This document shows positions 1 through 64,000 of a stretch of DNA of 64,000 bases, piece after piece. Made by a program: the position numbers and the translations under genes. The DNA is taken from NCBI GenBank assembly GCA_950295325.1, contig OX485806.1:14942001-15006000 (forward strand), given 5' to 3'. How positions within the stretch are numbered: position 1 is the stretch's first letter; each line of letters starts with the position of its first letter. This DNA comes from Polytrichum commune (taxonomy: Eukaryota > Streptophyta > Polytrichopsida > Polytrichales > Polytrichaceae). A model generated the notes under the pieces. It saw only the letters and a program-made list of their open reading frames with translations. It made no database searches and was not told where the DNA came from.

Positions 1-119
1 CTCATGAATGCTTGGTGAAAACCCATTGTATCACTTCCATCAGAATTGTAGTCACCTGTGACAGGAAGTCTAAGAACTTTGTTTGTTATGGCTCAATTGC
101 ATGTTTGTTTCGGTTGCAG

Positions 120-3100
120 GGGGATCCTGTTATTCCTGCATTCCCAGATCTACATTTGGCTCCTGCCAGCATTCTGAAGGAGCTGGCACCTTATTTCCAG
201 AAGGTTTCAGCTCAGGTCCGACATTTTGGCTTACCTATGCCCCACGAGCTCTCCCCGCGAGAGGCTTCAGAATATCCACCTTGCACGTCCATTATCTGGT
301 TATAGTTGGTGCATAGTCTTTGTGTTGGTTTGACACTCAAGTGTTCTTCGTTGGTCTTTGTAACGCAGATAAGGGTTTGCCATAAGATCTGACCGCTCTG
401 ACTTGACCTAGAATCGCAGCAGAAATTGAATCTGTGTTAAGTTGAGAAACGTAGACCCTTGATTGATCTCTGCAGACTCCAGGCAGGCTTGAAATTCCAA
501 AGTTTATCAAAGTAGTTGAAGTTTGGGCAGCATCTACTCTAGTGGAAATTATGCAAGGTCAATTGTTATAGATGGACGCAGGTATTCATGTATTTGAGGA
601 TGTCCTTAACTGGCTCCAAATACCAGAAAGAGTATCTCATTGTAAATCATATGACAGCCATCAGATCTCAACATGATGAGTACAGCATGAGATTTGCTGC
701 CTCTACGAATCAGGTTTCATACCACCCTTTAAACCAACTCTCTACTGAATCCCACGCATATCATACAGTGTTCCTTGTTGAGGTTCTCAAACACATTAAA
801 ATTATTTAAAAATTGTGTAATGGTCTCACTGTACAACTTATGGCTGCTAATCAATGTGAAATCCTCCTGTCCTTGGTTCAGAACCCCTAGATGGTATGAT
901 TCCGTGCAAGTAGAATTTTTTTCTCGTCACAAATAAAATATGTTTCTCTACTTATTGTTGTAGCGTGCAATCTCTAATTATGTGCAATCCTTGACCTGAA
1001 TATTTGTTTTTCATGATATCAACCTCTCAAAATGAATCTTCTTTTATATGGCAGCTACAGTTGATAAAATTGGCGAAGAATGTGGACACAACAGAGAGCA
1101 CTCGTGTCAAGGAGGACATGTATCTCGTCATCGTTGAAGGATTTCAACTATTGAGTGAGTGGACAGGCCGAATTTGGGAGCAAAGCGCCTGGAAATTTTC
1201 TCGACCTGCAAAAGATGCAACCCCCTTTGATCCCGTGCGATCTAATGAAGTGTCTGACTATGAGAAGGTTGGAAGCAGACCTCATTTCTCAAATTTTCAG
1301 GAATTGGAGTAACGTAGTTGACTACTTAAACACTCGCATAGAAATCTTGAAGAGGTCCTTCCAATGCTGTTGTGACTTGCGTTTGTTCCCACAGGTGGTT
1401 CGTTGCAACTACACACTACAAGAGAGAAAGGCGACGGTGGAACTAATAAGCTACATCAAAGGTCTGGGCACCATGATGGAGAGAGTGGATACTCTTGTGG
1501 CCGATTCGATGTGGGAAGTCCTACATGCTCAAGTGCAGGAATTTGTTCAGAATAAGGTTGCCATCATGCTTCGCACGACTTTTAAGAAGAAGAAAGATTT
1601 ATCAAGGTAATTTATCGTTCTGGTCTGGTTTCGTCAACTCTCTATTGATCCTTAATCCCATCGTCTATAAATGCCCTCATCCAGATATCTTATTCTTGAT
1701 CTTGGATGTCTGCATGTGGTGAAGAATTCTAAACGACATGAGAATCATAGCTGCTGATTGGATGGGAAATGCAAGTCAGATTCCTGGGCAAGCTACGAGG
1801 CCTAAAGAAGAGGGTGGTGGAGTTCCAGTCAGATTCCGCACACGGGCAACTGCTCCTACTACTGCACAAGTACATACAGCCAACCAGGACCCAGCACATT
1901 GTAGACGATGTCATCATTGTACCCCTTTCCACTTTGAGATCTATGTATCTGAAAGGATGTGTTTGTAGGACTCGTGAAATATGCGCGTCACCTGATCTCA
2001 TGCCTTCTAGGGGCCTCCTATAATCCAAAACGGCCTTGTTTATCATGCCAGATTGCAGTTTTCCCGTAAGAATCTAAGCATATGGAAACCTGCAAGAATG
2101 TTGTCTTTCTGCAGCTTCTTCATGGTTTTTACCTTGCACTGACAGTTGTGAGCTGTATTTGTTGCAGCTACATTGTCTGCAATATTTGATCCATGAGCTC
2201 GTCTCTGGGGGAAGCCTTCGAAAAGCAGGTGGCTTTTTCAGTGGCAATGATGTTGATATTCCACCAGGGGATATGAGACAACTCGAGAACTTCTTTAGCA
2301 GACTTGCCTTTTTCCCTCACATCCTTGACTATCGAGGTACAGCGCCGATGATTGCTTTTCTTTTTTGACAAGGTTTGTTCTTTATGGGATGTTAAATAAT
2401 CTGTATGTTTAACAAATATATGTTGGTTGTGACTCCAGCAACGCTCACAAATCTGACGGATTTGGGGTTTCTGTGGTTTCGAGAGTTTTATTTGGAAACG
2501 TCACGTGTCATCCAGGTTTGTCCCTTCAGATTCACTCCCACTTCCTGCGTCGCGACTATGACCTCTCTTTCTGTTAGGTCTAACCACGATTCCCCATTTC
2601 AAGCCCGAATTTACAGTGTCATGTTCCTGAATAAATGCCGATCCTGTGTTGTATGTTGTGCTAAGATGTTTGAAAATATGAAACCTCTTACTTCGCTTTA
2701 GATTTGTTAAGTATCAATTGCCCGCTCATAGCGGTGTTACAGGGCGTTAACGGCGGTTCCTCTTGTTTCTTTGAAATGCTGTAGCCAAGACTTGTTTATC
2801 TCTCTACGCCACTTTAACCTCCAGTTTACGGAGGGACGGGACTTTGTAGTGTGGTCCCAAGGGAATGTGACCATCCTGGATTCCTGTCTTTGAAATTTGA
2901 ATCTAGGTCTTGAGAGCGATTGCCAACTTCTGGCCATTATTGCAGAGGCATCCATACGCTAGGTTAAAGATTCGTAAATATTCTCGTACCTCATCAAGAG
3001 TAACTGATGACACTCAATGAGCCAAATCTTGCTCCAACTTCCATCAACTTCCATCAGTCAAAGAAAGTGCACAGCATATCACATATTTCTTGGTAGCAGG

Positions 3101-6100
3101 GCTGGTGTCGTACTTGCCTTCATACTTGGTCCAAGTAGGTAGTTCCTGAACGCTATTGGCATTTGGAAGTATCTATTCAAGTTCAAACTCTTTGAATTTC
3201 TCAGTTGATTCTGTGACGACTAATATTGTGTGATGCTTTCAGTTTCCAATCGAGTGTTCTTTGCCATGGATGTTGGTGGAGCATGTCATTGAGTCAAACG
3301 AGGCAGGATTGCTGGAGAGCATACTCATGCCCTTCGACATCTATAATGATGCAGCAGATTATGCACTTCGTTCACTGAAGCAACGGTTTCTTTATGACGA
3401 AATTGAAGCAGAGGTCAGTTATTAGTTTGTGCTCTGACACGAGTCATATCTTCCCAACGATAGTCATGGAGGCAGTAAAATTTGTGAATTACTTATTATG
3501 TCTATGTACAGCTGATATGCGAGATACATTCGGGGTTTAGGGTTTAGGGTACTGAGTGCTCTATGGGTAGATGTTCTTGGCATCCTGGTATGTATATCTC
3601 CAGCACATTGAGTTACTTGCTGTGTCCAATGTAGCAGACACTGATGCCTGAAATTTATCCACATTGATTGTGTATCATGCGGATGGCAGGTAGATTTATG
3701 TTTTGACCAGCTAGTATTCAGGTTGAGTGAGTACATCTTTGGTTACTACAAGTCTCGTGCAGCAAGGTAATTTATTGATGTCGCAAGACAAACTAGTTTT
3801 CTTGATTCAGATTTGTGTACTTTGCTTAGAAATGAACAGCCATCCCTCTTAATATTATATATAGATGTTAAATAAGGTGTAACAAGGGTCACTGTGATCC
3901 CACTGTGAAGAGCATATTGCATGGCATGTGCCATATATGGTACATGTCAATTAAAAAAATAAATAGCTATGGTATTTCAACACAGCAGATTGTAGGACTG
4001 AAAAGTTGCATACGTTTTCCTGTGATTACTGGTATATCAGCATGCTCCCTCTTTGTCTCAATTGTGGGGTATAACATCTGACTCTTTTTTTCGGTTATCG
4101 ATGCTGTTGGACCAGCAAACTGTTGGATCTTTCATTTCTGGCTGTTGTAGATGACCGGGAGATTTATGAAGTTTTTCCCAAGCGATATGATCCTCTTTTC
4201 AGAATGCGGCGTGTTAAGGTTTCTGAAAGTCTAATCCATTCTCTTGCAATATAGTATATATATCGTTTTTGAAGCATTCTTCCTTAGAAACATTTGTTGG
4301 GCCGAGGAACGTCAAAACTGTTGTTCTCTGCAGTTCACAATTGACTCATTTATTTAAGTAGAAAATAGTCCACATCAGTCTAGCTCTCTTATGGTTTGAG
4401 TAAACTTGTTTGTTACAGCTTTTGGGCCGCACCATCGATCTGGCGTTTCTTATTGGTCAGCGGATGAATAAAATTTTCCGGGAAAATCTGGACTTTCTGT
4501 TCGAAAGATTCGAAGCACATGATCTCTGCTCTATTGTGGTAATGCGTCTTGAAATGCTCAACAAATCTGTAAATTCTGGAATATGCCCTTACTTAACGCT
4601 GAAGTGTAGTAATATTACAGCAATCGTGATCTCTGATGCGTTTTACGTTACATTACAATGTACAGGAACTTCAAAGATTGGTGGAAATTTTGAAACTGAC
4701 ACATGAGCTTTTATCGGAGCACGTCAAAATGGATGCATTCCCTCTCATGATGGGAGAGATGACAGAAACGATCTCACTTGTATCATTTTCAGGACGCGTG
4801 GCTACTCAGGTCATCAACGCTCCCATAGTTTCTTACAGTCCAAGTCAATTACTGCTATGCCTATCTTTTAGTTGACATAGAAGAATGTCAACATTAATTG
4901 CATTTCGTGACATCAACATTTCTGTGTGAACACAGGTATTCACAGAACTCCAAAATGACTTCTTTCCAAACTTCATCTTATGCACCGCAACACAGAGGTT
5001 TGTTAGGTCGAATAAGAACTACCAACGACCTTTGCGAAGGCCTCAAAGCCCCCAGGCTGATCCCAGCTTCCTTTGCGGTACCCAGGTATAATCGCCTCCT
5101 TAATAAATATGAACGTAGTTTCTGTGGTGAACAATGGTTTCCTTACTTTATGAAGGTGAACTGGACCACTCTTGTCAACCTGGAAAGGTGGTTCTGACAG
5201 TGATTTGATCAGGAACTCAATGTGGCTCACGGAGTAGTGGGAGAGTTGCACAGCATGTTTTTTGGCCTACCCCACATGCTTGCCGTGGTCAAGTTACTTG
5301 GATCAAGATCACTTCCGTGGCTTGTGCGCGCTCTTTTAGATTTCCTCTCTCAGAAGGTTAGACTTCACCTGAACTGACATGAAAAACGTCTAAGATAGAT
5401 AGATTTTTCGCTTCGAGTCCCAAATTCACTAAAGGATCAATAGCTAATCTGTAAGCCTGTGGGAACTTCAAGAGTCTAGTCCACAATCAGCACTAAAAAA
5501 ACCTTTTGGGGCACTGACCTGATTGTTTTTTATTGCAATAACCTCTAGAGAAGAAGTTCATTAGTTGCAACTCTTTTTTGTGTCTTTGTTGTCATTATTA
5601 GTCGGTGGCACTGAATGCTTTTTGCATTTTTACAGACCTCACTCATAGAACCAGGAATAGAGGAATTGCGCAGGAGCATGCCTAAGGCCATCGCCATTCC
5701 CTCCCATGACTGGGGAGTTGAGGGTATGTGATTTCAGAAATAAGTCCGCTTCATTATTCACCATCTTCTCTTTAAAAGTTTCAATCTCCCATCATTCCTA
5801 CAGAATTGCTTCTTCTGTCGAGATATTTAAGCTCAATTCAGTTACAAATATGGGCACACCGTGATTTGCAGCCTGTGAATTGCAGGGTGTTTAAGGAATT
5901 TCTCAGAGCAGCTGCAGTGGGCAGCAGCTTATGATGGATTTACTGAATTGCTGCAAGGTTTCAAAGAAATGGGGAGTTTGATCTTCTGGATGGGCCTACT
6001 TGATACTGCCATGGTAAGGCCCCTTTCACATATCGTAGTGCCCATTACTTTCACCGCAATGTGTGTTTGTAGGACCAGTACGTCTGGAAGCCCGTGATGC

Positions 6101-8207
6101 TAAAGAACTTATAGGCCACAGCGGCCTGTCAAGAATTCAACCGACTGTCCGATGGCCGTTTTGGTGGTTCCAGGAAGTTAGGGGTTCCATGTATTCAACC
6201 TATCCTGGATTGTGAGCTCTCCACTTATGCAAATTTGGAATATTGTTGCAGAGGCAAAACGAAACAGTTCACTTCATGCAAGTAGTTCCGTGGCTGGGTG
6301 TTGTTCCCAATAAGGAGGGCCAATTGCAACAGCTGCTTGCCGATGATAACCTGAGTCCCTTGGTCAGCTTGTTCAAGCTAGCTGCTGATGAGATTAAATC
6401 AAACGCAAATTGTACCAATTCCACTGCTTTCACCTCCATGGCGAAGCAAGCGCAAGTGGCAGGTACAGTATAGACTTGTACAGAGTTCCTTACTTTGATT
6501 TGCTAGCGCTTAACTGATGTGACGTCAGTAGGATGGAGAAGCTCTTGGTACAATCCTTTGTTGACGTAGCATTGTCAACGTGAATGTGGCAAGGTCGACG
6601 AGCGATGATTAGTTTGTCAGCTTAATTAGAGTTTTTTGTTTTTGAATAAGCTGTTGGGAGTTTGAAATCTTCGATCTACATGCAGATATCCTGTACATGA
6701 ACAACCTGCAAACCGGTAGTATTCTGGACTACACGCTGGCGTATCTCGGTGCAGAGTTGGGCAGAGTTCGAGACAAGTGGGATCTGCCATCCAAGACAGG
6801 CCTCATCGAGATTACGACCTCCAGAGAGTTCTATCGAATATATAGTAGCATCCAATTTGTAAGCGTTGCAATCACCCCTCTTGTGCTTTGCATGTCAACA
6901 TGGAGGGTTTTTAGTTTGAGTGCTGGTACAAGTAATGAATTCCACGCTTTAAGGCCTACTGTGATTCATAAAAGCCCTTGATTCCCTCCAACAAGTGTTG
7001 AACAGTCCATTTTCCACCTTTTCTTTTTTAAGGCACAGATTATTTCCGTGAAGTGTTATGAAGCTTAGCCGTTTAACTCTGCCGCTTCATCTCATTTTGA
7101 CAACCTTTTATGTGTCAGCATAACTTGCAAGGATTATCCCCAAGTCTTCTGGCTTTCCTCTCTGTAAGTTCACACCTCACATCTCATTCCGGATAATTCA
7201 TGAAAGATTTTGTAACGGAAGTTAGGTGGATCAGCGAGGTGTGGACTGACTAAATAGAGATTCGAAAGTTCTAAATCTACTGAATTTAGTTTAACACCAA
7301 TTTATGCTACCCTACATCTGGATCGGTATTTCCTCGGGGGGTTTCTTGGAGCTTCTGATCTGAAGCTGTCCAGTGCAACTGGTCCCATTGATTTTTAATC
7401 TAAAGTATGCATCATCAATGAATAGGATGTGGATGGTCATCCCACGCCCCTCAGTTTATTGAATCTGTATGGCAGGTCCAGAACCAGATTCCTGCAGAGG
7501 CGGAGAGCTTCCAAGAGCAGTTTGGGGATGGAGTTGCCTGGGGGGCTTGTACAATCATTTACCTTTTGGGCCAAGAGTTGCGGTTTGAGCTCCTCGACTT
7601 CACATACCATGTCCTGTCTATGGCCGAGACGGATACATTGCCATCATCTCTATCTTACATCGAGAGCAGGGCTAAGGGACTGACATCATATTCCATCGTA
7701 TGTTCATTCCTTCACTTGTAGATCCTCATTTTCTACGAATTCTTGTCAACCTACCGGAATTGCATAATTACAATTAACTCTTGTTCGTTATTGTTTCTTA
7801 TTTTCAATCATGTTGCACATTATCTCATCAATGCCATTCGTGATACCTTTAAAATTGTTTAGAAAACCTTGACATCTACTTGTAGTTCAGTATACGGGTG
7901 CTGTGGAATTCAACACAAAGGGTTTCTTATTTGAGTTACATGAGTGAAGCTAAAGACTCTAGTGTTCCGAAGCATGCGATGCATTTATACTTCTCTGAGA
8001 CATGTGAGGCATTTCCAGGGGGTTGCTGCATTCTTGGAGAACGCACGAAGAGCAAGGAGATTGAACAGCCATGTCTTCTCTGTCCTACGTGCACGGATGC
8101 CACATGAAGTTAAGCTTGCATCGCTGATCAAACAAAATGGCTCGGTTGTAAATCGTGTCAAGTACCCTGTTACACCTTCGACATATACCGTACTGCCCCA
8201 CCAGTAG
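120..8207 (+). CDS. PIR: PIR/SRA1/CYFIP-like subunit of the SCAR/WAVE complex (5' end outside window)
   Basis: PIR/SRA1 (animal CYFIP) binds active ROP/Rac GTPase and, with NAP1, ABI, BRK1 and SCAR, switches on ARP2/3 actin nucleation at the cell cortex. About 20 coding blocks can be read in order on the plus strand with GT/AG borders, roughly 120-275, 585-711, 1050-1270, 1395-1608, 1725-1870, 2167-2336, 2437-2515, 3241-3413, 3691-3769, 4118-4219, 4420-4540, 4664-4809, 4937-5085, 5213-5356, 5636-5724, 5886-6013, 6252-6464, 6686-6858, 7426-7699 and 8010-8207. They carry family-typical stretches such as IPAFPDLHL, MLRTTFKKKKDLSR, LTDLGFLWFREFYLE, LPWMLVEHVIES, GLPHMLAVVKLLGSRSLPWL, FMQVVPWLGV and LNSHVFSVLRARMPHE, ending at TAG 8205-8207. 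The N-terminal third lies upstream of the window. The first junction (after SEY near 274, to KEYLIVNH near 600) has no clean donor, and one small exon may be missed near 7110-7165. Identification is secure; exact exon ends are estimates. Confidence 0.93.
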
Positions 8208-9370
8208 GATCAGGATTCCCCAGGCTTGTTCTTGGATACAAAACTGTTTTCATTTTGTATCTATAGAAATGATCGTGAAGTTGTAGAGATAGATATGTTT
8301 GTTGTATATTTGGCTGCTGGCACATTCAGATAGGATCATCAAATCAGGGGTGAATGAATGTGTCACTCGAATTAGAAACTGACACAGGCTCTCACCAGTC
8401 ACCACGCTACTCTCTATTTATAGTTTGAAATGCTCGATCAAAATCGACGTCCTTGAAACGTCGGAGCAGAAATACTACCAAGTTAACAACATATTATTTA
8501 TACACCGATGATACTCAATTTTGTGTAGCTCCTGTTAATATGGACCCCATATACAGTATATGCCGGGGCACTCGGATACCTCCTGGCATGGGTAGCACTG
8601 TCTTGAGATTTGTGCCCGAGTGATACATATTGGTGAGCACAGCTGGATATTTGTAGCCATATATATATATATACATATATACATACATATACTAACCTTA
8701 GTTGCCTGAGAAGTGACCAAAATTTTCTATCATTCCCTATTGCAGGGAGTGACTCAGGTCATGTGGATGGTGAACACATTACAAATTTGATCAAGGTCAA
8801 AACATATACTCAAGTTGATGAGATGTCCCCAACTTGTCTGTTCATCTTGTCTTTATTTAAGCAGGTGCTCCAAATGAGTTTCTAACTCCCAAGTACAGCG
8901 CACCACTAGGTTTTAAGGTAGGTTTTAAGGTTACTAGGGCTATGGTATAAAAAGGACTTGAAGTTCAGTGAAGGTGTGATAAATTGTGCCAGTGTGGATG
9001 TTGGATGGTGGACGAGCCCCAAGGTAATTTCTGTGATCCAATTGTATCTAGTTCATAGCTGAGGAGATTCATTGCAAAATTCAGGGCCACAAACACATGG
9101 AATATATGACATGACTCTGCACCCAGGAACGGTACCTGATTCATTGTCCGTTGTGTCTGGCATGCACAACTTCAATTGCCTGAGATTTCTATGAGGCAGA
9201 CGAAGCAATTGACTGTTTGACACATCATTGCAGATATAAAAATTGGAAGATTTCACAAGGTGATGAGAGATACCTTCAGCCCAATATTAATGTGAACTTC
9301 TCATCTAGCCTGCAACCTCACACATCCAGTGCCACCGTTTTCAGGGAACTTACAGTAGAGAAGTTATCAC
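8208..9370. other. 3' flank of PIR, no gene seen
   Basis: Presumed 3' UTR and intergenic DNA. The only structure seen is a TA-rich microsatellite at about 8659-8693 (alternating ta and taca). No open frame here resembles a known protein. Confidence 0.5.
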
Positions 9371-9778
9371 TACACTAAATATTATGTGTATTTAGTGTCA
9401 TATGGTATTTAGTGTCAATGTGGTAATTTTTCTGATGATGCTTCTGATGAACAAGTGAACAAATATTGTCCTGTATTGATCAAAACCCTACCCTCTCTTG
9501 TTGGCTACTCTTCTCTGGATTGTGCATAAATGCTGAAATCCATGCCAAAATATATTGAAACGAAGTTTGGTATAATTTGCATCCTAACAAATTTGTGATA
9601 CAATACTGTCATGGATGATTGAAATGTGGATGATAAACCACTTAGTAAGTGGTAGTAATTGCAACACTGTAGATCTAGAATCCCCAAAATAATTACAAGG
9701 AATGACAAATAATATTGGGTTATCATTTAGTGTCGTTGACACTACACTGGGGTATACAATTAGTATTGAGCAAGCCAA
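9371..9778 (+). mobile_element. TACACT MITE, copy truncated at its right end
   Basis: It starts with the same terminal motif (TACACTAAATATTATG, then TTTAGTGTCA) and shares the internal sequence of the complete copies at 18419-18795 and 48967-49342, including the phrase CAAAACCCTACC followed by TCTCTTGTTGGC. The right terminal inverted repeat is missing: homology stops near 9778, shortly before dispersed repeat R1 begins. Confidence 0.75.
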
Positions 9779-9824
9779 TAGAGTTTGAGTGCACACAAAG
9801 TAGTCAGATCTTGATATTGCATAT

Positions 9825-10700
9825 GTTGGAAATGATCATGCCATTGTAAGCATCAGGGCACAACCTCAAAGCAAAAGTCCACTGTCATTTCTAAAACCTG
9901 TTGCAAACTTTGAGATCACTTCCAATTGAAGAAGGAACGGAGTCTTATTTTTCTGCCACTTTAAGATCACTTCCAAATATCCAATAGGTGCCTCACTGAC
10001 AAAAGTTTCGTACACAAGAAACAAGTTTTTATAAATGTGGACTATATTTTTACATAGTGTTGGACATCCAAATAGGGACACATAAGTGCCATTCTAAGCA
10101 CATGTGAACCCCGAAATGGGAGCCCTTACACAATCACTTTACAAATCATGGGATCCTAAGAACATATAATAAACTCTACTTATAAATCTCTGACCAGCAT
10201 CCTTCCACAATCAAAAACACATGTTTAGTGCCCCTTATTGCAACCCTAACCATACATTTTCAAGAGGGCCCATGGTTGTTGAAATTTAAAATCTCTCATA
10301 GGTGGGAAAAGCTGAGACCGTCCCACTTCATTTTACACTCGAGCTTGGGGGCCTAAAGGAACATACAAGTTTGAATAGATGAACAAACCTACATGGACGT
10401 GATCTATCAGATTTTGCATCAAGTCTAATACAAGTGCGAGAGACCACGATATGTCAAAAATCTCACATCCCTTGATTTATTATAACTATTGTGCAGGAGG
10501 ACCCCCATCCCTAGGACATGATAATGAAATAGCCTGATTGCACATGTCTTTTTACTACGCTTGAAGGCCGGGACCACACAAAACTCAATCTCAGTTTTCA
10601 AAGGTACGGCGTTCGGATGAGTTTCATTGGCCCTCACAGTTTCATGGTCATGTAAAGTGGCCCTATTGACCGACTTGAAACTCTAATGCATCCCAGGAGG
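9825..10700 (+). repeat. Dispersed repeat R1, copy 1
   Basis: The first 540 bp match 40940-41500 closely (shared phrases ATGATCATGCCATTGTAAGC and CAAAGCAAAAGTCCACT). The distal part (10265-10700) matches 11650-12120 in inverted orientation inside a CCS intron. No protein homology was recognised; it is probably an unclassified transposon-derived repeat. Confidence 0.75.
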
Positions 10701-11181
10701 TCCACTGAAAGAGTGACAGAGTAATCTACAACATGCTTCCAGAAAAAAGTGCTTCAGTCCTTTATTGAATCGCGGGTGACTTAGCAATCGCAACACCTCA
10801 GAAGATTCTAGTGTGGGAAGGTTTTTGTGCGCTTGATGCTGATGAACTTTGTCTAAAGAGCTACAAAAATCCCCCTTGCTCAGAGAGAAGCCTGCAGAAG
10901 CAGATAGTAAAAGAACTCCTTATACATCAGAATATCACACTCGGATACATTGTAAACTCCCTAGCATTTCTCATACATGCAAAATCCTTCATTTAGTAGA
11001 GTAAGGCATGGAGGTTCATTTCCCCAATGAATTGATCACCAGTCACCAGCAAATCACCATGTTGACAAGGTGGTTCAAGGAAATACTATCAGAGCAGTGG
11101 GAGGCTTGCAGATGCGTCCTAAAAGGAGAAACTGGATTGTGAGAACAGTTTTCTGTGTCGTCTTGGATACTACATGGTAAA

Positions 11182-14100
11182 TCATACCTTGACATAGTCA
11201 CTATCGGTTGACTCCCAGATTACCGTCCCATCACAACTGCAGAGTTTCTTGTAATTCTCCCCGACACCGGCACTCCTTGCTATCACAGCTGCAGTGATAC
11301 CAGGCTTTGATTTGTCCAGATCACCATAAACAACAAGCGCACGACCTATCAGATCACCGACCAGCAACATCTCTTTTGTTCCGATATACTCTGCACTTCC
11401 CTCGTTGGTCACCTCCAGCACTCCCAAGTCACCAGCAGGCTGCCATCAACAATACCACTATATGGGTTACGAGAAAGGGGAGAAAACCTCACCTAATACA
11501 AATTGTATGATTGATTCACTTGTCTGCATCCCCAAGCTGTTACAAGAAGTGGACTCACAGGCTCAATACTTCCTCGACTGAAATCCATGATTACTTCAAA
11601 GATAAGATCAAAGGGCATGTCTGCCTCTTTGAATTTTGCTCATGGCTGCCCTACACTATGGCCAAGGGCCATGGCCATGGATTTGTGAGGGCCCTTGAAA
11701 CTCATCCAAAGGGCATACCGTGGACGCTTAGCAATGAATAATGTGTGGTCACTTGCCTCCAAGTATAATGTGAAGACACACACACCAGGCTCTCAACCAA
11801 ATGCTATTGTATTACCATCCTATTCATGTGCACCACCTTCCACACAATAAGCTATAATAAATCAAGGGTTGTGAAGTTTTGAACTGTCATAGTCTCCCAG
11901 TTTTGTATTAGACCCACCTCTTTAAGTGGACTTGACACAAAATCTGGTAGACCATGGAACATTATCCATTGCATGCCATGTAGGACTCTACATAGGTTTT
12001 TCATCCATTCAATCTTCCTTCCTCCCTTAGGCCCTCAAGCTCTAGTGTAAAGTGAAGTGGAATCGTCTCAGCATTTTCCACCAATGAGTGATTTTGGATT
12101 TCCATGGTCACCGGCCCTCAAGCTCTAATGTGTAGTAGCCCTTAGAATGTGCTAAATCAAGCCAAAAGATATAAACCAACTAAGCCCCTACTTCCACATC
12201 TGTCTCCACTTAGCCCATGTCTGATATTAGACATTTCCCTTTAATTGTCCCAAACTTGTGATCTCACGGATTTGTTTTTATTCAGCTGGACCTCTAACAT
12301 TATAACAACAGGGACGCACCATTACCCAGTCCCAGGAAAGGAGCTTAAAGTGTTCCAGACAGACTCAGCAAATAAACTTTAGCTGGAAAAGAGAAGAGAG
12401 CTTACAAGGCCATCAGGTTTTTTGGACTCTCCCGAGCCATTGAAAATTCCACCTGTGCTGGCAGCCCCACAGGTGAGATCTCCATAATCATTGATAGACC
12501 AGGCATGTAAACCTGGAGTAAGACCATTGAATGAGGCTTCGATACGGACAAGCTCCATGCTGACTTGTGCAATCCTCACAACACCATGGATGTGGGGGCC
12601 CTTAAACTCTGCCACAGCCGCGGTAAGGGCAAACTCTGCAGACAATACACACCAGTAGCACATTATCGTCACTTGGGAAATACATAGAAGATCTGGTTTC
12701 TGTAATGTAAGAGTGCTAAACTTCAGAAGACGTGAAATCAAACAAAACTAATAATGCTGTAGTAACCCTCTACCACCAGGTAGATAAAAATTAAGCTGCA
12801 ATGGTGGTACAGTGTGATCTCGTAGAAATAGGTACTGAACACTCACTTTCTGGAACTCCCTGGCCAATAAGTCGAGCACTCCGTCCAGATTCTACTAAAG
12901 CTGCTGTCAAGTTCTTCAGTGTGGCCGATCCCAAAACCCTCACCACTTGGTTTTCCAAGCTTATATCAACAGACTTCACACCTGGATCCAGGACATGCCC
13001 CGTGAAGAATGACTTGCTGCTTTATCAATCAGAAATTGTTTAAAGAAGTGTAGATTCTGAAACATAAAGAGCTCCATATCTCAAGCCTACAGGATCAAAA
13101 GCAAACAAATCATGTGGATGTTCCAATGCTCCCAAAGCTTTTCATTGATCCAAATTTTGTGAAACCAGGCTGGGTGTGTGTAAGGAATGTGTATTGTACC
13201 ATGAAGGGGCTCTAGTTTAGTGCGCACGGATTTGACACATCCCTCGCATTTCATGTCCACCATGAACTCTGTCTGTACAGACACCAATCTGAGTGATTAG
13301 ACATAAGTAGGTCATAATCAGTAATAGAGCAATCAATATGATACAAATGCAGTTCTTGGAGAGCTTTCAACTTTCTTGTCTTTCAGGCTTCACTAAACTG
13401 CATGACAACAAAGAAAGACGAGTCATTAATCTACTGAAGCCAGTCATGGATAGCGTTTCACCAATAACCATTCAAATTTCCACGTGTTGTATCCAGGTGA
13501 TTCTCTTGCACTTGGGCCTAAATCTCCTGGAAAAGTGAAAATGTAAGGATTCAGTATTTACCATCAGATCGGGTAGCTGTGCACCATCTCCAACTTCATC
13601 CTGAATACCCTGCACCAATCGGTACATTTAGAAGTAGGTCATTTATGATCAACACTTCAAAGGCTCTTCCCCTTCAAAATTTTCAAAATCTTCTTTATAA
13701 GGTCGGATTCTTCTATATGGACATTGATGTATCACTAATTTTTGAAGTTTGAGGATTTCTTCCTAATGCTCCTTATGCCACAACTAAGGAAACTGAGTAT
13801 GGAGTCTGATAATGACCATTCGATGACATTTGTATGGTGCTGCATGCAGAAGCATACATAGACCAAAAAGAATCCGACAAAGGGACCTGTCATCCACCGT
13901 AATATGGGATCTATTGCAGGCTGTGGGAAATATCTCCTCATGCCCTTCGGACAAGACAAATCAAATAATTGGAGATTCGAGGGTGGCTTAAACCTAAGGC
14001 CTTAACCAAGATCTCATGGGAACTCCAAGATTAAGCTGCCTAAGGCCGGAATAGTGCTTGGATAGGCGACCTTCCTAGCACTTGATTTCCAATGCGCCCT

Positions 14101-14611
14101 ACCACCTATGGTATTTGGGCAAACTGGATATTTTCAACCAACCACGTGCAAACCTTGGGGCTTGCCCTTGGAGAAGATAGCCAGGTGCAGGCCAGCTTGC
14201 CCGTTCAAGGTGTTCGCTTTGAAAGGAGGCAGTAGTCTTTGGGGGCCCTCTGCCTCTCGTGATTCAGGATTACATATAGACTTAGACCAACTCGAAGAAG
14301 AAGCAACCATATAATTCACGCTGGTGGCACCGTCGGAGTCATCTCTCTATTTTGGAGATATGAAAGAAATTCCTCAAGACACTAATTACCTGTCCTGGAG
14401 CCATCTGAGTGACTTGTTGCGATGTTGAGGCTGTAACAATCGCTAGGGTAGCTGTTCCAGCAGCCACTGGAGAGGTCAGACATGCACCTTGCAACGAGCG
14501 ACGGGAGCTTAGAAAGCGGCTTTTCAACACATGGCCGCTTTGTGTCAGTGACGGACTGTTCCTCAGAAGAAACGGCCTATCAGGCAACAAATACATCGCA
14601 CAAAATTTCAC
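11182..14611 (-). CDS. CCS: Copper chaperone for superoxide dismutase, plastid-type
   Basis: CCS loads copper and helps form the disulfide in Cu/Zn superoxide dismutase. All three family domains are visible on the minus strand: an ATX1-like domain with the metal site MKCEGC (exon about 13281-13206) and ENQVVRVLGSATL (about 12984-12850); a SOD1-like domain beginning AAVAEFKGPHIHGVVR (about 12638-12403); and a C-terminal exon (about 11440-11182) with DLIGRALVVYG, ARSAGVGENYKKL and the CXC copper site in LCSCDG. A short exon (about 13611-13562) encodes GIQDEVGDGAQLPDLM. The first exon (14611 to about 14390) starts MKFCAMYLLPD and is rich in Ser, Arg and Ala, as expected of a plastid transit peptide. 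All splice borders look canonical and no stop breaks the frame. Introns contain repeat R1 (inverted) and a 5S-like sequence. The start Met is the least certain point. Confidence 0.92.
11650..12120 (-). repeat. Inverted, diverged copy of repeat R1 in a CCS intron
   Basis: The reverse complement aligns with 10265-10700: shared phrases include TATAATAAATCAAGGG, GAGGGCC followed by GAAACTCATCC, and CACTTCA with TTTACACT. It lies between the last two CCS exons, so the last CCS exon sits between two inverted R1 arms. Confidence 0.65.
13981..14100 (+). pseudogene. 5S rRNA-like sequence, full length but diverged
   Basis: This 120-nt stretch aligns end to end with plant 5S rRNA, which is also about 120 nt: GGGTGGC at the start, GATCTCATGGGAACTCC, GATTAAGC, then GTGCTTGGATAGGCGACCTT and GCGCCCT at the end. 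The two ends can still form a short helix I (GGGTG against CGCCC). The box A and box C promoter regions are substituted at several positions, so normal RNA polymerase III transcription is doubtful. It lies in the first intron of CCS on the opposite strand. It could be a 5S pseudogene or the head of a 5S-derived SINE. Confidence 0.7.
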
Positions 14612-14904
14612 CGTTACTGAAAGCTCCGTTTGTTGATCAAAAATTCAATCTGTTCATTCATTACACCCCTCCCTGTTCCACTAAAATAACCTTCAATTCG
14701 ACACGCTTATCAACCAATGTAAAAAAAAATACTCCATTGCAAGACTCAGGATAAGTTGAAACTTTGAGGATCGTTAAACCTCAGGTTTGTCCGACGAGTT
14801 GATCCAAAAGCAAAGAAAAGAATACTCCAAGAGCTGTTGTTGTCGCACACAAAAAGGACAATCAAGATTGCAAGGAGTTCCGAATGAGCTACAGGAGTGC
14901 CAGA

Positions 14905-15760
14905 AATTCGAGGGGAGCAGGTTGTCAAACTGTCCCATTAAGGAATATTGAGGTCTTGGCACCTATAGAGAGAAGTATCACAAGTGCATATCGATCACAA
15001 ATGAGAATAGGCATGAAATTCACGATCTTCTCCTTCCAAGTTTCACAGGTGAGCAAACCCTAGTATTCAAATCAAAGAAACCTGGCGACATCCACAGCGA
15101 AATAAATCCCCGGAAGGTCGTAGGATGGTCGTATCTGTCACAAAAATCGGAAGACGATTCTTCTTCACACGAACTCAATTCCACAGAGCCTCGTGCAGGG
15201 CACTAATGCAAGAAAGAAAGAAAGGCATCGAGCTTGCTAGCAATTACGAATGCACTAAAAGGAGTGCTTCGAGGGAGATAGCAGGTTGGGAACCTATTCC
15301 ATCAAGGAATATTAAGGTCTTAGCAACTATAAAGAAAAAGTATAACGAGTGCATATCATCCACCACAAATGACAGAACAGGAGTGAAAATCACGGTAATC
15401 TTCTCCTTCCAAGTTTCACAAGGTGAGCAATTCATGGTAGCCCAAAGAAACAGAAAAATGACTCCCCCGGGGTAATTCTTGACACCAAATCAAATCCCGC
15501 TGCAGGGCAGCAAAGAAAGAGAGGAATACCATCGAGGGAGCAGGTTGGAAACCTATTCCATTGAGGAATAATTAAGGTTTTGGCAACTACAGAGAAAAGG
15601 TATAACAACTGCATATCCACCACAAATGAGAGAACAGGGGCGAAATTCACGATAATCTTCTCCTTCCAAGTTTCATCACAGGTGGATTAAACCGTGGTAA
15701 GCCAAATAGAAAGAAACTCTGGCGATATGTACAGAGAAATGACTCCCCTTGGGCAAAGCT
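14905..15760. repeat. Three tandem ~250-bp units upstream of CCS
   Basis: Units at about 14905-15170, 15270-15480 and 15520-15760 repeat the same order of phrases: GCAGGTTG with CCTATTCCAT, AAGGAATATTAAGGTCTT, AACTAT or CCTATAGAGA, GTGCATATC, CACAAATGA, and TCTTCTCCTTCCAAGTTTCA. Divergence between units is moderate. The array ends just before a short GGCAGC run (15842-15868). Confidence 0.75.
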
Positions 15761-15959
15761 TGACACCGAATCAATTCCTATAAAGAAAGGATAAACATCG
15801 AACCTCTGCGAGGAACACAAGGATTTCAAACAAGAAGGCGCGGCAGCGGCAGCGGCAGCAGGCAGCAGTGACTGTAAACCTAGCGCCCGCATTACTGCCA
15901 TATGAATCAACTGCGACAAACTCCTCTTCCTCTTCCCCCTCCTTGCAAGTGAGAGAACG

Positions 15960-16715
15960 GTCGACTTTGACCCCTTGATAATTTAGTCTAGTTGATTGAC
16001 GGTCAGACCTCCTGTCGAGTCGCTCTTCAAAAACTGAAGCGAACTCAAAGAATGATATTAACGTCCACGGGAATGCAATGCAACTTCCTACTGTCGATCA
16101 TTCGCGGCAAATTTCGAGAAATGCTTGCAAATTGTGTCGTGAATTCCTTCTGCGAAGCGACAAAGATTGTGGTTCTCGTTCCAATGTGGTTGGTGCGTAA
16201 GGAGAGTTTCCATGTCGGCGGCTGGCCCACCAGATTCTAGATAATAGTGGGTCGATAATAGTGGGTCGGATGCATTCGCACGTAGTTAAGCACAACCCGT
16301 CATCCTACCATATTCTAGCGGTCCGCTAGATTGAGAGGGCCACTAGAACTAAAAAAGTACATGTGCTGCTAGACTAACTTACATGTGATGGTTGTTGAAG
16401 GATTAAGATCGGTTGAAGATTCAAAAAAACATGTGTTGTTAGACTAACTACATGTGTCACTGTACTAACTTATTATAGTGACATTAAATATCATATTAAG
16501 TGTAGTTGGTATATACGAACTTTACCCCACTATATTCCCTCTACATTTGAACGGGTTTGTCCTTATTTACATTATAATATGGTAGGCGAGTGGCCTACAT
16601 GGAACCTTACCCTAAGTTACTCCTTGTTCGACGATGAGCAATTGTGGCTAGAAAATTTCTATGGTACCTTATACCTTGCCATGTGGTCAATAATAAAATG
16701 CGATTGCAAGTAGAA
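15960..16715. other. Intergenic stretch without gene
   Basis: No recognisable gene. At 16474-16504 there is a fragment matching the right end of the TACACT MITE. A short phrase (GCTAGACTAACT then ACATGTG) occurs at about 16360-16390 and in similar form at about 16425-16460. Confidence 0.4.
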
Positions 16716-17464
16716 ATATGAGGTAGGGTATATGTGCCTAATTTGGTTGCTTATTTAGGGGGTTACGTATATTTGAGTGGTGTGTAGTTAGGTGTGGATT
16801 TATGAAACACACCCAATAGACATATGTTTGAAAAGAGATTGGACTACGTATTCAACATCTATAAATTGTTCCAGGTTCAATAGGCAGTTCACATATATTG
16901 GGAGGGCTCTAAATATGATCATCTAATGAGAAAGAGAATCGTTAATTAGATAATGAGCAATATGGCCATGACACAATTAGGATCTAATAATCATGTCACA
17001 CTAATTGTGTCCTCCAAGAAGACGGCGCTAAGGTATGATTACAACACATCAATGAGACCGATGATCATAAGAATTGACATCATTATGTACTCACAATAGT
17101 AGGTATGACTATCAAAAGTCTTTGTTCAAGTGTAAGCCTCATAAAATGACCATAGATAGTACAAACCCATGACAACAAAAATACACAAATTCTTCATATT
17201 TTATAAGCAAGACAGAAAGAGACGAGGCCACCCACTCATGTTGGCGTGAATGAGGGAAGCATCATCTTGATTGTAGTTTTGAGCGCACATGTGACCTTGA
17301 GATTCATTTATGCAACAAGGCTATGGGACAAGTTCTACTGCCTCATGTTGGAGGTGTTCAAAGTCTATAAACAAAAAGTAAGAGTTTCTATAGTAAATGA
17401 GAGTTCTAAGCACATAAACCTCAACACATAGACTCTCATAAAATGATCCATTGACAAATTCCTA

Positions 17465-17660
17465 TCATTTTTTAAACTTGTTTGTGTTGGATAAGTTGTT
17501 CAAAGACATCATCATAACCATCACCAAGTAGCACATCAACAAGCTCAAATTATTGAACTTGTCTAATAACTCGTCGTTTGTATCATAATCGTGTGATCCT
17601 ACACTTGCATACAACATGGTCTTTCCAAAGACGTAGCTGAGCAACAACCTGGGCTACGCC
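17465..17660 (-). pseudogene. Short conserved ORF remnant, unrecognised
   Basis: The minus strand reads LLLSYVFGKTMLYAS, then DYDTNDELLD and FNNLSLLMCYL. The matching frame in arm 2 (49737-49981, plus strand) is also open. A diverged second copy of the first part (RLLLGYVLGETTL then stop) lies at about 17905-17863 within extra DNA found only in arm 1. The product is not recognised; it is probably transposon debris copied with the duplication. Confidence 0.35.
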
Positions 17661-18418
17661 ATACCACTATAATTGACCTTTCCAAAACGACACACCTCTT
17701 TGTTACTTCTACTTCAATCAAATCACTCCACCTTTGGTATCATTCACCACTATAGTCAAGGGCACCTTCATTAATTATACTTAAAGCAAATAACCAAAGC
17801 CTTTGTAGGCAGGCTCAATAAAGCAAAGCACTGAAGGCTGTTTTTATTCTCACTTAAAGCGTGGTCTCCCCCAAGACGTAGCCGAGCAGCAGCCTGGCTA
17901 CTCCGAACGGGCTCTTCTACCCCAAGGGATCTTTGGCCTTCATTCGCTGTGCGAACAAAGTGGTTTTGCCTAGAATGTGATTTTTTTTTTTACCATAGTT
18001 GACAACCATGTGCCACAATGCTGATGTGTCATCCACTACTAGAGCTCCCTTGTGAGCACATGTACATTTAACATGATTTTACCTATAATGATTTGCCGCA
18101 TGGCTACCGTAGTGGACCTTGCCATAAGTGGATGATTAAACCGGAGCCAAAGTATGTCATGCCTAAACACATGTCACTTGTTCATGCAAACATGATAACT
18201 CTAAGGATCTACTTGAACCGGAGGTTTGAGAGTAGATTCCAACATTATTCCTCCCTAACTTTTTGAATAACTTTGTGGACAAATTAGTTTTGAACCTTGA
18301 AATACAACTACATTAACGATACCCTGCTATGCATTGATTGTGAATATTTGCAATGAAATTTTTATATGATGGTTGTGTGGCATATATACACTATAAATAT
18401 ATCCCACAATTGGTGAAA

Positions 18419-18795
18419 TACACTAAATATGGCATTTAGTGTCACCAATTTTAATTGTCTTGCACAATACTAATTGTAAACTACGGTATAGTGTCACCCA
18501 CACTAAATGTTAACTGAACATTATTTGTCTTTCCTTGTAATATTTTTTTGGGAATTATAGATTTGCAATGTTGCAATTACTGTCACTAACCTAGTGACTT
18601 TTCATCCAAGTTTCAATCATCCATGACAATTATTCATCACAAGTTGCCGACAAGAGAAGGTAGGGTTTTGGCCAATGGATGAACTCATCCCTCATCCATG
18701 ACAATATTTGTTACTTTATTGATAAGAAGTGTCATCCGAAAAGTTACCATAGTGACATTAAATGCCATGTGACACTAAATATCATATTCAGTGTA
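18419..18795 (-). mobile_element. TACACT MITE, complete copy in arm 1
   Basis: A 377-bp element with imperfect 27-bp terminal inverted repeats: the left end TACACTAAATATGGCATTTA and the right end TGATATTTAGTGTCAC-like when reversed, finishing TTCAGTGTA. It has no coding capacity. The same element sits at the mirrored site in arm 2, so it inserted before the duplication. Confidence 0.85.
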
Positions 18796-19388
18796 GCGTA
18801 GGCCTAAAGACGTGACATGGAAAGATTGAGTTCTTTCTTTCAAATCACCTCATGCATTATGTTCAGATACATACGGAAAGACGGAAAATACGCTTCGCAT
18901 GTAGGCCTTAACTTAGAATAAATTCCAAAAACATAGATTCTATTCTTCGCCATCGGCATCTACGAATCAGGAAGTTCAGTGCATCTACAGAATCACCAAG
19001 AATGTGTGGATCCCGCACGTAGGCCTATTTCGGATGTCGCTCTACAGGTGTCACTGGCGAGAGGCTGGGGAGAATCTACGTGTACGTAGAAATGAAGCAC
19101 ATCTACGGAATCGGCATTTAACCTGAGGTTCCAACTAGGGTTTGACAACTTCCCTTTAGAAGGACGAACGCCATAGCCAAAGCTTGGACTTGTTGGAGCT
19201 CATCTTCTTCTCTCCTCTCGCGTTTTTGCATGTTGACAGCGAGAAGGAGAGGTGTTTGCGATTAGTAACAGTGAAGCCGTTTTTTCTTGCACATTTAGAG
19301 GTATTCTCTTGCAGGTTTCCGAGTGATTGTGATATTGCGGGGGTTTGCGTGATTGCGGTGGTGGATCGTGGGAAGAAGGTGTTGCAAG

Positions 19389-22300
19389 ATGTCTCTCCGA
19401 CCGAATGCTCGTGTGGAGGTGAGGAAGAAAGGGTACAAGCTGGCCGTGGATGCCGATGAGGCGCGGAGGAAGCGAGAAGACAACATGGTGGAGATCCGCA
19501 AGAACAAGAGAGACGAGAGCTTGCTGAAGAAGCGGCGAGAGGGGTTGCAGCCTGCGCAGTTCTCCACCACCGCTCAATCCGCCGCTATGGAGAAGAAGGT
19601 GCGTTCTTGTATTTTTGTAGGCTTTCTGGAAAATGTCACCGCAAGGCTTTTGGTTGGTGATATTCGCTCATTAGATAGGTTTGAGATGTGTGGACCCTCT
19701 TTCTGTGGCCTCGTGCTGTATCTGTATTTGCCCCAGGGTACGAGGAATGCCCTTGTATTGATGCGCAAGTGCTAAAAGTGTGAACGGAGTGATCCTGGTG
19801 CTGCATATTTGCTTGGCTTTGCTCTTCTTCAGGATTGCTTTGTCGAGCATTGCAGAGTGATCCTGTCATTGCCGTGATTTTCCAGTCAACACAAATAGGG
19901 TTTTAGCACTGCTTCCTGCTTCCAAAGCATGTGACTGTGGTCCTATTGAATCTTACGATTGTGACGATGTTTCTTACTTGTCTTAGCAACTGGAGAGCCT
20001 CCCCGCAATGGTATCGGGGGTGTATTCTGACGATGCTGCAACTCAGTGGGAGGCTACCACACAATTCCGAAAGCTTCTCTCCATTGGTATGTGGGCAATA
20101 AGATCTCCTTCCTGCACTTGCGTGTTGCGAGAGGCTGGTGATTGTAGTAGGATGGTTACATGTGCGGAGGTGTGGTTTGAGGAACGGCATTTTGTGTGTG
20201 CGCAGAACGGAGTCCACCAATCGAAGAAGTGATTGCAGCAGGTGTTGTACCAAGATTTGTGGAGTTCCTTGTTCGAGCGGACTTCCCTCAGCTTCAGGTT
20301 CTACTCGAGTTGCTTTTTGGCTTTTGCCCTATCTACAAGCTCTGCCCTCATTGCCGGCTTTTTCTAATCTACGTTATATATCGGATAAGGAATCTGTTTT
20401 ATACGTGTTGTATCATCCATACTGTGCATGAATTGATTTTGTGTGAATTTGTTGATCAACGTCAGTTTGAAGCAGCGTGGGCTCTCACCAACATTGCATC
20501 TGGAACATCAGATCACACACGAGTCGTGATTGATCATGGTGCCGTCCCAATCTTCGTTCAGCTTCTTAGCTCTCCCAGCGATGATGTTCGTGAGCAGGTG
20601 CGTAGAACAGGCCATTGGGAAATGGGTTCTGTCTGGATGTTGAGCAGTTTAGGTTTTCATCTTGAACCTGTCTCGTAGAAAGCAGTGCGGAAAAGAACGT
20701 AGACCACATCTTCAAGCAAGATTTTCTAGATATCATTTGTCAAATTTTAAAGTTTCACTTGATGGAATCGGATGAGGATGAGCACTAGACTGATGTGTGG
20801 TGATGCTAAAGCAAAGCACTATATATGTACGGTTATGTTTTGGTATCTTTGCTGTCATAATTCCAGGACGTAGTCCACCTCATTGAGCTGTGTAGTTATT
20901 ACAGACTGTTTCTATTTTTGCAGGCTGTGTGGGCACTTGGGAATGTTGCCGGAGATTCACCAAAGTGCAGGGATCTTGTTCTGAGTCATGGTGCCCTAAT
21001 GCCTCTGCTAGCTCAACTCACCGATAATGCAAAATTGTCTATGCTGAGAAATGCCACATGGACTCTTTCTAACTTTTGCAGAGGCAAGCCTCAGCCTCCA
21101 TTTGAACAGGTAGATGCTTTGTTCCGATGGACTTGCACAGCTGTTTTTAGTTGTAACTATTGGTTGAATTCGTGAGTTGGATTTCCTTCTGTGATAGGAA
21201 CCTTGCCCATTCAAGAATCAACACATACACTTATGGTGGTCCGTTTTTTTGGAAGTGTTTTGGGTTTTGTATCCTAATTGTTATCTTTGCTTTGTGCAGT
21301 CAAAGCCCGCCTTGCCAGCCTTGGAGCGTCTCATCCTCTCCAACGATGAGGAGGTTCTCACTGATGCATGCTGGGCTCTATCTTACTTGTCCGATGGTAC
21401 TAACGATAAAATCCAGGCAGTCATTGAAGCTGGTGTTTGCCGTCGACTTGTTGAGCTCTTGCTGTGAGTTCCCTATTTTGCTAGTCATTCTTTTTAAATC
21501 GTAGGGTGTCGTTTAAGTCGTATGGTATAAATTGTACTGTAATCTATTCTTCGATTTCATAATATCTTACTCGTTCAGTTTTGGGCCTTTGAGAGTGATG
21601 TACGACTCTGTCACTGATATGGTGGAGGTTTAAATGTACCTAGCAGCCATCCTTCACCATCTGTACTCATTCCGGCTTTGCGCACGGTGGGGAACATAGT
21701 TACTGGAGATGATCTTCAAACTCAGGTACATTGAGAAGATTTATCATTGTTTTGGTGCTATTGTTGGTTCTGTTTCTGCATGATTTGCGTGATGTTGATT
21801 GTGACGATTAATTGGGGTCCATATCGTGTTTTCGTGTAAATGGCAAAATAGTATTGGACAAGTTGTGGCATGTATCTGAATGAAATGTTGTGGTTCAGTT
21901 CATTATCAACAACCAGGCTCTACCCTGCCTCCTCCAACTTCTTACCAACAATCACAAAAAGAGCATTAAGAAGGAAGCGTGCTGGACAATCTCCAATATC
22001 ACAGCTGGAAACAAGGACCAAATTCAGGTGACTCTCTTGAATGCATCAAATGTGAATAGCTTGTGATGAAAACCTCGCTAGGATGAGGAAATGTGCAATG
22101 TGGACGTTTATGAACGCCAAATGGCAGGTTGGAGATTCTAATTTTAACAGACAAAGGTCTACTTCATTCTGCAAATAGCCTGACCAAGTACTGGTTGCTT
22201 TTATCCAGAGTGACCCATGAACGGGTCACCAGTTTCTGATGAACATGGATGCGTTCATGAATGTGTTTTTTCTGATGCAAGTTGTGATGTTGGCAGGCTG

Positions 22301-22920
22301 TCATTGATGCGAACATTATTCCTCCTCTTGTGGCACTGCTGGCATCAGCCGAGTTTGACATCAAGAAGGAGGCTGCTTGGGCAATTTCGAATGCGACATC
22401 CGGTGGAACCCACGAGCAAATAAAGTAAGGGAGCTGCAGGGAAAGTGCAGTATTTGAGGTTCTTTTTATGTACTGTTATTTGGCCTTTCTGCTATTTACT
22501 TTGCTCAATCTATCCAATTACTAATATTGTGCATTTTTTGGCAGGTACCTTGTGAACCAGGGCTGCATCAAGCCACTGTGCGATTTACTGACATGCCCCG
22601 ATCCAAGGATTGTGACAGTGTCTCTGGAAGGTCTGGAGAACATGTTGAAGGTTGGCGAGGCGGAGAAAGACCTGGGCAACAACAATGGAGTTAACATTTA
22701 TGCTCGGTACATTGACGAAGCGGAAGGTTTGGAAAAGATTGAGAATCTGCAAACTCATGACAACAACGAGATTTATGAGAAAGCTGTGAAGATTCTTGAG
22801 ACGTACTGGTTGGAGGAGGACGAGGACCAGAACGGGGCAATTGGAGGAGAGGTGTCGCAGTCAAATTTCACGTTTGGGGGGACTCAACCCCAAGTTCCCA
22901 CGGGCGGTTTCAACTTCTGA
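19389..22920 (+). CDS. IMPA: Importin alpha (copy 1), complete
   Basis: Importin alpha binds classical nuclear localisation signals and, through its N-terminal IBB domain, importin beta, carrying cargo through the nuclear pore. Ten exons join in frame: 19389-19598, 19987-20086, 20206-20297, 20466-20597, 20924-21109, 21300-21463, 21644-21725, 21899-22027, 22297-22424 and 22545-22920, giving 532 residues, the usual family length. Exon 1 is the basic IBB domain ([29 protein letters not shown]). The Armadillo repeats show the Trp/Asn pairs that form the NLS groove: [66 protein letters not shown]. The acidic C-terminal region ends with GGFNF. No frame damage is seen. The gene is duplicated at 44796-48372 in opposite orientation. 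Confidence 0.96.
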
Positions 22921-23940
22921 GGATCTGAAAATTGCTTTGGAGGAGTAAATCAATCAGGTCAGCTGTCTGTCATGCATCATGACATGGGGCGTGTGTACGT
23001 TGGTGACCAAGGGGATCTCGTCTTGTGACACGGAAGGCGTCCAGGATAGTCTATTCATCCACAGCTGAGTGGCTCAAGTTTGACTAATCTGCAGTATGCA
23101 GACTCGGAGAGATGGATCAAGTTATATTGTTCGTAAATACTGCATTCATCCCCTCTCCTGGGTTCAGTTCATTAAAATTTGAACTTGTCATGGTAGTTTT
23201 ATTTATACCAGCATGCATTATAGTTCCATTTCATATTTTGTTGATGGTTAGAACACCTTCAAAGTTGTGGATAGTTTGGATTCTTGCTTTCGGAGTGAAA
23301 TTTGCAGGTCTCATCACTTAACTGTTCAGAATGCTCCCTCAATTTGTTAGGGTGGAGTTAACATGAGAATACATATGTGAAGCTACTGTTCTGGAATAGA
23401 ATATTGCAATCAATTACCTGTGACTTTTTGACACGATACTTCTTGCCTTTTAAGAGATGAATCTTCACATGATGTATCATGCAAATCGTTTTTGGTCCAT
23501 ATTCCAAGCAATGCCTGCTCGATGATGTCCATCAGAGAGGAAGTGAAGGTCAAGTGGATATGTCGATCCTTGCAGTTTGCTAATTCTTTTGAATCACTCC
23601 CGTACAGCCATAGAGATATGTTTGGGGATGTTAAAATTTTCAAAGAATGTTGAAAATTCTCAGATTTTGATTCATCTTATCCTCTCGAATGGCAGATTCT
23701 TACTTATTTCACATCTGTTAATGAACTTCTCCACTTCCTAAACAATCTTAAGCAATGGAAAAGCAAGTGTGTTATTACGTGTAGTGTGCATATTGAAATA
23801 ATGTGCATAGTAAAGACTTCGATTGAAGTTTAAGTGTGAATTTGAAACTCTTGTAGAAAATCATCGAGTGGCATGTCAAGACAAGTTGGTAGGCCATAAC
23901 ATTTTGTTTTCAATAGAGCTGTCATCATAAGGTCGCACTA

Positions 23941-24580
23941 GCTTAAGCACATGTATGTCACAAATCGACAACCATAGGGAAAACATCACGGGTTCTATCT
24001 CATTGGGAAACTATTATAACCTAACCACATTTAAAAAAACACATGATGATATCAAGGAGGCCTTTCTTGCTAAAGAGTGGAGCTCTTTTCATCCCTTCGG
24101 GAAGAAACTAGATTAACTGCACCTCAAAGATTTTCTCAAATATGAATGTGAACTGTACTTGAAGCAACCATTGACACCACCATAACACAAGATCATTGCT
24201 GCTTACCGCACCTTAAATCATAAATTAGCCATTGAAATTGGACGATGGTCAACTATCCCTATCTAGATATACTAGACTATGCCACTTTTGCTCCTACAAT
24301 GCAGTTAAAGATGAGGCACATTTCTTGTTGGAATGTCCCCTATATTGAGCCCATAAGAGATAAGTTCCCGTCACTATTTGAGAATGTAGTCCTAGGCAGC
24401 CTCAAGTCTTTCTTTTAATTGAACCACCAAGTTGATATTAGCCTCTATACCACGGAGGCTACTACACTCCACCACTATAGAGAATTAGTTGGTTTGAAAC
24501 CATCATGATGTACTTTTAGTCCCATTAGCCTTTTCGGGTCCCTACACTTTAAAATCAAATTCATTTCATAAAGGCTGGGG
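23941..24580. other. Intergenic stretch without gene
   Basis: Lies just inside the inner edge of arm 1. Short, stop-rich frames only; nothing recognised. Confidence 0.4.
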
Positions 24581-24584
24581 AGCC

Positions 24585-25722
24585 CCCGATTAAAATTTTG
24601 AATATTTTTGATCTCGACTGAAAATTGTTGCTGCCCATCCCAACTTCAAAAAAGAAACTCTACTTGCATTCTTGAGGGCCACTTGTTCACAAAACCCATA
24701 TTGAGTGCACTTCACCTTCAAGGTCCAAAATCCACAATATACATGCACTTCTACTTAGTAATTTAGCAATTGACTTAGATTTCATTCCGAAATTAAACTG
24801 TCTATAAAGCATGTGATTAAGTTGGAAGTCAAAAACTTTACAAATTCCTCCTTAGCATTGAGGTTATAATTTTGGTGACTTACCATTTGAATGGGTTTTT
24901 GTCATTCTAAAATGAAGCTTAATTAGTGTGCTGACTTTATAATGTATACTTTATAATAGTTTAGTTAATCCATTCTACTTTCACAAGTATTCATACGCAT
25001 TCAAACTAATTAAGTGTGATTAAATGTAATCTAGCATATTTAGCCTAATTAATCCTAATAAAAATAGAAATTATGCATACCAAACTATTTAAGCTAATTG
25101 ATTCTAAATTGCACATACTTGAATTACTTAGTAATCTAATTCAAAGATGACAATTGATGTGCTTAATTACACTTGTTTAGAGTTCATTACACTTAATCAG
25201 GTTTAATGTGCTTACCTGATTCAATTACCAGGCTCAATTAGTTCGAATGTGTATGAATATTTCTAGAAACTTAGGCCTTGCGGTCAATCACATTCAATTA
25301 CGGTTTTTACACTTGATTACACCTAATCACACTTCATTTGTTTGAATGCGTATGAATACTTGTGAAAGTAGAAGGGATTACCTAAACTATTATAAATAAA
25401 TAAATAAATAAATAAGTGCAGTAATTATGCTTCAGTTTAGAATGACAAAGATCCTTTCAAATGGTAAGTCACCAAATTTATAACCTCACATGCTTTATTG
25501 ATGGCTTCACTTCGTAATGAAATCGAAGTCAGCTGCTTAATCAATGAGTAGAAGTGCACATATATTGTGGATTTTGGACCTCGAAGGTGAAGTGCACTCA
25601 ATATGGGTTTTGTGGACAAATGGCCTTTAAGAATGCAAGCACAATGTCTTCTTTTGAAGTCAGGCGGGGTGGGCAACACTTTTCAGTCGGAATTAGAAAA
25701 TTTCAGAATATTTATAGGGGAT
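24585..25722. repeat. 1.1-kb foldback (long imperfect palindrome)
   Basis: The two halves are inverted copies. Shared outer phrases are CACAAAACCCATATTGAGTG and GGTCCAAAATCCACAATATA (24682-24740 against 25550-25612). Middle phrases are TTTGGTGACTTACCATTTGA and GTCATTCTAAA (24870-24912 against 25437-25476). Inner phrases are TATAATAGTTTAG and CTACTTTCACAAGTATTCAT (24953-25005 against 25348-25398). The axis is near 25155. The loop region is AT-rich with many ATTACAC-type words. No protein is encoded. Confidence 0.85.
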
Positions 25723-25730
25723 TGCCATGG

Positions 25731-26415
25731 TCCCTATCCACCTCCCCCTAAAAGCTCGTAAGGGGAGGTTTAACGTCCCCTTGTAGATTAAGAAGAATGC
25801 AAGAACACTTTTAAAATAACACCGACTTTGGCAAATCACAATGGCTAATTGGGGATGTACCTGCTCATGAAGGCAGTGTAAGAAGTGATCCACAAAATGG
25901 GGACGATACCTTCACTTAATACAAATCCTCATATGCAATAAGGCTGATTTTGTGGCGATTCTCACTTAGCAATCCAACATCAATAGACACCCCTAGGTGA
26001 GGGTAAAAAGCTCTTTCCTTAAGACGACTTTGAGAATTTTTGTAGGTTGCATATGAATTGAAATGTTTTTGTATACTTTGTGTGGATTTGCTAATCTATG
26101 GATTATTTTTGAAAATTTTCCAAGCTACTTAACATTCTTGATGTAGAAAAGGTTCCTTAAAGTGTTGCTTAAGGCCTCAATACCTTAAGCACTAGTAGGA
26201 TTGTGGGTACTACCACACACTTGTATTGGACACACTGGTCTTTTGTGTAGAAATAACCAATCACTCACATCCACAATATGCATACGTAACCAATCAAACC
26301 CCACATGAACCATACAAACCCCACAAGAACTCCAATACGTCACAAAATGAATACATAGTATCCACGTAGAAACCCACCCTATCAAACCTACCCCCTCACA
26401 TTACCACATCAAATT
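25731..26415. other. Intergenic stretch without gene
   Basis: No recognisable coding frame or repeat structure was seen; possibly 5' debris of the adjoining LINE. Confidence 0.35.
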
Positions 26416-26419
26416 CTCC

Positions 26420-28075
26420 AACACATGAGAAAACGCCCCCAGAACAGACACACCCCCCCCCCCCCAAAAAAAAACCCCTACGACACCCATACCAACCACA
26501 TCCATCCTCCTAAGACTCTGAAGGCCAAATTGAAGGCAATACCGCAAGACTGGGGATCTATAGCCCTAACAACAATACCCAAATATCAGAAAGACTACCA
26601 TGGTACCAAAACATCCTAAGAGCAGAGCTTAATGCGCTACTCATCGCTATCAAAACCATTCAAACCATCCAGCTAGACATGCACATATTCACAAACAACC
26701 TTAATAACATATTTCTCATAAACAGTCACATACAACACCCATCATCACAACACCACCACTCGGATAAATTACTCATAGCAACAATTGTACATTAGATATA
26801 TTGGACCCTGTACAAAATCCACATGCACAAAGTGAGAACACATTCATGCATCATTGGGAACAAAATAGCTGACATGCTAGCAAATGAAGGAACACACATA
26901 GAGAAACCATCCATTACACCTCACATGCACATAGCCCACCCTGCCCCATATTGGCTAGGAAGTTGCCCGACTGCCACACACGATGGAGCCATTTGTAACC
27001 TTCATACATTTATTAAAAAAGAACACATGAACCGAGAATCCTCTGCAACCAAAAACAAATTCCCATATGTTAACAAATGGTTATCAAACAACCAAATAGA
27101 CCACAAACTCTCTAATCACTTCTAGAAAGCCGAGGGTGTAACCAATGCCTAAATTGCCCAAACTCTTTTATTCAAATTTGCCCAATACATGGGAAACCAT
27201 AGAATTTTTTTTTCACCCCTCACATACTAAAACCCCAGCTGCACCTTGTACCTTAATAATGACAGAGACACATGGCCACACCTCTTATCAACATGTGAGA
27301 ACCCACACATAAAATGCCTAAGAATATCACGCCACAACAAAGTAGTACACCTCATTGCCCAAACACTACTAGCCAACAAATCTACCTGATCCTTGACACT
27401 AACCAATGTAGGTAACTTCAACAACAAACCACTTGACTCAACAATCCCGGAACGGCTCCTCAAATGCACATGGACACACACAACATGCCAATGCCAAGCA
27501 AAACTAAGACCGGACATCCTACGCATAATAGGAGCCCCAACCCAATCACAAACACCAATATCACCCTCCCCGACACTCATAGTCCAAGTCATAGAATTTA
27601 CATATTGTTATGATAGATTCCCCGACCAAGCCCTCGCACAAAAACACACCAAATACGACCCACTAATTAACACCATACAAAACAATGGATGGAAAATCAA
27701 CCCCCTCACTACCATCATAGCTGGGGGAAAGGAGCCATACACGAATACTCCATTTAAAAACTCACCAACTCATCAAACATCCCAAAATCAAATATTAAAA
27801 CCCTCATGAAAAACATACCCCAAATGCCATGAAATATCTCACATATCTAGTCTTAAAGAAAATAAAACTTGACAACAAACAAACAAACACCCCCCACCCC
27901 ACCCCACCCCAATGAACTGGGGACAACTACTCTACTACCAGAGCCCACCTCCCAAAGGAGGCATAACACCCTATGTTGCATCTTGGTTAACGGTGATCAA
28001 GATACAGCTAACATGCTCAAATTCATGCTGGTACCTGAATACGGTCATCACTTTTTCTTTTTCTTTTTAATGTAG
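26420..28075 (+). mobile_element. Decayed non-LTR retrotransposon (LINE), RNase H and 3' end
   Basis: The plus strand encodes pieces of an RNase H domain of LINE type: ILRAELNALLIAIKTI (about 26617-26665), a degenerate TNNLNN segment, and IHMHKVRTHSCIIGN then KIADMLANEGTH (about 26820-26905), which match the AEL and HSG-GN-AD regions of these enzymes. A stop interrupts the domain at about 26793. Downstream frames (TWPHLLSTCENPHIK near 27265, then 27393-27809) resemble the C-terminal tail of such elements. The strand is unusually C- and A-rich, with poly-C at about 26449-26464. The reverse transcriptase is absent, as in a 5'-truncated copy, and several stops and shifts make it non-functional. 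Confidence 0.72.
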
Positions 28076-28088
28076 AAATAACCATCTG

Positions 28089-28207
28089 CCAAAGACCGCC
28101 CTAGGTATGAGGCCCATACCTGCCACCCTTGCCAAACCTGGTGGTGGACCCAAATACCCGCCTCCCGGGTATAACGGTGGGTTTTAGCCTAAGGTCGCGG
28201 TCTTTGG
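28089..28207. repeat. 119-bp foldback with CCAAAGACCG termini
   Basis: Begins CCAAAGACCGCCCTAGG and ends CCTAAGGTCGCGGTCTTTGG, which are inverted copies. The interior is GC-rich with further self-complementary words (CCCGCCTCCCGGGT). It is probably a tiny MITE-like element next to the LINE 3' end. Confidence 0.65.
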
Positions 28208-28437
28208 TAAGGTCAGGTGGGGAGGGGCCATAAGTGGAATAATCAACCTAGTGATCAAAACACATGGATTGTAACATATGACGAATCACACAAATGCGGA
28301 AGTATATATGCATCAAGTGGCGTGGCGTTTATCCGGCTTTGGATTCATGGCGGTGTGGATCAGGCTTCCACATCGGCCGCCTCCCCCCCGAGCTTGTTCA
28401 TGCCATGGCTCTGGTTTAGCTGCCTTGAATGGCAGGA

Positions 28438-28583
28438 GTGAATGGTTCTTTTGGTAGCCCTAGCCTGGCCCCTCATCTCGAGGCTTGTAGAATGGCCAAG
28501 TAGATCCTCAAATCACCTTCTTGGCAGTGCAATTCACCAGAAACTTTCGTGAGATCTTCATACTTGACGGTGAGTGAGGAGTT
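28438..28583 (+). pseudogene. Damaged copy A of the TauD-type gene 3' end
   Basis: Aligns with 34785-34925, the end of the oxygenase gene: GGTTCTTTTGGTAGCCCT, then CTCGAGGCTTGTAGAATGGCC, AGATCCTCAAATC, GGCAGTGCA and CCAGAAACTTTCGTGAGA. About 15 bp are inserted after the first block. The rest of the gene is not seen upstream. Confidence 0.7.
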
Positions 28584-28797
28584 TGATTTGAATCAACACA
28601 CGTAGATTGTAACATCCGATCGATCAGTCACACAAATGTAGAAAGAAAGAAAAAGCACACATGCATTGAGCACTGTCGAGTTTGATGAAAGACTCTGCAT
28701 TCACGAGTGGTGATTAGGCTCATACATCGGTTGCTTGGTGCATTCTCTCGAGGTTGTTCATGCTGCACTCCTACTTAAATAACTGCTCTCAGTGCCA

Positions 28798-28890
28798 CGA
28801 GTAACATCTTTGGGCAGCCCTTGCTTAGCCTCCCAGATCCTTGAATCATCTTCCTGGCAGCGCACTTGATCAACATCAGTTTCAATTGAG
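28798..28890 (+). pseudogene. Damaged copy B of the TauD-type gene 3' end
   Basis: A more diverged copy: CTTTGGGCAGCCCT, then CCAGATCCTTGAATCATCTT, GGCAGCGCACTTGATCAAC. Copies A and B lie in a larger tandem duplication of about 300 bp (roughly 28255-28590 and 28600-28890, shared words GATTGTAACAT, CGAATCACACAAATG or CAGTCACACAAATG, GCTTGTTCATG or GGTTGTTCATG). Confidence 0.55.
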
Positions 28891-31800
28891 ATAATTTGGC
28901 TTCTCCGGAAAACTCAAATTCCAAAACCCATGTCAACAATTTACAGTGATTTGAAGATTGAGAACGAATCACAACCACAGCCACCAATAATTGTCACTGT
29001 TGTGTAGCAGATGCTATTCCACTTCAGTGAGATTAGTGAACCCTCCTACATTCGATCTACACAACATTTGTCAGTGCAATTACATCAACAACGTACAAAT
29101 ATTTGGCAACACTGACCATGTTCAATCAACACAAGAATACTAGGTTACACGAGTCTGTTCACAATTCACCGCTTCTCAAGATGAGCATGCATGTTAAGGT
29201 TAGAGGTTCAGATGAGTTCGGTTTACCTGTAAAGCATGCGGGTGTTATTCGGTCACTATTCTTGATTGGACACCTATATTTGATCGGTGTGTTGTTTGGT
29301 GAGGATTGAAGAACAAACACCATAAAGACACCATAAAGAATTGGCATGTGGGTAGGGCTTACGAACATAAGGTAAATTTTTTTTTCTTTATCTTGTCTAC
29401 AATATTGTTAAATTTTACGGTATATAATTTATAATTTTATGTGATTATTAATTATAATTTTATGCTATGTATATGTTTTATAAATATTTTACTTCCCCAC
29501 CAAAGAAAGATTTTGGTCTATTGTACGAGACATGCTTCTATTCAAAAAATCAAGATCTATATGCAACATTTAGAATATTTTGCTCAAGACTTGGATATTG
29601 TTGATCCAAAGACTGTATCATTGTTTGATCAACTTTAGGTTTGGATGCAGGTAATTTGTAATTTTTTGAAACTAGTTTCAAATATTTTTATTTTATTTTA
29701 TTTGAGTTATAATAAAATTTGAATTTTAAGTCAATGGTTTTTATATTTATTATTAAAAAAATGTTGAGTTAACATTTGAATATCTTAGTGATCTTACAAA
29801 TGGGAAAACAGAAAAATAGTCCATAGTATATGTCATTAAATTATGGCCAATCGAATGGAATTATGAGTGATTGTTTATTGCACCATATGGATATTTTATA
29901 GGGTGTAAAATATCTTTACTTTAACTTGACCATCCTTTAAATGTTGTCACAATGAAAAATTCAATATTACATAATTCATTTCAATTGACAATGTATTGAA
30001 TTTTATATATTTGATTATTATATTGGGTATTACGAAGATGGTAAGAGACGGAGCAGGTTGTACTTATTCTTAGTATATGTATAAGATATAGATGTATACT
30101 GATGTTTCGATATATTACGGAAAACATACGATAGTTTATCACTTGAGTTGGAATCACCTTCGGAAGATATGTATTATTTGTAACATATATTATGATTTCA
30201 AAGAATCTATTATGATCTTTTTAATTCAATGATATGTTTTGTATATTATGTATGTTTTTGTTAGTAATTCAACTTATCATATGTGGCATGTAAATTTGGT
30301 TGGTATGTTTTATGTGTTTTGTTCTATATTTTCATATCCAAATTTTTGATGCTGAGCAAATTACTCGTTGGCTATCACATCTTATTACATTGGGACACTT
30401 TAAGAATAAGAGTTTAGAAAGAAGGCATATAGAGGCCAAGAATACGTACATTGCACACAAGATGCAGGCCGTGGGGACTTTCAGCTCATATTCGTGGGGT
30501 AAGTCTTAAACTTATGTTTGTATTTGATTATTGAATTTATGATTTAATATTTGTCAAAAGTATGTTGACAATGACTAATATTGTACAATTTTTAATAGAT
30601 TGCGGATTGGGACAAAATGGACCATGATAAGGAGATGCTCGTATAGTATATTTGATTACGAATGTCATTCAAGGATATGATTCCGGTATGTTTATAATTT
30701 TCTATTATTTATCAAATTTCTACCATACTAGTATATAAACTGTTGATTGGTATTTTGTAAAGTTGATTTTTGTCCTTAAAATTCCATCATGTTTGCAATG
30801 TGTTGCAGAAATATCTAGAGAAAATATAAGTTCATGCAGATATTTTTAAAAATGAAATGAGGTTAATATTTTTGGACCATCCTTCAAATCCATCCAAACC
30901 CAAGGCTTAAATACTAGCCTTGAGATATGAGGATCGGATTACAACTAAATAATGGATCCAATTGTTTAGGAATTAGTATCACAGGCATGAATGACAATAA
31001 TTAAAACCAATACAAGCTCTTCACAACCTTGACTGAGCCTCATCACAACGTTTCTGAGTCATTTATTTGAGTCATTGTTTAGAAAATAAAGAAATAGAGA
31101 GCCGGTAGGATGTGTGCTGACATTGGAATGGTGATGGTGCTTAAATCGGGAAGAAGGTTGGGATTTTAGAGGAATTGTGGCAGGAGGTGGATAGAGAGAG
31201 GGGCTTCCCATGAAGGATCTTAGAATCCTCATTGGAAACATCTTCTTGGAATGAGGCTAAATAAGCTATTTCACTAAGTTGGGTTCTAATCTAAATTTGT
31301 AAATATATTTTTATTAATTGATTGCATTTTGTGGAATACACTAAATTTGCGCATTTTACCTTTGCTTAGCCTAGTCTTTACCTGCGCTAAGGAGGAACTT
31401 TTTCACTTTATGTACATTTAGCTTATGAGAGGCTCATGGACCCAAAGGGTACCCTGGTAGCATTGTTACTTGAGGTTATCCTACAAACACCTTAATGCAC
31501 GCAAAGACAATTCTTGAAATGTATGGTAAATAAGCATGTATTCGTGAACATAATATCTCTCAATAAAAATTTCAACCCTCACTAATTTTGAGATTTGGCA
31601 AAATAGTACGTGTTTCGGAAATTAATATGACACATACTAAATGGGACCATCAGTGTAGTGAACATAATTCAGAGGACTTTTGTATTTGATTGAGAATCAA
31701 CAAGCATGCACTTCCGAAAACCATACCCAAATTAAGGGAGGTCCGATTTTCAATCCAAGTTCTGCAGACGCCTCATCATCGACCTGCTAATGCAACACAA

Positions 31801-32060
31801 GTATCGTTGTGATCTGCAAATCTAATCGGTGGAAGTTGGAGAGCATGAAAAAGAAACCGACTAACACCCATATACCTTTTGTGCTGGAAGGGGGCTCCTG
31901 AAAAGATCTTTGCAGCTTCTGCACACTCTGTACCTCGAGGGCTGGTGTTCGCTTGGTTCTTCCGCGTCAACGGTACGGCGCTGATAAGGTCTTGGGGTTT
32001 ATGGGCGTGTGGTAGAGGTAGCGGCAGCAATTTTGTTTCTTGGCAGCCTTTCAGTTTGTA
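28891..32060. other. AT-rich stretch without a supported gene
   Basis: Very AT-rich, especially 29370-30900. Two exon-like frames are visible (about 29485-29638 with HLEYFAQDLDIVDPKTV, and about 30330-30500 with ITRWLSHLITLGHFKNK and RRHIEAKNTYIAHKMQA), but neither matches a family I know and no continuation was found. A repeat shared with 40378-40500 lies at 31440-31615 in inverted orientation. Confidence 0.4.
31440..31615 (-). repeat. Dispersed repeat R2, copy 1
   Basis: The reverse complement matches 40378-40515: CTCAAAATTAGTGA, GAATACATGCTTATTTACCA and CATTTCAAGAA occur in the same order and spacing. Confidence 0.6.
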
Positions 32061-32062
32061 GA

Positions 32063-32374
32063 ATGGCGACATTGGTTATCGGCAGGGTGGCTTCGTTTGG
32101 TTCAATTTCAGCAGGGCTTCGCCGGCCCTCTCGGCGACTCTCATCCAATCGCGAGAGCTTGATGATTTGTCATTTCACAAAAAGGACCAACAAACTTGGG
32201 AAGAGAGCATCGAGAGAACCCATTGAATACCATTTGCGTGTGGATTCGAAAAGGTACACACTTTCAAATGATGCACGGTGTTTTCAGAGCTCCTTAGAAG
32301 CAAGAATTCTAAAGCGCGTCACTAAGCATCCAGACCCGCTCGATATTCATTCCCAAAAGTCAGAAATCCCCTAA
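32063..32374 (+). CDS. Small hypothetical ORF upstream of the oxygenase gene
   Basis: A 103-residue frame starting MATLVIGRVASFGSI and rich in Arg and Ser (GLRRPSRRLSSNR), like an organelle presequence, then basic and hydrophilic to the stop. No known domain is seen. It ends about 300 bp before the TauD-type gene on the same strand. It could be a first exon, a leader of a lost gene or chance. The opposite strand (31776-32072) is also open, which lowers confidence. Confidence 0.25.
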   Translation: MATLVIGRVASFGSISAGLRRPSRRLSSNRESLMICHFTKRTNKLGKRASREPIEYHLRVDSKRYTLSNDARCFQSSLEARILKRVTKHPDPLDIHSQKSEIP

Positions 32375-32675
32375 AGTTTCTCAGACATTGTAGTCTTAGA
32401 AATGCTTATAATACTAACACAGCAGCCCCAAAACAGTGATTTTTCTTAACGAAGTTGCGGTGTAACTTCCTTCACGTACTACAGATTCCTTTATGCCGGC
32501 CTTGGGACATACAGCTAATCGTGGGTTGGGCCAAATTTCCCTATGTCGGAGTGTTGTGAAGTATGTCGGAGCTAATTTTTCTGCTGCTAGATAGGACTGT
32601 GATGAAAGTTAATAGCAAAAAGAGTGACCCAACATTGCAAGTGAGATAATTCCAAGCTTGATATGCAGAGCCGGG

Positions 32676-34883
32676 ATGACGATGGGGGCAGAAGAGTCGA
32701 CTGATTATCATCAGATGTCAAAACTCGACCCCCTTCTCGATCCACCCACATGGCTCTCCATCACCGTCCCTCCGGAGTCGCTGGTGGGATTCGAGGCAGA
32801 CTTTGAGCACGAATCCGCCGCATGGCCGCGCGACTTGGCGACCACCACAGACTACCACACAATCCAAGAATTCGTAACTTCTGCACACGCTCTGGTCCGG
32901 CGCTGGCTCCCGCGCGAGGTTGTGTCTCGCCTGGAGACCCTCCTTTACGATGCCAACCAGCCACCCGCGCTCGTCATCCGCGGGCTGCCCATCGACAAGG
33001 ACCTCCCTCCTACCGGTCCCGAGGGGCCTCTGCGGAAGACAGGGAAATTTATAAGCGAGACGTGGTTGATTGGAATTTGTCGGATCATTGGGCAACCTTT
33101 CACGTTCAATTTCCTGCGAGGGACGCGGTCGGGGATGGGGCTTCTCACTCGGGAGATCTTCGCCACGCAAGACAAAGTCGACCTGGTATGTTGTAATCCC
33201 TGACGATCTCTTTTACACGCTCTTGGTGATGAAACTATGCTGATTGTCGATGCACCTCTTGTTGTCTTGTTGGGATTTCTAATCGAAACTACTTAAAAAA
33301 ATGCAAGTGAGTAGTGGTCAATGTTGATGAGCCAATGTGAGAGAAATTACCCATTGCTAGGAATTCATTCAACCTCATTTGATTCGACTCAAAGTCAACC
33401 TTCATCACTGATGACGTGTGCAATTAGGTTGCCCCACACTAATCTATCGACATTTGACACTATTTAGAGTACGTTCTACCACTATAACAAAACACAGTAA
33501 CTGTTTTTCTTAACTGTGGTTGCTATATGAATGAAACAAAGTTATAAGTTTTTGATCTGGTTTTGAGCGAAGGTAATTTGGATGGGTAAATAGGCAACTT
33601 ATTTGTGTAATCAACCTGAAGTTTGCACATATTAGTGTAGGTCTTCCAAGTATGAAATATAGGATTTTATATTTTTAAAGTGCAACTCTATTGTTTGGTA
33701 GGCATGCATTGATGTTGTGTTGATGTGATTGCATCAATGTGAGAGTGGTGTTAAGTGTATGAATGTAGAGGTTTGTGATATATCCAAATGTCAGTTCAAG
33801 TGTACTCATAAGTGTCACTTCTTCCTTGTTGTCCCTCGTGGTTCACATCCATGAATCATCAAAACAATGATCAATATATAGGACATTGTTGGTTTCTCTG
33901 CTTCCACGATCCCATTGTTGGTTTCTCTGTTTCCACGATCCCAATGTATGAAAAATCCACCACACTGGACCTCCTATCATAACTTGATTCATCATCACTA
34001 TGTAGTATCCCTCCCTTCAACCAAAATAAATGTAACCAAAGAAAGAAAGTAGAAAACTAAAACAAAATCTACAAAACATCCATGCCATGACAAGACAAAG
34101 ATGAAATACTTCCCAGCTACATCACTCAAGTGCATAGGCACAATCTTCTTAAAGAAGGTTGCTCTCTCACATGTGTCCAATCACCTTCCATTCTCAATCA
34201 TCGCAGTGTTTTAGTGATTTGATCCCCTACCTAGGCGTCATTTGATCCCCTACACGCCATGTGATTTCCAGGTTTCCGCAGAAGGGAGCCGCAAGCTACT
34301 CGACTTCCATGTCGACCTCTACCAAGTCGTACCCGAGTTCTTTCCGACGATCGCCGCCTTCATTGGTCTCCGAGGAGACCCCGACAAGAGAGCCAAGACC
34401 ATCTTATGTGACTTCCGAATTTTGTATAGGGAGCTGGACCCCTCCGACATTGCCATCCTGCGCACTCACAAGATCACCTGGGGCGGCGCCATGGGAGGCT
34501 TCACGACATTCGTCATTCAAGGATCCGAAGAGCACCCTGAGTTCATCATCTCGGACGAATCGATCGCTGGTCTAGACGACACTCCCGTGACAGGGAGCCC
34601 GGAGGTGGTGGCAGCGTACAAGCGGGTGAAGGAGGTCGCTAACAAAGTAGGGCGTCGATCTGAAGGGGTTTGGCTGAATGGAGGAGACGTCCTCATCTTC
34701 AATCAGACGAAAGTAGCTCATGGGCGCACTCCATACACCGCCAAGTTCGATGGCAACGACAGGTGGATGCAACGTTGTTATACCAACAATGGATCGTTTT
34801 GGCAACCCTCGAGGCTCGTAGAATGGCCTAACAGATCCTTGAATCTTCACGTCGGCGGTGCAGTTGACCAGAAACGTTCGTGA
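32676..34883 (+). CDS. TauD/TfdA-family Fe(II)/2-oxoglutarate oxygenase (clavaminate synthase / AsnO-like)
   Basis: Members of this fold oxidise small molecules, often amino acids, using Fe(II) and 2-oxoglutarate. Two exons (32676-33185 and 34272-34883, phase 0) give 373 residues. Visible features are the iron ligands in FHVDLYQ (His183, Asp185), the distal His320 in TKVAHGRTPYTAKFDG, and Arg334 in DRWMQRCY where the family binds the 2-oxoglutarate carboxylate. NGGDVLIFNQTKVAHGR is the usual C-terminal block. The pattern of HxD, HGRT and RWxQR is closest to clavaminate synthase or amino-acid hydroxylases such as AsnO/VioC; the substrate cannot be inferred. Codons are GC-rich compared with the AT-rich flanks and the single 1.09-kb intron, which suggests transfer from bacteria or fungi followed by intron gain. 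An alternative start is Met at 32682. Its 3' end is repeated downstream and near 28.5 kb. Confidence 0.85.
33884..33941. repeat. 29-bp tandem duplication in the oxygenase intron
   Basis: ATTGTTGGTTTCTCTG(C/T)TTCCACGATCCC occurs twice head to tail with one difference. Confidence 0.85.
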
Positions 34884-35107
34884 GAGATTCTTCTTACTTT
34901 TGCTCTGGTGAGTTTCATTTGTACACTGAATTTGCACCCGGATTGCTTCTCTAGATTGGTATTTGCATTGTCCCAACTCGAATCTTCTCGTCGGCAGTGC
35001 AGTTGATCAAAAAAGTTCGTGAGAGATTCTTCTCACTTTTGCTCTGGTGAGTTTCATTTGTATTTACACCTGGATTGCTCGCTAGATTGGCATTTCCATC
35101 GTCCCAA
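34840..35107 (+). repeat. Tandem copies (units 1 and 2) of the oxygenase gene 3' end
   Basis: Unit 1 (34840-34978) contains the last codons and stop of the oxygenase gene. Unit 2 (34979-35107) repeats it: GAATCTTCTCGTCGGCAGTG, GTTCGTGAGAGATTCTTCTC, GGTGAGTTTCATTTGTA, CTAGATTGG, and CATTGTCCCAA or CATCGTCCCAA. Unit 3 follows after the CACTA insertion at 37058-37197, so three units once stood head to tail. Confidence 0.9.
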
Positions 35108-35439
35108 CACTAGTAGGAAGACCGGTCCTTTTCCACACAAAAAGGACATTAAACTGACACTTTCAAATGACCAGCACACATGTTCTGAAGGTTGCAGCCA
35201 CTGTGGAGAAGGTGTCATCTTGGTCAAGTCTACTTTTTAAAGAACCGGGATGTCAGAATCATGTTGTGGTTTTGCAAGTGAGATTTTGACCGCGGCAGTA
35301 ATTTATGATTATGAATAACTTAAATTAAATCAAATTTATAATTAAAAACATCTCATTAAAAATCTATGTGTCTGGTAGGTCCCCTCCTACTCTACCTCCT
35401 GGTAGGTGACTGCTTACCGAGGTTGGTGGCCACCAAGCT

Positions 35440-35560
35440 ACGACCCACATTTAAGTGTAGGTTCAGGGCAAAGGCCAAAGGATTCAAAACTTGAACCTCG
35501 TGGCTCCTATTCCAAGGCCTTAGCAACTAAGCCATCACACTACACGTGTCCTATAAGGTT
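35440..35560 (-). mobile_element. tRNA-derived SINE-like segment inside the CACTA element
   Basis: On the minus strand an RNA polymerase III A box (TGGCTTAGTTGC, 35534-35523) and a B-box-like word (GGTTCAAGTTTTGAATCC, 35497-35480) lie at tRNA-like spacing, followed by GTGGGTCGTAGCTTGGTGG further along. This is the layout of a plant SINE head. No mature tRNA fold could be made with confidence and SINE ends were not delimited. Confidence 0.6.
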
Positions 35561-35574
35561 TGCTTTGAACCTTT

Positions 35575-35970
35575 CTAGACTAAGGCCATTATTTATTGTA
35601 TATTGTATATTCTATATATTCTATATATAATATGTTTATTGTTTATTATATTATATATTGTTTACGTTTTACTATTTATTGTTGATTATAAACTATGTAT
35701 TGTTTACATTCTATTATTTTTAATTTTAATTATTTACTATATTGTTTTATTGTTTTAAATTTATTGTAAATTCTTTTACTATTTACTGTTTATTATTTCC
35801 CATTTAATATTTATTGTTCTCATTTTATTTTACTATGTAATGTCTAAAATATATCATTTATTATTTATTGTCTATTATTTAGTATTTAGTATTTAGTATT
35901 TTTATTTATTTATTTTATTATTTACTATCTAATATATATCATTTATGATTTACTGTTACACACCTCTCAC
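35575..35970. repeat. AT-rich simple sequence of TATTTATTGTTTA type
   Basis: Long run of degenerate units such as TATTTATTGTTTA and TTTACTATTTA. A second tract of the same kind lies at about 36705-36870, on the other side of the minisatellite. Confidence 0.8.
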
Positions 35971-36224
35971 CGGTTGGCAGTTGGTTTCACGACAACAATA
36001 TCTCCAAGTAAAGAATTGAAACAAACACAATTTATTACTTTGTGAGACCTCTAAATACAATCCGAGACCAAGTAAGTTTTGGTCAAAGAAGCTCTACCAC
36101 CTAACCATAGGAGAGAGAGCTAACAATCAAAAAGCCCCTCTCTCCTCCCCCGAGCTTTCTCTTATGCCAAAGGCACTACTTTTACTTTCTATCTTTACAT
36201 ATAATAAAAATATTCTATTCATAG

Positions 36225-36660
36225 CTCTATCTTCTAGTTCTACTATGAATCTTCTATCTTTGGTTCTTCTCAAACCTTCTTCAAGTTGGAACTGTCTAAT
36301 TCCGACTAGTTCATCCATTCATTCTTTTAGTTGGAACTGTCTAATTCCAACTAATTCATTCATTCAATCTTCTAGTTGGAACTGTCTAATTCCAACTAGC
36401 TTTATCTATTCATTGAGAGTTGCCTAACTCCAATGAATAACAGTCATCTTTCCAAATATGAAGTGGTCTAACTCCGTGCACCTCATCAAGAGTTGTCTAA
36501 CTCACGTGCACATGTTCTCAATTGGAATAGTCTAATTCCAATGCACTAAATGCGGAGCTGTCTAACTCCAGTGCACATGTTGTCAATCTGGAGTTGTCTT
36601 ACTCCTATCCATTCATCTTCAACTGAGAGTTGTCTAGCTCTCATCTTTCTCTGCTTACAA
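36225..36660. repeat. Minisatellite of palindromic GTTGGAACTGTCTAATTCCAAC units
   Basis: Each unit has a short inverted repeat, for example GTTGGAA-CTGTCTAA-TTCCAAC (about 36286, 36331, 36375), then degenerate versions with GAGTT-GTCTAA-CTC. At least eight units, 45-60 bp apart, can be counted. Confidence 0.85.
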
Positions 36661-37057
36661 ACTGACACATGTAGTTAAATTATTCCTTAATAATTCTAGT
36701 TACATTACATTTACTATCTACTATTTAGTATGTACTATTTTCTATTTATTGTAAACTATTTTACTATTTACTCTCTAATATTTACCATCTAGTTTACTTT
36801 CCACTATTTATTATTTACTATTGATTTTCTAGTGTTAAATATTTATTATTTATTGTCTACTATCTACTAGTGTCCCTAGATCTACACCTAGATCTAGCTA
36901 AAAAATCTATAAAACTGAAGAAGAAAAAGGATATTCCTTGATGGACCTTTTGTTTGACACAACTCCCACACATGTAGCGCGGAGCTTAAAACACCAACAA
37001 AAAAAAATTTAATGTCGTGGCTGCATGTCAAAATGACTGGTATTCCTACTAGTGCAA

Positions 37058-37197
37058 CTTGAATCTTCTCGTCTGCAGTGCAGGTGACCAGAATAGTTCA
37101 TGAGAGATTCTTCTCACTTTTGTTGTGGTGAGTTTCATTTGTACACTAAATTTACACTTGGGTTGCTCTCTAGATTGGTATTTGCATTGTCCCAACT
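37058..37197 (+). repeat. Unit 3 of the oxygenase 3'-end repeat
   Basis: Starts ACTTGAATCTTCTCGTCTGC directly after the right CACTA target duplication and ends CATTGTCCCAACTTTG. It matches units 1 and 2 across its whole length. Confidence 0.88.
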
Positions 37198-37199
37198 TT

Positions 37200-38036
37200 G
37201 TAAGGCAAAGGCAGACAATACTACTTCCGCTCCATACACCCCACCTCCCATTAGTGCACCCTTTGTTACGCCTAATGTCGTCCTATGCTAACTACATGAC
37301 TCAAGGGTTGGCTTTCGTTATGTAATGGTAAGTGCCAAGGGAGGGTTCACAGTGAGTGTGTCAAGCTCTAGAAAGAGTCAGTGAAGACTAATAAAGATAA
37401 GGACTTTCAAGAGACATGGGTTAGTAAGTGTTGTGGGCCCTTGTGGACAGATTAAGGATCATTATGGGGTTTGTAGGACTAGACAAAATAAGGCTATGAG
37501 AGGTTCTTGGTTATGGGGTAGAATGGGATGGGAAAAAGCAAGGAGGGGACAAAATAATATTATAAAATACTTGCTTTGCAACTACCTAGTTGTTTAGTCA
37601 ACTAACCTCAATAAGATGGCATTGAGAAGCTAGTACACCGTAAGCTCTGTAATATCAACCTCCATAATGTCACTCACTCTCTAATATCCCGAAACCCTAG
37701 GGAACAGATGTTCATAGTTCAAATCTCACTCCTTATTGTCAATGTTCTCTCCCTTATATCACAAATTGTGTCATTGATGCAAACCACCAAAGAAGTCAAC
37801 CCACACCCTCACATTGCACCATGTGTCAATATGTGGAGTGTCACCTTCTTATTCTTATTCTACTACTTCTTCTTATGCCACTTGTTGAATGTTGGTGCAT
37901 GCATATGCCACATCGCCCGGGAAGGCCAAGTGGAGTGGACCACACCACACCATTAAAATGTTGCACTTTGTGGTATTCGATAATGTCACATGCTACACTA
38001 ATTCTATAGTATCACGCATCCATGTTAACACTACAA
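37200..38036. other. Intergenic stretch without gene
   Basis: Short frames only; nothing recognised. Confidence 0.4.
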
Positions 38037-38092
38037 AAACTCCGTAATATCATGTGCACTTTGGTTGTCACATGTTTGATACTACGGAGTTT
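38037..38092. repeat. 56-bp hairpin
   Basis: AAACTCCGTAATATCA pairs with TGATACTACGGAGTTT (one mismatch), and an inner ATGTG/CACAT pair extends the stem. It ends 8 bp before the Stowaway element. Confidence 0.75.
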
Positions 38093-38100
38093 AGAGTGTA

Positions 38101-38419
38101 CTCCCTCCATCCAAAAATGATTGTCCTATTTTCTAAGCTTAATGAGATTAAGGCCCGCTCACCATTCACCACGTAGTTGTAAGTATGACGCTCAAAATAG
38201 AAAACAACAACTACTTCCAAACAACCCCGGAAAATGCAGTGTCAAAAGTCTTCTTGATGATGACTTTGACTCTCAAAAATATTTGACTTTGAGCCTCTAA
38301 TATCTAGCCCGGTATTGAAAGTCTTTTTGATGTCATTTAATAAATCACAGAGAAATTGGACAATCATTTTGGGATAAAAAAATCCATGAATAAGGACAAT
38401 CATTTTGGGATGGAGGGAG
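38101..38419. mobile_element. Stowaway MITE (Tc1/mariner type), complete
   Basis: Begins CTCCCTCCATCCAAAAATGA and ends TCATTTTGGGATGGAGGGAG, the classic Stowaway termini, flanked by TA on both sides (38099-38100 and 38420-38421). The 319-bp element has no coding capacity. An extra internal copy of the right terminal motif (ACAATCATTTTGGGAT, about 38359) suggests an internal duplication or nested end. Confidence 0.93.
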
Positions 38420-38499
38420 TAAATGTTATGAAAAACATTGCCTACTATATTCATGTTGTGGTGCTTCCATTTGCTAAGTTATTTTTGCCCTCACATATA

Positions 38500-39149
38500 C
38501 AATTGGGCACGGGTAGATCACTCTAAGGCATTTTTGTGCACCACGTGCGGCTGGGGAATTTTTGTTTTGGGGCTATTTACCTTCAAGTGTTGAATTAAAG
38601 CCTCCCTATAATTACTCAAATTTCAAAAATGGCCCATTTGTTTGCACCCTTTCATTACTTATATTGTCCAAGTCACTGCAATTTTTTATACTCTATATTC
38701 CTTTTAAGTAATAAAAGCTAATCTACTTCCTAACGCAATTGACGAGTGTTGAGGGAAAGCATGGAAACAAAGAAGGGTGCAAACAGTAATACCATTGCAA
38801 ACAAAGTTATGAAGAAAACACATAGGAGACCATAGCAAAGTAATATCATTGCAAACATTGTTATGATGAAAACACATAGGAGATGCAACACAAATACCAT
38901 AGCGGTCATTACCATACTAAACATACCTTCTAGGATCCTTATCTTCAGCCCCTATATTAATTTTACAAAAAAATAATGGCCCACGTTTTATGTCCATCTA
39001 ACTTACTTATAATGGGATTGTCTACATTTAATGGCCCCTTCATTATTTGGAATTCCTTTATAATTTTTATTTCAAATGATTTTTAATCCTCTCTATATTA
39101 TGCCGCACGTCGTTTTTAAAATGCACTAAGTGATCTACCCGTGCAATTG
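38500..39149. mobile_element. 650-bp TIR element with ~50-bp termini
   Basis: The left end (CAATTGGGCACGGGTAGATC, then ACGTGCGGC by 38551) is the inverted copy of the right end (GCCGCACGT at 39102, then GATCTACCCGTGCAATTG). AATT lies on both outer sides of the GCACGGG core and may be the target duplication. The interior has a 54-bp tandem duplication and no protein. The superfamily was not assigned. Confidence 0.82.
38787..38893. repeat. ~54-bp tandem duplication inside the TIR element
   Basis: GTAATACCATTGCAAACA, then GTTATGAAGAAAACACATAG, is repeated immediately as GTAATATCATTGCAAACA with GTTATGATGAAAACACATAG. Confidence 0.85.
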
Positions 39150-40377
39150 AGATGTTATATATAAGTTATTATCAAAGGGTTGGTTTAAGCACCCTCAAAC
39201 TTAACTTAGAAGGCCTCATTTTTCAAATTGAGACAAGCACTTAGAAATGTTAAAAAAATTGATGCATTCAAACATGGGGTCCAATTTATTCTTAAAAGGA
39301 TTACATTAGAAATATTGTAGAATCAACTTAAGGTTCCTTATTGATCAAATTGGTAGTATAAAATACATATGCATGGACTTAATTTACTTACTGGTATGTG
39401 AAACTAAGATATAAGTATATTTGGATTCATGCATTAATATTGAATAATTCCAACCACTAATATGACGCACACTAGATTGCAAAACTACACAAGTATGGTG
39501 GTTGGCGAACATGAAACACAAACATTGAAAATTGTAGTTGGTGTGTTGTTATTTTTGTTGTTGTCGTTTGTTGTTTTGTCCCCACTAGTGCACATCCCTT
39601 ATTATATTTGCACAATTGATTTGCCCAAATATACTTAGATGTCAGTTGTGGGCATTCAAAAAAATCATACCAAGAAAGGGGTCCAAGCAATTTATTTCAA
39701 GTATGATCCTATTTATGGACTACTTGAATTGAAAGATTTTCTTTATCATCCTTCATGATCCAAAGAAAACTAAACTCCACTTTTGTTCAATTTAGGGTTT
39801 TGAGGTCTAACTTCATGTGCATTTTCGCAGAGCATGCATTGTTGGGCAATATGGTGTCAATGCACATGAAGCTTTATTTTTTACCCCCAGGTCGGATCCG
39901 CCAAAATGCATTGGGCATGTGAAAGTGGAGGTAGGATGCCTTTTATTATGATATGTATTAAGATTTCAAGCAAGTGAGTATCGTTGGTTGCCCATTTCAA
40001 CTCTAGGATAGCAACCAAATTTGGAACAACTTAATGAAATCTAGGTGGAAGTTCATGTCCTTCAAGATCCTAACATTTGCGATGTATCATTTGAAATCAT
40101 TAATGTTTGTTCTAATGAAATAGGGTTGCAAAAATGTCTTAATTAGGTGTTCTAATCGGATATGGTTGTTGTTTACCTTGGGTGGCGTTATATATGGGTC
40201 CCAATATGATATGTTATGTGCATGAGAGTTCAGGTGACCAAGTAAGCTACTAGATGGAAGTGTATGCTATTTATATATGGTATATGTAGGGTTGTTGGAT
40301 TCAGACACGTATATTTTGGTACAACCACTTTTTTTCTTTGTCAAAATCTAACTACATATTCCCAAAACATGCTCTCT
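39150..40377. other. Intergenic stretch without a supported gene
   Basis: AT-rich. One small exon-like frame (about 39831-39891, reading ACIVGQYGVNAHEAL) lies between an AG and a GT, but it matches no family I know. Confidence 0.35.
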
Positions 40378-40515
40378 TTGCCCAGTCTCAAAATTAGTGA
40401 ATGCTGAAATTTATGTTGAGTGACACTAATGTCATGAATACATGCTCATTTACCATGCATTTCAAGAAACTTAGTGCATGCTCCTAGGTGCTTGTGGAGC
40501 GATAAAATAATTTAT
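40378..40515 (+). repeat. Dispersed repeat R2, copy 2
   Basis: Matches the reverse complement of 31440-31615 (see that entry). Confidence 0.6.
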
Positions 40516-40939
40516 ATGCAAAGACATGTTTGTTAGTGAATAGTGTTCTTATAAATAATATTCTCAAGGAATCCTATCCGGATGAACAGTGCTTCCTAAA
40601 TCTTTTGATGGCACTAATTTCATAGTGAAGAGAAATTCAGTATCACCTTCGCGAATTTCCCACACTCACTATCAACCCTCCCTCACTAATTGAGATAATC
40701 AATGTACATACTGCACACTCAAACCTTGGCTCATATAATGTGGGAAATCTTAGAGTTTGATGCCCACATCCGTCAACGAACCAAAGTTACAAAACAGTGG
40801 AAAGAGAAATGTGAATCAATGACCCAATTCCACATAATGATGCTCCAAACTTTGGGAAATGTATCTTGAATTCTAACGGTATGTGTGCCTTATATGATCA
40901 CTTGTCTTATGTAGCTAGCTAGTATCGGGTTTCATATTG

Positions 40940-41500
40940 TGTATGTCGGAAGTGATCATGCCATTGTAAGCATCGTGGCACAACCTCAAAGCAAAAGTCC
41001 ACTTTCATTTTTGGAACTTGTTGCCAACTTTGAGGCCACTTCCTGTTGAAGAAGGCAGTCTTAATTTGTAGCCACTTTGAGATCACTTCCATATATCCAA
41101 AAGGTGCCTCATCGATAAAGTTTCACACACAAAATATGTTGTATGAATGTGGTAGACTATATTTTTACACAACGTTGGACCTCCAAATAGGCACACATAA
41201 GTGCACATGTGAACCTTGAAATGGGAGCCCTTACACAATCGATTTACATATTATAGAATTTGCACTTTCATTGGAGATCCTAGGAGCATATGAACTCTAA
41301 TTATTAATCTCTGACATGCATTCTTCCTCATTGAAGAATGCATGTTAAGTGTCACATACACTATTTGCACAAGGTCGCAATTAGGGGCAACTCTAAACTA
41401 GAGAGCTTTAGGGCCCATGATCGTTGAAATCGAAAATCTCTCATTGGTGGGAAAAACCAAGATTGTCCCACTTCACTGTACACTAAAACTTGGGCCCAAG
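40940..41500 (+). repeat. Dispersed repeat R1, copy 2
   Basis: Matches 9825-10360 in order and spacing, including GGAGCCCTTACACAATC and GTGGGAAAAACC or GTGGGAAAAGCT. The distal part found at 10370-10700 is not present here. Confidence 0.78.
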
Positions 41501-42093
41501 AGATGGATTCTTTATTGAAAACCTAAATGATGTGCAAGGGTCACCATGAAATTAAACCCCCTCAATAAAAGAAGATTACAGAGAAAAACATATGTACATG
41601 TACTAACAAACATGCCCAAAAAATGGACTCATTTATTTATACTAAGATTTTAAATTTAATATGAATAATGCCTCCACTACGTATACAAACTATATATGTG
41701 ATGAATTAAAACCCTTTATTACATATAAAATCCACTTTCACTTTCCAATGAGAAAGTCAGTGGATTTTTTTCATCCATAGCATGTAACTCAATGATTGTA
41801 TCAAACAAACAAAGATAAGAGCTTAATAACTTAGTAACAATCTAGAGAGAAAACCTAAAGGAAGCCCATGAAAGCTCTAAGAACCTCTACTTTGTAGAAA
41901 CCTAGAATCCAAATGCAAACCCCAACAAGAGGACACATGATAGTCATTGAGGACTATGACCATGTGAAAGCAATGGATGAAAACGTGAAGTGGATGAAAC
42001 CAACACATCTATCGTCAAATTTTCTCTATACCTTAGGGCCCCTTTTTGTACATCTACCTTTACTTCATAAAATTTTATAGCCTTTTTTTAAAT
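41501..42093. other. Intergenic stretch without gene
   Basis: AT-rich sequence with short frames; nothing recognised. Confidence 0.4.
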
Positions 42094-42252
42094 GTACACA
42101 CTAGAGAAAAACAATTCCTCACCCTTATGTATACAGCTAGGGCAAACCAACCCATACACTAGTTCCTTGGAGGCAAGGGTTTAGACATCCAACAAGGAAC
42201 AAGTGTATGGGTTGGTTCGCCCAAATCTTATGTATACTATGTACACTAATGC
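42094..42252. repeat. ~160-bp hairpin
   Basis: Left arm GCAAACCAACCCATACACTA with GTTCCTTGG (42133-42163) pairs with the right arm CCAACAAGGAACAAGTGTAT with GGGTTGGTTCGCCC (42189-42223). Matching TATGTATAC words flank both arms. The loop is about 25 bp. Confidence 0.82.
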
Positions 42253-42263
42253 CTCAAAGAATA

Positions 42264-42510
42264 GGGCCGGGGATTCGTGGCACTCAAGTAAAATCATCCG
42301 TGCGGATGAAAAAAACACAGGAATCATCTAAATGGCTATTTTTGGGCAATTTGATTCCGGAAATAGAGTCAAAGGCCCCGAATTAGTCTAGTGACGTCAC
42401 ATTCGAATGAATCGGCCCTCAACCCCATAGGGGGGCCTTTTTTATTGGAGCCACTTCATCCATGATATCTTGGATGGATGATTTTACTTGAGTGCCACGA
42501 ATCCCCAGCC
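42264..42510. mobile_element. hAT-type MITE with 8-bp target duplication
   Basis: Terminal inverted repeats of about 35 bp: left GGGCCGGGGATTCGTGGCAC then TCAAGTAAAATCATCC, right in inverse, ending GCCACGAATCCCCAGCC. AAAGAATA flanks both ends (42256-42263 and 42511-42518); an 8-bp duplication is diagnostic of hAT elements. The 247-bp element has no coding capacity. Confidence 0.92.
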
Positions 42511-42518
42511 AAAGAATA

Positions 42519-43034
42519 CCCCTTCTTACACTCACGCCAGTTTGAACGCAGTATGAAGAGTCCACCCCCCCCCCCCCCCCCTCCCCCACACAGGAGCTTG
42601 GGGGTCCTAAGGCATTACTAAGGTACTTATCAACACCTCCTTGCCTTCTGCATTCTTGTTTCAACACCGGTGTTGATACTGCACATATGAGGGTTTGTAT
42701 GTTGCATGTTCTACTATTTCAAAAACGTGTTAGGAGGCTCTTTGTTTGCTATCTTACAAAGTTGATGGATATGCAACAAGGCTAGCACCACACGGTTTTT
42801 TACAGTTGGGTTTTTCATAGTTTTTTTAAAAGACCCAATGATCTAAGGCCTAACAAAATCCGATTTTATTCGGTTTTATTACAGATGAGTTGACATCATA
42901 AGGCAGAGGGCCCAATGTTCACCAATGGTGATGCCGACTGCCAAGTGCCGAATGCTGCAATAAAAACCATGGTTTTATTTGCAGAAATCAAGTTTTTTGC
43001 ATTAAAACCAAAACCCAATGCATGTCTTCTTCGT
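42519..43034. other. Intergenic stretch with a poly-C run
   Basis: A homopolymer run of about 18 C lies near 42565-42583. No gene was recognised. Confidence 0.45.
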
Positions 43035-43969
43035 AACGTGCGGTCTTATCATAACGTCTGTATCCAAAATAAAATGAGAGCTTATCAACTTGTTTTGACA
43101 TTGTGTTTTCCCCTTTCATGACACTCGATGATTTTCTACAAGTAAAGAGTTTCAAATTCATCCTTATGCACATTATTTCAATCGAAGTCTTTACTATGCA
43201 CATTATTTCAATATGCACACTACACGTAATGACACACTTGCTTTTCCATTGCTTAAGATTGTTTAGGAAGGAGAAGTTAATTAAGAGATGGGAAATAAGT
43301 AAGAATCTACCACTCGAGAGGATAAGATGAATCAAATCTGAATTGACTTGGCTATATGTCAAACTTGCCATATGTCAAATCTTATGAGAAATCAAAGTAT
43401 TTGGGTTCCGGGGGAAGTGATGCAATATGACATATGTAGCCATATGACATAAGGAGTGATGCAAGGATCGACATATCCACTTGACCTTCACTTCCTCTTT
43501 GATGGACATCATCGAGCAGGCATTGCTTGAAATATGGACCAAAAACGACTTGCATGATACATCATGTGAAGATTCATCTCTTAAAAGGCAAGAAGTATCG
43601 TGCCAAAGAGTCACACGTAATTGATTGCAATATTCTATTCCAGAACAGTAGCTTCACATATGTATTCTCATGTTATCTCCACCCTAACAAATTGAAGCAG
43701 CACTGTGAGCAGTGATGAGACCTGCAAATTTCACTCCGAAAGCAAGAATCCAAACTGTCCACAACTTTGAAGGTGTTCTAACCATCAACAAAATATGAAA
43801 TGGAACTATAATGCATGCTGGTATAAATAAAACTACCCTGACAAGTTCAAATTTTAATGAACTGAACCCAGGAGAGGGGGTGAATGCAGTATTTACGAAC
43901 AATATAACTTGATCCATCTCTCCGAGTCTGCATACTGCAGATTAGTCAAACTTGAGCCACTCAGCTGTG

Positions 43970-44660
43970 GTCATGGCTTGCTGAAAGAATTATGCACACC
44001 ACTTTGAATGCACGGATACCGAATTGCATTTGACGAACACTTCAAATGGACAGACCATGTTCACAAGAAATTGCGGGAAAAACACCAACTACCAGTCGGA
44101 TAGTTAACTAGCTTTCGTTAACTAATTCAATTCAGTCAAAATCAAAGCCAGGTTCAGATATCCAGGCCTGCACTTAGTATAATGTCGTCCATCACCGAGG
44201 GTGATGGAGCCCTAGGTCTCATCACAGCAACACTAGGGTGCGTGAGGTAAATTGGGGTCGGACAAGAAGCGCTGGGGTTACCAGAACTCAGCTAGAACTC
44301 AGCTATTTGTCCCTGTCACCGCTGCTGGTGAAGGGCCGACAGTGACCACCTCTAAACTTGATGCCACTGTATCCATAGCAATGAATGCACAAACAGGGAG
44401 TAAAACCCCTGGTGTGGACTATCTAAGAAAATCTCTAGCTCTCATGGCGCGCACTCGCTGCCTCATTGGCAAGTGTGGCGACACCTAGACACATGCGAGA
44501 AACAACTGTCTCACAACTCAAGCTCTGGTGACTACAAGGGTTCCATTCAGAAACCCCAGATCTCACGAAGGAGTGCAACCCCAGACAAAGCAATGCCCAA
44601 GAGATATTATGAGTCTTTGCACCAATTCGTTCCTTCTGGGATGAAATCATTCTTGTGATG
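43970..44660. other. Arm 2-specific segment beside the importin alpha 3' end
   Basis: In arm 1 the phrase GTCTATTCATC is followed directly by CACAGCTGAGTGGCTC (23050-23075). In arm 2 these two are 0.7 kb apart. The segment encodes nothing recognisable. It is either an insertion in arm 2 or a deletion in arm 1. Confidence 0.75.
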
Positions 44661-44795
44661 AATAGACTATCCTGGACGCCTTCCGTGTCACAAGACGAGA
44701 TCCCCTCGGTCACCAACGTACACACGCCCCATGTCATGATGCATGACAGACAGCTGACCTGATTGATTTACTCCTCCAAAGCAATTTTCAGATCC

Positions 44796-47700
44796 TCAGA
44801 AGTTGAAACCGCCCGTGGGAACTTGGGGTTGAGTCCCCCCAAACGTGAAATTTGACTGCGACACCTCTCCTCCAATTGCCCCGTTCTGGTCCTCGTCCTC
44901 CTCCAACCAGTACGTCTCAAGAATCTTCACAGCTTTCTCATAAATCTCGTTGTTGTCATGAGTTTGCAGATTCTCAATCTTTTCCAAACCTTCCGCTTCG
45001 TCAATGTACCGAGCATAAATGTTAACTCCATTGTTGTTGCCCAGGTCTTTCTCCGCCTCGCCAACCTTCAACATGTTCTCCAGACCTTCCAGAGACACTG
45101 TCACAATCCTTGGATCGGGGCATGTCAGTAAATCGCACAGTGGCTTGATGCAGCCCTGGTTCACAAGGTACCTGCCAAAAAATGCACAATATTAGTAATT
45201 GGATAGATTGAGCAAAGTAAATAGCAGAAAGGCCAAATAACAGTACATAATAAGAACCTCAAATACTGCACTTTCCCTGCAGCTCCCTTACTTTATTTGC
45301 TCGTGGGTTCCACCGGATGTCGCATTCGAAATTGCCCAAGCAGCCTCCTTCTTGATGTCAAACTCGGCTGATGCCAGCAGTGCCACAAGAGGAGGAATAA
45401 TGTTCGCATCAATGACAGCCTGCCAACATCACAACTTGTATCAGAAAAAACACATTCATGAACGCATCCATGTTCATCAGAAACTGGTGACCCGTTCATG
45501 GGTCACTCTGGATAAAAGCAACCAGTACTTGGTCAGGCTATTTGCAGAATGAAGTAGACCTTTGTCTGTTAAAATTAGAATCTCCAACCTGCCATTTGGC
45601 GTTCATAAACGTCCACATTGCACATTTCCTCATCCTAGCGAGGTTTTCATCACAAGCTATTCTCATTTGATGCATTCAAGAGTCACCTGAATTTGGTCCT
45701 TGTTTCCAGCTGTGATATTGGAGATTGTCCAGCACGCTTCCTTCTTAATGCTCTTTTTGTGATTGTTGGTAAGAAGTTGGAGGAGGCAGGGTAGAGCCTG
45801 GTTGTTGATAATGAACTGAACCACAACATTTCATTCAGATACATGCCACAACTTGTCAAATACTATTCTGTCATTTACACGAAAACACGATATGGACCCC
45901 AATTAATCGTCACAATCAACATCATGCAAATCATGCAGAACCAGAACCAACAATAACATCAAAACAATGACAAAACTTCTCAATGTACCTGAGTTTGAAG
46001 ATCATCTCCAGTAACTATGTTCCCCACCGTGCGCAAAGCCGGAATGAGTACAGATGGTGAAGGATGGCTGCTAGGTACATTTAAACCTCCACCATATCAG
46101 TGACAGGGTCGTACATGACTCTCAAAAGCCCAAAACTGAACGAATAAGACATTATGAAATCGAAGAATAGATTACAGTACATTTAATACCATACGATTTA
46201 AACGACACCTTACGATTTAAAAAGAATGACTAGCAAAATAGGGAACTCACAGCAAGAGCTCAACAAGTCGACGGCAAACACCAGCTTCAATGACAGCCTG
46301 GATTTTATCGTTAGTGCCATCGGACAAGTAAGATAGAGCCCAGCATGCATCAGTGAGAACCTCCTCATCGTTGGAGAGGATGAGACGCTCCAAGGCTGGC
46401 AAGGCGGGCTTTGACTGCACAAAGCGAAGATAACAATTAGGATACAAAACCCCAAACAGTTCCAAAAAAACGGACCACCATAAGTGTATGTGTTGATTCT
46501 TAAATGGGCAAGGTTCCTATCACAAAAGGAAATCCAACTCACAAATTTAACCAATAGTTTCAACTAAAAACAGCTGTGCAAGTCCATCGGAACAAAGCAT
46601 CTACCTGTTCAAATGGAGGCTGAGGCTTGCCTCTGCAAAAGTTAGAAAGAGTCCATGTGGCATTTCTCAGCATAGACAATTTTGTATTATCGGTGAGTTG
46701 AGCTAGCAAAGGCATTAGGGCACCATGACTCAGAACAAGATCCCTGCACTTTGGTGAATCTCCGGCAACATTCCCAAGTGCCCACACAGCCTGCAAAAAT
46801 AGAAAACAATCTGTAATAACTACCCAGCTCAATGAGGTTCACTACGCCCTGGAATTATGACAGCAAATATCCCAAAATATAACCGACACATATAGTGCTT
46901 TGCTATAGCATCACCACACATCAGTCTAGTGCGAGTTCCAAATTTCCATGATTCTGAACTTCCTCATCCGATTCCATCAAGTGAAACTTTAAAAATTGAC
47001 AGCACAAATGATATCTAGAAAATCTTGCTTCAAGATGTGGTCTACGTTCTTTTCCGCACTGCTTTCTACGAGACAGGCTCAAGATGAAAACCAACTGCTC
47101 AACAACACCCAGACAGAACCCATTTCCCAATGGCCTGTTCTACGCACCTGCTCACGAACATCATCGCTGGGAGAGCTAAGAAGCTGAACGAAGATTGGGA
47201 CGGCACCATGATCAATCACGACTCGTGTGTGATCTGATGTTCCAGATGCAATGTTGGTGAGAGCCCACGCTGCTTCAAACTGACGTCGATCAACAAATTC
47301 ACACAAAATCAATTCATGCACAGTATGGATGATACAACACGTATAAAACAGATTCCTTATCCAATATATATCGTAGATTAGAAAAATCCGGTAATCAGGG
47401 CAGAGATTGTAGATAGGGCAAAAGCCAAAAAGCAACTCGAGTAGAACCTGAAGCTGAGGGAAGTCCGCTCGAACAAGGAACTCCACAAATCTTGGTACAA
47501 CACCTGCTGCAATCACTTCTTCGATTGGTGGACTCCGTTCTGCGCACACACAAAATGCCGTTCCTCAAACCACACCTCCGCACATGTAACCATCCTACTA
47601 CAATCACCAGCCTCTCGCAACACGCAAGTGCAGGAAGGAGATCTTATTGCCCACATACCAATGGAGAGAAGCTTTCGGAATTGTGTGGTAGCCTCCCACT

Positions 47701-48372
47701 GAGTTGCAGCATCGTCAGAATACACCCCCGATACCATTGCGGGGAGGCTCTCCAGTTGCTAAGACAAGTAAGAAACATCGTCACACTCGTAAGATTCAAT
47801 AGGACCACAGTCACATGCTTTGGAAGCAGGAAGCAGTGCTAAAACCCTATTTGTGTTAACTGAAAAATCAAGGTAAGGACAGGATCACTCTGCAATGCTC
47901 GACAAAGAAATCCTGACGAAGAGCAAAGCCACATCCAAAAGCTCAAGCAAATATACAGCACCCAAGGATCATTCCGTTCGCACTTGTAGCACGTGCGCAT
48001 CAATACAAGGGCATTCCTCGTACTCTGTGGCAAACAGATATACAGCACGAGGCCACAGAAAGAGGGTCCACACAACTCAAACCTATCTAATGAGGGGATA
48101 TCACCAACCAAAAGCCTTGTGGTGACATTTTCCAGAAAGGCTTCAAAAATACAAGAACACACCTTCTTCTCCATAGCGGCGGATTGAGCGGTGGTGGAGA
48201 ACTGCGCAGGCTGCAACCCCTCTCGCCGCTTCTTCAGCAAGCTCTCGTCTCTCTTGTTCTTGCGGATCTCCACCATGTTGTCTTCTCGCTTCCTCCGCGC
48301 CTCATCGGCATCCACGGCCAGCTTGTACCCTTTCTTCCTCACCTCCACACGAGCATTCGGTCGGAGAGACAT
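44796..48372 (-). CDS. IMPA: Importin alpha (copy 2), complete
   Basis: Second full importin alpha gene, same exon structure as 19389-22920 in mirror image; the first exon is 48372-48163 and the last 45171-44796. The IBB domain, all Armadillo motifs (for example [25 protein letters not shown]) and the C-terminal GGFNF are intact. The translated exons are nearly identical to copy 1. The one amino-acid change I could see is Ala to Thr in TDN(A/T)KLSMLRN (codon at about 46685-46683). Other exon differences, such as GGT to GGC in LSDGTND and GCA to GCT in IQAVIEA, are silent. Introns differ by scattered substitutions and small indels. The intact frame and mostly silent differences suggest a recent duplicate still under constraint. 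Confidence 0.95.
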
Positions 48373-48966
48373 CTTGCAACACCTTCTTCCCACGATCCAC
48401 CACCGCAATCACGCAAACCCCCGCAATATCACAATCACTCGGAAACCTGCGAGAGAATACCTCTAAATATGCAAGAAAAAACGGCTTCACTGTTTCTTAA
48501 ATCGCAAACACCTCTCCTTCTCGCTGTCAACATGCAAAAACGCGAGAGGAGAGAAGAAGATGAGCTCCAACAAGTCCAAGCTTTGGCTATGGCGTTCGTC
48601 CTTCTAAAGGGAAGTTGTCAAACCCTAGTTGGAACCTCAGGTTAAATGCCGATTCCGTAGATGTGCTTCATTTCTACGTACACGTAGATTCTCCCCAGCC
48701 TCTCGCCAGTGACACCTGTAGAGCGACATCCGAAATAGGCCTACATGCGGGATCCACACATTCTTGGTGATTCTGTAGATGTACAGAACTTCCTGATTCG
48801 TAGATGCCGATGGGGAAGTGTAGAATCTATGTTTTTTGAATTTATTCTAAGTTAAGGCGTACATGCGACGCGTATTTCCATCTTTCCGTATGTATCTGAA
48901 CATAATGCATGAGGTGATTTGAAAGAAAGAACTCAATCTTTCCATGTCACGTCTTTAGGCCTACGC

Positions 48967-49342
48967 TACACTGAATATGATATTTAGTGTCACATGGCAT
49001 TTAATGTCACTATGGTAACTTTTCGGATGGCACTTCTTATCAATGAAGTAACAAATATTGTCATGGATGAGGGATGAGTTCATCCATTCGCCAAAACCCT
49101 ACCTTCTCTTGTCGGCAACTTGTGATGAATAATTGTCATGGATGATTGAAACTTGGATGAAAAGTCACTAGGTTAGTGACAGTAATTGCAACACTGTAAA
49201 TTTATAATTCCCAAAAAATATAACAAGGAATGACAAATGATGTTGGGTTAACATTTAGTGTTGGTGACACTACATTGTGGTTTACAATTAGTATTGTGCA
49301 AGACAGTTAAAATTGGTGACACTAAATGTCATGTTTAGTGTA
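48967..49342 (+). mobile_element. TACACT MITE, complete copy in arm 2
   Basis: A 376-bp element with imperfect 27-bp terminal inverted repeats (TACACTGAATATGATATTTA at the left; ATGTTTAGTGTA at the right). It sits at the mirrored position of 18419-18795. Confidence 0.86.
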
Positions 49343-50191
49343 TTTTACCATATGTAGGATATATTTATAGTGTATATATGCCACAAAATCATCATATAAA
49401 AATTTCATTGCAAATATTCACAATCAATGCATAGCGGGGTATCGTTAATTTTAGTTAAATTTCAAGGTTCAAAACTAACATGTTCTATAAAGTTAATCAA
49501 AAAGTTTTGGAGGAATAATGTTGGAATCTACTCTCAAACCTCCGGTTCAAGTAGATCCTTAGAGATTATCATGTTTGCATGGATAAGCGTTGTAGCACAT
49601 ATTTGTCAACTATGGTAAAAACAATTTATTTAAAAAATAATTAAAAAATCACATTCTAGAATGAAGGTGCCCATGACTACAGTGGTGAATGGTACCAAAG
49701 GTGGGGTGATTTGAATGAAGTAGAAGTAACAAAGAGGTGTGTCCTTTTGGAAAGGTTCGTTATACTGGTATGGTGCCCAGGTTGTTGCTTAGCTACATCT
49801 TTGGGAGGACCATGTTGTATGCAAGCGTAGTGTCGCATGATTATGATACAAACAATGAGTTATTAGACGAGTTCAATAATTTGAGCTTGTTGATGTGCTA
49901 CTTGGTGATGCTTATGGTGATGTCTTTGAACAACTTATTCAACACAAATGAATTGGAAAAAATGATGGGAAATTGTCGATGGAGTCTATGTGTTGAGGTT
50001 TATGTGCTTAGAACTCCCATTTACTATAGACATTCTTATTTTTTGCTTATAGACTTTGATCACGTCCAACATGAGACAATAGCTCTTGTCCCATAGCCTT
50101 GTTGCGTAAACCAATCTCAAGTTCACATGTGAGCTCAAAACTATGATCAAGATAATGCTTCCCTCATTCACACCAACATGAGTGGCTGGCC

Positions 50192-50192
<1 letters not shown>

Positions 50193-50229
<37 letters not shown>
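50193..50229. repeat. CT microsatellite, arm 2 only
   Basis: About 17-18 CT units. The mirrored site in arm 1 (about 17210-17226) has only a short interrupted purine run (GACAGAAAGAGACGAGG), so the array grew or shrank after duplication. Confidence 0.9.
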
Positions 50230-50231
<2 letters not shown>

Positions 50232-50404
50232 TATAAATATGAAGAACTTGTGTATTTTGGTTGTCATTTGTGTTGTACTATCTATGGTCGTTCTATGAGG
50301 CTTACACTTGAACAAAGACTAATTGATGTTCATACCTACTCTTGTGAGTACATAATGATGTCAATTCCTATGATCATTGGTTTGATTCACAATATTACAT
50401 GTGA

Positions 50405-51275
50405 CACCGCTAATTCTAAATTGTTAATAAATGTTGCAAAATGCTCATTTTTCATTTTGCACGATATATGTCTTCCCCATTCCTTAGACTCCTCAAGGTT
50501 TCTCACATATGATGCACATATCAACAACATTCTTATACACAAATTAACTTCATGATGCGAATCCATATAGTATTCAATGAAAAAGTTAACATGTCATCTA
50601 CCTATAAATATTCACCCATTCAATCCTATAAACCCAACAATAATACCCTTTGTGTTGTAATCACACCTAGCCTCATGCATGATACACAAGTCGTTGTTCT
50701 AGGTGGTCATTAGTGTTAATCTTGTCATTTTTGGAGCTTGTTTTGTTGTTGGTCGGATTCAAATATTTTAGCCTTGTCATTGGCCTTTCTTTCCAACCTT
50801 CAGCTCTTTGTCCATCTTTGTGCCTTGTACCATATTTCAAATTAACCCCGATGGACCTTTTTACTCTAGGTGGCGTCAGTTTGTCAAACTTACTAAAACA
50901 ACAATGTCTAGCTCTCAAACCTCCCAAGGGGGGGGGATAGGGAACTAACCTTCCATTGGAAATGTGTTGCAACAAAATACAAGGTCTCATGTATTGTTTC
51001 AAAAATATAATTTACGGAGATCTTGGAAAAACTTGGCATTTTGGAAATCCGTTTGCAAACTTAAAAGCCACGTTCCATAACATTAATCAAATATAAAAGA
51101 TTTTTTTTGAACATGTGCATCACTTCATAGCCATCCTTGAAAGACCCCTTTGTCTCGTGTAGTTCATATATATATTTGCAAGGCAATAGTGCTTCACCTA
51201 CAGAGCCTCCATGCAACCGCTTTTTCACCACTTACACCTTACTTAAGGTATGTGGGCCTTAAAAACCTATATCTT
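50405..51275. other. Arm 2-specific segment, no gene
   Basis: No counterpart in arm 1, where the flanking sequences join near 17035. It includes a GGGGGGG run at about 50930. No coding similarity or clear terminal repeats were recognised. Confidence 0.6.
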
Positions 51276-52059
51276 TTTAACTTAGTACCAACTTCTTGGA
51301 GGACACAATTTGTGTGACATGATTATGAGATCCTAATCGTGTCGTAGCCATTTTGCTCATTGTCAAATTAAAGGTAATTTTTCTCATTAGATGATCATAT
51401 TTAATGTCCTCCCAATATATGTTGATTGCTTATTGAACATAGAACAATTTACAGATGTTGAATACATAGTTCAATCTCTTTTCAAGCACATGTTTATTGG
51501 GTGTGTTTCTTAAAATTAGGCACATACAATATACCCTACCTCATTGTAATGTAACTAGAATTATTGGCTCTGTTTGTAGGATAGAGACTATGCATCAACT
51601 TCTTCGTTTCAAGAGCAAATTTTCTAACCACTTTGTGTTCACACTTGGACGTTACTTGTTCTTGTTATTTTTTGTCCACTTTATGTAATGTGGATGTTAA
51701 CTATAGTTTTTATATATATACATATAAGTGCTCCCTAAAATGCATTGAAAGAAATCTAGTCGAGAAGAAGTATATGAGCCCATGGAATGGATTCCAGCCC
51801 TCTCGTGAGGCCACGTCACATTTCCATTTATGTCCGTCCGATTCATAACTTTTTCATGTGTGCCGTAGATGTTCGTTTTCAGCTTGTACATCGAGGATTC
51901 AGCTTGTAGATGTCTGTCCGATTAAATTTTATTTTCATGTCTGCCGTCGATTTTGAAGTGAAACTTAACCGGAGCTTTTGGCGATGGATTCAAGGCGACG
52001 TTGAATTCAAGGCGTCGTTGCTTTCGTATTTCTGTAAGAAGATGAGGCTCGTCTCCTGT

Positions 52060-52235
52060 TGGCTATGTCGCGAGTTCCAAATTTGTGAGAGGAGTTCAAT
52101 ACGCCATTGCTCTTGGTTTACTGGACAAAGGAGAAGTTGTTGCAGGAGTCCTTGGGTCCCCTAATCTACCTTTGGCATCAATTGCCAGTGGAGTCTCTAC
52201 AGATGCAAGCGAGCCTATCGGTTGTTTGTTTTCTC
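52060..52235 (+). pseudogene. SAL1: Fragment of a SAL1/HAL2 3'(2'),5'-bisphosphate nucleotidase gene
   Basis: The plus strand reads SKFVRGVQYAIALGLLDKGE, then VVAGVLGSPNLPLASIA and EPIGCLF, matching the central region of plant SAL1-type phosphatases that hydrolyse 3'-phosphoadenosine 5'-phosphate. The preceding metal-binding DPIDGT exon and all downstream exons are missing, and the frame is lost just after GCLF. It is a single exon-sized piece, about 3 kb upstream of the Helitron core on the same strand. Confidence 0.75.
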
Positions 52236-52359
52236 AGTGGAAGCTCCGGAGACGTAGTGTTGGATGAGAAGCCCGGAGCTGTGTTGATGTTAGAGCGATC
52301 TGGGCTATGGTGAGTGAATGCCCTCCGGAACCTTTCTTTAGGATTTTTATTGCAATTGT

Positions 52360-53330
52360 TGGGGGTTTGAGATTGGCTATGGCTTCAGGGGTGCTATCTT
52401 CTCTTACTTTTACGAAAGAAGTTTGAGTAAAACTCAAGGCCATGAAGAGGGCTGATGTGCACAATGTCGTGTCCATTTTGAAGCTCTGTTGTGCATTTGA
52501 GGTGGACTTGAGGTTGGCTATGGAATGGGTGGTGCTTTGTGCACATTGTTTGTCCTTTTCGGAAGCTTTGTTAAGCATTTGAGGTGGATGCGTTGTATTT
52601 TTGTGCACTATATTTGAAAATTTGGAAGTAGGTTGATTAAACCCAAGGCCGCGAAGTGGGCTGATGTGCACAATGTCTTGTCCATTTTAAAGCTTCGTTG
52701 TGCATTTGAGGTAGATTTTGAGGTTGGCTATGGCTTGGGTCCCGCTATGTGCGCCCAAATTGCAATAATTGAAGTAGGTTGAGGAATTCAACATCATGAA
52801 TAGGGCTGATGTGGACATGAACTTTTCTGAAGCTTAGTTGTGTATGAGAGGTGGACTCATTGTTTCTATGTGAACTGTAATTGAGGTTTTGGAAGTAGGT
52901 TGACGAAATCCAACACCATGAAGAGGGCTGATGTGCACAATGTCATGTCCTCTTGTGAAGCTTTGTTGTGGATTTGAGGTGCATTTGAGGTTGCCTATGG
53001 ATTTGGTGTTGCTACATGCAATTAAATTGTAGATCTTCAAGAAGTTTGAGTTAACCCAGCTCCATGATGAGGGCCGATGTGCACTAGGCTACTTCCATTT
53101 TAAGCTTTCTTGTGCACATGATTTGGATTGGAGGTTGGCAATGGCTTGGATGTTGTTACATGTATTCGAATTGAATATTTTCAAGAAAATTGAGTTAAGC
53201 CAAGGCCATGAAGATGGCTGGAATATCCTAATTTCATTCCAAGTGCACATAGCAACCACCCACGTTATAGCCAACCTCAAATGCACCACAAAGCTTCAAA
53301 ATAAACACTTTTCAAAATATGTATTTTCAT
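52360..53330. repeat. Degenerate minisatellite, 5 or more units of ~145-265 bp
   Basis: Recurring phrases are GAGGTTGGCTATGG (about 52510, 52720; variants at 52369, 52985, 53130), ATGAAGAGGGCTGATGTGCA and its variants, CAATGTC(G/T)TGTCC, AAGCT(T/C)TGTTGTGCATTTG and GGAAGTAGGTTGA. Units have diverged and some appear fused. Confidence 0.8.
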
Positions 53331-53532
53331 GTTCGCAGGGACGTTCAAAGTCGGATCATCGGACTTCATCAATTTCTTCTCAGATGCTATTGCACATGCG
53401 GCATCACCGTCCTTTATTATGGTGACTCGTCTATCTTGGTAAGCACACATCGCTTTTGTATAATTGAAGTTCTGCAATTGGCTGCGCATTGTTGCATTTC
53501 GGTAATGGTTTGATGGTAGAGAAGTTTCTTAA

Positions 53533-53592
53533 TGGATGTATTATCAATAGTATTGATTATCTGATATGATAGGTGAAGCGGAGGCTGGATTA
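53533..53592 (+). repeat. 60-bp exact direct repeat, copy 1
   Basis: Identical to 54694-54753. It contains intron-like sequence ending TGATATGATAG, then the first codons of an ARIADNE exon (GGTGAAGCGGAGGCTGGATT), after which this copy breaks off. Confidence 0.95.
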
Positions 53593-54693
53593 TAGAATCT
53601 GTAGGCCTGTTTTTTGTTTTATGTGGAGAGAGTGTGGGACGGGTGACTTTGGGTCATCTACATTGTGCTGGTGTGAAAGACAGACCTTGTACAAGTTGAA
53701 ATTTCAGAAGGAGGGTGTGGTGTCTGTTGGTTTGACATTTTGAATTCTAGCATTTCTTAGGAGGTCCAGGGTGTGGACCACGGCTTTGATTCATTCTGCG
53801 TATGTAAACCTGGAGGATTGGTTGGCAGACTAGAATTTGGATACTGGAATTGTGGTGATGATCTTCAGATTCTAGGTGTGTGACACTGTGACACTGTGAT
53901 TTAATGATTTCATGTGAGTTCATGGTTCCACCGAAATTGGAGAGTCCAAGGCTCTTTGCTGAGTTTCGATTACACCTGATTGAGAACATCTGTAGTCTAT
54001 TTGAGAGTGTCGGACGGTAACTTGGTCCATATTCATTCTGCAAGAGTGAAAGGTCTTTTGGAAGTTGAATGTCAGAGATGCGGTGGTGTCCGTTGGTATT
54101 TGACATTGGGAATTGTGTTCTTGTTTCAGGGTTTGTTTAAGAAGGAGGTTGGACTTTAGATTGAGGTAACCAGCCACGCAGGCGGAGAACTCGAGAGTGG
54201 GAGATGTGACCCTGCAATTGGGGAAGCTGGGCCGGACTGAGTTGGGGAAGAATTTGTGAGGTAAGTTCAGCGTGCCTAATTGGGTCACTCATCTTAAACA
54301 GGAACCTATGTTTTGAGTGATGTGTGGTTAGGTTTGGATATAAGAATAGACCAAACAATGGCATCATGTGTTTAGAGGGATTTGAATTACGTCCTCCAAA
54401 TTCGCTAAACATTTTAGGCACAATAGTCACATAATTGAGGGGACTATTCAACGAGAAAGAGAATCTTCACTTTGATTCCTATGAACACCGAAAATCATGA
54501 GGAAGTTGACTACGAACAGAATCTGGATTTTCTATTCATCTCACACTAATTTTGTGGGTCTTCAAAGGTGGTTGTATCTTGCTTTTTTTCCCCATTTGCG
54601 GCATATTCATTAATACTAGGTTCTGACCAATTCATTGATAACATTATATAGGTACCTTGAATTGCTTGAAGTCTAGACTATTTGCGGTTCTTG

Positions 54694-54870
54694 TGGATGT
54701 ATTATCAATAGTATTGATTATCTGATATGATAGGTGAAGCGGAGGCTGGATTAGAGCGTCTTCACCAGTGTGCAGAAAAGGACTTGCAAACATTTATTGA
54801 AGGGGAGACTCCATTGAGCAGTTTCAATGACTTGTGAACAAAAGTTGCTGGCTTGACCAAGTGAGATATC
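54694..54870 (+). pseudogene. ARI: Fragment of an ARIADNE-type (RBR) E3 ubiquitin ligase gene
   Basis: After an intron-like stretch ending ATAG, the frame from 54733 reads GEAEAGLERLHQCAEKDLQ, then FIEGETPLSSFNDL, stop, TKVAGLTK. This is the coiled, Ariadne-domain C-terminus of plant ARI ligases, where the stop replaces the conserved Arg in FNxFRTKLxGLT (consistent with CGA to TGA). No RING or IBR exons are nearby. The first 60 bp are repeated exactly 1.16 kb upstream. Confidence 0.75.
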
Positions 54871-55099
54871 GAAAGCCATGTCACATTGCTGTTTTTGAGA
54901 GCAAACCTCGATTTATATAGAACTGTGAACAAACATGCAATAGTTCTGGTAAGTCTGATGCTGTAACTATATGTAGTTGACAAGTTACTTGGCTAAATGA
55001 CATCTCATTGAATGTCACAGTTTGACTGCGATTCAAGTCATGACTTTCTGTTTCTGTTTCTGTTTCAAGTCATGACTTTTAGTTGACACCATAGCTCCA

Positions 55100-58000
55100 C
55101 CAGAATTAACCATGAGGTTCAAAAAAATGTGCACGAGAAACTAAGAATAAGACGTATGAAACAATTTCAACCATGGGATCGCTGTTGGTTTCATAGAAGT
55201 GATTTGCAATATTCTTGGTTGAAACAAACTAAATCATTTTTCAAAGACTTGCATTGCTGTGCAATTTGTGGTGTGACGAAGTTAAGTAACCGCAATAAAA
55301 AATACCGCTTCCTTCACAATACATATCTCGATGGGGTAGCACCAATGCAAGGATGTACCCCGTACGGTACAACAAACACATACATTGCAAAACACACGAC
55401 AAACGCCTCGGGGGACAAGATGATTCTTTGTAATTAATGTCATTCAAATAGAAAGAATCCTCCTCATGTCCCTTATGTAGTGTACCAGCCACCAGCGTAT
55501 ATGAAGTTTATTGTCACATTGAATCCTCTGCATGTGTAGTTGTTGTCGTTCATGGACATTGGTGTGCACATGCCATCTAAAGATTGGGGATTCAGCATTG
55601 GCAAAATTGTTTTTGACAGTCTTCTTAATAGTCCTTTATTTGGTTGGGCTGAGAACTCTGGTGCATCTCAAACAATTGAGAATATGGTGTCATCTTTGAG
55701 CCCATTGTTGTCTCAAAACCTACATACAAACCCATTCTTTCTAAAATACATGACGGTTTTTGAACAACCAAAAAAGATCACGAGTATGTGTATTCTTACA
55801 CCAGATGTGATTCAATCTATTATTGCCAACACACACTCGATGTTATTTCCAACCATGGACGTTCCTAGGGATGTGTACGATCTTGCACTCCTGTTTGACA
55901 TGCGCGCACAAACACAGCCTAGAAAATATGCCGATTTTTTCACAATAGGAAATGTCCATCTTCGAAATGGTTCGCGGTCTGACACTAGAGGGAAACCTAT
56001 CACATTCAAGAGAAATATATTGAATGTCGAATTGGAAGGCATGACGCTTGAGAGTGCGCTATTTCCTTTCTTATTTTCACATGGACATGGAGCCTACAAT
56101 GGTCAGACTACATTATCTGAATACCTGAAATATTGGATGACTACATTGTTCTCTCCTTTCACTCTATACAAACCATATTTGCTATACATGTATGATATAC
56201 GACAATCCGTGCAATTCTTGAAGGAAATTTCTCAGCAATGTTTGGAGAAAGATATTAAACAAACCCAACATGCACACCCGCATATAAATGAAGCTAAAGT
56301 ACTGCAACACGTTACAAAATATAGTCTTCCATCCTCTATTGAAGGCACTCCACGTTGGCACAAATTTCAACTAAAAGAGTTACTCGCAATAGTTGACAAG
56401 TTTGGAATGCATGACTTATTCCTTACATTAACAGCCGACGAAGCAAACTCTCTTCGATGGGAGGATGTTGCAGATATAGAACAAATAGTCCAACAAATCG
56501 ATAAGTCCATAACATGGAAAGATTGTCTTGTGGAATGTGCTTCCTTATTCCACTCACGCGTTCAAAAATTCCTCCATGATTGCATACTTTCGGAACCTTA
56601 TATACTAAGACGTGTGAAAGAATACGTCGTTCGCTATTAAATACAATTTCGTGGTTCCTTGCATGCACACATAATGTTGTGGATAGAACATGCAGACTTA
56701 GAACGTGTTGCAAACGAAATAACTGCAAGCGTTTCTACAGTATTTGATTCTACATCAGGCAATTTTATTGAGCCTACTGATACTAAGCAAAACACTTTGT
56801 TCAAAACAGTGATGAAAAAGCAACTGCATACATGTACTTTACGATGCCATCATAGAAAAAGCCATGGCACATGCAAATACGGGTTTCCTTTTCCACCGCA
56901 TACAGAAGAGCAGACTACGTACAATGTTGATACAAGAAGATGAGATTACTATAGACCCCGCAATGAAGACCGCAATGTTGTGCCATACCACGCAACCATT
57001 TTGCTACTTTGGGGTGCACATATCAATTTGCAAAGATTTAATACAGCTTATTGGTCGTATTACTTGCTGAAGTATGCGATGAAATCTGAGCCACATTGAC
57101 CTATACAATTAGATAAAACAAACGCTGAACGTTTGGGTCTAAAAGGTGCCTCAAATTCTCAACTGCAATTAATCTCCTCACTCATTATATCGAAGCCAAT
57201 TTCCCCTGTAGAAGCAGCACTGGCTTGCCTTCACATCCCAGTAATAAAAAAAGCCGAATTGTGAAGTACATTGATTCTAATCCACCTATGCTACGAACAA
57301 AGTTGGTTACCAAATCCAGGGTGCTTGGATTCCATCCCATCGATGCATATTGCAACAAACCAATTGCTTTTGAGAGCATGATTTTTTTTCAGTACTTTGA
57401 AATATTTGAAACTGACAGAATACAAAAACCGAACATGACATGCTATGGGGTCGACATGTTTGGATTCTATCTGTACGAGACCACAAAGGTAACAATGTTT
57501 ACTGACTTCCATCCCACACACAATACACATGGTTTCTTCTTCAACATCCTCCTCCGCAACTTCACATTTAGAGATGAAAGACAACTATTGTCTGAGCGCA
57601 ACACAAACAAGAACTACCTCCTTAAATGTTATATTAGAGGTTTGCTTCCTGATGTCCAAGCAATGCAAAACTATTTGTCACAATCTGCTCATCGAAAGTT
57701 CAAAACCTTATTGAGACCGAAAAACATGCATAACTTTTAGATCGACTTTTGCAAGACTATCCATTCCTCGATCCATTAAACAATTCTAACAATGAAAATA
57801 TTCCACACGAATTGACCCCTCCTTCATTGCATCGCCTCAGTAGACCAAAAGACCAGGTTTTTTATATTCAGTTTTCAGACATGATGCTTACACCTGACCA
57901 ACAACGTGTATTCCATGTCATTCTTCAAAATTCAACAGGATTGCACGTTTTAACTGGAACACCTGGAAGTGGAAAAACATTTTTTGTTAAATATTTGGCT

Positions 58001-59187
58001 CAATACTTTCAAACACAAAACAAACTTGTGTTGTTGTCTACTACAACAGGCGCTGCAGCTTTGAGATTGTCCTCAACTGCATCCACAACATATACATTGT
58101 TTTGTATTCCATCACGAGGTTACTTGTCACCACTGCCAGAGCCATCCACTGTACTAAAGCGTTTACATAGTACAGACGTAATTGTCATAGATGAAATGTC
58201 TATGATGACTAGCTATATGTTATGCACGGTTGAGCATCGCCTCAAACAAGCATGTAGAGACACAATTAGCAACACATTTTGCAACAAACTTGTGCTGCTT
58301 GTCGGAGACCTTGCACAACTACCAGCAATATGTGTGCATGCTCTAAAAGCCCCAGATATTATTTGCAGATGTTGCCACATTAGTTCCGCTCCACGTTGGG
58401 CCACTGCACTGCAGCACAAACTACAAATATCAGTGCGTCACGCAACTGATCCAACTTACTTGCAGTTTCTAAACATCATACGAGATAGAGAACCAACAGA
58501 ATCTGAAATTGAAGCCACATTGTTGACATGCTTTGTCAACGAACTGGAGTTGACGGACCACATTCATGCAGACACAACCATATTATGTTCTCATCGCCAG
58601 GATGTGATAATGTACAATGACATTGTGTTCAAAAAAAATTTGATCAGTCGGAAACAGTGTGTGTAAACTTGGACAGCAATGTAGTGCTAGGATACAACAT
58701 GCAACATTGGCTTGACGACCCGCACTTTAACCAAATTCATCTTGTTGCTGTGGGTGCACTCGTTATGTTCATTGAAAATGTAAGCCTTGCAAAAGGTGCA
58801 GTAAACGGAGCTACTGCAACTGTAAAAGGCATCAATGTGGACAGAGTACAAAAGGTTACCAGCATTGCCGTCGAAGTCAAAAACACTTCTAAGCACATGC
58901 TCCTGAAACGTACTACCTTCCAACATGTGTATACATTTGGTAAAAAGTTCTACAAAAGTGGATTTCCAATTGTGCTTGTATACGCAATGACTGGCCATAA
59001 GTCACAAGGCGCCACTATTTCCACAAATGTGGTGGTAGACATCCGCAATGTCTTTGCCCCAGGGCTGACTTATGTAATGTTGTCAAGGGTTACGAACCGG
59101 CAAAATCTCAAAATCAAAGGACAATTGTCACCATCCCATTTTGTTCCATGTTATCTATCATACACCGCTTCTGAAAAGCTGAGTTAG
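55100..59187 (+). mobile_element. Decayed Helitron: Rep (HUH) and PIF1-type helicase
   Basis: Rolling-circle transposon protein, Rep followed by helicase, broken by stops and shifts. N-terminal part: RSDLQYSWLKQTKSFF and CAICG (55129-55437). Helitron-like domain (55540-56640): FDKF-like DKFGMHDLFLTLTADEAN. A TAA (56638-56640) interrupts just before the HUH motif FRGSLHAHIMLWIEH (from about 56647). The region after TGA 56941 reads RNVVPYHATILLLWGAHIN and the catalytic-Tyr block YWSYYLLKYAMKSEP. A frame shift precedes 57225-57740. The helicase (57749-58666) has Walker A GTPGSGKT and Walker B VIVIDEMSM; another shift leads to 58666-59187 with YAMTGHKSQGATIS and VMLSRVTNRQN. At least three stops and two shifts make this copy non-functional. 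The TC start and the CTRR-plus-hairpin end were not located. Confidence 0.9.
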
Positions 59188-59361
59188 AGCTATGTTTTTT
59201 GCTCGAAGTTAACACATGCACAGTGACTGGTTTTGCTGCTTCTGTGTGCTAGAAGAAGATGCACTCCGTGTTTCCTTTCTGGAAGAAGATTCAAATCAAT
59301 TCAGTTTGGGAGAGGATGAATTGTTTGTGAAGGGGCGGTGATTTTGGAGCAATAGCCGTAT

Positions 59362-59480
59362 GTGGCAGTCCTGGAAGCTGGATCTCACAACAAGCGGTGT
59401 GATCGCTGTTACACGAAGTCCAGTAATATGAAGCAATGCTTTGCATGCAATAGTGTCTATTATTGTTGCGTTGATTGCCA
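59362..59480 (+). pseudogene. Isolated MYND zinc-finger exon
   Basis: The frame reads GSHNKRCDRCYTKSSNMKQ, then CFACNSVYYCCVDCQ, followed directly by a GT donor: the CxxC, CxxC, YYCxxxCQ order of a MYND finger (protein-interaction zinc domain, as in SMYD proteins). No SET or other partner exon follows before 60.6 kb. It lies 175 bp after the Helitron helicase and is probably a captured exon. Confidence 0.65.
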
Positions 59481-59484
59481 GGTA

Positions 59485-60600
59485 ATAACCAGTGTTCTCC
59501 CTGTTCCGCTAGGGGTTTTGGGATTTAGGGCCCACCACTTTAAAGTTAATGTGCCATCTCGTAGTCAATCAAGAATGGACACATCAACAAAATCTGTTGC
59601 TTTGACCACAACTTGATTCCAGGTAAGGTGACTCCACCCATGCCGGTTATCTCATTGGATTAGCCTTACAATGTGGATTCGCAAGCCATGCAACTCAAAT
59701 ATTTTGAATCGCATCTCAATTTCTAAACCAAAATACGCCATGGCCTGTTGTCACATAGAAAGGTCCATTTGTGCTAGCCATCTTGATCATGCCCCATATT
59801 TTCAAAAGAGAAAGTGTTTCTCAACTAACCTACTATGAACTTACCTAACACCCAATGGATGTAAGGATGTGGGACCACAAGTGGCATGCCACACTTGCTT
59901 TTAGTGGATGCAAATTGAACCCTGGAGGTATTTTGGTGATTGCAAATCCCTGCATTCAGCACATTGGTAGGTTTTGAGGCCAATCAACTGTGGGCCCTCC
60001 CATAGTTTTCAATTTTTATAAATATATATAATGACAATATCAAAAAATACCACTTTTAAAATAGTGCATAAGATTTAGAAGAGAATGTTCACAACAACTT
60101 TACCACTCTCTTCAAAGTCTCAATGTCCAACCCAGTTGGCTGAATGAAGCGTTTCAAGGTAGTTGATCCGAGGGCCTCTCCTGAATTGATTTTCACATAC
60201 TGTTAGCCTTAGCTTTTTTTAGCATGTGTAAGTACACTCATTTTAATTTTAGCTTCAAGAATGAATTTTCAAGAATTAAGTTTATCTAAGCACACACATA
60301 CATACTGCAACGCATAGTCAAGTTGGCATGCTCTCATTAGTCAACACCTTATTGTTGCCTATCTTCATACACAAAGCCTTCTTCCATCTACCAAGATTTC
60401 ATCGAAGAGGTGTGTCCCAAATGAAATCATTCCTAGGTTATCCAGATTACCTAAGAATTACTCCATTTGCAAAACCTAAATAGGCTACTTAAGAATGTAA
60501 TGCCCACATTTTGAGATCATTTTGAGAATAATAATTCATATCCAACACACTGAACAATTTTCAATAATACAAACTCACAAGATAATGGGTCTATATACCT
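59485..60600. other. Intergenic stretch without gene
   Basis: AT-rich sequence; no frame or repeat recognised. Confidence 0.4.
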
Positions 60601-60601
60601 T

Positions 60602-60915
60602 GCCAGTTGCTAGCTAGCCATTCATGCAAACTGGGAGCGTATGAATCAGCAGCAACATACTCAGTCTCAAACTTGGAGTTCACATCAGTGGCCCAACTAT
60701 CAATGACCTGAAATAAAACAGATGATCCCCAAGTTGTAGAAGGCATATTACAGGTAGCAACTGACTAAGGTGTAATGAAAGAGAAGGAGGTCTGGCACAA
60801 ATTTGCTCATTATGACCATGCCGACAATAGCATACCAGATCCACCACAACGTCTGTTTGAAATTTCTGCAAAAGTTGAAATATGGTACCAACATGAATCT
60901 CATGAACCAAATTGA
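60602..60915 (-). CDS. Two exons of an unrecognised gene (partial)
   Basis: On the minus strand an exon (about 60915-60837) reads LEGTAIWINLVHEIHVGT, then IFQLLQKFQTDVVVDL, and stops at a GT donor. A second (about 60710-60602) begins after TTTATTTCAG with VIDSWATDVNSKFETEY and AADSYAPSLHEWLASNWQ, and ends at GGTATATAG. Both are open with good splice signals, so they look like true exons. I recognise no family and found no further exons on either side; it may be another gene fragment. Confidence 0.45.
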
Positions 60916-62374
60916 TCCAAATTGCAGTTCCTTCCAAGAATTTTGGCCAGCATAGTTGTAGTTAACTTGGGTTGTCTGTGTGTCTGTGCATGAGACATAG
61001 AAGGCTTTGTATCTTGTGAAAACTGCAGATGGTGAGTTCAGTTGGGACTGGGAGTCTTTCTTTCAGAGTGGGTTACGAGTTCGAGAGAATTTGAGAATAA
61101 ACTGGACGGTGGTGTCAATCACAGAGCAACAATTGAGAGTTCCGCTTCCACTATATAAAGAGTGTTGCCTAGTATTGTCCTTCATTATGTCTATATTCCT
61201 GAGGCTTCTCGTCATTGATTAAGAGTGCATGTCATTCTGTCCTCCTCTGCAGCCGCAAGCCGCAAGCTTCGTCTCTGCCTCTGCTTTCACCATTCTCAAA
61301 CGGCATCCGAAAGTCCGAACTTTCATCTTCTGTAAATCAACACTGTACGTTACGTTTCATTGAACATGTTTCATCTTGCAGTTTCGTAGTGAATTCTTGC
61401 TGATTGCATAGCTTGACGTTACCAAGTTATTCCTGGAAACAATATATGCATGACCTTAGTGGGTGTGTCCATCTGAGCTATGCAGGTACAGATTATATTT
61501 ATCAAGTGTTTTATCGCTTCTGCGTAGGATGAGCAGACAATCTCCCAAAAAGATTCTGTTTCAGAGTGCTACATTATTTCTTCAATTTTAATTACGATGA
61601 TCATCACTGCTTAGCATTATTCCTAGATGATGGTTCTAACTTACGCAAAACTCCATGCTCATTTGAGCTGGGCACCAATTTATAGTTGTCGAGACACAAT
61701 CCTTTGGCCATTGGGCTGACGTTGAACGAAAATGATGGTTACTTTCTTTGTTTGCGTTACATGGGTGGTCACACGAGAAAGATAGATGGCTACTTAATTT
61801 GGACTAATATATACAAGTTGGTGTGACACTTGAGATGGCCAGTTCATCTCGTTGAACATCCTTTCAAATTACATTAATTTCTTTTATGTTTCCTCGTGAT
61901 TATTGGTCGTAATTGTACCAAGCAGTTTGGGGTCGTACTACAGTTGAGTATATTGGTGATATGATGAAGTGGTCTTCGAGGTACTTGTTTCTGGATTTTG
62001 TGATAATCCATTATTGCTTTATTGCCACATACAAGTTTGAAATTTGGATATGGTGTTTGCAGGATGCTCTTGCAGCATTGAAAAGTGGCCGTCTACCACC
62101 TCCAAGCGCACTCCCTTCCTTTGAGACTGTAAAAGATATTGTAGGCTTTACAAATTATTTTGCAGAGGAGTCCCCTTATTCCACCAGTTCAGCTCCTCCA
62201 TCTTATACTCGCCCATCAGGTTGTTAACATTTACCTATTCAGTGACTTTGTTTTCCCTGAGGCTGTGTGATCTCAGTCGCGAATGGAATCCATTTGCCCA
62301 ATTGTTTCATGGTTTACGTTATTTCAAGTTCTCTAGTACTTATACCTTTCATGCAGTTCAAATTCCTCATATCA

Positions 62375-63594
62375 ATGGCTCCTATCAACTACGCAAACTT
62401 GTTGACAAAACTGAAGGCTGATTTGCCGGAGTCAGAGCCAGAGCCCAAGAAAAGACGTCGCTCCTCCACAACCTCTTTTTATCCCACAGAGGCACAAAAT
62501 CGCCTGTTGGATGTTTGCGGTTATAAAGATTTCACAAATCCGCCAGCTTTCGATACCATCAAGGAAGCCAACATATTTGTCACTAAATGTGCAGACAACA
62601 AGAAAGCATTCAAGGACAAATATGGCTCAGAGCCATGTCCAGGTGAATACTCCATCTTCAGTATTAATCTCTAATTACTTGCACCATGACCCGCATTCAA
62701 CTAACGACCTGCTCGCCTCATAACTACTGAAGTTTTTAAAAATACTAATATTCCCATTTGTAATTCACATATATATTTATGCATGTATTGTGTTAAATAT
62801 GTACATATAAATGCCACGATTCTTTTGTTGTTCCCTGTGCACATGTTTTTTACAAACATAGACAACTTCATGCGCTTCTGAATCAAGTCATGTGAAGATC
62901 CTCTTGGACTTATTTCAAATTGACTATGCGGGCGACATAGACAAACTCACAGTTTGGAAGGCCAAATCGATGCTCAAGACGGTTGTACCGGGAGATTTGG
63001 GAACACACCAATGTTCCGATTCTACCATGAATTTCGTATCACCGACCCTGCAGCTTCGCCTGATTTATCGTTTAAACAAGCAACGGCCTTGTTGGAGGCA
63101 CTGAGTTCTGAACATGAAGTTGCTGCTGGACTCAAAGCCCCTGCACCCAATCCCGTTGTGCCCAATACTACTGTTGGTGTCACCAACGTTCCTTCATCTT
63201 CCCGTCCAAAAAACGGGAAGCGTGCCGCTTTAACGTCTACACCATAACTTGCAAGTACTCTACGTATTCCCATTTGGTTTGATATTTCCTTTTCTGTTAT
63301 AGAAATATCTCTACAATCTAATTTCTAAACTGCGCTCTCCTTTCTACTAGGGCCAACGGACGGGTCTACGTGGGGCAAACGATATCACCGCATGCAAGAT
63401 ACCTACAACATGCCCGCTCCCCACCCTTCAAGATGAGAAAGGACGCTAGGACTTACCAACCGTTTCTAGCTCACTTTCAGCTGCAGACAGTCTTTACAAC
63501 GGCAAGGAAGTACCTTGCCCATAGGAAGGAGAAACAGTTGATACGTATGTATCAATCTCAACCAGAAAAAACCCTACAATATCTTAAGGGGTAG
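62375..63594 (+). CDS. Uncharacterised nuclear-type protein with GIY-YIG-like C-terminus, possibly broken
   Basis: The exon 62375-62642 reads MAPINYANLLTKLKADLPES, then a basic nuclear-localisation motif EPKKRRRSS, and YKDFTNPPAFDTIKEANIFV. A later block (about 62890-63234) begins in one frame (IDYAGDIDKLTVWKAKSMLK, TVVPGDLG) and continues in another (FRFYHEFRITDPAASPDLSF, KQATALLEALSSEHEV), implying a single-frame shift near 63000. A phase-2 splice from 63234 to 63351 joins this to NGRVYVGQTISPHARYLQHA and RKEKQLIRMYQSQPEK, ending at TAG 63592-63594. The latter has the YVG, Arg, His and Glu spacing of the second half of a GIY-YIG nuclease domain; the GIY half is not seen. A possible upstream exon (62063-62219, ALKSGRLPPPSALPSFETVK) does not join in phase. 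Function unknown. Confidence 0.5.
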
Positions 63595-64000
63595 ACCGTC
63601 GGCGGACCCTTTGTATTGGATATTGAGGAGAAAATAATAAATATATGTTTCCATTCCAATATGGAATTGCTGAGTATGCATCTCTTTGTCGTGTATTTGG
63701 ACGTACCGTAAATCTAAATTCAAGTACAGATTCTACAAACATGATATTGTATTGATGATATGCAAAGCATAACACCTTAGTGTTGACTTTCCAATTGTGA
63801 AAAATCCATAAGTGTCACTACAAACTAGGATTTTTATGTATAGTTCTTTAAGAAAATCAAGAAAATCCAAATTCATACATTTCTATGCATAATGAATTCA
63901 CACATTTCTCTCGACTTCTTCTCTCACCTCTCGTTAACTATAGTTATTTTGGCAGTTCTTGATTATTTATTTAAAAAATTTCGGGCGATAAATGAGTAGC
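63595..64000. other. 3' flank, no gene seen
   Basis: AT-rich sequence to the end of the window; nothing recognised. Confidence 0.4.

Follow-up and report, generated by a model that had tools for sequence, protein, structure and literature searches.

In Physcomitrella, the tail-to-tail gene pair cHsp70-1/cHsp70-2 shows hardly any synonymous divergence: its table row in the source reads 0.0008, 0.0030 and 0.2774, values that we take as Ka, Ks and Ka/Ks (PMC5028893). Another pair tabulated there, mtHsp70-2/3, is also tail-to-tail and far more diverged (1.94, 4.43; PMC5028893), which indicates that arrangement alone does not predict likeness. Concerted evolution has been proposed for tandem arrays of the same moss (PMC3045890, citing Lang et al. 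2008). In Arabidopsis, the VIM4-VIM2 and PAI4-PAI1 inverted repeats yield small RNAs, and a 2.8-kb intergenic deletion in the head-to-head VIM4-VIM2 pair is reported to enable read-through (PMC13213937). Mammalian sex-chromosome gene palindromes are gene-carrying inverted repeats with arm-to-arm conversion (PMC6790999).

The importin alpha gene pair described here shares features with each of these systems. Like cHsp70-1/cHsp70-2, it consists of convergent neighbouring duplicates with hardly any synonymous divergence, but its members are separated by 19 kb that contain repeats and another gene, and its introns have measurably diverged. With the Physcomitrella tandem arrays it has in common very similar neighbouring copies and gene conversion as the probable explanation, although the evidence here is a within-gene patchwork in one pair and not family-wide likeness. 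VIM4-VIM2 and PAI4-PAI1 are likewise inverted plant gene duplicates, PAI4-PAI1 being tail-to-tail too; the coding regions of the importin alpha copies, in contrast, end ~22 kb apart, and silencing of the PAI/VIM type for this reason seems unlikely for the pair. Unlike that of the mammalian palindromes, the homogenisation of the importin alpha arms appears patchy. No plant importin alpha gene pair was found among the titles listed by a literature search on importin alpha. Family, arrangement and process each have described precedents, and the importin alpha pair is a new example.

The window, i.e., the whole stretch of DNA that was analysed, is 64 kb long, has a GC content of 40.6% and contains no N. 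Comparison of the window with itself revealed an inverted duplication whose arms stand in opposite orientation around a 19-kb spacer, as a sequence-only reading of the same DNA had proposed. Self-comparison, an end search and the printed sequence together place arm A at about 16720..23940 (plus strand) and arm B at about 43035..51542 (minus strand). Five inverted matches, all with E <= 5e-67, join the arms: 18183-23063 with 49581-44654 and 23059-23574 with 43970-43460 (96.1% identity each), 17057-17772 with 50381-49660 (85.7%), 16799-17021 with 51514-51292 (87.0%), and 23660-23875 with 43341-43117 (89.0%). In a sensitive end search (E up to 0.05), arm homology ended at ~16799/51514 and ~23938/43038, and a short further match out to ~16720/51542 was seen by eye; the arm ends first read from the letters (16716, 23940, 43035 and 51545) were therefore right to within tens of bases. 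Alignment of arm A to the reverse complement of arm B, which that reading had recommended as a check, recovered the inverted homology, with identity that is patchy along the arms.

Several blocks are present on one side only. Arm B carries a 687-bp block downstream of copy B (44657-43971, minus strand) that is absent from arm A, as well as two blocks in the 5' flank (51282-50669, 614 bp, and 50650-50390, 261 bp, minus strand) that are separated by 18 aligned bases. Arm A alone carries 17773-17969 (197 bp) and 18019-18174 (156 bp), both upstream of copy A on the plus strand. Two presence/absence blocks of 0.7-0.85 kb had been described previously: the smaller is the 687-bp block, the 0.85-kb block resolves into the 614-bp and 261-bp pieces, and the A-only blocks had gone unlisted. 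A (TC)17 microsatellite lies in arm B at 50195-50228. No target-site duplication or terminal inverted repeat was recognised at the 687-bp block, and no GT-AG ends were seen by eye, so that neither a transposon nor a lost 3'-UTR intron was accepted as its origin; a repeat search of 43000-44800 returned a single inverted pair (18 nt, 78%) away from the block ends. The block may be either a deletion from arm A or an insertion in arm B.

Each arm contains a complete importin alpha gene with ten exons, nine GT-AG introns and the same open frame, which bears out the earlier claim of two intact genes. Copy A (19389..22920, plus strand) has exons at 19389-19598, 19987-20086, 20206-20297, 20466-20597, 20924-21109, 21300-21463, 21644-21725, 21899-22027, 22297-22424 and 22545-22920. 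The exons of copy B (44796..48372, minus strand), which lies tail to tail with copy A, are 48372-48163, 47758-47659, 47539-47448, 47279-47148, 46790-46605, 46414-46251, 46070-45989, 45815-45687, 45419-45292 and 45171-44796. Only 4 of 1599 coding bases differ between the copies, namely L206 (CTG/TTG), A214T (GCA/ACA), G273 (GGT/GGC) and A280 (GCA/GCT). The description of the coding differences as almost all silent with one Ala/Thr change was thus exact: three are silent, and A214T is the sole difference between the proteins. Methylation of paired exons, as in silencing of the PAI/VIM type, would be expected to produce C-to-T changes; three of the four exon differences are transitions (two C/T, one G/A), a sample too small to show such a pattern and one from which conversion could have erased it. 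Codon usage is weakly biased (effective number of codons 55.6, GC3 0.54).

By domain content, both genes encode importin alpha (karyopherin alpha), and binding of nuclear localisation signals and of importin beta is predicted for the products. The copy A protein, from which that of copy B differs only at residue 214, contains an importin-beta-binding domain at residues 12-95 (PF01749, E=9.6e-24), an armadillo array in eight stretches (PF00514) and the atypical last repeat (PF16186, E=1.4e-20). It matches the solved importin alpha chain 20yg_A over its full length (E=6.2e-279); the other best full-length solved relatives are 4b8j_A and 4tnm_A, presumably rice and Arabidopsis importin alpha chains. 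At the position aligned to residue 214, 20yg_A has A and both 4b8j_A and 4tnm_A have T, and either residue therefore seems to be tolerated. The acceptor of exon 7 is a tandem one in both arms, with two AG three bases apart. Use of the first AG gives the 532 residues counted here for each copy, and use of the second gives 531; the latter is the likelier main form, since all three aligned solved chains are one residue shorter at this point.

The spacer between the arms (23941..43034, ~19.1 kb) contains repeats and one recognised gene. This is the oxygenase gene that had been noticed within the spacer; it encodes a clavaminate-synthase-like (TauD/TfdA) protein of 373 residues (32676..34883, plus strand, exons 32676-33185 and 34272-34883). 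A pattern-based search of prokaryotic genomes with the oxygenase found 21 stretches that fit the pattern, five of which encode a relative, with best-segment identities of 23-25% for four of them and, for the remaining one, 47% over a segment of 36 residues. The search was directed at close relatives, and it speaks against a close prokaryotic donor, the only kind of donor it covers. Elsewhere, the window contains a piece of a FragX_IP (CYFIP) family gene and a Cu/Zn-SOD domain; together with importin alpha and its solved relatives, this gene content points to a eukaryote, probably a land plant. No RNA family matched the window in Rfam at gathering score, an ARAGORN scan of the window found no tRNA genes, and ten further stretches of the window had no Pfam match at Pfam's own cut-off.

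Divergence was counted at silent sites along the arms. The counts leave out gapped columns, positions 17031-17048, 17773-18182 and 23575-23659, everything outside 16799-23875, codon positions without a silent change and the nonsynonymous A214T site; the aligned parts of the three omitted pieces differ at 1/18, 6/57 and 48/85 sites, the last being unalignable sequence. Synonymous sites differ at 3 of ~373 positions and introns at 83 of 1930 (p=0.0003). Individual introns gave 25/388 (intron 1), 0/119 (2), 7/168 (3), 22/325 (4), 8/190 (5), 9/180 (6), 9/173 (7), 2/267 (8) and 1/120 (9), so that introns 1 and 3-7 together differ at 80/1424 sites and introns 8-9 at 3/387. Moving outward from the gene, the upstream segments differ at 4/389, 12/399 and 33/416 sites, followed by the outer 5' flank (16799..17772, plus strand), the most diverged and a transition-rich part of the arm, at 111 of 940 aligned sites. 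Downstream segments gave 1/138, 15/511 and 11/213. The scattered intron and flank substitutions mentioned in the sequence-only reading are present, and silent divergence among arm segments ranges from 0% to 11.8%. The contrast between exons and introns depends on which of them are compared: synonymous sites of exons 1 and 4-7 (3/~187) differ from introns 1 and 3-7 with p=0.014, while exons 4-7 (3/~140) do not differ significantly from introns 3-7 (55/1036, p=0.14).

The nine introns are heterogeneous in divergence (p=0.0008). Introns 8-9 are less diverged than introns 1 and 3-7 (Fisher p=6e-6, for a grouping picked after seeing the data), and the longest difference-free silent run in 18183-23574 has a permutation p of 0.0098 under one rate. 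A two-state hidden Markov model of silent sites placed low-divergence tracts at 18569-18881, 18982-19601, 19888-20338, 20383-20636 and 21857-23324, and exons 5-7 fell into the high-divergence segment 20637-21856, so that exon identity there may be due to chance or selection. The data are better described by a mosaic of near-identical tracts than by a fixed rate per sequence class: the two-state mosaic without classes reached a log-likelihood of -1022.1 with 4 parameters, compared with -1027.2 with 5 parameters for one rate per class, and class rates plus mosaic reached -1006.4 with 8 parameters, a gain of ~21 log units for 3 parameters. BIC hardly separates the mosaic models: 2078.7 for the plain mosaic, 2079.1 with an exon multiplier added and 2081.6 for class rates plus mosaic. 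These tests, all made within the pair, favour gene conversion as the probable cause over one common age combined with constraint that differs between sequence classes.

The pattern is probably best explained by an older inverted duplication in which gene conversion has since rewritten part of the sequence while purifying selection acted on both genes. An inverted segmental duplication of ~7 kb, carrying one importin alpha gene, would have taken place early enough for freely evolving sequence to accumulate ~5-8% divergence and several indels. Later, the two inverted copies would have been homogenised in patches by ectopic gene conversion within the chromosome: one patch covers the last third of the gene and the 3' sequence next to it, another the block of exons 2 and 3, and a third, probably, the promoter and exon 1. 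The first patch corresponds to the putative conversion tract 21857..23324 (plus strand), which runs from the end of intron 7 and exon 8 into the 3' region and differs at 7 of ~966 silent sites; its arm B counterpart, ~45857-43700, is split by the 687-bp B-only block. The second, also a putative conversion tract, runs from the end of intron 1 to the start of intron 3 (19888..20338, plus strand; 1/~306 silent sites) and spans exon 2, intron 2 and exon 3. The third (18982..19601, plus strand; 4/~457), which covers upstream/5' UTR sequence and exon 1, may reflect either conversion or promoter constraint.

Near-identical noncoding tracts adjoining introns that are 4-7% diverged are what concerted evolution would leave behind. 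Gene conversion, which the sequence-only reading had raised as a possibility, is supported as the likely source of the low-divergence patches by the near-identity of introns 2, 8 and 9 and of the region just 3' of the gene; derived changes shared by the arms would be its direct sign. Inversion of the spacer, the other possibility raised there, may occur in principle. Silent divergence, on the other hand, was not uniform along the unit, and the same reading's description of the duplication as young does not hold as a single age for the whole. Of the ~424 nonsynonymous sites in exons 4-7, 1 differs, whereas the rate of introns 3-7 would predict ~22.5 differences; it thus seems that purifying selection maintains both copies, although conversion also removes differences. 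Expression of both genes and selection in favour of the two copies are inferred.

The near-identical exons probably underestimate the age of the duplication, and the safest baseline for divergence would be the 5-8% of the intron cores. The outer 5' flank had suggested an older age, but transitions make up 69 of its 111 differences, against 38 of the 80 in introns 1 and 3-7, and for transversions alone (42/940 versus 42/1424) the excess is reduced to p=0.054. Transitions in CG context number 21 in the flank and 8 in these introns, where the C may be in either arm; counted over the two strands of arm A, there are 28 CG-context cytosines in the flank and 74 in the introns. With an excess made up mostly of transitions, the flank says little for an older age and does not date the event. 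A repeat at 9389-9779 served as outgroup for the upstream segment that it shares with the arms: the arms differ there at 17 ungapped sites, and the repeat agrees with arm A at 8 of them, with arm B at another 8 and with neither at 1, so that neither arm appears to have evolved faster there.

A single recent inverted duplication without conversion, in which chance and selective constraint (on exons, the promoter, the UTR and some of the introns) account for the low patches, is a rather unlikely alternative, though one with several points in its favour. Exons and the promoter/5' UTR are expected places of constraint, and the flank excess consists mostly of transitions. Within introns 1 and 3-7, divergence is lower at positions up to 40 bp from an exon (15/480) than at the remaining ones (65/944, p=0.003), as splicing constraint would give, and this expectation counts against conversion as the cause. 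Constraint does not readily account, however, for introns 8-9 and 2, which are noncoding yet nearly identical, in a window where Rfam recognises no known RNA family; weak codon bias offers no obvious cause for synonymous constraint, and the mosaic improves the fit even on top of class rates.

Homogenisation could also have been centred on exons, with conversion that begins in them or is confined to them (±~40 bp), or with spliced cDNA as donor, the diverging introns progressively shrinking the targets. We regard this as improbable. The low divergence within 40 bp of exons fits exon-centred DNA tracts as well as splicing constraint, and argues against spliced cDNA.

Fold-back errors usually take the form of inverted arms, and an assembly artefact, whether a folded-back read or a misjoin of two oppositely oriented alleles, was considered; it is very improbable. 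The arms are not near-identical apart from random errors, as a fold-back would leave them: they differ by ~270 counted substitutions and five one-sided blocks (156-687 bp), yet by only 4/1599 coding bases with both frames open, and errors falling at random would have hit exons too. Beyond either end of the arms homology is lost, whereas misjoined alleles would be expected to run on. An assembly fold-back, the very case that the sequence-only reading had set against its duplication, appears unlikely on these grounds.

Conversion of the exons of one copy by cDNA of the other while introns drift is the least credible reading: cDNA replacement, together with high homologous recombination, is discussed in a moss genome paper as a route of intron loss (PMC3729371), and exon synonymous sites still evolve at 0.22 times the rest once tracts are modelled (log-likelihood from -1022.1 to -1018.0 for one parameter), but the exon term brings no gain by BIC (2079.1 versus 2078.7), all nine introns are present in both copies, and near-identity enters introns 2, 8 and 9 and the 40-bp edges, where a spliced template cannot supply intron sequence.

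An older duplication with patchwise conversion would make this pair a caution against dating duplications by coding divergence, as its synonymous sites look several times younger than introns 1 and 3-7. The idea that introns limit recombination between duplicated genes has been put forward as an opinion (PMC9220161), and the pair is a compact natural case for asking whether they do, as well as whether a 19-kb spacer between inverted copies is flipped. What is known of importin alpha itself is left unchanged by the pair, which is ordinary as genes, yet a clear small example of duplicated genes staying alike.

The spacer of about 19 kb (23941-43034), which separates the two arms of the inverted duplication, contains on its forward strand a gene for a clavaminate-synthase-like oxygenase (32676-34883), coding for 373 amino acids and interrupted by a single 1086-bp intron. 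Out of 16 matches to solved structures, the top ones were clavaminate synthase 1 (1drt_A, E=6e-17), clavaminate synthase 3, and asparagine oxygenase (2og5_A), all of them bacterial enzymes. The GC content of the exons is 57%, and their CpG observed/expected ratio is 1.02, versus 0.46 and 0.39 in the spacer to each side. A pattern-based search of prokaryotic genomes revealed no close prokaryotic relative. The gene could have been acquired long ago from a bacterium or a fungus. A repeat of ca. 140 bp, present in three copies (34838-35108 and 37055-37197), begins close to the 3' end of the oxygenase coding sequence.

Weak, sub-threshold RNase H matches (26514-27122, forward strand; E=0.03 and 0.0075) fall in two neighbouring open frames, perhaps representing a decayed retroelement within the spacer. 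A Helitron-type element (55540-59187, forward strand) encodes a Helitron_like_N domain and a PIF1 helicase in different reading frames. One half of a dispersed repeat, whose longer copy is at 9389-10349, lies upstream of both importin alpha genes (18454-18781 and 48981-49302), and the other half lies within the spacer (40931-41494).

An imperfect hairpin distinct from the duplication arms (24584-25720; ca. 450 bp per arm, main pieces 77-86% complementary) is separated by ca. 650 bp from the inner boundary of arm A, the left-hand arm. It could represent an element of the fold-back or MITE-like type, and may also be a candidate fragile site for the importin inverted duplication.

Both importin alpha copies share a tandem acceptor at exon 7 (21641-21647 and its arm B counterpart), with two AG dinucleotides three bases apart. 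It could yield two importin isoforms that differ by one serine.
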